NCBI GenBank assembly: GCA_945897825.1
Contig: CAMDGX010000034.1
Location: 1 to 42,560 of the forward strand
Direction of reading: 5' to 3'
Length of the DNA stretch: 42,560 nt
Origin: Asaia bogorensis
GTDB taxonomy: Bacteria > Pseudomonadota > Alphaproteobacteria > Acetobacterales > Acetobacteraceae
In this document: positions 1 to 42,560 of the stretch, piece by piece
Position numbering within the stretch: the first letter of the stretch is position 1
Layout: each line of letters opens with the position of its first letter
Program-made: the position numbers and the translations under genes
Notes under the pieces: generated by a model
Told to the model about the DNA's origin: nothing
The model's input: the letters and a program-made list of their open reading frames with translations, nothing else
The model's database searches: none

Positions 1-2
1 TG

Positions 3-89
3 CGCGGCAGGACCGCCTACCGCAAGAACATCAGCGGCGTGCTGCAGGGCATCCCAGCGTTCTGGAACGTCCAGCGCGTCACCTCCTGA
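3..89 (+). CDS. ABC transporter solute-binding protein, C-terminal end only (partial)
   Basis: The window opens inside a gene. The frame from position 3 to the TGA at 87-89 encodes about 28 residues, including TAYRKNISGVLQG and FWNVQR. These match the C-termini of the next two genes (TAYRKDIGGVVDG/FWNVKR and TAYRSDITGVLNG/FWNVRR), so this is the tail of a fourth paralogous family-5 (peptide/nickel type) periplasmic binding protein. Its start and signal peptide lie outside the window. A GC-rich hairpin follows directly. The assignment rests on paralogy within the window. Confidence 0.8.
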   Translation, partial: RGRTAYRKNISGVLQGIPAFWNVQRVTS

Positions 90-107
90 GCTAGCGCCAC
101 CACCACC

Positions 108-134
108 CCGGCCCGGGCCATGCGCCCGGGCCGG
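108..134 (+). other. Intercistronic GC hairpin between binding-protein genes
   Basis: The arms CCGGCCCGGG (108-117) and CCCGGGCCGG (125-134) form a perfect 10-bp stem around a 7-nt loop. No T-run follows, and a Shine-Dalgarno AGGGAGA lies just before the next ATG at 152. It could be a partial terminator or a 3' RNA stabiliser that sets relative expression of the tandem genes. The structure is seen directly and the role is inferred. Confidence 0.5.
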
Positions 135-151
135 CATAGGGAGACAGACCC

Positions 152-1738
152 ATGCAACGCCGAACCTTCATCGCCGCCTCCGCCGCCGGCCTCGCGCTGC
201 CGTCCGTGGTGCGCGCCCAGGCGGCCACCACGCTGCGCTTCATCCCGCAGATCGACCTCACCTTCCTCGATCCGCACTTCACCCCGGCGAACGTGACGCG
301 CGTGCACGGCTTCATGGTGTTCGACACGCTGTTCGGGGAAGACGGCAAGGGCGGCACCAGCCACCAGATGCTGGCCGGCCACGTGGTGGAGGATGCCGGC
401 AAACTCTGGAAGCTCACTTTGCGCGACGGGCTGATGTTCCACGACGGAACGCCCGTGCTGGCGCGCGACTGCGTCGCCTCGATCAAGCGCTGGGCGCGGC
501 GTGACCCGATCGGCGAGGCGATGATCGCCGCCACCGACGACCTGTCGGCCACCGACGACAAGACCATCGTGTTCCGCCTGAAGAAGCCCTTCCCCCTGCT
601 GCCCTACGCGCTCGGCAAGGCCGCCTCGCCGATGTGCGGCATCATGCCCGCGCGCCTGGCCGAGACCGATCCGTTCAAGCAGGTGCCGGAGGTCATCGGC
701 TCTGGCCCCTACCGCTACAAGGCCGACGAGCGCGTGCAGGGCGCGCGCAACGTGTATGAGAAATTCGCCCAGTACAAGCCGCGCGACAGCGGCGGCGCGC
801 CGACCTGGACCGCCGGGCCGAAGGTGACGCATTTCGACCGCATCGTCTGGACCACCATGCCGGACAATTCGACCAAGGCGAACTCGCTGCTGGCCGGCGA
901 GCAGGACTGGTGGGAGAACCCGAGCTACGACCTGCTCCCCCTGCTGCGTCGCAACAACCGCATCGCGCTGCAGGTGCTGGACCCGATGGGCGGCGTTCTG
1001 ATGGTGCGCGGCAACATGCTGCAACCGCCGTTCAACAACCCGGCGATTCGCCGCGCGCTGCTGGAGGCGATCGACCAGACGGCGTTCATGCAGGCGGTGG
1101 TCGGCGACGAGGAGGAATACATCCGCAAGCCCTACGGCGTGTTCCCGATCGGCTCGCCGATGGCCAGCAGCGTGGGCATGGAGGCGCTGACCGGGCCGCG
1201 CGACCTCGCGAAGGTGCGCGAGAAGATCAAGGCCGCCGGCTATGCCGGCGAGAAGGCGGTGCTGATCGTGCCGACCGACTATGTGAACCTGAAGGCCACC
1301 GCCGATGTCTGGGCCGACCTGATGAAGCAGGTCGGCATGAACGTCGACTACGTCGCCACCGACTGGGGCCAGATGCTGACCCGGCGCAACAACAAGGGCC
1401 CGGTCGACCAGGGTGGCTGGTCCTGCTTCACCACCGGCTGGTCGGGCAGCAGCGTCGACACGCCGGCCGGCCACCCGCCGCTGCGCGGCAACGGCGACAA
1501 GCAGGCCGCCTGGCCCGGCTGGTACACCTCGCCCGAGATGGAGAAGCTGCGCGCCGACTGGTTCGAGGCGCCGGACCTCGCCGCCCAGAAGCGCATCTGC
1601 GACGACATCCAGCGCCTGGCGCTGACCGACGTGCCGTTCTGGCCGCTCGGCCAGTCGCTGGCCCCCACCGCCTACCGAAAGGACATCGGCGGCGTTGTCG
1701 ATGGCTTCGCCGTGTTCTGGAACGTCAAGCGCGGCTGA
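152..1738 (+). CDS. ABC transporter substrate-binding protein, family 5 (peptide/nickel type)
   Basis: A 528-residue extracytoplasmic binding protein of the SBP_bac_5 (DppA/OppA-like) family, which captures oligopeptides or similar solutes for an ABC importer. The N-terminus MQRRTFIAASAAGLALPS followed by VRAQA is a twin-arginine (Tat)-like signal with probable cleavage near residue 24. The mature protein carries family landmarks such as DTLFGEDG, LTLRDGLMFHDG and GSGPYRYKADE. The start is supported by AGGGAGA about 8 nt upstream. It is very similar along its full length to the next gene, which indicates tandem duplication. The permease and ATPase genes from 5480 onward are the obvious partners. 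The substrate cannot be told from sequence. Confidence 0.93.
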   Translation: MQRRTFIAASAAGLALPSVVRAQAATTLRFIPQIDLTFLDPHFTPANVTRVHGFMVFDTLFGEDGKGGTSHQMLAGHVVEDAGKLWKLTLRDGLMFHDGTPVLARDCVASIKRWARRDPIGEAMIAATDDLSATDDKTIVFRLKKPFPLLPYALGKAASPMCGIMPARLAETDPFKQVPEVIGSGPYRYKADERVQGARNVYEKFAQYKPRDSGGAPTWTAGPKVTHFDRIVWTTMPDNSTKANSLLAGEQDWWENPSYDLLPLLRRNNRIALQVLDPMGGVLMVRGNMLQPPFNNPAIRRALLEAIDQTAFMQAVVGDEEEYIRKPYGVFPIGSPMASSVGMEALTGPRDLAKVREKIKAAGYAGEKAVLIVPTDYVNLKATADVWADLMKQVGMNVDYVATDWGQMLTRRNNKGPVDQGGWSCFTTGWSGSSVDTPAGHPPLRGNGDKQAAWPGWYTSPEMEKLRADWFEAPDLAAQKRICDDIQRLALTDVPFWPLGQSLAPTAYRKDIGGVVDGFAVFWNVKRG

Positions 1739-1745
1739 CCGTCCT

Positions 1746-1773
1746 GCGGCGGGGCAGGGGGCTGCCCTGCCGC
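1746..1773 (+). other. Intercistronic hairpin between second and third binding-protein genes
   Basis: GCGGCGGGGCAG (1746-1757) pairs with CTGCCCTGCCGC (1762-1773) with one mismatch in 12 bp and a GGGG loop. It starts 8 nt after the stop of the upstream gene and has no T-tract. It resembles the hairpin at 108-134 in position, so its role is probably partial termination or 3'-end protection (inference). Confidence 0.45.
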
Positions 1774-1838
1774 CACCGCTTGCCATACCATTCCCTTCCC
1801 GCCGCCCGCGCGACTCGACGCACTTGGAGATACCCGCC

Positions 1839-3425
1839 ATGAAACGCCGCACCTTTCTCGCCACCGCCGCCGCAGGTGCTGCCCTCGCACCCGCTGTGGT
1901 GCGCGCCCAGCGGCAAACCACGCTCAAGTTCATCCCGCAGATCGACCTCGCCTTCCTCGATCCGCACTGGACCACGGCCTACGTCACGCGCAACCACGGC
2001 TACCTGGTGTTCGACACGCTCTACGGCCAGGACGGCAGCTACAAGATGTCGCCGCAGATGGTCGAAGGCGACGTCGTCGAGAACGAGGGCAAGCTGTGGA
2101 AGCTCACCCTGCGCGACGGCCTGATGTTCCACGACGGCGAGAAGGTCCTGGCGCGCGACTGCGTGGCCAGCATCAAGCGCTGGGCCAAGCGCGACGCCCT
2201 GGGCGACGCGCTCATGTCCGCCACCGACGAGCTCTCCGCCACCGACGACAAGACCATCCAGTTCCGCCTCAAGCGCGCTTTCCCGCTGCTGCGCGACGCC
2301 CTCGGCAAGTCCCCCTCGCCGATGGCCGCGATGATGCCGGAGCGCCTAGCCAACACCGACGCCTTCACTCAGATCAAGGAAATCATCGGCTCCGGGCCCT
2401 ACAAGTACAAGGCCGACGAGCGGGTCCAGGGCTCCAAGAACGTCTATGAGAAGTTCGCGCAGTACAAGCCCCGCGAAGGCGGCACGCCGGACTGGACCGC
2501 CGGCCCCAAGCGCCCGTGGTTCGACCGCATCGAGTGGACCACGATGCCCGACGCCTCGGTCGCCTCCGCGGCCCTGCAGAACGGCGAGCAGGATTGGTGG
2601 GAATACCTTACCCACGACCTGATGCCGCTGCTCAAGCGCAACAACCGCATCAAGGTGGCCATCCAGGACCCGACCGGCGGCGTCATGATGGCGCGCGCCA
2701 ACCACCTCACCACGCCGTTCAACAACCCGAAGATCCGCCAGATCATCAACGCCGCCGTCAACCAGGCGGACTTCATGCAGGCGATCGTCGGCGACGACCC
2801 CGGCATGTTCCACACCCCGCTCGGCTACTTCACGCCCAAGACGCCCTTGGCCAGCGAGGAAGGCCTCGGCATCTTCGTCGGCAACAAGGACTACGCCAAG
2901 ATCAAGTCCGAGCTCGCCGCCGCCGGCTACAAGAACGAGAAGGTGGTGCTGATGGTCGCCGTCGACTACCCGATCCTCAAGGCCCTGGGCGACGTGCTGG
3001 CCGACGTGCTGAAGAAGTGCGGCATGAACGTCGACTACATCGTCACCGACTGGGGCAGCATGCTGCAGCGCCGCGCCAAGAAGGACCCGGCGGAGCAGGG
3101 CGGCTGGAACCTGTTCGTCACGGGCTGGGCCGGCACCGACCACCTGAACCCCGCCGGCCACATCGCGCTCCGCGGCAACGGCGATGCCGCCGGCGCCTGG
3201 CCCGGCTGGTGCGTCAGCCCCGAGATCGAGCGCCTGCGCACCGCCTGGTTCGACGCGCCGGACCTCGCGGCCCAGCAGAAGATCTGCGCGGACATCCAGC
3301 GCCAGGCCCTGATCGACGTGCCCTACACCCCGCTCGGCCAGTACCAGCAGCCGACCGCCTATCGCAGCGACATCACCGGCGTGCTGAACGGCTTCGCCAC
3401 CTTCTGGAACGTACGGAGAGCATGA
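1839..3425 (+). CDS. ABC transporter substrate-binding protein, family 5 (peptide/nickel type)
   Basis: A 528-residue paralogue of the preceding gene with the same length and the same order of motifs (IPQIDLAFLDPHW, DTLYGQDG, LTLRDGLMFHDG, IGSGPYKYKADE). The start chosen is ATG 1839, giving MKRRTFLATAAAGAALAPAVV, a Tat-type signal ending near VRAQR. A GGAGA lies 8 nt upstream. A longer open frame reaches back to 1695, but it overlaps the previous gene and lacks a signal peptide. The stop overlaps the next start in an ATGA, so the two are translationally coupled. Substrate unknown. Confidence 0.93.
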   Translation: MKRRTFLATAAAGAALAPAVVRAQRQTTLKFIPQIDLAFLDPHWTTAYVTRNHGYLVFDTLYGQDGSYKMSPQMVEGDVVENEGKLWKLTLRDGLMFHDGEKVLARDCVASIKRWAKRDALGDALMSATDELSATDDKTIQFRLKRAFPLLRDALGKSPSPMAAMMPERLANTDAFTQIKEIIGSGPYKYKADERVQGSKNVYEKFAQYKPREGGTPDWTAGPKRPWFDRIEWTTMPDASVASAALQNGEQDWWEYLTHDLMPLLKRNNRIKVAIQDPTGGVMMARANHLTTPFNNPKIRQIINAAVNQADFMQAIVGDDPGMFHTPLGYFTPKTPLASEEGLGIFVGNKDYAKIKSELAAAGYKNEKVVLMVAVDYPILKALGDVLADVLKKCGMNVDYIVTDWGSMLQRRAKKDPAEQGGWNLFVTGWAGTDHLNPAGHIALRGNGDAAGAWPGWCVSPEIERLRTAWFDAPDLAAQQKICADIQRQALIDVPYTPLGQYQQPTAYRSDITGVLNGFATFWNVRRA

Positions 3426-5017
3426 GCATGAGCCTGCGGCGCCGCACCTTCATCGCATCGGCCGGGGCAGGGGCGTTCGCTGCCCCTCTCGCCCGACCCG
3501 CCATCGCCCAGGCAGCGCGCGTGCTGAAGGCGGTGCCGCAGGCCAACCTCACCTCGATCGACCCAATCTGGACCACGGCGAACATCACCCGAAACTATGG
3601 CCACGCCGTCTACGACACGCTCTACGGCATCGACCAGAGCTTCGAGCCGCACCCCCAGATGGCCGAGGGCCACCTGGTCGAGGACGACGGCAAGCGCGTC
3701 ACCATTACCCTGCGCCCGGGCCTCTTCTTCCACGACGGCACCCCGGTCCGCGCCGCCGACGCCGCCCAGTCCATCCGCCGCTGGACCCAGCGCACCGCCT
3801 ACGGCCTGAAGCTGAAGGAGGTGCTCGACGAGATCTCCGCCCCCGATGACCGCCGCATCGTGCTGCGCCTCAAGCGCCCCTTCCCGATGTTGTTCCGCGG
3901 CCTCGGCCAGGTCAGCGGCGCCTGCTTCATCATGCCCGAGCGCGTGGCGCAGACCGACGCGTTCAAGCAGATCGACGACCCCACCGGCAGCGGCCCGTTC
4001 TCCTTCAAGAAGGACGAGTTCAACAGCGGCAGCCTGATGGTGTTCGAACGCAACCCGCGCTACGTCCCCGTCGCCAGCGGCACGCCCAGCCTGATCGCCG
4101 GCCCCAAGCAGGTGCATTTCGACCGCGTCGAATGGCACATCATCACCGACCCCTCCACCGCCGGCGCCGCCCTGCAGCGCGGCGAGATCGACTGGTACGA
4201 ACAGCCGCCGCCGGAGCTCCAGGAACTCCTGCAGCGCAACCGCAACGTCGCCGTTGAGCTGATCGACAACTTCCCCCTCGGCGGCGTCATGCGACTCAAC
4301 CACCTGCATCCGCCGTTCAACGACAAGAAGATGCGCCAGGCGATCCTGCCCGCCGTCGACCAGACCGACTACATGAGCGCCGTCGTCGGCACCGATCCGG
4401 CCGACTACCGCGTCGGCACCGGCGTCTTCACGCCCGACACCCCCCTGGTGAACACCGCGGGGCTGGAGGCGCTCACCTCCCCGCGCAGCATCGACCGCGC
4501 GAAGGCGCTGCTGCGCGAGGCCGGCTACACCAACCAGCCGATCCGCCTGATCGGCCCGACCGACATCCTCGCCCCCTCGGCGCTCACCCAGGTCGCCGCC
4601 GACATGTTCCGCCGCCTCGGCGTGAACCTGGACCTCGCCCTGTCCGACTGGGGCACGGTCATCCAGCGCCGCACCTCGCGCGAGCCGGTGGAGAAGGGCG
4701 GCTGGTCGGTGCTCTGCACCGCCTCCTCCAGCTTCGACCAGGCCGACCCCGCCGCCCATTCCATGATCCGCGGCAACGGCACCGCCGGCTGGCCGGGCTG
4801 GCCCGCGATTCCCAAGCTGGAAGAACTCCGCAACGCCTGGTTCGATGCGCCGACGCTGGACGAACAGAAGCGCATCGCCGCCGAAATCCAGCGCACCGCG
4901 CTTGACGAAGTCTCCTACATCCCGCTCGGCAGCTACTTCGGCAAGACCGCCCTGCGTCGGAATCTCACGGGGCGTGTTCCCGGGCTGATGTTGTTGTGGA
5001 ATTTGCGTCGTGTTTGA
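3422..5017 (+). CDS. ABC transporter substrate-binding protein, family 5, divergent paralogue
   Basis: A 531-residue member of the SBP_bac_5 family. The start ATG 3422 shares ATGA with the upstream stop and is preceded by ACGGAGAGC, giving MSMSLRRRTFIASAGAGAF, a Tat-like signal ending near AIAQA. The body keeps DTLYGIDQ, LRPGLFFHDG and the C-terminal pattern LLWNLRR, but is clearly more diverged than the two upstream paralogues. It may therefore bind a different ligand while using the same permease (inference). A 462-bp gap and a hairpin separate it from the permease genes. Confidence 0.92.
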   Translation: MSMSLRRRTFIASAGAGAFAAPLARPAIAQAARVLKAVPQANLTSIDPIWTTANITRNYGHAVYDTLYGIDQSFEPHPQMAEGHLVEDDGKRVTITLRPGLFFHDGTPVRAADAAQSIRRWTQRTAYGLKLKEVLDEISAPDDRRIVLRLKRPFPMLFRGLGQVSGACFIMPERVAQTDAFKQIDDPTGSGPFSFKKDEFNSGSLMVFERNPRYVPVASGTPSLIAGPKQVHFDRVEWHIITDPSTAGAALQRGEIDWYEQPPPELQELLQRNRNVAVELIDNFPLGGVMRLNHLHPPFNDKKMRQAILPAVDQTDYMSAVVGTDPADYRVGTGVFTPDTPLVNTAGLEALTSPRSIDRAKALLREAGYTNQPIRLIGPTDILAPSALTQVAADMFRRLGVNLDLALSDWGTVIQRRTSREPVEKGGWSVLCTASSSFDQADPAAHSMIRGNGTAGWPGWPAIPKLEELRNAWFDAPTLDEQKRIAAEIQRTALDEVSYIPLGSYFGKTALRRNLTGRVPGLMLLWNLRRV

Positions 5018-5479
5018 CAGGAATGGCTTGCGACCGACGCCGCCACGCCGCATAACTGACATATTCGGACGGGAAGAGGCACCGCTTCCCGTTCTTGCCC
5101 GTGATTTGGGTGAACTACACAATGGTGCCGTGGAAATGCCGGTCCCAAGTCCAAACGGATGGGGACAACGAGGAAGTCGAGGCGCTGGCGACCATGCCCA
5201 ATGGATGTTCCACCTGGGCGGTAGCCACAACAAGGCGGCTTCAGTGAACCCGTTTCGAAAGGCAATGTCTCAATCGTCGCGGTTGGCTCTGGCCAGCCGG
5301 CGCGCGCTGGGGCAGGCTACCGGTTCCCGCGGGGTGGCGCGCGTTCGTGCTGGCCACCGTCGCGATGCGTCAGTTTCGATGGAGCTTCCAGCGCCGATGT
5401 CACGCCACCACCCCACCGCTCCCGTGCCGGCGCAGCCCTTGCGCCGCTGCGCGCCTGCAACCCGGAGGTAACCCAGGGG
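5018..5479. other. Long intergenic gap between binding-protein genes and permease genes
   Basis: This stretch of 462 bp has no convincing gene. A frame covering 5010-5471 is open, but its translation is compositionally erratic and resembles nothing I recognise. The gap holds the hairpin at 5069-5092 and a weak promoter-like pair, TTGCGA (5028-5033), 17-bp spacer, CATAAC (5051-5056). The permease ribosome site GGAGGT is at the right end. It is probably a transcription boundary giving the permease operon its own promoter, but I cannot place that promoter firmly. Confidence 0.4.
5069..5092 (+). terminator. Hairpin downstream of binding-protein array
   Basis: ACGGGAAG (5069-5076) and CTTCCCGT (5085-5092) form a perfect 8-bp stem with an 8-nt loop, about 50 nt after the last binding-protein stop. 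Only a weak T-rich stretch (TCTT) follows, so intrinsic termination would be partial. Confidence 0.4.
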
Positions 5480-6421
5480 ATGTTCGCCTATACGGTCCGC
5501 CGCGTCATTGCGACCATTCCCGTCATGGGGGTCGTGGCGCTGTTCGTCTTCAGCCTGCTCTATCTCGCACCGGGCGATCCCGCGGCGATCATCGCAGGCG
5601 ACCAGGCCACGCCCGATGACGTGGAACGCATCCGCGCCTCGCTGGGCCTGGACCGCCCCTTCATCATCCGGTTCACCGAGTGGCTGTTCCGCGTCCTCCA
5701 GGGCGATCTCGGCGTCTCGATCTTCACCAACCTGCCGGTCGCCCACATGATCCAGCAGCGTCTGGAGCCGACCTTCTCGCTCATGGCGCTGACGCTGCTC
5801 ATCGCGCTGACCTTCGCCATCCCGATGGGCGTGGTCGCGGCCTGGAAGCACGGCACCTGGATCGACCGCCTCGTGATGCTGTTCGCCGTGCTGGGCTTCT
5901 CGGTGCCGGTGTTCGTGGTCGGCTACCTGTTGGCCTACACCTTCGCGCTCCAGCTCGACTGGTTCCCGGTGCAGGGCTACACGCCGATCTCCAACGGGCT
6001 CGGTGGCTGGTTGTCCAACCTGATGCTGCCCGCGATCGCGCTGGGCGCCGTCTTCATCGCCCTCATCGCGCGCATCACCCGGGCGACCATGCTGGAGGTC
6101 CTCAATCAGGACTACGTCCGCACCGCCAAGGCCAAGGGCGTCGGCCAGCGGGCGATCCTGTTCGTCCATGCGCTGAAGAACGCCGCGGTGCCGATCATCA
6201 CCATCATCGGCCTCGGCTTCGCCGGGCTGATCGGTGGCGCAGTGGTGACAGAGAGCGTGTTCGCCATCCCCGGCGTTGGCCGTCTCGTCGTGGATGCCAT
6301 CCTGCGGCGCGACTATCCCGTCATCCAGGGCGTGGTCCTGATGTTCAGCTTCGTCTACGTCATCGTCAACCTGATCGTCGACCTGCTCTACACCGTGTTC
6401 GATCCGAGGATCCGCTACTGA
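5480..6421 (+). CDS. ABC transporter permease, DppB/OppB type
   Basis: A 313-residue inner-membrane permease of the BPD_transp_1 (DppB) family. It starts MFAYTVRRVIATIPVMG with a first membrane helix, then the family hallmark LAPGDPA, then a periplasmic segment (roughly residues 35-95) and about five further helices. The EAA-like loop DYVRTAKAKGV, which contacts the ATPase, lies near residues 212-222. GGAGGT precedes the ATG. The TGA shares one base with the next start (TGATG), so it is coupled to the second permease. It should form the translocation pore with that gene product. Confidence 0.94.
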   Translation: MFAYTVRRVIATIPVMGVVALFVFSLLYLAPGDPAAIIAGDQATPDDVERIRASLGLDRPFIIRFTEWLFRVLQGDLGVSIFTNLPVAHMIQQRLEPTFSLMALTLLIALTFAIPMGVVAAWKHGTWIDRLVMLFAVLGFSVPVFVVGYLLAYTFALQLDWFPVQGYTPISNGLGGWLSNLMLPAIALGAVFIALIARITRATMLEVLNQDYVRTAKAKGVGQRAILFVHALKNAAVPIITIIGLGFAGLIGGAVVTESVFAIPGVGRLVVDAILRRDYPVIQGVVLMFSFVYVIVNLIVDLLYTVFDPRIRY

Positions 6422-7335
6422 TGAGCACAACAGTCCTGCCCCCGGATGGGGGGTTCACGCCTGCTCCGAAGCTCGCGGACGTGCTGCCGCCCCGCAAGGA
6501 GCGGTCCGCCCTCGGCATGTTCGTCCACCGCCATCCCACCATCGCGGTCGGCGGCTTCATGGTCACGCTGTTCGTGCTGATGGCGATCTTCGCGCCGCTG
6601 CTCTGGACCGTGGACCCGACGGCCCTGGCCCCCGCGCGGCGCACCCGCCCGCCCAGCGAGCAATACTGGTTCGGCACCGACATGCTCGGGCGCGACGTCT
6701 ACTCGCGCGTGATCTACGGCGCGCGGATCTCGCTGATCGTCGGCTTCGCGGTCGCGCTCATCTCCGCGGTCATCGGCCTGACGATCGGCCTCGTCTCCGG
6801 CTTCATCCGCGCCGTCGACGCGGTCGTGATGCGGATCATGGACGGCCTGATGTCCATCCCGTCGATCCTGCTGGCCATCGCCATGATGGCCCTGACCCGC
6901 GCCTCGGTGGAGAACGTGATCATCGCGCTGGTGATCGCCGACGTCCCCCGCGTCGCCCGCCTGGTCCGCGGCGTCGTGCTCACCCTGCGCGAGCAGCCCT
7001 ACGTGGAAGCAGCCATCGCGGCCGGCACCCGCACGCCGATGATCATCTGGAAGCACATCCTGCCCAACACCCTCGCTCCGGTGACAGTGCAGGCCACCTT
7101 CTTCTGCGCCTCGGCGATGATCTCGGAAGCAACGCTGTCCTTCATCGGCGCCGGCACGCCGCCGATCATCCCCTCCTGGGGCAACATCATGGCCGAGGGC
7201 CGCGCGCTCTGGCAGGTGAAGCCCTACATCGTGTTCTTCCCGGCTATCTTCCTGTCGATCACCGTGCTGTCCGTGAACCTGCTCGGTGACGGCCTGCGCG
7301 ATGCGCTCGACCCGCGCATGGCCAAGAGGATCTGA
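6421..7335 (+). CDS. ABC transporter permease, DppC/OppC type
   Basis: A 304-residue permease. ATG 6421 overlaps the dppB-like stop and yields [11 protein letters not shown], with a cytoplasmic N-tail and then a first helix around residues 40-60. The DppC hallmark [15 protein letters not shown] follows, then about five more helices. The coupling loop [14 protein letters not shown] lies near residues 192-205 and the C-terminus has [13 protein letters not shown] longer upstream frame from 5680 is rejected because it lies inside the preceding gene. It pairs with the DppB-like subunit. Confidence 0.94.
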
Positions 7336-7341
7336 TCCCAG

Positions 7342-8340
<999 letters not shown>

Positions 8341-8351
8341 AGAGGTAGAGA

Positions 8352-9392
<1,041 letters not shown>

Positions 9393-9415
9393 CCCTGCCA
9401 CCCTCCAAGGCTCGA

Positions 9416-9450
9416 TGCGCCGGATCCCCCAAGGGTCCGGCGCAGTCGTT
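9416..9450 (+). terminator. Probable intrinsic terminator of the ABC operon
   Basis: TGCGCCGGATCCC (9416-9428) pairs with GGGTCCGGCGCA (9433-9444), with a single bulged T and a CCAA loop. GTCGTTTCC follows, which is a short, imperfect T-tract. Confidence 0.55.
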
Positions 9451-9509
9451 TCCGCCCCTGGCCTTGCCCCCGCTCCCCGCACGGCATGCCGCCGCCGAAG
9501 GATATTCCC

Positions 9510-10991
9510 GTGAAGCTTGAGACGATGCGCCGCGAATGGTTCGGCAACATCCGCGGCGACCTCCTCTCCGGCCTCGTCGTCGCCCTCGCCCTCATCCCCG
9601 AGGCGATCGCCTTCTCCATCATCGCCGGCGTCGATCCGAAGGTCGGCCTCTACGCCTCGTTCTCCATCGCCGTGCTGATCGCCATTTTCGGCGGCCGCCC
9701 CGGCATGATCTCGGCGGCCACCGCGGCCACCGCCGTGCTGATGGTCACGCTGGTGCGCGACCACGGCCTGCAATACCTGCTCGCCGCCACCTTCTTGGCC
9801 GGCATCCTGCAGATCCTCTGCGGCGTCTTCCGCCTCGACCTGCTGATGCGCTTCGTCTCGCGCTCGGTGCTGACGGGCTTCGTCAACGCGCTGGCCATCC
9901 TCATCTTCATGGCCCAGCTGCCCGAACTCATCGGCGTCCCCTGGCTGACCTACGTCATGGTCGCAGCCGGCCTTGCCATCATCTACGGCTTCCCCCGCAT
10001 CACCCGCGCCATCCCCTCTCCGCTCATCTGCATCATCGTCCTGACCGCCATCACCCTCACCCTCGGCCTCGACCTGCGCACGGTCGCCGACATGGGCCAG
10101 CTCCCCACCTCCTGGCCCGCCTTCCTCATCCCCGACGTGCCGCTGACGCTGGAAACCTTCTGGATCATCCTGCCGTACTCCGCCGGCATCTGCGCCGTGG
10201 GCCTGCTCGAATCGCTCATGACCGCCCAGGTCGTCGACGAACTGACCGACACCCAAAGCAACAAGCGCCGCGAATGCGTGGGGCAGGGCATCGCGAACGC
10301 CGCCACCTGCTTCATCGGCGGCATGGCCGGCTGCGCCATGATCGGCCAGTCGGTCATCAACGTGAAGTCGGGCGGCCGCGGCCGCCTCTCCTGCTTCGCC
10401 GCCGGCATCCTGCTGCTGATCTTCTGCGTCGCCCTCGGCGACTGGGTCGGCCAGATCCCCATGGCCGCCCTGGTCGCCATCATGATCATGGTCTCCGTCG
10501 GCACCTTCCGCTGGAGTTCCATCGCCAACCTGCGCACCCATCCGCGCAGCTCCAGCATCGTCATGGTCAGCACCGTGGTCGTCGTCCTCGCCACCCACAA
10601 CCTGGCCATCGGCGTCCTGGTCGGCGTCCTGCTCTCCGGCATGTTCTTCGCCTGGAAGGTGGCCCAGCTCTTCCGCGTCACCTCCACCGCCTCGCCCGAC
10701 GGCACCGAACGCACCTACCACGTCGAGGGCCAGGTCTTCTTCGCCTCCGTGGACGATTTCCTCGCCGCCTTCGACTTCCGCGAGGTGCTGGAGCGCGTCA
10801 CCATCGACGTCTCGAAGGCCCATATCTGGGACATCTCCAGCGTGGCCGCGCTCGACACCGTCGTGCTGAAGTTCCGCCGCGAGGGAGCCGATGTGAAGAT
10901 CGTGGGCATGAACACCGCCAGCGAAACCATCGTCGACCGCCTCGCCATCCACGACAAGCCCGGCGCGCTCGAGCGCCTGGCCGGTCATTGA
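9510..10991 (+). CDS. SulP family anion transporter with STAS domain
   Basis: A 493-residue inner-membrane protein of the SulP/SLC26 family (sulfate, bicarbonate or similar anions). The N-terminal half shows the family pattern [20 protein letters not shown], followed by many hydrophobic helices. A cytoplasmic STAS domain begins near residue 400 with a [15 protein letters not shown] core. GTG 9510 ([13 protein letters not shown]) is preferred because AAGGA sits 7 nt upstream. An ATG at 9486 in the same frame is possible and would add 8 residues. The downstream Usp gene begins 10 bp later, so the two are probably co-transcribed. The anion cannot be inferred. Confidence 0.9.
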
Positions 10992-11001
10992 GGCAGCCCG
11001 C

Positions 11002-11856
11002 ATGTCCAACATCCTCGCCCTGGTCGACGGCTCGCTCTATTCCCGCAGCGTCTGCGACCACGCCGCCTGGGCCGCCGCGCGCACCGGCGCGCCGGTCGAA
11101 CTGCTGCACGTGCTCGGCTCGCGCCTGCCGCCCACCGCGGCGCCGGACCTCAGCGCCCACCTCAATGCCGAGGCCATCGACCAGCTGTTGCACGAACTCG
11201 CCGCCCACGACGAGCAGGCCGCCCGGCTCGCCCAGCGCCGCGCCCGCGCCATCCTCGATGCCGCCCGTGCCCGCATGGAGGAGGATGGCGTGGCCGCCGT
11301 CTCCGCGCGCCTGCGCCAGGGCGACCTGGTCGACACCCTCGCCGAACTGGAGTCGGCCACCGCCCTCGTCGTGGTCGGCAAGCGCGGCGAGGCGGCCGAC
11401 TTCGCCAGGCTGCATCTCGGCTCCAACCTGGAGCGCATCCTCCGCTCCAGCCGCCGCCCGGTGCTCGTCGCCTCGCGCGCCTTCCGCCCCATCGCCCGCG
11501 TGCTGGTCGCCTTCGACGGCGGCCCGAGCGCCATGAAGGCCGTGTCGCACATCGCCGCGGACAAGCTGTTGCACGGCCTGCCCATCCGCCTGCTGACCGT
11601 CGGCACCCCCTCCGCCCAGGCCGGCGCCCGCCTCGCCGAAGCCGAGTCCACGCTGCGCGCCGCCGGCCACGACGCCACCGCCGAGGTCCGCCCCGGCCAG
11701 CCGGAGGAGGTGATCGCCGACCTCGTGCGCGACGGCGGCGCCGACCTGCTGGTGATGGGCGCCTACGGCCACTCCCGCATCCGCACCCTGTTCCTCGGCA
11801 GCACCACCACCGACGTCATCCGCGCCTGCCTCATCCCGGTCCTTCTGTTCCGCTAA
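11002..11856 (+). CDS. Universal stress protein with two tandem UspA domains
   Basis: A 284-residue cytosolic protein built of two UspA folds. Domain 1 (about 1-150) opens with NILALVDGSLYSRSV and carries VVGKRG...LGS near residue 126. Domain 2 (about 155-284) carries MGAYGHSRIRTLFLGS near residue 251, which fits the ATP-binding G-2x-G-9x-G-S motif. The domain 1 copy has one extra residue in that spacing, so domain 2 is the likelier nucleotide binder. It directly follows a SulP-STAS transporter. Pairing of SulP and Usp suggests regulation of transport (inference). Confidence 0.92.
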   Translation: MSNILALVDGSLYSRSVCDHAAWAAARTGAPVELLHVLGSRLPPTAAPDLSAHLNAEAIDQLLHELAAHDEQAARLAQRRARAILDAARARMEEDGVAAVSARLRQGDLVDTLAELESATALVVVGKRGEAADFARLHLGSNLERILRSSRRPVLVASRAFRPIARVLVAFDGGPSAMKAVSHIAADKLLHGLPIRLLTVGTPSAQAGARLAEAESTLRAAGHDATAEVRPGQPEEVIADLVRDGGADLLVMGAYGHSRIRTLFLGSTTTDVIRACLIPVLLFR

Positions 11857-11873
11857 CCGGCCCCCCTGCCGCC

Positions 11874-11900
11874 GTTGCGCGGGGGTTTCCTTCGCGCAAC
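11874..11900 (+). terminator. Hairpin after the SulP-Usp pair
   Basis: GTTGCGCG (11874-11881) and CGCGCAAC (11893-11900) form an 8-bp stem with an 11-nt loop, 17 nt past the usp stop. No T-tract follows, so only weak termination is expected. Confidence 0.35.
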
Positions 11901-11943
11901 GCTTGACCATATCCCCCCTGGGTGCCAACACTCGGCATCATAG

Positions 11944-11963
11944 GGGCGCCACCCATGGCGCCC
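11944..11963 (+). promoter_or_regulatory. Leader hairpin upstream of coxS
   Basis: GGGCGCC (11944-11950) and GGCGCCC (11957-11963) form a 7-bp stem with a 6-nt loop, 30 nt before the coxS ATG. It could lie in the mRNA leader of the molybdenum hydroxylase operon. No clear -35/-10 pair was found upstream, apart from an isolated TTGACC at 11903. Confidence 0.25.
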
Positions 11964-11992
11964 GGTGAAACACGTTCGGAGGGGAGCAAGCG

Positions 11993-12469
<477 letters not shown>

Positions 12470-12492
12470 CGTACGCCAAACAAGAAACGATC

Positions 12493-12518
12493 CCGGTGCG
12501 CCCCGTCGCGCGCACCGG
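12493..12518 (+). other. Hairpin between coxS and coxL
   Basis: CCGGTGCGC (12493-12501) and GCGCACCGG (12510-12518) form a perfect 9-bp stem with an 8-nt loop, 12 nt before the coxL start. There is no T-tract. It may be an RNA-processing or stabilising element setting the small/large subunit ratio (inference). Confidence 0.45.
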
Positions 12519-12530
12519 ATAGGGGGCAGC

Positions 12531-14906
<2,376 letters not shown>

Positions 14907-14921
14907 CACGAGGAACCCGAC

Positions 14922-15716
14922 ATGTACGATTTCGGCTACACCAAGCCCTCGAGCCTCGCCGACGCGGTCAAGGCGCTCGCCTCCGACGACGAAGCCAAGG
15001 CCCTGGCCGGCGGCCAGACCCTGATCCCGGTGCTTAAGCAGCGCCTGAACAAGCCCACCACCGTCGTCGACCTCGGCAAGCTCGGCCTGTCCGGCATCAC
15101 CGTCACCGGCGACAGCGTCACCATCGGCGCCATGACCAACCACGCCACCGTCGCCGCCTCCGCCGACATCAAGCGCGCCATCCCGGCGCTGGCCGCCCTG
15201 GCCGGCGGCATCGGCGACATCCAGGTCCGCAACCGCGGCACCATCGGCGGCTCGCTCGCCAACAACGACCCCTCCGCCTGCTACCCGTCGGCCGTCCTGG
15301 CGCTCGGTGCCACCATCACCACCAACAAGCGCAGCATCAACGCCGACGACTACTTCCAGGGCATGTTCACCACCGCCCTGGAACCCGGCGAGCTGATCAC
15401 CTCGGTCACCTTCCCGATCCCGGCCAAGGCCGCCTACATCAAGTTCAAGAACCCGGCCTCGCGCTACGCCATGGTCGGCGTCTTCGTCGCCAACGGCCCC
15501 AAGGGCGTCCGCGTCGCGGTCACCGGGGCAGGGCAGGGCGGCGTCTTCCGCCACACCGCCGCCGAAGCCGCCCTCTCCAAGTCCTGGTCCCCGGCCTCGA
15601 TCGACGGCGTGTCGATCAGCCCGGACAACATGAACAGCGACATCCACGCCTCCGCCCCCTACCGCGCCCACCTCGTCGGCGTCATCACCAAGCGCGCCGT
15701 CACTGCCGCGGGCTAA
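14922..15716 (+). CDS. coxM: FAD-binding subunit of the molybdenum hydroxylase (CoxM-like)
   Basis: A 264-residue medium subunit that takes electrons from the FeS subunit to FAD. FAD-contact motifs are AGGQTLIP (residues 29-36) and [14 protein letters not shown] (about 105-118, with TIGG at 107-110), followed by the C-terminal CO_deh_flav_C region. The length is normal for the family. It is the last gene of the S-L-M operon, with a strong terminator 29 nt after its stop. Confidence 0.94.
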
Positions 15717-15744
15717 CCCTCGCGCATCTCATCGCCTGCGAAAT

Positions 15745-15770
15745 GGGGGGCCTCGTGCCCCCCTTCTTGC
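15745..15770 (+). terminator. Intrinsic terminator of the cox-type operon
   Basis: GGGGGGC (15745-15751) and GCCCCCC (15757-15763) form a 7-bp GC stem with a CTCGT loop. TTCTTGC follows. It closes the coxSLM set. Confidence 0.7.
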
Positions 15771-15801
15771 GTCAACACCGGGGAAACGCATACCGTCCGC
15801 C

Positions 15802-16122
15802 ATGCCCTCCCTGCCGCGCCGCCTCGTCCTCGCCCTCCTGCCCGCCGCCCTCCTCGCGCCGCACGGGGCCACCGCCGCGCCATCCGCCACCGCACTCCGC
15901 CGCGCCCTCCCCCCAGGCCTGGACCCCTACGCCATCGGCACCGCCCTGCGCGCCACCCACCCCGCCTGCTCCACGGCGGACTGCCTGGCCCGCGCCGCCC
16001 TGCCCAACCCCGCCGACCTCCCAGCCCGCATCGCCGCCGATTTCGCCACCGGCCACACCATCACCGTCGACGGCTGGCTCCTCTCCCACACCGAAGCCTG
16101 GTTCTGCGCCGCCCTCGCCTGA
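15802..16122 (+). CDS. Small putative secreted protein of unknown function
   Basis: A 106-residue protein. The N-terminus MPSLPRRLVLALLPAALLAP followed by ATAAP reads as a Sec-type signal peptide with likely cleavage after residue 25-26. The mature part is about 80 residues with three cysteines, two of them as HPACSTADCLA (possible disulfide), and ends in the ordered-looking TVDGWLLSHTEAWFCAALA. I do not recognise a family. It lies between the cox terminator and an epoxide hydrolase that starts 11 bp later, so it is likely co-transcribed with the hydrolase. The frame is credible because of the signal peptide and spacing. Confidence 0.65.
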   Translation: MPSLPRRLVLALLPAALLAPHGATAAPSATALRRALPPGLDPYAIGTALRATHPACSTADCLARAALPNPADLPARIAADFATGHTITVDGWLLSHTEAWFCAALA

Positions 16123-16133
16123 AGGACCCCGCC

Positions 16134-17150
16134 ATGCCAGCCACCGAGCACGTCGCCCGCACCCCGCGCCACACCAGCTTCTACCTCGCCGAAGGCGACC
16201 CCTCCGCCACCCCCATCATCTTCGTCCATGGCTGGCCCGAACTCTCGATCTCCTGGCGCCACCAACTCCCCGCCATGGCCGCCCTCGGCCTGCGCGCCAT
16301 CGCGCCGGACATGCGCGGCTACGGCCGCTCCAGCACCTACCCAACCCACGCCGATTACGCCCTCGAAAACGCCGTCCAGGACATGCTGGACCTCCTCGAC
16401 CACCTCGGCGCCGAGAAAGCCATCTGGGTCGGCCACGACTGGGGCGCCCCCGTCGTCTGGTCCCTCGCCAGCCACCACCCGGACCGCTGCCACGGCGTCG
16501 CCAACCTCTGCGTCCCCTACTACGCACAAGGCTTCGCGCCGAAGAACTTCCTCCCCCAGGCCGACCGCACCCTCTACCCGGAAGCCGACTTCCCCTACGC
16601 CCAGTGGGAATACATGGCCTTCTACCAGGAGAACTTCGCCCGCGCCCGCGAGGGCTTCGAGGCCAACATCGCAAACACCGTCAAGGCCATGTTCCGCCGC
16701 GGCAACCCCACCGCCGCCGGAACCCCCTCCCGCACCGCCCTCGTCCGCAAGGGCAACGGCTGGTTCGGCCCCGCCAACGCCGCCCCCGACGTGCCGCGGG
16801 ATCCCGACGTCCTCACCGAAGCCGACTGGCACGCCTACACCGCCGCCCTCACCCGCACCGGCTTCTTCGGCCCGGACTCCTGGTACATGAACTTCGACGC
16901 CAACCTGGCCTACGCCAAGCACGCAAAGAACGGCGGCAAGCTCACCCTGCCAACCCTCTTCCTCCACGGCGCCCACGACTACACCTGCGAGACCATGACC
17001 TCCCGCCTCGCCGACCCCATGCGCGCCGACTGCACCGACCTCACCGAGGTCGTCGTCCCCTCCGGCCACTGGATGGCCCAGGAAAAACCCACCCATGTGA
17101 ACGCCGCGCTGGCCAAATGGCTCGCGGCGAAGTTTCCGGAACTCTGGTAG
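16134..17150 (+). CDS. Alpha/beta hydrolase, soluble epoxide hydrolase type
   Basis: A 338-residue alpha/beta hydrolase. The oxyanion-hole motif HGWPE is at residues 32-36. The nucleophile is Asp102 in GHDWGAP, which indicates an epoxide hydrolase or dehalogenase rather than a serine esterase. DMRGYGRSS follows the usual second strand. The probable acid is Asp282 (HGAHDY) and the base is His312 (SGHWMAQEKP). A lid domain occupies about residues 130-260 and is tyrosine-rich, as expected for epoxide hydrolases. There is no signal peptide. The TAG stop abuts repeat element 1. Substrate unknown. Confidence 0.9.
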   Translation: MPATEHVARTPRHTSFYLAEGDPSATPIIFVHGWPELSISWRHQLPAMAALGLRAIAPDMRGYGRSSTYPTHADYALENAVQDMLDLLDHLGAEKAIWVGHDWGAPVVWSLASHHPDRCHGVANLCVPYYAQGFAPKNFLPQADRTLYPEADFPYAQWEYMAFYQENFARAREGFEANIANTVKAMFRRGNPTAAGTPSRTALVRKGNGWFGPANAAPDVPRDPDVLTEADWHAYTAALTRTGFFGPDSWYMNFDANLAYAKHAKNGGKLTLPTLFLHGAHDYTCETMTSRLADPMRADCTDLTEVVVPSGHWMAQEKPTHVNAALAKWLAAKFPELW

Positions 17151-17286
17151 AAAGGAAGCACTTCTTTTTGTGAACAAAAAGAAGCAAAAAAACTTCATCC
17201 ATTTGCGCCGTGCTCAACCAATCAGTCGCGGCGCAAATGGAGAAAAGTTTTTTGGTTCTTTTTTTCAAAAAAGAACCGCTTGCTTC
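17151..17286. repeat. Triple-hairpin intergenic element, copy 1 (bidirectional terminator-like)
   Basis: Three structures lie in a row. Hairpin K has arms CTTCTTTTTGT (17161-17171) and ACAAAAAGAAG (17174-17184). The central stem is CCATTTGCGCCG (17199-17210) with CGGCGCAAATGG (17229-17240), extended by an outer CAAAAAAACTT/AAGTTTTTTG pairing. Hairpin G is GGTTCTTTTTT (17254-17264) with AAAAAAGAACC (17267-17277). The central stem is followed by T-tracts on both strands, so it can act as an intrinsic terminator in both directions. It lies exactly between the convergent epoxide hydrolase and LLM genes. The orientation is K-centre-G on +. Confidence 0.9.
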
Positions 17287-18195
17287 CTAGCCAAACACCG
17301 AGAACATTTCCTCCATCGCCACCAACTGGTTCCCCTTCGCCGAGGACGGCACCAGAACCACCGTCCGCACCCCCGCCGCCTGCCAGGCCTCCACCTTCTC
17401 CCGCACCTGCGAGGCCGTCCCGAACAGCGTCACATCCGCCAGCCACCGATCGGTCAGCATCCGCGGCACATCCTCTCGACGCCCCTCGTCGATCGCCTTC
17501 TCGATATCGAGCATCTCCTGCTCGTATCCGGCCTCCTTCCAGTAGTTCCGATAGTTCGGCAGGAACGCATACGACGTCAGCGTCCGCCGGTTCACCGCCT
17601 TCGCCGCCTCCAGATCGTCGCTGATGCAGGTCGGGATCATGTCCGCGACCATGAACCCGGGATCATCCCGCTTCCCTGCCGGCAACGCCGCCAAGGAAGC
17701 CCCCATGTGGCTCAAACAGGCATTGGCGAAGATCACCCCCTGGCTGATCTCCCCCGCCAGCGCCACCATCCGCTTGCGCATCGCCGCCAGCACCACCGGC
17801 GCCAGCGTCCCCACCCCCTCCTGCGCCAGGTAGCGTTCCACGAACCCCCGCGTGTCGCCCAGCGGCTTGCCCGGCGTCACCCCCATCCGCACATGGCTCG
17901 GCCCATGCGCGATGCCGATCCCGAGCGAGAACCGCCCGCCCGACACCTCATGCATGAACGCCGACGAAGCCGCGAAATCGCTCACCGTCCGCGCATAGAT
18001 CGGCGCGATCGCCGTGCAGAACGGAATGGTGGAGGTGTTCCACGCCAAGGCCTCGCACAAGGACATGTTGGCGCCGAGGCTCGGGCAGAACAGTCCGGCA
18101 TAGCCGCGCCGCTCGATCTCCTGCGCCAGTTCGATCATCCGCCGCCGCCGTCCTGGAACGGCCACGAGCGCGACAGCAGGCTTGGTCTGGGCCAC
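17287..18195 (-). CDS. LLM class flavin-dependent oxidoreductase
   Basis: A 302-residue protein of the bacterial luciferase-like monooxygenase family (TIM barrel using FMN or F420). It begins MAQTKPAVALVAVPGRRRRM. It carries the family motif VSGGRFSLGIGIAHGPSH around residues 85-102 and a C-terminal helix region with FGTASQVREKVEAWQAAGV, typical of LLM enzymes. The TAG stop directly abuts repeat element 1. The gene is transcribed divergently from the promoter region at 18317. Substrate unknown. A second, unrelated LLM gene lies at 33211. Confidence 0.9.
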   Translation of the reverse strand: MAQTKPAVALVAVPGRRRRMIELAQEIERRGYAGLFCPSLGANMSLCEALAWNTSTIPFCTAIAPIYARTVSDFAASSAFMHEVSGGRFSLGIGIAHGPSHVRMGVTPGKPLGDTRGFVERYLAQEGVGTLAPVVLAAMRKRMVALAGEISQGVIFANACLSHMGASLAALPAGKRDDPGFMVADMIPTCISDDLEAAKAVNRRTLTSYAFLPNYRNYWKEAGYEQEMLDIEKAIDEGRREDVPRMLTDRWLADVTLFGTASQVREKVEAWQAAGVRTVVLVPSSAKGNQLVAMEEMFSVFG

Positions 18196-18316
18196 GGCGA
18201 ATCCTCCGGCATTTTCGACAGCCTATCCGCCCTCGAAGCCCAGCGGGAGAGGGCAGGGGGGTAGGCGGCCCGCGTCCGTGGCAGGGCGATGATCTTCGAG
18301 GTGCAGAAAAAAATCC

Positions 18317-18345
18317 TTGCACTCCCATCGACAGTTATATATATT
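18317..18345 (+). promoter_or_regulatory. Sigma70-type promoter candidate upstream of the btpA locus
   Basis: TTGCAC (18317-18322), a 17-bp spacer, then TATATT (18340-18345) lie in a conspicuously AT-rich patch (about 18308-18360) within GC-rich DNA. The predicted transcript would start around 18352, right at the ATG at 18353, so that frame would be leaderless. The alternative is that this is the distant promoter of btpA with a leader of about 600 nt. Confidence 0.5.
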
Positions 18346-18352
18346 CATCTCA

Positions 18353-18961
18353 ATGTCATTGAAAGCGCCCTCCCTGGCCGAGCAGATCGGCTCCATCCGC
18401 ACCGCCACCCAGGCGGAGGACACGTGCGGCTGGCTGCCTGCGCCCCTGGTCGCCCTGATCATGGCCTGCCTCGCGCGCCTGCTCGGCCGGCTGGAGCAGA
18501 TGGTCCTGCTCTGGCAGGCCGGCCAACTGCCCGCACCGGTGCAACACCCCCGCTCCCCCCGCATCGCCATGGGCCACGCGTCGGATCCCCGCCCCGAATC
18601 CGCCCGCCGCCCGGCCGATGCCCAATGGCGCCCCCGTGGCCGCTCAGCCACCCACGCCCCCTCTGCCAACGCCGCGCCGGCCGAAACCCCGGCCGCCCAC
18701 GCGTCGCAGCCGCGCGCCGCGCCCGCGCAATTGGCGCCCCCAGGCCCGGCCATCGCCGGGATCTTCTCCCCCCACCGCCCACGCCCTGCGCGCGACCCGC
18801 CATCGGCCGGCCCGACCGAGCCTGAAACACCCCCGCATGGGGCAGCAAACGCATGCCTAGAATATTACGATAAAGAAACAAATAATCCGATCCCCCGCTT
18901 GCCGCCAAACCCGGGGCAGGGCAAACCTGCGGGCACCAGCGCATCCACCGGAGCCCGCCCC
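18353..18961 (+). CDS. Unrecognised Pro/Arg/Ala-rich open frame fused in frame ahead of btpA
   Basis: From ATG 18353 the frame reads MSLKAPSLAEQIGSIRTATQ and continues with an amphipathic/hydrophobic stretch (APLVALIMACLARLLGRLEQ). Low-complexity Pro/Arg/Ala sequence fills the next 120 residues or so. There is no stop before the btpA ATG at 18962, so a 469-codon fused frame is formally open. The first 60 codons look protein-like and the rest does not. It may be a small gene whose stop was lost by frameshift: in the +1 frame a TAG lies at 18858, just before an AT-rich patch. No function can be given. Confidence 0.3.
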
Positions 18962-19762
18962 ATGCCCTTCGATTTCCTCCCGCACCGCCGCAAGGCGATC
19001 ATCGGCATGGTCCATCTCGGCGCGCTCCCCGGCACCCCGCTGCACGACACCCAGGGCGGCATGGCCAAGCTTGTCGACGGTGCCCTGGCCGATATCGAGG
19101 CGCTCCAGGCCGGCGGCATCGACGCCATCATGTTCGGCAACGAGAACGACCGCCCGTATTCGCTGAAGGCCCCCGCCGCCAGCATCGCTGCCATGTCCGC
19201 CATCGTCGCCGCCGTGAAACCCGAGATCCGCGTCCCCTTCGGCGTCAACTACCTCTGGGACCCCACCGCCAGCATCTGCATCGCCGCGGCCACCGGCGCG
19301 CAGTTCGTCCGCGAGATCTTCACCGGCGTCTATGCGTCGGACATGGGCATCTGGGCGCCCGACTGCGAAACCGCGCTACGCACCCGCCGCGACCTCGGCG
19401 TGCCCCACCTCAAGCTGCTGTTCAACATCAACGCCGAGTTCGCCACCCCGCTCGACACCCGCCCGATCGGCCTGCGCGCCAAGTCCGCCGTGTTCTCCTC
19501 GCTGGCCGACGCCATCATGGTCTCCGGCCCCCTCACCGGCCAACCCGTCGACCAGTCCGAACTCCGCCAGGTCCGCGAGGCCGTCACCGACGTCCCGGTC
19601 TTCGTCAACACCGGCGTCAACCTCGACAACGTCGCCGCCATGCTCTCCCTCGCCGACGGCGCCGTCGTCGGCACCCACTTCAAGCACCAGGGCATCACCT
19701 GGAACGCCGTCGACGCCGGCCGCGTGATGCGCTTCATGGACAAAGTGAACACGCTCCGTTGA
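18962..19762 (+). CDS. btpA: BtpA/SgcQ family protein
   Basis: A 266-residue TIM-barrel-like protein of the BtpA/SgcQ family, named after a photosystem I biogenesis factor but in heterotrophs usually found with sugar-metabolism genes. Motifs include IIGMVHLGALPGTPLHD near the N-terminus, GGIDAIMFGNENDRP, PFGVNYLWD and the C-terminal phosphate-binding-like VNTGVNLDN and GAVVGTHFK. ATG 18962 is chosen because family homology begins there. The frame is open upstream to 18317. A kinase gene starts 16 bp downstream, which suggests a role in metabolism of a phosphorylated sugar (inference). Confidence 0.88.
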   Translation: MPFDFLPHRRKAIIGMVHLGALPGTPLHDTQGGMAKLVDGALADIEALQAGGIDAIMFGNENDRPYSLKAPAASIAAMSAIVAAVKPEIRVPFGVNYLWDPTASICIAAATGAQFVREIFTGVYASDMGIWAPDCETALRTRRDLGVPHLKLLFNINAEFATPLDTRPIGLRAKSAVFSSLADAIMVSGPLTGQPVDQSELRQVREAVTDVPVFVNTGVNLDNVAAMLSLADGAVVGTHFKHQGITWNAVDAGRVMRFMDKVNTLR

Positions 19763-19778
19763 CCCTGGGGCGCTGACC

Positions 19779-21260
19779 ATGTTCACCATCGGCCTCGACA
19801 TCGGCACCACCTCGACCATCGGCATCCTCATCGAGCTGCCGAACAGGGTCGCCGCCCTCGCCTCCCGCCCCGCCACCCTCCACGCGCCCCACCCCGGCTG
19901 GGCCGAAGCCGACCCCGCCCAATGGTGGCAGAACGTCTGCAAGATCTGCCACGAACTCCTCGCCGCCGAACCCCGCGCCCGCACCGCCCTGGCAAGCATC
20001 GGCGTCGGCGGCATGCTCCCCGCCCTCGTCCTGCTCGATGCCGCCGGCCACCCGCTGCGCCCCAGCATCCAACAGTCGGACGCCCGCTGCGACGCCGAGC
20101 TCACCGCCCTCCTGGCCACCACCGACCAGGCCGCCTTCCTCGCCACCGCCGGAAACGGCCTCAACCAGCAGGTCGCCGCCCCCAAGCTGCACTGGCTGGC
20201 CAAACACGAACCCGACGCAATCGCCCAGGCCCGAACCCTCACCGGCTCCTACGACTACATCTCGTACCGCCTCACCGGCCAGCGCACCGCCGAACGAAAC
20301 TGGGCCCTCGAAGCCGGTTTCCTCGACCTCCAAACCGCCGAACCCGCCCCCGCCCTCATCGCCCTGGCCGGCATCGCCCCCGACCTCCTGCCCCCCATCC
20401 GCGAAGGCCACACGATCCTCGGCGAAGTCACGCCTGAAGCCGCTACCGCCACGGGCCTCCCCCCCGGCACCAAGGTCATCGCCGGCAGCGCCGACCACAT
20501 CGCCAGCGCCTACGCCGCCGGCCTCACCGAGGAAGGCGATGCGCTCCTGAAATTCGGCGGCAGCGCCGACATCCTGATCGCCAGCCGCGAGGCAAAACCC
20601 GACGACCGCCTCTACCTCGACTACCACTCCATCCCCGGCCTCTACGTCCCGAACGGCTGCATGGCCAGCGGCGGCTCCATGCTCAACTGGCTCGCCACAA
20701 TCCTCGCCCCCGGCGAAGCCAAGCCCCACCCCCGCCTCGACCAACTCGCCGCAACCATCCCAGCCGGCAGCGACGGCCTCGCCGTCCTGCCTTATCCCCT
20801 CGGCGAGAAATCCCCGCTCCACGACCCGCTCGCCCGCGCCACCTTCACCGGCCTGTCCCTCAACCACACCCCGGGCCACCTCTGGCGCGCCACCCTCGAA
20901 TCCATCGGCTACGCGCTGCGCCACCACGCCGAAGTCTTCCGCGAAATCGGCCACCCCATCCACCGCCTGCGCGCCAGCGACGGCGGCTCGAAAAGCCTGG
21001 TCTGGATGCAGATCATCGCCGACATCTTCCAGATGCCCGTCCGCGTCCTGACCGACCACCCCGGCTCCTGCCTGGGCGCCGCCTGGCTCGCCGCCATCGG
21101 CACCGGCGCCAGCACCAACTGGCACGGCGTCACCAACTTCATCGGCGAGGGCAGGGTGCTGAACCCGAACCCCGAAACCTCCGCCGCCCACGACGAAGGC
21201 TATGCGCGCTACCGCAGCCTCTACGGTTCACTGAAGCCGTGGTTCGCAGGAAAGAGGTAA
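19779..21260 (+). CDS. FGGY family carbohydrate kinase (xylulokinase-like)
   Basis: A 493-residue two-domain sugar kinase. The N-terminal phosphate loop is GLDIGTTSTIGILIE, and PGWAEADPAQWW is the usual FGGY segment. The C-terminal domain has GSADHIASAYAAGL, FGGSADI and RASDGGSKSLVWMQIIAD, the ATP-site signature. It phosphorylates a ketose or polyol, and xylulose is a guess from overall resemblance. It is co-directional with btpA (16-bp gap). The TAA stop sits in the conserved edge of repeat element 2. Confidence 0.9.
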   Translation: MFTIGLDIGTTSTIGILIELPNRVAALASRPATLHAPHPGWAEADPAQWWQNVCKICHELLAAEPRARTALASIGVGGMLPALVLLDAAGHPLRPSIQQSDARCDAELTALLATTDQAAFLATAGNGLNQQVAAPKLHWLAKHEPDAIAQARTLTGSYDYISYRLTGQRTAERNWALEAGFLDLQTAEPAPALIALAGIAPDLLPPIREGHTILGEVTPEAATATGLPPGTKVIAGSADHIASAYAAGLTEEGDALLKFGGSADILIASREAKPDDRLYLDYHSIPGLYVPNGCMASGGSMLNWLATILAPGEAKPHPRLDQLAATIPAGSDGLAVLPYPLGEKSPLHDPLARATFTGLSLNHTPGHLWRATLESIGYALRHHAEVFREIGHPIHRLRASDGGSKSLVWMQIIADIFQMPVRVLTDHPGSCLGAAWLAAIGTGASTNWHGVTNFIGEGRVLNPNPETSAAHDEGYARYRSLYGSLKPWFAGKR

Positions 21261-21387
21261 GAGCCTTCTTTTTGTGAACAAAAAGAAGCAAAAAAACTTC
21301 ATCCATTTGCACCGTGTTCAACCGGTCAAACACGGTGCAAATGGTTAGAAAGTTTTTTGGTTCTTTTTTTCAAAAAAGAACCGCTTC
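21261..21387. repeat. Triple-hairpin intergenic element, copy 2 (best-preserved central stem)
   Basis: Hairpin K spans 21265-21288 and is identical to the one in copy 1. The central stem is CCATTTGCACCGTGTT (21303-21318) with AACACGGTGCAAATGG (21329-21344), a perfect 16 bp with a 10-nt loop. Hairpin G spans 21359-21382, identical to copy 1. The G-C pair of copy 1 (GCGCCG/CGGCGC) is replaced here by A-T (GCACCG/CGGTGC), a compensated change. It lies between the convergent kinase and amidase genes. The orientation is K-centre-G on +. Confidence 0.92.
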
Positions 21388-22776
21388 CTACCCTACGACA
21401 GGCGCAACATTCCCCGAGATCCACCGCGCAATCGCCGTCATCCGCGCGTCCTCGTTCTGCTGCCCCATCACCTGCACCCCCACCGGCATCCCGCCCACCG
21501 CCATCAACGGCATCGTCACCGCCGGCGCGAACAGCATCGAGCTGGGCGCGTTGAACACGAAGTCCCCGGTCGGCCGCGGATGCAGCGGCTGGCCGGGAAC
21601 GTCGCCCGACCAAGGCGTCGCCGGCCCCGGGCAGGCCAGCGTGATCACCGCATCGGCCAGCGGTGCGGCCGCCTTGTGGACCAGCTGCGCGCTGTCCCGT
21701 GCCAGCAGGGCCGCACGGTAATCGTCCGGCGACATCGCCTCGGCGCGGCGCAGCGCGTTCTGCGCCCGCTCGCTCACCTTGCCCGGATTGGCATCGACCA
21801 GCGGCCGTTGGTACCAGCGATTCTCCCAGGCGGTGATGCTGCCGCAGACCGACCGCCCATTGGCCACCGACCGCTCCAGCGCCTCGATGAACCCATGGTC
21901 ACCCCGCCGCAGCAGCCCGACTCCCGCCGACCGCAACTGCTCCAGCAACGTCTCGAACGCCGCCTTGCTCGCTGCATCCAGATCCGGCCAACCTTCGGTC
22001 TCCAGCACGATCAGCCGCCCCGGCTTAACCGCCTCGGGCGGCGAGTCGGGGCCGATCAGCCCGAGGCACCCGCGATCGCCGCCGGCCCGTTTGGTGATCT
22101 CGATCGCCACCTGCCACATGTCCTCGATCGATCCGGCATGCGGCCCATGCGTGCTCATCGAGGTCGCCTGCCGCTCGCCGCGGTTGATGCCGCCCTGGGT
22201 CGGCTTCAGCGCGAAGTTGCCGCAATACGCTGCGGGCCGGATGATCGAACCGCCCACCTGCGTGCCGATCGCCGCCGGCATCATCCGCGCGCCAACCGCC
22301 GCCGCCGAACCGGAGGAGGAGCCGCCGGGGGTGCGCGAGGGATCGAACGGGTTCGTGGTCGGCCCCGGATGCGCGCCGCCGATCTCGGCGGTCACCGTCT
22401 TGCCGAAGATCACCGCGCCGGCCAGGCGCAGCGCCCAGACGGCGGCATTGTCGCGCTTCGGGAAGTTGCCGCGGAATGCCTCGCAGCCCATCTCGGTGGG
22501 GTGGTCCACGGTCTCCAGCAGGTCCTTGATGCCCACCGGCATCCCGTCGATCGCCGAAAGCGGCTTGCCTTCCGCCCAGCGCTTCGTGCTGGCATCCGCC
22601 GCCGCGCGGGCCGACTCGAGGTTCAGCGAGGCCATCGCCTTCACCACGGGCTCGCGCTCCTGCACCGTGGCGATGCAGCGCTCCAGGTAGGCGCGCGGCG
22701 TGTCGCTGCCGTCGCGGAAGCGGGGCACGGCATCGTGGAAGGTCAGGGCGCGGAAGCTGCGGGGATCGTAGGTCAT
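21388..22776 (-). CDS. Amidase (amidase signature family)
   Basis: A 462-residue hydrolase of the Ser-cisSer-Lys amidase family. The catalytic Lys84 is in GMPVGIKDLLE. The Gly/Ser-rich segment TPGGSSSGSAAAVGA carries the cis-Ser (about 154-155), and Ser177 in GTQVGGSIIRPAAYCG is the nucleophile. The start ATG 22776 (MTYDPRSFRALTF) has GGAG about 9 nt upstream. The frame is open further upstream to 23190, but that part overlaps the terminator and the DUF2852 gene. There is no signal peptide. TAG is the stop, flush with repeat element 2. The substrate amide is unknown. Confidence 0.91.
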   Translation of the reverse strand: MTYDPRSFRALTFHDAVPRFRDGSDTPRAYLERCIATVQEREPVVKAMASLNLESARAAADASTKRWAEGKPLSAIDGMPVGIKDLLETVDHPTEMGCEAFRGNFPKRDNAAVWALRLAGAVIFGKTVTAEIGGAHPGPTTNPFDPSRTPGGSSSGSAAAVGARMMPAAIGTQVGGSIIRPAAYCGNFALKPTQGGINRGERQATSMSTHGPHAGSIEDMWQVAIEITKRAGGDRGCLGLIGPDSPPEAVKPGRLIVLETEGWPDLDAASKAAFETLLEQLRSAGVGLLRRGDHGFIEALERSVANGRSVCGSITAWENRWYQRPLVDANPGKVSERAQNALRRAEAMSPDDYRAALLARDSAQLVHKAAAPLADAVITLACPGPATPWSGDVPGQPLHPRPTGDFVFNAPSSMLFAPAVTMPLMAVGGMPVGVQVMGQQNEDARMTAIARWISGNVAPVVG

Positions 22777-22856
22777 GGGTTCGGGCTCCAGGGCGACACT
22801 CTGGCCCCATCCTGGCAAGTCGCGGTCCGCATGGCTATCGGCCTCGCCTGACATTC

Positions 22857-22892
22857 GACAACGAAAAGCCCGCCGGTGGAAACCGGCGGGCT
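22857..22892 (-). terminator. Intrinsic terminator of the DUF2852 gene
   Basis: On the minus strand AGCCCGCCGGT and ACCGGCGGGCT (22867-22877 and 22882-22892 on +) form a perfect 11-bp stem with a TTCC loop. TTTTCGTTGT follows. It lies 24 nt past the DUF2852 stop and upstream of the amidase gene, separating the two transcripts. Confidence 0.8.
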
Positions 22893-22916
22893 CGGGTCGT
22901 TCGCGATGGCGCTGCG

Positions 22917-23351
22917 TCAGTTGGCTTGGTTGCCGTCCGGCACGATGGTCGGGCGGCGGCGGTCGGCCATGAACTGGTCGAACTCGGCCTTGTCCTTGGC
23001 GCGGCGCAGGCGCTCGAGGTATTCCACGAACTCCTTCTGCTCCTCCTCCAGGCGCCGCAGCGTCTCGGTGCGGTACTCGTCGAAGGCGGCGTTGCCGCTC
23101 GGGGGCGCGGGGGGCTGTTGCTGCTGCCAGCTGTTGCCCCACTTGCCCCAGCAGGACGCGCCCTGCGGTGAGGCCTGGGTGTTGTGCCACTGGCCGGGCG
23201 CCTGGTTCATCCAGCGCCGGCCGATGCGGCCGCTGCCGACGAGGTAGCCGACCAGCGCGATGCCGAGTGGCCAGAAGAAGACAAAGGCGAGGACCGTGGC
23301 GACGATCCAGGCCGGCTTGGGGATGTCGTTCAGGTACGCCGAGAAGGGCAC
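22917..23351 (-). CDS. DUF2852 family membrane protein
   Basis: A 144-residue protein. Residues 12-40 (KPAWIVATVLAFVFFWPLGI and on through GYLVGSG) form a hydrophobic segment near the N-terminus. A Trp/Gln/Pro-rich linker (about 60-85) and a charged, probably coiled-coil C-terminus (FDEYRTETLRRLEEEQKEF onward) follow. This matches the layout of DUF2852 proteins of alphaproteobacteria, whose function is unknown. It is likely an inner-membrane protein with a cytoplasmic tail. A 25-bp palindrome resembling the one at the tetR start lies 28 bp upstream, so TetR control is plausible. A strong terminator follows it. Confidence 0.85.
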   Translation of the reverse strand: MPFSAYLNDIPKPAWIVATVLAFVFFWPLGIALVGYLVGSGRIGRRWMNQAPGQWHNTQASPQGASCWGKWGNSWQQQQPPAPPSGNAAFDEYRTETLRRLEEEQKEFVEYLERLRRAKDKAEFDQFMADRRRPTIVPDGNQAN

Positions 23352-23378
23352 GATGGCCTCCGTGGTGCGGGTGGGTGG

Positions 23379-23403
23379 ATGTGAATGTTAATCACATTTA
23401 CAT
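23379..23403. promoter_or_regulatory. Palindromic operator candidate upstream of the DUF2852 gene
   Basis: ATGTGAATGT (23379-23388), a 5-nt spacer TAATC, then ACATTTACAT (23394-23403). The arms match at 9 of 10 positions as inverted repeats. It lies 28 bp before the DUF2852 start and 24.7% or so of nearby bases being AT-rich is not claimed; the patch is simply AT-rich by eye. A related ATGTGAA/TTTACAT palindrome overlaps the adjacent tetR start, so it is probably the TetR binding site. Confidence 0.6.
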
Positions 23404-23465
23404 AGGTGGGGCATCCCGGCCCCCAAGTCAAGCAGAATGCGCATCGAAATCGAACATGCGCCGCG

Positions 23466-24131
23466 TCAGCGCGGCGGCGTGCCCAGGCCGAGCGACTGCA
23501 GGTAGATCAGCAGCCCGGCTTCCAGCAGTTCCTCCGGCGCCATCGGGAGCTTGCGCCGCACCGCATCCGTGCGGCCGACGAACAGCGAGGCGATGCCGTG
23601 CGACAGCGCCCAGATATGTAGCGCCATCATCATCGGCGGCGGCCGGTTGCCGCTGCCGCGCCACGCAGCACAGGCCGCCTCGGCGGCCCGGCGAACCACG
23701 CCGAACGCGGTGTCGGAGGCGCGCAGCAGGCCGGGATCGTCCTCCAGCGGGAAGCCGGGCTCGAACATCGCGGCGTAGGCGGCGGGTTCCTGGCGGGCGA
23801 AGGCCAGGTAGGCCCGGCCGCAATTCTCGATCGCCGCGACCGGATCGGGCCGGCCCTGATTCCAGGCCGCTTCCAGCGCCACGGCGAAGCGCTCGAAGCC
23901 CTGGCGCGCAATCTCGGCCACCAGGGCGTTGCGGTCGCGGAAGTGCCGGTAGGGGGCGGCGGCACTCACGCCGGCTGCGCGCGCCACCTCGGCGAAGCTG
24001 AAGCCCGCGGGCCCGCGCTCGGCGATCAGCGCCAGCGCCGAGGCGATCAGCGCCTCGCGCAGGTTGCCGTGGTGATAGCTGTCGCGGCCTTCGGCGCGCG
24101 GGCCGCGCGGGGGATCGGAGCCAAAGCGCAT
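23466..24131 (-). CDS. TetR/AcrR family transcriptional regulator
   Basis: A 221-residue repressor-type regulator. The N-terminal DNA-binding domain spans about residues 20-75. Its helix-turn-helix FSFAEVARAAGVSAAAPYRHF lies at about 44-64, followed by the usual FRDRNALVAEIA. The C-terminal ligand domain resembles the WHG-type TetR C-terminus, with no identifiable ligand. The HHGNLREAL segment before the HTH is typical of this subgroup. A palindrome overlaps its own start codon, so autoregulation is likely. No Shine-Dalgarno is visible upstream, so it may be translated from a leaderless or very short-leader mRNA. The stop lies 114 bp from the DUF2852 start. Confidence 0.92.
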   Translation of the reverse strand: MRFGSDPPRGPRAEGRDSYHHGNLREALIASALALIAERGPAGFSFAEVARAAGVSAAAPYRHFRDRNALVAEIARQGFERFAVALEAAWNQGRPDPVAAIENCGRAYLAFARQEPAAYAAMFEPGFPLEDDPGLLRASDTAFGVVRRAAEAACAAWRGSGNRPPPMMMALHIWALSHGIASLFVGRTDAVRRKLPMAPEELLEAGLLIYLQSLGLGTPPR

Positions 24132-24148
24132 GTGAAAGGCGTTTACAT
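24130..24148. promoter_or_regulatory. Palindromic operator candidate overlapping the tetR start
   Basis: The sequence ATGTGAAAG-G-CGTTTACAT (24130-24148) is an imperfect dyad, with 7 of 9 positions matching. Its left end is part of the tetR start codon. It shares the ATGTRAA half-site with the palindrome at 23379-23403. It is most simply read as an autoregulatory TetR operator. Confidence 0.5.
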
Positions 24149-24180
24149 CAATGCGCTTCGGAATGCATCCGCCGTGTGCG

Positions 24181-26178
24181 TCACGAGGGCGGCGTCAGCA
24201 CCCGGAAGCGCTCGAACCAGCCGATCGTCGCGGACACCTCGGCGGCGAACAGCGACGGGCGCATCGCGCCGCTGCTGTGGCTGGTGGCGGGGAAGCGCAG
24301 CAGCGCGGTCTCGACGCCGACGAGCTTGAGGGCCGCGTACATCTGCAGCGCCTCGGTCGCCGGGGTGCGGCTGTCGGCCTCGCCGGCCATCAGCAGGGTG
24401 GGGGTGCGGATGCGCGCCGCCTTGGCCAGCGGCGAGCGGGCGCGGTACTTGGCGGGGTCTTCCCAAGGCAGCACGTCGCCCATCCAGACCGGGCCGCCGG
24501 TCGGCCCCATGTCGGCGGTCAGCAGCCAGCTTTCCCATGAGACCACCGGCTTGATCGAGACGGCCGCGCGGAAGCGTGAGGAATGCGCGACCCCCCACAG
24601 CGTCAGCACGCCGCCGCCCGAGACGCCGGTGATGAACAGGTTGCCGGCATCGATCTCCGGGCGCGCGGCGACGCTGTCCAGCACCGCCATCAGGTCGTCG
24701 TGGTCCGGGCCGGGGAAGCGGTCGTGCAGCGCATTGGCGAAGGCCTCGCCATAGCCGGTGGAGCCGCAGGGGTTGACCGCCAGCACCGCGTAGCCGGCGG
24801 CGGCCATCATCTGGTGCTTCATCGCGAAGCGGTCGCCATACTGGGCATACGGCCCGCCATGGATCTCCAACGCCAGCGGGTGCGGCCCGGGCCCGGGGGG
24901 CAGGGTCAGCCAGGCCTGGACCTGGCGCCCCTCGCCGCCGGTGTGCCAGAGCATCTCGGCCGGTCGGAACCCGCCGACGCTGGCGGCCAGCGCGCCGTTC
25001 AGGTCGGTCAGCGTCTGCGTCTGCCCCGATGCGTCGAGCACGGCGACGTCGCCGGGCAGGTCGGAGGCGCCGCGGACATAGGCGAGGGTGCCGTCCCTTG
25101 CCACCGAGAAGCCGCCGCCGGAATAGGGCATTTCGATCGAGGGCGCGGCCATGTCGCGCAGCAGCGGCGTGTAGCGGCCATCGGCGAGTGCCACCCGGCC
25201 CACCGCGCGGCAGCCGGGATCGTCGTGGCAGACCAGCAGGTTGGCGCTGTCGGCCCAGGCGATGCTGTCGATGCTGCGGTCGAAGCCGGCCAGCACCGGC
25301 CGTGCCGCGCCGCCCGCGGCCGGCATCACCCACAGGCGCTTCGGCCGATGGCTGAGCGGCTTGGCGTCGGCCAGCAGGAAGGCGAGCCAGCGCCCGTCGG
25401 GCGAGAGCGTGGGCGCGGTGGCCATGCCGGGCTGGTCGGACAGCCGGCGCACGGTGCCGCCTTCGACGGCGACGGCATGCAGGGTGATGTCGTTCGGCGC
25501 ACGGTCCCAGTCGGCGCGGCGCGAGCCGGCCATCAGCAGCCATTGCCCGTCGGCCGACCAGCACAGGCCGGGCGTGGTCAAATGCGGCATGCCATGCCAC
25601 CAGGCGCCGCGCGTGACCTGCCGCGGCTTGGCGCCGCCATCGGCTTGGACCACCCAGCACTGGAAGCTGCCTTCCGGCCATTCGCCCACCGTGTCGTGGC
25701 GGAACATCAGCCGGTCGGTGAATTTCGGCGCCGCGGCCCACGTCTCGCCGCTGCCGGCTTCGCCCAGGGCCAGCCAGGACGGGGCGGCGGCGATCTCGCG
25801 CTGCTGGAAGGCCAGGCTTGTGCCGTCGGGCGACCAGGCCAGTTCGCGCAGGGCGGTGGGCGAGGTGAGCAGCGTGCGCGTCTGCCCGGTGGCGAGGTCG
25901 TGCACGTGCAGCCCGGGCGCCGCGCCGCCAGTCAGGAAGGCGAGGTGACGTCCGTCCGGCGACCAGCGCGCGGTTCCGGCGCCGAGGCTGCCGGGTACCT
26001 CCGCCCAGTTTGTCCGGTCGGTCGACAGCATCAGCACGGTGTGCCGCGTGTCGGTGGTGCGCGGGCGCGTGGTCAGGGCGTAGCAGAGTGCCGTGCCGTC
26101 GGGCGAAAGCTGCACGTCGGCGGCGCTGCGGAAGGCGAACGTATCGGCGGGCGCGAGGCGCCGCTTCTGGGGCGTCAT
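24181..26178 (-). CDS. S9 family peptidase (acylaminoacyl-peptidase/prolyl oligopeptidase type)
   Basis: A 665-residue serine peptidase with a seven-bladed beta-propeller (about residues 1-400). Propeller repeats include DVQLSPDGTALCYAL, ARWSPDGRHLAFL, LAWSPDGTSLAFQ and TLSPDGRWLAFLL. The C-terminal alpha/beta hydrolase domain has an HGGPYAQYG oxyanion region, nucleophile Ser in GVSGGGVLTLW, Asp in AGEADSRTP and His in PATSHSSG. The start ATG 26178 (MTPQKRRLAPADTFAF) is where homology begins. The frame is open upstream to 27384, but there it overlaps the next gene. There is no signal peptide, so it is probably cytosolic. A weak ribosome site and a 17-bp gap separate it from the upstream PLP-enzyme gene. 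Confidence 0.9.
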   Translation of the reverse strand: MTPQKRRLAPADTFAFRSAADVQLSPDGTALCYALTTRPRTTDTRHTVLMLSTDRTNWAEVPGSLGAGTARWSPDGRHLAFLTGGAAPGLHVHDLATGQTRTLLTSPTALRELAWSPDGTSLAFQQREIAAAPSWLALGEAGSGETWAAAPKFTDRLMFRHDTVGEWPEGSFQCWVVQADGGAKPRQVTRGAWWHGMPHLTTPGLCWSADGQWLLMAGSRRADWDRAPNDITLHAVAVEGGTVRRLSDQPGMATAPTLSPDGRWLAFLLADAKPLSHRPKRLWVMPAAGGAARPVLAGFDRSIDSIAWADSANLLVCHDDPGCRAVGRVALADGRYTPLLRDMAAPSIEMPYSGGGFSVARDGTLAYVRGASDLPGDVAVLDASGQTQTLTDLNGALAASVGGFRPAEMLWHTGGEGRQVQAWLTLPPGPGPHPLALEIHGGPYAQYGDRFAMKHQMMAAAGYAVLAVNPCGSTGYGEAFANALHDRFPGPDHDDLMAVLDSVAARPEIDAGNLFITGVSGGGVLTLWGVAHSSRFRAAVSIKPVVSWESWLLTADMGPTGGPVWMGDVLPWEDPAKYRARSPLAKAARIRTPTLLMAGEADSRTPATEALQMYAALKLVGVETALLRFPATSHSSGAMRPSLFAAEVSATIGWFERFRVLTPPS

Positions 26179-26195
26179 GGGGCAGGGGGCTTTCG

Positions 26196-27299
26196 CTATG
26201 AGAGTCGGCCGCGCGCCTGCACCACCCAGGTGGCCTCCACCCGGCCGCCGCGCACGGCCTGGATCTTTTCGTGCAGGTGCACGGTGGTGTCGGAGTAGCC
26301 GACGACGAACTGCATCTTGTCGCCGACCTTGGGCGTGTCGCTCGGCGCGTCGAGCACGACGGTGGTGTGCTCCGCCGACAGCGCCACCGGCTTGCTGGCC
26401 ACGAGGCCGAGCGGGCGGGGCGGTGCGGCGTCGCTGGTCATCGCCTTCTTGCCGGCATCGAGGATGATACGGGTCGGGGTGGGGCGGGAGGTGACGGTGG
26501 CCAGCACCGTGAGCGCCTGCGGGAAGCCGAGGCCGAAGCGGGTGCGGTAGAGCTCGTCGGAGAAGATCAGGCCGCCGGCCTGGATCTCCGTGACGCCGGG
26601 CTGGCGGGCGCAGTAGGGGAAGGTGCCGGTGCCGCCGCAGGAGACGATCTCGCACTCGATGCCGGCCGCGCGGATGGCCTTGGCGCTGGCGACCAGGTGG
26701 CCGATGGCGTCGGCCACCACGGCGGCCTTCTCGTTGCCGTCGGCGATGGCGACCGCGTGGGCCTCCCAGCCCATCACGCCGCGCAGCTTCAGGCCCGGGG
26801 TGGCGGCGATGTGTTTCGCGAGTGCCACGGTGGCTTCGCCCGGCTCGGTGCCGGCGCGGTTCATGCCGGTGTTCACCTCGATCAGCACGCCCTGCACCTT
26901 GCCGGCCGCGGCGGCGGCGGCACCGATGGCATCGGCGACTGCCTTGCTGTCGACGGCGACCTTCACGTCGGCGCGGTCGATCAGGGCGACGAGGCGGGCG
27001 ATCTTCTGTGGGCCGACGATCTGGTTGGCGACCAGCAGGTCGGTGATCCCGGCATCGACCAGCACCTCGGCCTCGCCGAGCTTGGCGCAGGTGGCGCCGA
27101 TCGCGCCGGCTTCCATCTCCTTGCGCACCAGCTCGGGTGTCTTCTGGCCCTTGAAGTGCGGGCGCCAGGCGATGCCGTTGGCGCGGCATTCGGCGGCGGC
27201 GCGGGCGATGTTCGCCTCCATGATGTCGAGGTCGACCAGTAGGGCAGGGGTGTCCAGCTCGGCCACCGCAAGCCCGATCGTCGTCATGTCGTCCGCCAT
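26196..27299 (-). CDS. DSD1 family PLP-dependent enzyme (D-threonine aldolase/D-serine dehydratase-like)
   Basis: A 367-residue fold-type III PLP enzyme. The PLP lysine is expected at Lys50 in WRPHFKGQKTPEL. The barrel is followed by a beta domain with IILDAGKKAMTSD. In characterised family members a C-terminal HCD-type motif holds the divalent metal. Here the aligned position reads GYSDTT (Tyr335, Ser336, Asp337), so the metal-binding His appears to be lost. The enzyme may therefore be a racemase or an aldolase with altered metal use, and the exact reaction is uncertain. It is followed on the same strand by the S9 peptidase, possibly linking peptide and D-amino-acid turnover. Confidence 0.85.
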   Translation of the reverse strand: MADDMTTIGLAVAELDTPALLVDLDIMEANIARAAAECRANGIAWRPHFKGQKTPELVRKEMEAGAIGATCAKLGEAEVLVDAGITDLLVANQIVGPQKIARLVALIDRADVKVAVDSKAVADAIGAAAAAAGKVQGVLIEVNTGMNRAGTEPGEATVALAKHIAATPGLKLRGVMGWEAHAVAIADGNEKAAVVADAIGHLVASAKAIRAAGIECEIVSCGGTGTFPYCARQPGVTEIQAGGLIFSDELYRTRFGLGFPQALTVLATVTSRPTPTRIILDAGKKAMTSDAAPPRPLGLVASKPVALSAEHTTVVLDAPSDTPKVGDKMQFVVGYSDTTVHLHEKIQAVRGGRVEATWVVQARGRLS

Positions 27300-27359
27300 G
27301 TGCCCTGCTCCCCGTCGTATGCGCGGAGCCTAGACAATCCGTGCGGTTTGGGAAGGCCG

Positions 27360-27785
27360 CTACTTCGCGTCCAGCAGCCGCCAAGTGGAGGTGGCGAAGG
27401 CCATGAGGTCACCGCCCGCGTCGGTCATGCGCGATTCGAGGTAGTTGATGCTGCGGCCGCGGCGCAAGAAGGTGGCGTGCGCCTGCACGATGCCGGCGCG
27501 GGCCGGCTTGATGTATTGCGTGTTCATCTGCAGCGTCATGCCCACGCCGGCCGCGTGGGTCAGCAGGTGGCCCATCGAGATGTCGAGCACGGTGGCGATC
27601 AGGCCGCCATGCAGCGAGCCCTGCGGGTTGAACATGAAGTCCTTCACCTCGAGACGCACGGTGCAGTCCGCCTCGCCGTAGCTGATGTCCAGGCCGAGCA
27701 GGCGGGCGAGGAAGAAGGTGCCGAAGCCGGGCGACTGGGTGCGGATCGCCTCCTCGAAGGCGCTGCGGGCCAGGGCTTCGTCCAT
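27360..27785 (-). CDS. PaaI-family hotdog thioesterase
   Basis: A 141-residue single hotdog-fold protein of the PaaI/4HBT type, which hydrolyses acyl- or aryl-CoA thioesters. The key motif NPQGSLHGGLIATVLDISMG (about residues 53-72) carries the conserved HGG and the acidic residue of the central helix. The start ATG 27785 (MDEALARSAFEEAI) has GGAGG 8 nt upstream. The frame is open 17 codons further back without a ribosome site. It is divergent from the M14 gene, with a 91-bp shared upstream region. Confidence 0.88.
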   Translation of the reverse strand: MDEALARSAFEEAIRTQSPGFGTFFLARLLGLDISYGEADCTVRLEVKDFMFNPQGSLHGGLIATVLDISMGHLLTHAAGVGMTLQMNTQYIKPARAGIVQAHATFLRRGRSINYLESRMTDAGGDLMAFATSTWRLLDAK

Positions 27786-27876
27786 GTCGTGTCCTCCGTG
27801 GGGTCGTGCGGTTGTAGCCATTCCCGGCCGGGCCAAACAGGGCCATCATGGTGGCGACCGGCCGGGGGGAGAGGGC

Positions 27877-29628
27877 ATGACGACATTGCTGGATATCAGC
27901 CTGACGCGCAGCCTGGATGCGCTGTTGGAGCACCATCAGGAGCCGGAATGGCCGGGCATGCTGGTCGAGGCCTGGGTGTTCGAGGATCGGCCGGCGCGGC
28001 GGGCGGCCGAGGATGTGCTGCGGGCGCGCGGCTACCAGGCGGTGATCCGCAGCGCCTACAAGCCGCTGGTGCATGCCTTCCTGGAGGAGATCGACCTCGC
28101 CGGCGTCACCGCGGTGACGATCGGCCTGCCGCCCGAAGTGCCGGAGCGGTTCCGTGTCGAGGCCTATCCGCTGCCGGGGTTGCTGGCGCCGATCCCGGTG
28201 ACCTATGCCGAGGGCCGTACGCCGGAGCACTACGAGATCACGCTGACCCGCGCCGGCCAGGACGAGTATCTCTACGTCTATGCGCCGAACCGCAGCCGCC
28301 TCGACCCGGTCGGCCGCGAGGCGCTGTCACCCACCGGCTGGCTGCGCACCTTCCCGCCCGGCTGCCCGGTGCCGAACCACAACGCGGCGTTGCCGACCGA
28401 CTACGAGCAGGCCTTCGACGCGGTGATCGCCGCGGTGCGCGGCCATGCCTGGCCGGCGACGACGCCGTTCTTCGACACGCTGGAAATCGCCATCGGCATC
28501 GGCGGCATTGAGCGCAGCCTGGCGTGGCATGACGAGGTGATCTCGACGCGGGAGGCGCTGCACGAGGATCTGTATTTCTCGCTGCTGGAGCTGTTCCAGC
28601 AGATCGGCGGCCGGCCGCTCGGGACGCGCGACTTCCAGCCGGGCCAGATCGTGCCGCTGATCGACGCGGCCGCCGGCGCCACCACCGTGCGCGTGGCGCT
28701 GGTGCCGCACCGCCCGGCGGTCGAGCGTGGCTGGGAGCCGGAGACGCTCGACCGGGCCGGAAGGCCGCTGACGGCGCGGGAGATCGAGGGGCATCTGGCC
28801 GGCCTGGGCGGCACGCCGTTCGGTACCTCCTCTGTGCAGGGACGGCCGGTGCGCGGCACCTATGTCGAGGGCGACGATGTCGGGCTGGTCATCACCGCCG
28901 GGCAGCATGCCAACGAAACCTCCGGCCCGGTCGGTGCGCTGCGGGCGGCGCGCGCCTTGCTGAAGCGCGAGGGCGTGCACATGGCGGTGCTGCCGCAGGA
29001 GAACGCCGACGGCTACGCGCTGCATCACCGCCTGCGCGCGCAGAACCCGCGCCACATGCACCACGCCGCGCGATTCACCGCGCTCGGCGACGATTTGGAG
29101 TTTCGCGCCGAGGACCGGCCGCTGGAACGCGCGGCGCGGCTGGAGGCGTATCGGCGGACCAGTGCCCGGCTGCACCTGAACCTGCACGGCTATCCCGCGC
29201 ATGAATGGACCCGCCCGCTGACCGGCTACCTGCCGACCGGCTACGGGGCCTATGCCTTGCCGCGCGGCTTCTTCCTGATCCTGCGCCACCATCCCGGCCT
29301 GGACGAGCAGGCGCATGCGTTCATGCAGGCGATCACCGCCCGCCTGATCGCCGACCCGGCGCTCGCCCGCCTGAACGCCGAGCAGATCGCCGCCTACCAG
29401 ACGCATCTCGGCCCGGTGCCGAGCCCGATCTACAACGGCATCATCTGCGAGATCGGCGCCAACGAGCGCATGATCCCGCCCTTCCAACTCGTCACCGAAT
29501 ACCCCGACGAGACCATCTACGGCGACGCGTTCCGCCTTGCCCATACCACCCAGATGAACACGGTGCTGCACGCGGCCGAGCTGGTGCTCGACTACGGCAT
29601 GCTCGCAGGGAAGGAGCTGGTTTCGTGA
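27877..29628 (+). CDS. M14-type zinc carboxypeptidase with large unknown N-terminal domain
   Basis: A 583-residue protein. The C-terminal half is a zinc carboxypeptidase (M14). Zinc ligands are His344 and Glu347 in QHANETSG and His437 in LNLHGYP. The segment QENADGY resembles the substrate-binding N-x-DG region, and Glu525 in ICEIGAN is the likely catalytic base. The first 320 residues or so (LLDISLTRSLDALLEHHQE onward) have no family I recognise. There is no signal peptide. GGGGGGAGAGGGC precedes ATG 27877, and the longer open frame to 27685 overlaps the divergent gene. The stop overlaps the GTG start of the nitroreductase gene, indicating coupling. The substrate may be an amidated or peptide-like compound (inference). 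Confidence 0.82.
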   Translation: MTTLLDISLTRSLDALLEHHQEPEWPGMLVEAWVFEDRPARRAAEDVLRARGYQAVIRSAYKPLVHAFLEEIDLAGVTAVTIGLPPEVPERFRVEAYPLPGLLAPIPVTYAEGRTPEHYEITLTRAGQDEYLYVYAPNRSRLDPVGREALSPTGWLRTFPPGCPVPNHNAALPTDYEQAFDAVIAAVRGHAWPATTPFFDTLEIAIGIGGIERSLAWHDEVISTREALHEDLYFSLLELFQQIGGRPLGTRDFQPGQIVPLIDAAAGATTVRVALVPHRPAVERGWEPETLDRAGRPLTAREIEGHLAGLGGTPFGTSSVQGRPVRGTYVEGDDVGLVITAGQHANETSGPVGALRAARALLKREGVHMAVLPQENADGYALHHRLRAQNPRHMHHAARFTALGDDLEFRAEDRPLERAARLEAYRRTSARLHLNLHGYPAHEWTRPLTGYLPTGYGAYALPRGFFLILRHHPGLDEQAHAFMQAITARLIADPALARLNAEQIAAYQTHLGPVPSPIYNGIICEIGANERMIPPFQLVTEYPDETIYGDAFRLAHTTQMNTVLHAAELVLDYGMLAGKELVS

Positions 29629-30473
29629 GCGAGCCCAAGGACCCGAACGCCCCGCTCGCCGACTGGCTGCGCGCCCGATACGGCGATAGCGCCCCTGTGG
29701 TTCCGCCGGAGGCCGACACGGCGACGCTGCGCTCCATGGCGCGGCACCGCACCATGCGGCATTTCACAGAGCAGCCGGTCGGGGCGGACCTGCTGCGCAC
29801 TCTGGCCGCCGTGGCGATTGCGGCACCGAGCAAGTCCGACCTGCAGCAGGCCGATATCGTCATCGTCGAAAGCCCCGCCCAGCGCGAGGCGCTCGCAGCG
29901 CTGCTGCCCGACAATCCGTGGGCGAAGGCCGCGCCGGCGTTCCTGGTGTTCTGCGGCAACAACCGGCGCCATCGCCGGCTGCACGCGCTGCGCGGTCACG
30001 CCTTCGCCAACGACCATCTCGATGCCTTCTTCAACCCGGCCGTGGAGGCCGGCATCGTGCTGGGCACCTTCATCGCCGCCGCCGAATCGGTGGGCCTGGC
30101 CACCTGCCCGATCTCGGCGATCCGCAACCATCCGGACGAAGTGGCGAAGGTGCTGGCGCTGCCGGCGCATGTGTTTCCGGTCGCCGGGCTGTGCGTCGGC
30201 TGGCCGAGCGGGTTCACCGCGATGACGCCGCGGCTGCCGTTGTCCGCCACCGTCCATACCGACCGCCACGACGATGCGGCGCTCGACGACCACATCGCCG
30301 AATACGATTCGCGCCGCGACCGCGACAAGCCGGTGCGCGCCCGCCGCCGCGACGATCTGTTCGGGGCGCATCAGCCCTACACCTGGTCCGAGGACAAGGC
30401 GCGGCAATATGCCCAGCCGGAACGCACCGGCTGGGGCGCCTTCGTGCGGCGGATCGGCTTCCGGCTCGATTGA
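29625..30473 (+). CDS. Nitroreductase family protein
   Basis: A 282-residue FMN-dependent oxidoreductase. It starts at GTG 29625, overlapping the M14 stop as GTGA, with AAGGAG 11 nt upstream. RHRTMRHFTEQPV is the canonical FMN-phosphate-contact segment, APSKSDLQQ the usual second loop, and GLATCPISAIRNHPDEVAKVL the C-terminal flavin-binding part. A charged extension (about residues 225-282) goes beyond the typical 200-220 residues. It probably uses NAD(P)H to reduce nitro or quinone-like substrates. The tight coupling to the peptidase gene suggests a shared pathway. Confidence 0.9.
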   Translation: MSEPKDPNAPLADWLRARYGDSAPVVPPEADTATLRSMARHRTMRHFTEQPVGADLLRTLAAVAIAAPSKSDLQQADIVIVESPAQREALAALLPDNPWAKAAPAFLVFCGNNRRHRRLHALRGHAFANDHLDAFFNPAVEAGIVLGTFIAAAESVGLATCPISAIRNHPDEVAKVLALPAHVFPVAGLCVGWPSGFTAMTPRLPLSATVHTDRHDDAALDDHIAEYDSRRDRDKPVRARRRDDLFGAHQPYTWSEDKARQYAQPERTGWGAFVRRIGFRLD

Positions 30474-30531
30474 CCGCGCCGCCCGCCGCTGCTCAAACCC
30501 CCGCCGCCACATCCCGCGAGACGATACCCCA

Positions 30532-31716
30532 ATGCGCCCAGCCTCCTTCGAACTGCCCATGGACGTCCTGCGCACCCGCCAGAACGTGAAATGGGCCAAG
30601 TACGGCCCCGACGTTCTGCCGGCCTGGGTGGCCGAGATGGACTTCTCCATCGCCCACCCGATCCGTCGTGCCATCAGCGACCTGATCCGCGAGGAGGAGT
30701 ACGGTTACCCCCACCGCGCCGGCGGCGGCCATGGCGACGAGGGCCTCTCCGGCGCCTTCGCCCGGCGCATGCAGTCCCGCTTCGGCTGGACCGTCGATCC
30801 CGGTCTGGTGCAGCCGCTGTCGGACCTCGTGCAGGGCACCTACGCCGCCGTCTGGGCGTTCTCCGACCCGGGCGACGGCATCCTGCTGCACCTGCCGGCC
30901 TATCCGCCGTTCCACTCGGCCATCCACGACACCGGCCGCCGGCTCGACGCGCTCCAGCTGCGCAGCGATGCCACCGGCTACGTGCTCGACCTCGATGCGA
31001 TGGCCAAGCTGGGCGACGCGCGCACGAAGATCCTCATGCTCTGCAATCCGCAGAACCCGACCGGGCGCGTGTTCACCCGCGACGAATTGCTGGCCATGGG
31101 CCGCATGGCGATTGAGCGCGACTGGATCATCGTCGCCGACGAAATCCACTCCGACCTCGTGTACGACGGCCACGTCCACATCCCGATCGCCACCCTCTCG
31201 CCCGAGATCGCGGCGCGCACCGTCACCATCACCAGCGCGACCAAGAGCTTCAACATCCCCGGCCTGCGCTGCGGCCTGATGCATTTCGGCACGGCCGAGC
31301 TGATGGCCCGCTTCCACGCCCGCGTGCCCACCCGCGTGCTCGGCGCGCCGGGCATCATCGGCGTCGACGCGACCATCGCCGCGTGGGACCACGGCCAGCC
31401 CTGGCTCGACGAGGTGCTGCCCTATCTCGACGCCAACCGCCAGCGCTTGGCCGCCTTCCTCAAGGCCGAGTTGCCCGGCATCAAGTTCCACGCGCCGGAG
31501 GCCACCTATCTCGGCTGGCTGGACTGCTCGGCCCTCGGCCTGCCCGGCACCGCGTTCGACTTCTTCCACGACCGCGCGAAGATCGCCTTCAGCCCCGGCC
31601 AGGCCTTCGACCCGGCGAACGAGAAGGCGGTCCGCTTCAACTTCGCCACCTCAGCGCCGATCCTGGAGCGCATCCTCGCCCGCATGGCCGACGCCGTGCG
31701 CAGCAACCTTCGCTGA
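30532..31716 (+). CDS. MalY/PatB family PLP-dependent aminotransferase/C-S lyase
   Basis: A 394-residue fold-type I PLP enzyme. The PLP lysine is Lys238 in TSATKSFNIPGLRCG. Family signatures are LPAWVAEMDFSIAHPI near the N-terminus, YGYPHRAGG, CNPQNPTGRVFTRDEL and ADEIHSDLVYDG. This subfamily contains cystathionine beta-lyase (MalY/PatB) enzymes, which release thiols, pyruvate and ammonia from cysteine conjugates, and related transaminases. The two cannot be told apart by eye. The start ATG 30532 lies 58 bp after the nitroreductase stop, and the DUF1330 gene follows 13 bp downstream. Confidence 0.9.
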   Translation: MRPASFELPMDVLRTRQNVKWAKYGPDVLPAWVAEMDFSIAHPIRRAISDLIREEEYGYPHRAGGGHGDEGLSGAFARRMQSRFGWTVDPGLVQPLSDLVQGTYAAVWAFSDPGDGILLHLPAYPPFHSAIHDTGRRLDALQLRSDATGYVLDLDAMAKLGDARTKILMLCNPQNPTGRVFTRDELLAMGRMAIERDWIIVADEIHSDLVYDGHVHIPIATLSPEIAARTVTITSATKSFNIPGLRCGLMHFGTAELMARFHARVPTRVLGAPGIIGVDATIAAWDHGQPWLDEVLPYLDANRQRLAAFLKAELPGIKFHAPEATYLGWLDCSALGLPGTAFDFFHDRAKIAFSPGQAFDPANEKAVRFNFATSAPILERILARMADAVRSNLR

Positions 31717-31729
31717 AGGAGACCCTGCA

Positions 31730-32029
31730 ATGCCCGTCTACATGTATTTCAACGAAACGGTCACCAACCCGGAGGTCTTCGAGACCTACCGCAAGCAGGC
31801 CGGGCCGATGATCCTGTCCTATGGCGGCAAATACATCGTGCGCGGCGGCGCGGTGACGAACCTTGAGGGCGAGCCCGGCCTCGGGCGCGTCGTGATCATC
31901 GAGTGGGAGAGCATGGAGGCGGCGAAGCGCTTCTACTTCAGCCCGGAATACCAGGTGCTGGTGAAGCTGCGGCAAACCTGCACCATCGGCACCGCCGCCA
32001 TCCTCGACGGCGCGCCGCCGACCGGCTGA
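31730..32029 (+). CDS. DUF1330 family protein
   Basis: A 99-residue dimeric alpha/beta-barrel (ferredoxin-like) protein. The conserved pattern is YMYFNETVTNPEVFETYRKQ, then YGGKYIVRGG, GRVVIIEWESMEAAKRFYFS and EYQ. The biochemical function of DUF1330 is unknown. GAAGGAGA precedes the start. It is the last gene of the M14-nitroreductase-MalY set and is followed by a perfect hairpin. Confidence 0.9.
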   Translation: MPVYMYFNETVTNPEVFETYRKQAGPMILSYGGKYIVRGGAVTNLEGEPGLGRVVIIEWESMEAAKRFYFSPEYQVLVKLRQTCTIGTAAILDGAPPTG

Positions 32030-32035
32030 TGCACC

Positions 32036-32072
32036 GGCCCTGTGTTCGCAGTCCGCCCGCGAACACAGGGCC
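32036..32072. terminator. Long perfect hairpin between convergent genes
   Basis: GGCCCTGTGTTCGC (32036-32049) and GCGAACACAGGGCC (32059-32072) form a perfect 14-bp stem with a 9-nt loop. It lies 6 nt past the DUF1330 stop and 15 nt past the stop of the convergent protease gene. No T-run lies on either side, so it would be a bidirectional, T-less terminator or RNA 3'-end protector. Confidence 0.6.
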
Positions 32073-32087
32073 GCGCCCGTCGCGCCC

Positions 32088-33077
32088 TCAGGTCAGGAAG
32101 TAGGCGTCCACCGGCGGCGCGGACGACACGACGTAGCCGAGGTCCTTCATCGAGGCGACCGTCAACAGGCTCAGCGGCGCGGCGACCATGCCGGGCGCGG
32201 GCGATGCGGTGTCGAGCCAGCCCGTCATCAGCTCATGGCGGAACACCGCCTCCGACCAGTGCGACCCCATGGTCCCCGCCCCGCCGCCGCTTTCCAGCGG
32301 CACCGCCAGCGCGTTCACCCCGTTGTCGAACCCCTGGAAGGCGTCGACGAGCTTGTCGTATTCGGCCATCGCGTTGCCGCCGATGAAGTTGCTGCCGGAC
32401 AGCCCCTTGTAGCTCCAGATCGAGCCGTAGCCGATGCCGTGCAGCATCTCGTGCGTCACGATCTCGTCGAAGAATCCAGCCGCGTGGAACGCCGACGCGT
32501 CGTCCACGTCGAACTCCATCATCGCGGTCGCCGGCAGGTAGCTGCCGACCCGCAGCGACGTCGGCCCCGCCTGGCCGAGCACGCCGCCCGCGCCGTCGAT
32601 CGCCTTCAGTTCGGCGGAGATCTGGATGTCGTCGATCGTGCCGCCCTTGACCCGCACATTGGCCACGTCGCCGACGATGATGGTGCTGATGCGGTCGGCC
32701 GCGGCCTTGAACACGTTCTGCAGCGTGGCCGTCCAGGTGCCCTTGAACTGGATCGTCACGTTGTATCCGCCGGCCGCGCCGCTGGTGTAGCTGCTGACCG
32801 TGCCGCCGGTCTCGCCGCCGCCCGAGCCACCGCCGCCGACGGGCTTGCCCTTCGCCGCCGATGAACCCGCGGCGCTCAGCCCGAGATCGCCCGCCGCGAG
32901 TGAACGGGTGAGGTCGACAAGGATGACCTCCTGCAGCACGGCGCCGATCGCCGGTGCCGCGGCCGCCGGCGGCAGCACCGGCGCCCAGTGGCCCAGCAGC
33001 GAATCCGCTCGGTATGCCTCGGGAATGTCGTTCTCGTCCGCTTCGCCCGGAAGCCTGATCCTGGCCGTGCCGCGCAT
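32088..33077 (-). CDS. Leishmanolysin-like zinc metalloprotease (M8 type)
   Basis: A 329-residue protein. The zinc site is HEMLHGIGYG (His209, Glu210, His213), with third ligand His273 in GSHWSEAVF and a Met-turn at Met284 in HELMTGW. The spacing and the SHW...ELM order match leishmanolysin (gp63), as does the following ASMKDLGY. A Gly/Ser-rich linker occupies residues 81-92. The N-terminus (MRGTARIRLPGEADENDIPE) is not a signal peptide, so the protein is either cytosolic or exported by a non-classical route. ATG 33077 is preferred because GAGGCAGGAT lies just upstream. An extension to TTG 33110 is possible. Confidence 0.85.
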   Translation of the reverse strand: MRGTARIRLPGEADENDIPEAYRADSLLGHWAPVLPPAAAAPAIGAVLQEVILVDLTRSLAAGDLGLSAAGSSAAKGKPVGGGGSGGGETGGTVSSYTSGAAGGYNVTIQFKGTWTATLQNVFKAAADRISTIIVGDVANVRVKGGTIDDIQISAELKAIDGAGGVLGQAGPTSLRVGSYLPATAMMEFDVDDASAFHAAGFFDEIVTHEMLHGIGYGSIWSYKGLSGSNFIGGNAMAEYDKLVDAFQGFDNGVNALAVPLESGGGAGTMGSHWSEAVFRHELMTGWLDTASPAPGMVAAPLSLLTVASMKDLGYVVSSAPPVDAYFLT

Positions 33078-33210
33078 ATCCTGCCTCGCATCGCAATCAA
33101 TTGAGATCAAAAACTAGGCCGCAGTTCCTTTCCGAACTATGACCGCCGGAAATACGAGACAAAATGATACTTTTTGGAACGGGCGGGCAGACGATGCGCC
33201 GCGTCGGAGA
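33078..33210. other. AT-richer intergenic region upstream of the metalloprotease gene
   Basis: This stretch of 133 bp lies between two co-directional minus-strand genes. It contains AT-rich patches (33100-33118 and 33148-33178) in an otherwise GC-rich neighbourhood, consistent with a minus-strand promoter for the protease. I could not fix a convincing -35/-10 pair. Confidence 0.3.
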
Positions 33211-34278
33211 CTAAGCGCGGAAAGCCGGCAGCACCTCGGCGCCGAACCGGCGGGTCGATTCCATCACCAGCGCGTGGTCCATCTCGCCGAACCCGGTCTG
33301 GCACAGCAAATGCCGCACCCCGGCCTCGCGCAGCTCCGCCACCTGCTCGCGCACCCGCTTGGCGGAGCCGAACAGCGTGCCGGTCTCCAGCATGTTGGGC
33401 AGTGCCACTTCATCCGGTACCGATGCATCGGCCCAGGGGTTCAGCACCGCCGGGTCCACCACGAAATCTGGCGGGTTCAGCGTGGTGCGCAGATGGTTGA
33501 TGTGGTGTCGCGCCGCCAGCAGCTCGCGCGACACGGTGTCCTCCGCCTCCGCATCGCTCTCGCCGACATAGACGTTGCGCCACAACGCCGCGGACTCCAT
33601 CAGCCGCGCGCGGGTTGCCGCGTCGTGCCCGCCCTCCTGCAACGCACCTTCATAGGTCGCCCAGCGCTCGCGAATGCGCGGCACCGACAGCCGTGAGGTC
33701 AGGATCGGGATGCCGCGCAGCCCGCACTCCCGGAACGAGCCCGGCGAAATCACGCTGCGCCACAGCGGCGGCCCGCCCGCCTGCACCGGCTTCGGCCGCA
33801 GCGCCGGAACGTGCACAGAATAGTATTTGCCCTCGTGCGTCACCGGCGCCTCCCGCCACAGTCGCTCGAAGATGGATTGCGCCTCCTCCATCCGCGCCTT
33901 GCTGTCGTCGCTGCGCAGGCCGTGGCCGATGAACTCGTATTCGTTGAACACCGTGCCCTTGCCGATCCCGACATCGATCCGCCCCTTGGAAAGATTGTCG
34001 AGCAGGGCTAGCTGGGTTGCCAGCCGCACCGGATGGTGGAACGGCATCTGCACCACCGCGAAGCCGATCCGGATGCGGCTGGTCTTCATCGCCAGCGCGG
34101 CCGCGAAGGTCAGCGCGTCGTTGTAGACGCTTTCGCCAGTGAAATAATGCTCCGTCAGCCACACGCTGTCGAAGCCCAGCGCCTCGACCGCACAGGCCAG
34201 CTCCAGCTGCTGCTCGATGCAGGCCGCATCCTCCTCGGGCGAGGGCGAGGCCGCCAGGGTCAGCCAACCGAACCGCAT
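33211..34278 (-). CDS. LLM class flavin-dependent oxidoreductase
   Basis: A 355-residue luciferase-like monooxygenase. The start MRFGWLTLAASPSPEEDAAC leads into strand 1 of the barrel. SVWLTEHYFTGESVYNDAL is the typical E-H-Y/F active-site segment, RIRIGFAVVQMPFHHPVRLA is the second conserved block, and LSKGRIDVGIGKGTVFNEYEF carries the flavin-binding glycine-rich turn. The C-terminal FGSAKRVREQVAELREAGV is also characteristic. This length and layout resemble LuxA-like alkanal or xenobiotic monooxygenases. It is followed upstream (10 bp) by an SDR gene on the same strand, a likely operon partner. Confidence 0.91.
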   Translation of the reverse strand: MRFGWLTLAASPSPEEDAACIEQQLELACAVEALGFDSVWLTEHYFTGESVYNDALTFAAALAMKTSRIRIGFAVVQMPFHHPVRLATQLALLDNLSKGRIDVGIGKGTVFNEYEFIGHGLRSDDSKARMEEAQSIFERLWREAPVTHEGKYYSVHVPALRPKPVQAGGPPLWRSVISPGSFRECGLRGIPILTSRLSVPRIRERWATYEGALQEGGHDAATRARLMESAALWRNVYVGESDAEAEDTVSRELLAARHHINHLRTTLNPPDFVVDPAVLNPWADASVPDEVALPNMLETGTLFGSAKRVREQVAELREAGVRHLLCQTGFGEMDHALVMESTRRFGAEVLPAFRA

Positions 34279-34288
34279 GGGATGCTCC

Positions 34289-35062
34289 TCAGAACAGCGA
34301 ATACCCGCCGTCGATCACGAACGACTCGCCCGTATGATACGCGCTGGCGTCACTCATGATGTAGACCGCAACACCGCCGAAATCCGCCCCGGTCCCCCAG
34401 CGCCGCATCGGAATCCGCGGCATCACGGCGCCGGCAAACTTGTCGTTGCCGATCGACTTGGCCGTCATGTCCGTCTCGATCCAGCCCGGCAGGATCGCAT
34501 TGGCCGTTATGCCATGGCGCGCCGTCTCCACCGCAATGGATTGGAGCATCGAAACCAGCCCGCCCTTGGTCGCCGAATAATGCTCGTTGCGCGCCGCCCC
34601 CTCGATCGCCGCCAGCGACGCCGTCCCTACCAGCCGACCGCCGCCGCCGCGCGCCACCATGTGCCTGGCCGCCGCGCGCAGCGTGAACATCGCCCCGTCG
34701 AGGTTCACCCGCATCACCTTGTTCCAAAGCTCGGTGTCGTACTCATGAAACGGCACCGACCGCCCGGCCCCGATGCCGGCATTGGCGAAGCACCCGTCCA
34801 CGCGCCCCATGGCATCGAGCGTGCGCGCGAACGCCGCATCCACCGCCGCCTCGTCGCCCACATCGCATTCCAGCGCGAGGATCCTGCGCCCGGTTTTCTC
34901 CAGCTCGGCCTTCGCCGCGGCGTTCTTGGCGGGATTGGTCCCCCAGATCGCCACGTCGGCCCCCGCCTCGGCGATCGCCACCGCCATGCCGAGCCCAATG
35001 CCGGAATTCCCGCCGGTGATCAGCGCGACCTTCCCGGTCAGGTCAAAGGGCTTGTAGGCCAT
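34289..35062 (-). CDS. SDR family oxidoreductase
   Basis: A 257-residue classical short-chain dehydrogenase. The NAD(P) motif TGGNSGIGLG lies at about residues 15-24. NAG is in CFANAGIGAG, the catalytic Ser is in VGTASLAA, and Tyr and Lys are in HYSATKGG. LPGWIETDMT and the C-terminal ITGE-type segment YHTGESFVIDGGYSLF complete the fold. The start ATG 35062 (MAYKPFDLTGKVALIT) has GAGGAGA 8 nt upstream. The frame extends to 35149 without support. It is probably co-transcribed with the LLM gene. Substrate unknown. Confidence 0.93.
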   Translation of the reverse strand: MAYKPFDLTGKVALITGGNSGIGLGMAVAIAEAGADVAIWGTNPAKNAAAKAELEKTGRRILALECDVGDEAAVDAAFARTLDAMGRVDGCFANAGIGAGRSVPFHEYDTELWNKVMRVNLDGAMFTLRAAARHMVARGGGGRLVGTASLAAIEGAARNEHYSATKGGLVSMLQSIAVETARHGITANAILPGWIETDMTAKSIGNDKFAGAVMPRIPMRRWGTGADFGGVAVYIMSDASAYHTGESFVIDGGYSLF

Positions 35063-35137
35063 GGCAGCGTCTCCTCGCGTTTCCCTTCGGCCAGCGTGGC
35101 CCGGCCAGGGCGGGGCGGCAAGCCCCGGGCGTGGGAA

Positions 35138-35281
35138 GAAAGGAATCACGTTCTTTTTTGAAAAAAAGAACCAAAAAACTTTCTATCCATTTGCGCCCAC
35201 CTTCATAGGTCCAGCGCAGAGCAAATGGAGAAAAAGTCTTTTTGCTTCTTTTTCTTCAGAAAAAGAAGACTCTTCCTTCCT
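35138..35281. repeat. Triple-hairpin intergenic element, copy 3 (inverted, weaker central stem)
   Basis: Hairpin G has arms GTTCTTTTTT (35150-35159) and AAAAAAGAAC (35162-35171). The central stem is shortened to CCATTTGC (35187-35194) with GCAAATGG (35221-35228), 8 bp, with an outer partly paired CAAAAAACTTT/AAAGTCTTTTTG. Hairpin K is CTTCTTTTTCT (35245-35255) with AGAAAAAGAAG (35258-35268). The order G-centre-K is inverted relative to copies 1 and 2. It is the only copy not between convergent genes: it lies downstream of the 35282 gene and upstream of the SDR start, both on the minus strand. Confidence 0.88.
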
Positions 35282-36013
35282 TCACGCCGCCGGAGCCACG
35301 CTCAACCCCACCACCTTGTGCGCCGCGATGAACCCCGCCACGAGCCCGCTCGCCTTCGCCTCCTCCACGAACTCGCGCAGGAAGGCCTGCCCCGCCATCA
35401 ACGTCTTGCCGCAACCGATCGCCTGCTGCACCGCCATGAACTTCCCGTCCATGATCGTGTGCCCCGGCGCTTTCGGGGCATCCCCGAGCAGCCCTGGCCG
35501 CAGCCCCGCCAGCGCGTCGACGCCGCCCTGGAGGTACATCTCGAACGCCCCGCCCAGCCCGTTCGCCCGCACCAGCGTCGCGTGCTGGATGTTGCGCTCC
35601 AGCCACAAATCATACGCGGCGCGGGCCGACACGCAGATGCGCACGCCGGGCTTGTCCACGTCCGCGATCGTGCGCAGCTTCGAGCCGGGCGGCACCATGT
35701 AGGTCGCCTCGATCTCGCAGTATGCAGCGGTGAACGCGGTCTTTTCCGAACGCAGCGGGTCGGCGCCGATCAGCCCGATATCCCACGCATCCGTCCCCGC
35801 CGCATCGGCCAGCACGCCGGGGTTTGGATACGGCACCTTCACCAGCGGAACGCCCAGACGCCGCGCCACCTCGGCCGCCATGCTCGGCGACACCCCGACG
35901 GGGCCGCCATCCGCGTCCTTGCCGGTCACGAGCAGGAAGTTGCTCATGTTGATCCCCGCCCGCAGCACCCCTGTCGGCGCCAGCTCGGCCCGCGCGGCAG
36001 CAACATCAACCAT
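35282..36013 (-). CDS. Family-3 solute-binding-domain protein lacking a signal peptide
   Basis: A 243-residue protein with the SBP_bac_3 (polar amino acid binding) fold: GVLRAGINMSNFLLVTG, VGVSPSMAAEVARRLGVPL, DIGLIGADPLRSEKTAFTAAY and LRTIADVDKPGVRICVS follow the family order. The start ATG 36013 (MVDVAAARAELAPTGV) has GGGGAGA 8 nt upstream, and there is no hydrophobic signal before it. It is therefore predicted to be cytoplasmic, which is unusual for this fold. No permease or ATPase gene adjoins it. It may sense a small molecule or act as an enzyme such as a cyclohexadienyl-dehydratase-like protein (inference). Its stop abuts repeat element 3. Confidence 0.82.
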   Translation of the reverse strand: MVDVAAARAELAPTGVLRAGINMSNFLLVTGKDADGGPVGVSPSMAAEVARRLGVPLVKVPYPNPGVLADAAGTDAWDIGLIGADPLRSEKTAFTAAYCEIEATYMVPPGSKLRTIADVDKPGVRICVSARAAYDLWLERNIQHATLVRANGLGGAFEMYLQGGVDALAGLRPGLLGDAPKAPGHTIMDGKFMAVQQAIGCGKTLMAGQAFLREFVEEAKASGLVAGFIAAHKVVGLSVAPAA

Positions 36014-36089
36014 GGCATCGTCTCCCCGTCAGTCATCGTTCCATGCCACCATGCCACCGCCGCCAGCATGCCGGAAGGGCAGGGGAACC

Positions 36090-36434
36090 ATGATCGCCGT
36101 CATCTTCGAAGTCCGCCCCGCCGAGGGCCGCACCGAAGCCTATCTCGACCTCGCCGCGAAGCTGCGCGACGACCTCGCGACGATGGACGGCTTCATCAGC
36201 GTCGAGCGCTTCCAGAGCCTCACCGACCCGGGCAAGCTCCTCTCCCTCTCCTTCTGGCGCGATGAGGCGGCCGTCGCCGGCTGGCGCAACCAGGCCCGCC
36301 ACCGCGCCACCCAGTCCGCCGGCCGCGGCGGCGTGTTCGCCGAATACCGCCTGCGCGTCGCCGCCGTGCTGCGCGACTACGGCCTCGACGAGCGCGAGCA
36401 AGCCCCCGCCGACAGCCGCGTGCACCACGCATGA
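36090..36434 (+). CDS. Antibiotic biosynthesis monooxygenase (ABM) domain protein
   Basis: A 114-residue dimeric alpha/beta-barrel protein. The conserved features are IFEVRPAEGRTEAYLDLAAK, MDGFISVERFQS, LLSLSFWRDEAAVAGWRN and HRATQSAGRGG, matching ABM-domain enzymes that oxidise or bind small aromatic or polyketide-like compounds. The start ATG 36090 is preceded by AGGGGAACC and is preferred over the long upstream open frame to 35730, which overlaps the divergent gene. The stop overlaps the MBL start (ATGA). Confidence 0.88.
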   Translation: MIAVIFEVRPAEGRTEAYLDLAAKLRDDLATMDGFISVERFQSLTDPGKLLSLSFWRDEAAVAGWRNQARHRATQSAGRGGVFAEYRLRVAAVLRDYGLDEREQAPADSRVHHA

Positions 36435-37237
36435 CCCCCTACATCTGCACCACCTGCGGCACCCAATACGCCCCGAGTGCCGCGCCCCCGCCGTCCTGCC
36501 CGATCTGTCAGGACGAGCGCCAATATGTCGGCCCCGGCGGCCAGTCCTGGACCACGCTCGACACCCTGCGCCGCACCCACGCCAACATCTGGCGCCTGCG
36601 CGAGCCCGATCTGTTCGACCTCCAGACCACCCCCGGCTTCGCCATCGGCCAGCGCGCCCACCTGCTGCGTACGCCATCGGGCAACATCCTGTGGGACTGC
36701 ATCGCCCTGCTCGACGACGCGACAGTGCAACTCATCCAAGCCCTCGGCGGCCTCTCCGCCATCGCCATCTCGCACCCGCATTTCTACACCACCATGGCCG
36801 AGTGGGCGCGCGCCTTCGCCTGCCCGATCTGGCTCCACGAAGCCGACCGCGCCCACATCCAGCGCCCCGACCCAGCCCTGCGCTTCTGGTCCGGCCCCAC
36901 ACACGCGCTGGCCGACGGCCTCACCCTCATCAACGCCCCCGGCCACTTCGACGGCGCCGCCATGCTCCACTGGCAACAAGGCGCCGAAGGAAGCGGCGTG
37001 CTGCTCGCCGGGGACGTGATCCAGCTCGTGCCCGACGCGAATTCGGTCAGCTTCATGCGCAGCTACCCGAACCTCATCCCGCTCCCCGCCCACGCCATCA
37101 CCGGGATCGAGTCCGCCATCGCCCCCTTCGCCTTCGACCGCCTCTACAACGCCTTCGCCCCGCGCGGCATGATGTCCAACGCCAAGCCTAACATCGCCCG
37201 CTCCGCTGAGCGCTATCGGCGCTGGATAGCCCCGTGA
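36431..37237 (+). CDS. MBL fold metallo-hydrolase with N-terminal Cys4 ribbon
   Basis: A 268-residue protein. The N-terminus has a rubredoxin/zinc-ribbon-like CxxC...CxxC (Cys6, Cys9, Cys23, Cys26). The metallo-beta-lactamase domain follows: the metal motif reads SHPHFYTT (His115, His117), so the usual Asp and His of HxHxDH are replaced by Tyr119 and Thr120. His172 (GHFDGAAM) and Asp195 (LAGD) are kept, and a late His221 is present. Site 2 ligands are thus altered. It is translationally coupled to the ABM gene. Its reaction is unknown. Confidence 0.86.
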   Translation: MTPYICTTCGTQYAPSAAPPPSCPICQDERQYVGPGGQSWTTLDTLRRTHANIWRLREPDLFDLQTTPGFAIGQRAHLLRTPSGNILWDCIALLDDATVQLIQALGGLSAIAISHPHFYTTMAEWARAFACPIWLHEADRAHIQRPDPALRFWSGPTHALADGLTLINAPGHFDGAAMLHWQQGAEGSGVLLAGDVIQLVPDANSVSFMRSYPNLIPLPAHAITGIESAIAPFAFDRLYNAFAPRGMMSNAKPNIARSAERYRRWIAP

Positions 37238-37295
37238 TCGACGACCGCAGCCCCGCCCCCGCGCTCCCAGCGCCGGACCCATGGAGATGCCCGGC

Positions 37296-37874
37296 ATGAA
37301 CGACGAGATCGACCGGCTGTTCGCCCAGGTCCACGCCATCGAGGCGCAGATCGAAGACCAGCTGGACGCGCACCGCGCGCAGTTCCGCTACCGCATGGCG
37401 CAGGGCCGCGCTGAGTTCGAGGCCGAGGCCCGCCGGCTGCATCAAACCCTGCGCGCCGGTCTGCTGCGCTACCTCTGGGAGACGCCCTGGCGCCACCTTC
37501 TCGTCGCGCCGGTGATCTATGCGATGGTGGTGCCGTTCGCGCTGCTGGATGTGAGCCTGACCGTCTACCAGCACATCTGCTTCCGCGCCTGGGGCATCGC
37601 CCGCGTGCCCCGGCGGGACCACATCGTGCTGGACCGCCACCGCCTCGGCTACCTCAACATCATCGAGAAGCTGAACTGCCTCTATTGCAGCTACGCCAAC
37701 GGCCTGTTGGGCTATGCGCGCGAGATCGCCGGGCGCACCGAGCAATACTGGTGCCCGATCCGCCACGCCACCGCCATCCGCGGCCCGCACAGCCGCTACA
37801 AGGCCTTCGTCGACTACGGCGACGCCGAAGGTTACCGCGCCCGGCTCGAGGAACTGCGCGCCAAGCTGCGCTGA
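37296..37874 (+). CDS. Conserved membrane protein with cysteine motifs, function unknown
   Basis: A protein of 192 residues from ATG 37296, which has GGAGA 10 nt upstream. ATG 37281 is an in-frame alternative adding 5 residues. An N-terminal amphipathic/coiled-coil stretch (about 1-60) precedes one or two membrane segments (VAPVIYAMVVPFALLDVSLT). A highly ordered C-terminal part carries HRLGYLNIIEKLNC, CLYCSYANG and EQYWCPIRHA, three cysteines suited to metal or heme binding. The pattern looks strongly conserved, but I cannot name a function. It ends 3 bp from the convergent CoA-transferase stop. Confidence 0.8.
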   Translation: MNDEIDRLFAQVHAIEAQIEDQLDAHRAQFRYRMAQGRAEFEAEARRLHQTLRAGLLRYLWETPWRHLLVAPVIYAMVVPFALLDVSLTVYQHICFRAWGIARVPRRDHIVLDRHRLGYLNIIEKLNCLYCSYANGLLGYAREIAGRTEQYWCPIRHATAIRGPHSRYKAFVDYGDAEGYRARLEELRAKLR

Positions 37875-37877
37875 CCG

Positions 37878-38999
37878 CTAGGCGCCCGACCGCAACGCCT
37901 GGTCCGCCCCCAGCGCCGGCGCCCCGCTTACAACCGGCGGCCGCACCCCGTCGAAGCTCATCGGCAACCCGATCAACGGCAGCGTCATCCCCGGCGGCGG
38001 CTGCAACAACCCCAGCGCAGCCACCTGCGTATCCGTATGCAGCACCCCCATGTCGTTGATCGGCGCGCACGGCACCCCGATCGCCTCGAACCGCTCCTCC
38101 CAGAATGCAGAGGGCTTCCGCGTCATGATCGCCGAGATCAGTCCGATGATCTCCTCCTTGTTGCCCGCCCGCGCCGCGTTGGTGGCATAGCGCGGATCGG
38201 CGGCCCACTCGGGATGCCCCAGCTCGGCCGCCATCTTGGCGAACAGCCGGTCCGTCGCCGCCGCCACCACCAGCTCCCGGTCCGCCGTCGGCAGCGCCTG
38301 GAACACCACCACGCGAGGGTTGCCGCTCCGGTCCCGCTGCGGATGTTTCCCGGATTCGGCAAACGCCGCCCAATGCCCGCTCATCCACCCCATCGCCGTC
38401 TCCAGCAGCGAGGTATCGACGATCCCGCCCGCCCCGGTCCGCTCCCGCCGCAGCAGCGCCGCCAGGATCCCCATCGCCGCCCACATCCCGGTGCCGAGAT
38501 CGAGCACCTGCACCCCGATCCGGCTCGGCGCCCCCGCCGGATCGCCGTTCAGCGCGAACAGCCCGGAAAACGCCTGCACCATCGGCTCGAACCCCGGCGA
38601 CATCCGCCGCGGCCCCACCGCCCCCAGCGCCCACAGCGAGCAATAGACCAGCCGCTTATTGCCCGCGACCATCGCCTCGGCCCCCAGCCCCAGCTTCTCC
38701 AGCGCCCCGGGGCGCAAATTCTGCACCACCACGTCGCTCTGCCCGATCCGTTCCACCAGCCAGGCGAAATCGTCCTCGTTGCGGAAATCCAGCGTCACGC
38801 TGCGCTTGTTCATGTTCATGGCCTGGAATGTGGTGGCCATCCCGCCATGGAACGGCGGCCCCCAGCCGCGCGCATTGTCCCCCTCCGGCCGCTCGACCTT
38901 CAGCACCTCGGCCCCCATCAGCGCCAGGATCTGCCCGGCATAGGGCCCCGCCAAATTCTCCGCGATCTCGACAACCTTCACGCCCTGCAGCGGCAACAT
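37878..38999 (-). CDS. CaiB/BaiF family CoA-transferase
   Basis: A 373-residue family III CoA-transferase that moves CoA between carboxylic acids. The N-terminal motif MLPLQGVKVVEIAENLAGP leads to KVERPEGDNARGWGPPF, the CoA-binding region. LRPGALEKLGLG and the catalytic-Asp segment VLDLGTGMWAAMGILAAL follow. The ATG at 38999 overlaps the stop of the nitronate monooxygenase gene (TGATG), with a GTG one codon upstream as an alternative. The pair is clearly co-translated, pointing to catabolism of an acyl-CoA linked substrate. Confidence 0.92.
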   Translation of the reverse strand: MLPLQGVKVVEIAENLAGPYAGQILALMGAEVLKVERPEGDNARGWGPPFHGGMATTFQAMNMNKRSVTLDFRNEDDFAWLVERIGQSDVVVQNLRPGALEKLGLGAEAMVAGNKRLVYCSLWALGAVGPRRMSPGFEPMVQAFSGLFALNGDPAGAPSRIGVQVLDLGTGMWAAMGILAALLRRERTGAGGIVDTSLLETAMGWMSGHWAAFAESGKHPQRDRSGNPRVVVFQALPTADRELVVAAATDRLFAKMAAELGHPEWAADPRYATNAARAGNKEEIIGLISAIMTRKPSAFWEERFEAIGVPCAPINDMGVLHTDTQVAALGLLQPPPGMTLPLIGLPMSFDGVRPPVVSGAPALGADQALRSGA

Positions 39000-39943
39000 C
39001 ACGACACCAGCCCCGCCACGCGCGCGCCCGCCGCGCGATACTCACGCTCTAGCCGATCCACCAGCTCGGCCACGCCCGGAATGTCGGCGATCACCCCCGC
39101 GCCCTGGCCCGCGCCCCAGATATCCTTCCAGGCCTTCGGCTTCTCCCGCTTGTGCCCGGCGACATAGGTCTTCCCCGCTTCCACCGCCGGCAAATTCGCC
39201 GGATCGAGCCCGGCGGCGATCATGCTCTTGCTCAGGTAGTTGCCATGCACGCCGGAAAAGAAATTCGTATACGTCACATCCTTGCTGCCGCTCTCGACGA
39301 TCATCCGCTTGTAGCCGTCGGCCGCCTGTGCCTCGCGCGTCGCGATGAACCGCGTGCCCATGTAGACCATGTCCGCCCCCATCGCCTGCGCCGCCAGCAC
39401 CGACGCCCCGTCCGAGATCGCCCCGGCCAGCACGATCGTCCCGCCGAAGAACTTCCGAACTTCCGGCAACAACGCGAACGGCGACGTCGCCCCGCCATGC
39501 CCGCCCGCCCCGGCGCACACCAGGATCAGCCCGTCCACCCCCTGCTCCACCGCCTTCTCCGCATGGCGCACGGTGGTGACATCGTGGAACACCAGCCCGC
39601 CATACTCATGCGCCCCCTGCACCACCTCCGAAGGCGGCCGCAGCGAGGTGATGATCAGCGGCACGCGAAACTTCATGCAGGTCGCAAGATCGCCCGAAAG
39701 CCGGTCATTGCTCGCGTGGCAGATCAGGTTCACCCCATACAGCCCATGCGTCCCCTCAAGCCGCCCCTGCAATTCCTCCAGCCACCGGGGGAAATCCTCC
39801 TGCGGCCGTGCATTCAGCGCCGGAAACGTCCCCAGCACCCCCGCCCGGCACTGCGCCTCGACCAAATCCAGCCCCGACACGATGAACATCGGCGAGCCGA
39901 TCACCGGCAGGCGCAGACGGCTGAACTGTTGCGGCAACGGCAT
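38999..39943 (-). CDS. Nitronate monooxygenase family protein
   Basis: A 314-residue FMN-dependent TIM barrel of the nitronate monooxygenase/2-nitropropane dioxygenase family. LRLPVIGSPMFIVSG starts the barrel. The FMN/active-site loop CAGAGGHGGATSPFALLPEV carries the conserved His, and LAGAISDGASVLAAQAMGAD and GTRFIATREAQA bind flavin phosphate. Such proteins oxidise nitronates or act as enoyl reductases. The stop overlaps the CoA-transferase start. It is divergent from the enoyl-CoA hydratase gene, with a 130-bp shared upstream region. Confidence 0.92.
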   Translation of the reverse strand: MPLPQQFSRLRLPVIGSPMFIVSGLDLVEAQCRAGVLGTFPALNARPQEDFPRWLEELQGRLEGTHGLYGVNLICHASNDRLSGDLATCMKFRVPLIITSLRPPSEVVQGAHEYGGLVFHDVTTVRHAEKAVEQGVDGLILVCAGAGGHGGATSPFALLPEVRKFFGGTIVLAGAISDGASVLAAQAMGADMVYMGTRFIATREAQAADGYKRMIVESGSKDVTYTNFFSGVHGNYLSKSMIAAGLDPANLPAVEAGKTYVAGHKREKPKAWKDIWGAGQGAGVIADIPGVAELVDRLEREYRAAGARVAGLVS

Positions 39944-40073
39944 GGCGCGCTCCTCCTCGTTGCCCTCACCGTGGGCAACCCCTCACCGTCCGTCAACGTC
40001 GCCCCATCCCCCCTGTTCATCTTCCCTGAACCCCCGCCCCGCGCCAAACTCCCCCGCAAAGGGAGAACCGCCA

Positions 40074-40847
40074 ATGCACGTCCAAACCACCATCGAAGGC
40101 GCCGTCGCCACCGTCACCCTCAACCGCCCCGAGCGCATGAACGCCCTCACCAAGGAAATGCGCGAGGAGCTGATCGAGGCGTTCCAGTCGCTCCGCTTCA
40201 ACAACGACGTCCGTGCCGTCATCCTCACCGGTGCCGGCGCCAATTTCTGCGCCGGTGCGGACATCGACCGCATGAACGAGGAAGACCTCCGCGCCCGCCG
40301 CGATCGCCTCCAGGGCCTCAGCCAAACCTACATGCGCATCCTCCACGCGCTGGAAAAGCCCGTCATCTGCGCCATGCGCGGCCACGCCGTCGGCATCGGC
40401 ATGTCCCTTGTGCTGGGCTGCGACATCGTGCTCGCCAGCGATACCGCCCGCCTCGGCCAGACCTTCCGCCGCATCGGCTACGCGCCCGACGGCGGCGGCA
40501 TCTGGTTCCTCGCCCGCCGCCTGCCGATGAACATCGCCAAGGAATTCGTCTACACCGGCCGCGTCATCGACGCCGCCGAAGCCCACCGCCTCGGCCTGGT
40601 CAACCACGTCATCCCCGACGCCGAACTGATGGACCGCGCGAACGCCATGGCCGCCGATCTCGCCGAAGGCCCGACCTTCGCCCTCGGACTTTCCAAGAAA
40701 CTCTTCCACGTCGCCTCGGGGCCCAGCCTGGAAGACTACCTGGAATACGAAGCCTTCGTGCAGCCCACACTCGGCATGTCGCATGACCACAAGGAAGGCG
40801 TGGCGGCGTTCAAGGAGAAGCGGAAGCCGAAGTTCAAGGGAAGGTAA
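40074..40847 (+). CDS. Enoyl-CoA hydratase/isomerase family protein (PaaG-like)
   Basis: A 257-residue crotonase-fold enzyme. VTLNRPERMNALTKEM and the oxyanion-hole segments FCAGADIDRM and GHAVGIGMSL are present. At the catalytic loop the sequence reads GQTFRRIGYAPDGGGIWFLAR. The first hydratase Glu is replaced (QTF) and an Asp precedes GGG, as in PaaG-type isomerases, so isomerase activity is more likely than hydration. AAAGGGAGAA precedes ATG 40074. The frame is open upstream but overlaps the divergent gene. TAA stop, flush with repeat element 4. Confidence 0.92.
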   Translation: MHVQTTIEGAVATVTLNRPERMNALTKEMREELIEAFQSLRFNNDVRAVILTGAGANFCAGADIDRMNEEDLRARRDRLQGLSQTYMRILHALEKPVICAMRGHAVGIGMSLVLGCDIVLASDTARLGQTFRRIGYAPDGGGIWFLARRLPMNIAKEFVYTGRVIDAAEAHRLGLVNHVIPDAELMDRANAMAADLAEGPTFALGLSKKLFHVASGPSLEDYLEYEAFVQPTLGMSHDHKEGVAAFKEKRKPKFKGR

Positions 40848-40973
40848 GAACGTTCTTTTTTAAAAAAAGAACCAAAAAACTTTCATCCATTTGCACCGCT
40901 CGTAACCGTTCAGGCTCGGTGCAAATGGATAAAGTCTTTTTGCTTCTTTTTCTTCAGAAAAAGAAGACCCTTC
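40848..40973. repeat. Triple-hairpin intergenic element, copy 4 (inverted)
   Basis: Hairpin G has arms GTTCTTTTTT (40852-40861) and AAAAAAGAAC (40863-40872). The central stem is CCATTTGCACCG (40887-40898) with CGGTGCAAATGG (40917-40928), a perfect 12 bp. Hairpin K (40943-40966) has arms CTTCTTTTTCT and AGAAAAAGAAG, identical to copy 3. It lies between the convergent enoyl-CoA hydratase and Hint-protein genes. The order is G-centre-K, the same as copy 3. Confidence 0.92.
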
Positions 40974-42560
40974 CTAAACCTCCGCCAGAACCTCCCGCCC
41001 ACCGGCGCGATACAACCCCAGCCCCCCCTCCGGCGCCGCAATCCGGAACCCGCACCGCCCGCCGGCCATCCCCGCCCGGTCCAGGTCCACCCGATACCGG
41101 TTCGCCACCCCGCGCCCCACCACGGCGCCCCCGTCGCGCAGTTCCAGTTCGACCGGCTCCCCGGGCGAAAGCGGATCGAACGCCCACCCCTCCAGCACCC
41201 CGCCCATCCGCCGCTCCACATTGAATCGCAGCGCCGACCGCCGCGCGGCACCGCCAACCCCCGCCCGCCGCGCCAGCCCTCGCCGGACCGCCTCCACGCG
41301 AAACCCGTCCTCCACCCGCGCGATCGGCAACGCCGCCGGCACATGTGCGGGATCGAGCGCCAGCGCCGCAAAACTCGCCGCATTGTGGAACATCGCCCGG
41401 CTGTCCTGGTCCAGGAACGTCTCCGCCGCCGCCCCCTCGGCCAGCACCAGCGCCTGGTCATCCAGTTCGATGTGGCAATACTGCATCCCCCCCGCCGGCG
41501 CCGCGCGCAGGATGCTCGCGCCATTCGCCAAAGCCGCTGCAGGGATCAACAACCCTCCCGCGAGCAATGCATGCTGCGGTGACAGGTACAGATCCCGTCG
41601 CGGCACGCCCCCCCCCAGCGCGCCCGCCCGCACCAGCACCGGGCGCAATTCCGGCTTGGCCGCAATCTCCGCGCGGGACACCTCCCGCCGCCCGATCCAC
41701 CGCACCCGCCGCGCCACGCCGCCGCGTGTCAGCACCATGTCGCCGATCCGCAGCCGCTCGACCGCCACCTCGCCGAACGGCGTGGCGATCGCCGTCCCAT
41801 GCCGGAAACACGCCACCGTCGACGCCGCCACCGCCGACAGCACCACAAGCGTCCCGCCGCCGGGATCGGCCGACAGCACCACCTGGTGGCGCATGAGGTC
41901 GAACTCCGGATCGATCGCCAGGGTCAGGCTGAGCGCGCCATCGCCGATCCGCAGCCGGTTGCCCGCCTCCACGCTGGCACTCGCCGTCAACGCCGAGACG
42001 GACCGCAGCGCAATTTCGCCGCCCTCGCCCAGCCCCGACAGCGTCGCCGCCGGCGCCACCGTGCCCTCGACGATCAGCCGCGCCTGTGCGCCGGCCGCGA
42101 AGCGGATCGGCCCGGCCCCGCCCGCCTCGGCCCGCCCGAGCTGGAGCGCGGCGCCGTCCAGCAGCGTGATGCCGCCGCCGAAACTGTTCACCGCCGTCAG
42201 CACCACGGTCCCGCCCGCGGCGATCACCAGCGAGCCACCGCCCACGCCATTCGCCAACAGCGGCGCATCGGCAATGACATCGGCCACCACCAGCGTGCCG
42301 CCGGGCAGGGCAGACAGCGTCACCACCTGCCCCCCCTGCAACAGGATGCCGCTGCCCAGTCCCGCGCCATCCGCGCCGGGCTGGCCGAACAGCGGCCCCT
42401 CGCCCCCAGCGCCACCGGCGGCGCTGCCGCCCGCGATGTCGCCGCCGATGATGGCCAGGCTACCGCCGGCCTGCACGAAGATCGCACCGCCCCCGCCCAT
42501 CCCGCCGCCGCCGGCCGCACCGTCCGCGTCGATGCCGCCCGACCCGCCGCCGACACCCGC
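40974..42560 (-). CDS. Gly-rich protein with C-terminal Hint domain (5' end outside window)
   Basis: The frame is open from the TAG at 40974 to the right edge, so at least 528 residues are present and the N-terminus is missing. The first part visible is Gly/Ala-rich beta-repeat sequence typical of secreted or surface proteins (AGGSLAIIGGDIAGG, GGGITLLDGAALQLG). A Hint_2-type domain follows: VACFRHGTAIATPFGEVAVE starts with the Cys expected at the splice junction, followed by RIGDMVLTRGG and YLSPQHALLAGG. About 120 residues come after it. Such proteins are common in Acetobacteraceae, and their processing is largely untested. TAG stop next to repeat element 4. Confidence 0.85.
   Translation of the reverse strand, partial: AGVGGGSGGIDADGAAGGGGMGGGGAIFVQAGGSLAIIGGDIAGGSAAGGAGGEGPLFGQPGADGAGLGSGILLQGGQVVTLSALPGGTLVVADVIADAPLLANGVGGGSLVIAAGGTVVLTAVNSFGGGITLLDGAALQLGRAEAGGAGPIRFAAGAQARLIVEGTVAPAATLSGLGEGGEIALRSVSALTASASVEAGNRLRIGDGALSLTLAIDPEFDLMRHQVVLSADPGGGTLVVLSAVAASTVACFRHGTAIATPFGEVAVERLRIGDMVLTRGGVARRVRWIGRREVSRAEIAAKPELRPVLVRAGALGGGVPRRDLYLSPQHALLAGGLLIPAAALANGASILRAAPAGGMQYCHIELDDQALVLAEGAAAETFLDQDSRAMFHNAASFAALALDPAHVPAALPIARVEDGFRVEAVRRGLARRAGVGGAARRSALRFNVERRMGGVLEGWAFDPLSPGEPVELELRDGGAVVGRGVANRYRVDLDRAGMAGGRCGFRIAAPEGGLGLYRAGGREVLAEV

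Follow-up and report, generated by a model that had tools for sequence, protein, structure and literature searches.

A spreading gene-end repeat in Asaia bogorensis with the layout of a bidirectional terminator and putative triplex-forming arms

The window analyzed here, i.e., the whole stretch of 42,560 nt from Asaia bogorensis, contains four copies of one intergenic element. Gene boundaries around the copies were called anew in the follow-up analysis. Copy 1 (17151–17286) lies between the convergent genes 16134–17150 (+) and 17287–18138 (−), copy 2 (21261–21387) between the convergent genes 19779–21260 (+) and 21388–22776 (−), and copy 4 (40848–40973) between the convergent genes 40074–40847 (+) and 40974–42500 (−). 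Copy 3 (35138–35281) is located in a tandem minus-strand gene pair and abuts the stop codon of gene 35282–35968 (−). The initial annotation had described four copies of one design, three of them between convergent genes and all touching gene 3′ ends; all four were re-found at the same coordinates, and the independent gene calls agree on their neighbors.

The element is ~135 bp long and has the fixed order G hairpin–core–K hairpin, with the outer flanks AAGNAAGN/CTTNCTTN. This constant orientation, the flanks, the two K haplotypes, and the mirror relation of tail and hairpin described below are additions to the initial annotation. Copies 1 and 2 versus copies 3 and 4 represent one oriented element on opposite strands (inverted pairs I1–I5), the G-core-K orientation reading on the (−) strand in the former (156.9 bits for copy 1 with the covariance model) and on the (+) strand in the latter. 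Specifically, copy 1 comprises the K1 hairpin CTTCTTTTTGTGAACAAAAAGAAG (17161–17184), a purine tail A7 beside it (17186–17192, (+) strand) that is a candidate T7 third-strand tract on the (−) strand, the central stem CCATTTGC...GCAAATGG (17199–17240), a T6 tract (17248–17253, (+) strand) that is a terminator-type U-tract and may also supply the G hairpin with its third strand, and the G hairpin GTTCTTTTTTTCAAAAAAGAAC itself (17255–17276). Copy 2 has its K1 hairpin at 21265–21288, an A7 purine tail at 21290–21296, the central stem at 21303–21344, and, spanning 21353–21381 on the (+) strand, a T6 tract (21353–21358), a linker, and the G hairpin (21360–21381). In copies 3 and 4, the G hairpin (35150–35171 and 40852–40872, respectively) is followed by an A6 purine tail (35173–35178 and 40874–40879), the central stem (35187–35228 and 40887–40928), and a (+)-strand span (35237–35268 and 40935–40966) made up of the putative third-strand tract TCTTTTT (35237–35243 and 40935–40941), a linker G, and the K2 hairpin (35245–35268 and 40943–40966). 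K1 and K2 are the two K haplotypes among the copies, and the purine arm AGAAAAA of the copy 3 K2 hairpin forms an exact mirror pair with the tract TCTTTTT. As first described, each of the four copies has two AT-rich hairpins of 21–24 nt on either side of the central stem and T-tracts after that stem on both strands.

The stem and hairpins covary, with 97.1% of cells paired and 12 pairs changed on both sides, a level reached by 0 of 500 shuffles, and single-strand RNA folds of five stretches gave z-scores from −4.6 to −8.4. The hairpins are better conserved than the core. On both strands, a stable stem is followed at once by a T/U-tract, as in an intrinsic terminator. Each half-unit consists of a hairpin and an adjoining tract that mirrors the hairpin's purine arm, and it also occurs singly, mostly without a preceding terminator stem (mean z of the stem before the U-tract, −0.35 to −1.02 in lone halves versus −2.25 to −2.73 in paired halves). 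Position counts gave a period-4 flank with the consensus AAGNAAG plus 2–3 nt, these counts and the tallies of lone halves wrongly including loci L161–L191 among the unbiased loci; no unpaired GTAG or CGTC tag was seen at the palindrome foot in the same counts. As regards MITE-type features, the element ends are inverted (AAGNAAG/CTTNCTT) with variable N positions, and visual comparison with a small number of empty sites gave no clean target-site duplication. Of the 47 gene ends in the window's genome that have a hairpin, 32 carry the AAGNAAG flank, versus 3 of the 359 that have none; two of these three are visibly elements missed by the search pattern. We considered AAGNAAG as a general gene-end motif, but on these counts it is mostly part of the element. 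The AAGNAAG flank is also common to unrelated repeats in sister genomes.

A pattern for a 32-nt half of the element matched 307 times in the window's genome versus 0 times when reversed, and the covariance model returned no fewer than 150 copies with E < 1e-20; together with the RNA-fold z-scores, these results exclude chance. The further copies in the genome that the initial annotation implied were thus found, and its suggestion of a spreading family is supported. The element is present at some orthologous gene ends and absent from others, and contig L249 carries two identical cores in unrelated flanks, indicating that the element has been copied about. In the family survey, 58 of 200 sampled genomes and 34 of 102 genera matched the 32-nt half, with a maximum of 1,219 matches per genome. 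The half-unit is also present in the genome of Gluconacetobacter liquefaciens DSM 5603. Matches also occurred in two plasmid records (Pseudoroseomonas cervicalis) and one phage record (Microviridae), and single halves occur in viral contigs too. Rfam gave 0 matches above the gathering threshold in the window, copy 1 appearing only below it, and no title or abstract found in the open-licence PMC literature describes the element. A replication-strand bias of orientation was also considered and set aside, as most of the 109 matches in genome G093 show both orientations intermixed along the chromosome when judged by eye.

In the window's genome, the element is found only beside gene ends. Within 442 kb of it, all 38 copies (one row per place from 74 two-strand rows, two being weak partial matches with E of 1e-5 and 2e-4) are intergenic, with 18 in convergent, 20 in tandem, and 0 in divergent gaps, and 37 of the 38 have a stop codon within 15 nt on one side or both. 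The convergent excess (P = 1.7e-8) and the absence from divergent gaps (P = 7e-8) agree with the enrichment at gene 3′ ends, chiefly between convergent genes, expected from the initial annotation. Among 65 halves in this genome, 49 face the end of a gene, the distance from its stop codon to the start of the half being 3–15 nt in 46 cases. The gene-3′-end location typical of intrinsic terminators thus holds in the window's genome and is looser in other genera, where the spacing is ≤15 nt for 16/25 halves in genome G207, 4/8 in G111, and 4/16 in G093. Elsewhere, divergent gaps contain 12 of 210 classified halves of the named loci and 4 of 59 from G207, G111, and G093 together, with three and two more halves, respectively, inside called genes. 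Single bacterial halves in tandem contexts face either way (R/Y, 28/18 at named loci, 8/7 in G207, G111, and G093, 1/0 in G000, and 3/5 at hairpin-search loci); the orientation and context counts omit edge cases (14 named, 8 viral, 4 from G207, G111, and G093, 6 hairpin-search, and 1 Microviridae). A purely RNA 3′-end role would not predict halves that face both ways.

The relationship between tail and hairpin was analyzed in 603 of 685 half-units, i.e., those with a perfect stem, C after the tail, C as the linker, and runs of five or more. The tail is the mirror of the purine arm in 582 of the 603 when A over C is allowed and in 539 strictly, counts that are not independent because the copies are related. 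Where a G is asymmetrically placed (n = 185), 176 tails are mirrors and none is a same-register direct copy. Run lengths shift together (A5/A5, A6/A6, A7/A7, AGAAAA/AAAAGA, AGAAAAA/AAAAAGA, and AGAAAAAA/AAAAAAGA), and both tail tract length and G position track the hairpin in eight arm classes of at least 9 copies each. A-only tails make up 406 of the 603, and some loci were fetched by an exact T6/A6 pattern, which inflates the counts of the AAAAAA class and of the GTTC foot; with that class left out, the mirror rule fits 248 of 267. In a separate test, the hairpin TTCTTTCTTNNAAGAAAGAA, present in 23 of 200 genomes and 14 of 102 genera, was searched without its tail: among 34 such hairpins (24 from the tail-free search), 29 have the tail AAAGAA, which mirrors AAGAAA, and neither AAGAAA nor A6 was scored in any. 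The K1 and K2 halves are distinguished by a C:G/G:C swap in the hairpin, accompanied in the same copies by T versus C at the corresponding third-strand position. For the AC class, 43/45 fit with A over C and 1/45 strictly.

Of the single rules compared on this set of sequences, only the mirror rule (A over C allowed) accounts for every class. Direct-repeat or inverted pairing as the source of the tail is weakened rather than rejected: any one shift between 0 and 4 explains at most 362 of the 603, but two classes fit at a shift of their own (148/154 AG-type at shift 2 and 28/30 AAGAAA at shift 3). Set against the published features of an intrastrand triplex motif (mirror tract, loops of 1–6 nt, and stems of ≥6; PMC4666352), the half-unit would provide 6–8 triads in the main classes and 5 in a minor one, with turns of 2 and 5 nt. 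The initial picture of two simple AT-rich hairpins is incomplete, as hairpin and tract together make up a mirror-repeat, triplex-type module that is also found alone.

We propose, with a probability of roughly 0.58, that the element is a bidirectional terminator that spreads and has arms made of triplex-forming hairpins, both termination and triplex formation being inferred. RNA polymerase arriving from either gene would transcribe the central stem and then the U-tract, where it would stop in the manner of intrinsic termination. The layout of tail and hairpin is that expected of an intrastrand triplex of the pyrimidine motif (U.A-U, C+.G-C; class IV) on the outward-transcribed strand: the distal U-tract and the next hairpin may fold back into a parallel U.A-U/C+.G-C triple helix, in the order 5′-third strand, linker G, 4-bp lower stem, Y arm, 2-nt turn, and R arm-3′. 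Such a triplex could act as a second barrier to read-through polymerase or as a cap guarding the mRNA 3′ end. It would have a competitor in complete elements, since the left A-tail is able to pair with the right U-tract in RNA folds. Most classes would offer only 6–8 triads and C+.G-C requires protonation, which counts against a triplex.

It seems unlikely that the element is an ordinary bidirectional intrinsic terminator repeat. In that case, function would reside entirely in the central stem and T-tracts, the AT hairpins would be remnants or additional U-tracts, and the mirror relation would simply follow from the low complexity of A/T tracts. The strong GC stem followed by T-tracts on both strands, the placement between convergent genes and at gene ends, and the abundance of A-only tails all suit this explanation. 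It accounts poorly for tails that match the hairpin in tract length and G position across eight arm classes, for lone halves with little stem before the U-tract, and for hairpins more conserved than the core; conserved hairpins beyond the T-tracts, the mirror relation, and repeat-family behavior also set the element apart from intrinsic (Rho-independent) terminators. At the level of DNA, a triplex or cruciform (H-DNA-like) could block polymerase or serve as a supercoil sink between convergent genes regardless of the transcript. Mirror repeats suit either strand, single bacterial halves have no orientation preference, and the convergent placement agrees as well, but 6–8 triads are short for H-DNA, and viral single halves lean to the RNA pyrimidine-third-strand orientation (7/9 in tandem contexts, P = 0.18; 8/10 with the Microviridae copy, P = 0.11), a tendency that is not significant. 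We rate this DNA-level role as rather improbable.

Similarly improbable is a REP/REPIN-like non-autonomous repeat, neutral or selfish, that is mobilized by a RAYT or another Y1/HUH enzyme and owes its 3′-end position to purifying selection elsewhere. Like REP/REPIN elements (Di Nocera et al. 2013, PMC3733652), the family consists of close, often oppositely oriented palindromes in many copies, located downstream of genes and in convergent gaps, and its variable core, presence/absence polymorphism, and identical cores in unrelated flanks would be expected of such a repeat. The transposase check covered PF01797 over 200 genomes and 18 fetched stretches around Y1_Tnp matches. Y1_Tnp is commoner in carriers (14/58 versus 10/142, P = 0.0015, uncorrected for kinship), and in one genome (G027) a half lies ~200 nt before a Y1_Tnp match. 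However, neither the window's genome nor G111 and G207 (~1,200 copies each) has a Y1_Tnp match, and only 4 of the 18 stretches hold a half, none with halves on both sides of the gene. With linkage inconsistent and only the kinship-uncorrected association left, we rejected a RAYT/Y1 transposase as the mobilizer; no dedicated RAYT gene flanked by repeats was found in the 200 genomes and 18 stretches. Unlike REP/REPIN elements, the flanks carry no GTAG or CGTC tag, and CGTC repeats are reported to be absent from Acetobacteraceae (PMC3733652). In the window's genome, the 3–15 nt spacing from stop codons on both sides of convergent copies would be tighter than tolerance alone predicts.

For the proposed terminator with triplex-forming arms, one of the closest comparisons is with the intrastrand triplex motifs of bacteria surveyed by Holder et al. 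(2015, PMC4666352), which include PIT elements/BoxC/TM_ECO and the ITxF classes I–IV. The element resembles PIT/TM_ECO in being multi-copy and intergenic and in the way third-strand, Y, and R tracts succeed one another on a single strand, the outward strand having the class IV order (Hoogsteen tract 5′, Y, R) and the opposite strand the class II order; inverted-repeat occurrences of TM_ECO are also reported there. However, TM_ECO is described as G/C-rich, with a purine motif and 9-nt stems, whereas the element is A/T-rich, has mostly 6–8 triads, is linked to stop codons, and forms an inverted pair around a terminator-like stem. The G/C-rich TM_ECO/PIT pattern CCCTCNCCC...GGGNGAGGG...GGGNGAGGG was not seen in the element, whose sequence is unrelated, and its 4-bp lower stem lies within what the ITxF search calls a loop. 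The E. coli PIT/TM_ECO elements showed no terminator activity according to earlier work cited in that survey, which weighs against the favored interpretation.

A bolder reading, doubtful in our view, is a bacterial and phage 3′-end RNA triple helix on hundreds to >1,000 mRNA ends per genome, in which a hairpin with the U-tract before it as third strand would form a U.A-U triplex that stops polymerase or caps the message against 3′ exonucleases; it would be a prokaryotic counterpart of ENE/MALAT1, spreading as a repeat and taken up by phages. ENE/MALAT1-type 3′-end stability elements are known from eukaryotes and their viruses and form a U.A-U triple helix of a handful to ten triples from a U-rich third strand and a U-A stem near the RNA 3′ end. 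The sequence layout here is compatible, but the element is bacterial and has its A-strand inside the hairpin. Uptake-sequence terminators of Neisseria and Pasteurellaceae are inverted pairs of one sequence, with hundreds of copies and many also inside genes, while here 0 of 38 copies are in genes and the unit is not a short word but a composite of 135 bp.

If the favored interpretation is right, triplex-forming sequence would be routine at gene ends in many genomes of one bacterial family, and a repeat family would supply terminators genome-wide. The mirror covariation would then be evolutionary support for triplex formation; the study of the most familiar triplex repeat of bacteria is reported to have found no in vivo signal of a triplex (PMC4666352). 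The natural variants, differing in length and in G and C positions, form a ready series for probing U.A-U/C+.G-C triplex function in cells.

All four copies that the initial annotation had placed in the window (17151–17286, 21261–21387, 35138–35281 and 40848–40973; copies 1–4) were recovered at those positions, with copies 1 and 2 on the strand opposite to copies 3 and 4. Read in one orientation, the element consists of a G hairpin (GTTCTTTTTT-GA-AAAAAAGAAC), CAAAAAACTTT, a central stem with a variable loop, AAAGTYTTTTTG, and a K hairpin (CTTCTTTTT(GT or CT)-TC-(AC or AG)AAAAAGAAG). An alignment of 35 copies revealed that the core loop is free and that the hairpins and tracts are almost invariant. 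The base pairs covary, with 97.1% of cells paired and both-side changes at 12 pairs; none of 500 shuffles equaled the real structure on any of five measures, and slid structures scored below it on all five. An outer motif, AAGNAAGN, stands before the hairpin and can extend into the last codons of the gene through synonymous changes. Specifically, the 40847 gene end reads AAG GGA/GGG AGG TAA where the element is present (the window's genome, G000, and G002) and AAG GGC CGG TAG where it is absent (G001, G003, G004 and G007), with the same protein encoded. This flank (window 17140–17160 and other element ends) has a period of 4, its fourth base being nearly free.

The initial annotation had also proposed that these copies belong to a spreading family. 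In G000 (4.93 Mb, 208 contigs), we found 65 exact cores, and the covariance-model search that it had recommended returned at least 150 matches; a 32-nt G half (≤3 mismatches) gave 307 matches, with 0 for the reversed control. Of 200 genomes drawn from the same family, 58 (34 of 102 genera) contained the G half, with the most matches in G111 (1,219) and G207 (1,141). Among relatives, 17 of 60 genomes matched the model, every one in the same family, and none of 24 genomes from other families of the class did so under the stricter filters used there. Among the matches listed, the named carriers were Acetobacteraceae and Rhodospirillales MAGs, Gluconacetobacter, Roseomonas, Acidiphilium, Pseudoroseomonas and Asaia MAGs, and a few carrier records bore other labels; judging by these names, the window's own family is probably Acetobacteraceae. 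Exact half matches also occurred in MAGs labeled Oscillospiraceae (L089, L145 and L154; G+C 0.51–0.56) and Acidobacteria (bog) (L104, L127, L132 and L135), where mis-binning, mislabeling and spread beyond the family are the alternatives.

The suggestion that the element favors gene 3′ ends was borne out in 442 kb (the window and 20 further 20-kb stretches), in which genes were called with a simple codon model. All 38 model matches were intergenic, 18 of them in convergent, 20 in tandem and 0 in divergent gaps. An element occupied 18 of 23 convergent gaps of ≥100 bp and 0 of 43 divergent gaps (convergent excess, P = 1.7e-8; divergent absence, P = 7e-8), the gap counts including gaps created by the element itself. 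In 37 of 38 copies, one or both sides had a stop codon no more than 15 nt away. Among 65 half-units, 49 faced a gene end, 46 of them starting 3–15 nt from the stop codon, so a convergent gap often barely exceeds the element. Elsewhere this spacing is looser (≤15 nt for 16/25 gene-end halves in G207, 4/8 in G111 and 4/16 in G093), and divergent gaps hold 12 of the 210 classified halves of named loci.

Each half follows a mirror rule, in that the purine tail beside the hairpin is the reversed purine arm of that hairpin. The arm/tail combinations included AAAAAA/AAAAAA (n = 334), AGAAAAA/AAAAAGA (122), ACAAAAA/AAAAAAA (41), AAGAAA/AAAGAA (28), AGAAAA/AAAAGA (17), A7/A7 (15), A5/A5 (12) and AGAAAAAA/AAAAAAGA (9). 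The rule fits 582 of 603 halves if A opposite C is allowed and 539 strictly, and permuting tails within length classes gave at most 438 fits versus 587 of 685 observed. The lower four hairpin pairs fall outside the mirror; they are chiefly GTTC (306) or CTTC (266), with rarer, Watson-Crick-matched feet such as TTTC (8) and CTAC, CTCC and CTGC (1 each). Of the 185 arms whose G is placed asymmetrically, 176 were mirrored, 0 were directly copied in register and 1 had an all-A tail. Shifted direct copies do fit the AG class (148/154 at shift 2) and the AAGAAA class (28/30 at shift 3), but the best single shift accounts for 362 of 603 halves, and no shift accounts for the AC class (0/45). The AAGAAA class was examined again using a query that contained the hairpin but not the tail; this matched 23 of 200 genomes in 14 genera (reversed control, 7 versus 136 in G207 and 0 in the other rows shown). 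Of 34 such hairpins examined, 24 of them from this search, 29 carried AAAGAA and 1 a shorter form, AAAGA; no tail was scored for 4, and AAGAAA or A6 was scored for none. AAAGAA tails span at least nine genera, counted by handle. As copies are related by descent, the counts overstate the independence of this support, and a better guide is how many distinct classes (eight have at least 9 copies) and how many genera are represented.

Mirror symmetry is a requirement of a triple helix. The pyrimidine tract of the outward strand would run parallel to the purine arm and form U.A-U and C+.G-C triads, with K1, one K-hairpin haplotype, placing U over an inverted C:G pair. A single G would make the turn from the third strand into the hairpin; given A-form RNA geometry, one nucleotide spanning four deep-groove base pairs seems plausible. 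What the sequences themselves show is a repeat family with a gene-end position, a covarying stem, T-tracts, the mirror rule, and gain and loss. The best account of it is a spreading, putative bidirectional terminator whose arms would form RNA triplexes and may protect 3′ ends.

Bacteria are already known to have intrastrand triplex repeats, of which the main text of Holder et al. 2015 (PMC4666352) describes four classes; one strand of the half shows the class IV order, the other strand the class II order. TM_ECO, as described there, is G/C-rich, with neither terminator activity nor an in vivo triplex signal reported, whereas our element is rich in A/T, associated with stop codons and part of a terminator-like composite. 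That main text contains no words beginning Acetobacter, Gluconacetobacter or Acidiphilium, and the accompanying database may contain these motifs. REPs (PMC3733652) share layout and position with the element, but neither their tag nor their transposase was found for it. A search of Rfam did not return the element, and no paper describing it was found in the literature searched.

Comparison of orthologous gene ends revealed gain and loss. The 40847/40974 pair holds the element in G000 and G002, lacks it in G001, G003, G004 and G007, and has an unrelated CGCCAAGG repeat in its place in G006 and G008; G005 has no element after the 40974 orthologue. After the 21388 orthologue, the CGCCAAGG repeat occurs in G001, G006 and G008, and neither it nor the element is present in G005. 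The 17287 orthologue is followed by the element in G005, by a variant in G001, by a truncated variant in G004 and by no copy in G002, G006 or G008. Moreover, a contig from the viral collection (L249) carries two elements with unrelated flanks whose cores are identical over 50 nt from both sides. Taken with the gain and loss, this means that copies arrive by copying or swapping; G000 itself shows little sign of very recent copying, with no identical pair among its cores and 0.8 reached in 2 of 1,176 comparisons. Y1 transposases, considered as the copying enzyme, do not explain the element in searches of the genomes and of stretches around matches. Differing repeat families seem to replace one another at the same gene ends.

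In sister genomes (L235, L223, L224, L231 and L232), the same convergent gap holds an unrelated palindrome, ACCGCCAAGGCGCCAAG...CTTGGCGGT, again lying directly after stop codons and, in several instances, flanked by GAAGGAAG; the genes concerned are orthologues of window 19779–21260, 21388–22776, 40074–40847 and 40974–42500. A repeat-like stretch, CACAGAGG..., follows the stop codon of the 18962–19762 orthologues (L235, L227 and L232), with a GAAAGAAAG flank in L235 and a different, purine-rich version in L227; the window's own tandem gene end is without it.

Other genera often carry single halves. The 48 nt leading up to the U-tract of such halves hold hardly any stem (mean z, −0.35 to −1.02, versus −2.25 and −2.73 for complete elements), so the half is an independent module. 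Bacterial single halves in tandem pairs face both ways (40 R versus 30 Y, groups summed). Of the 9 tandem singles that could be classified in viral-collection contigs, 7 are oriented such that the pyrimidine third strand would be in the RNA, a bias not significant alone (P = 0.18, or 0.11 on adding the Microviridae copy). That copy, one perfect half (AAAAGTTTTTTGGTTCTTTTTTTCAAAAAAGAAC) in MG945182 (an ssDNA phage from cattle blood, record unverified; L240:640–820), directly follows a strong GC hairpin and was possibly borrowed from a bacterial host. Tested with ten proteins, four viral-collection contigs encode tail, terminase, capsid or portal proteins. In phage contigs L252 (7995–8026), L253 (2902–2933) and L268, which encode tail sheath, portal or capsid proteins, halves lie between same-strand genes. 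Paired halves normally point inward, but a pair at L275:19618–19700 in G207 has the opposite arrangement, set back to back with the tails outward (hairpin-GCCTTTCTTTTT-hairpin). Elsewhere in the window, 152–5017 holds three tandem, apparently paralogous genes (152–1738, 1896–3425 and 3521–5017) with long direct repeats spaced ~1.6–1.7 kb apart.
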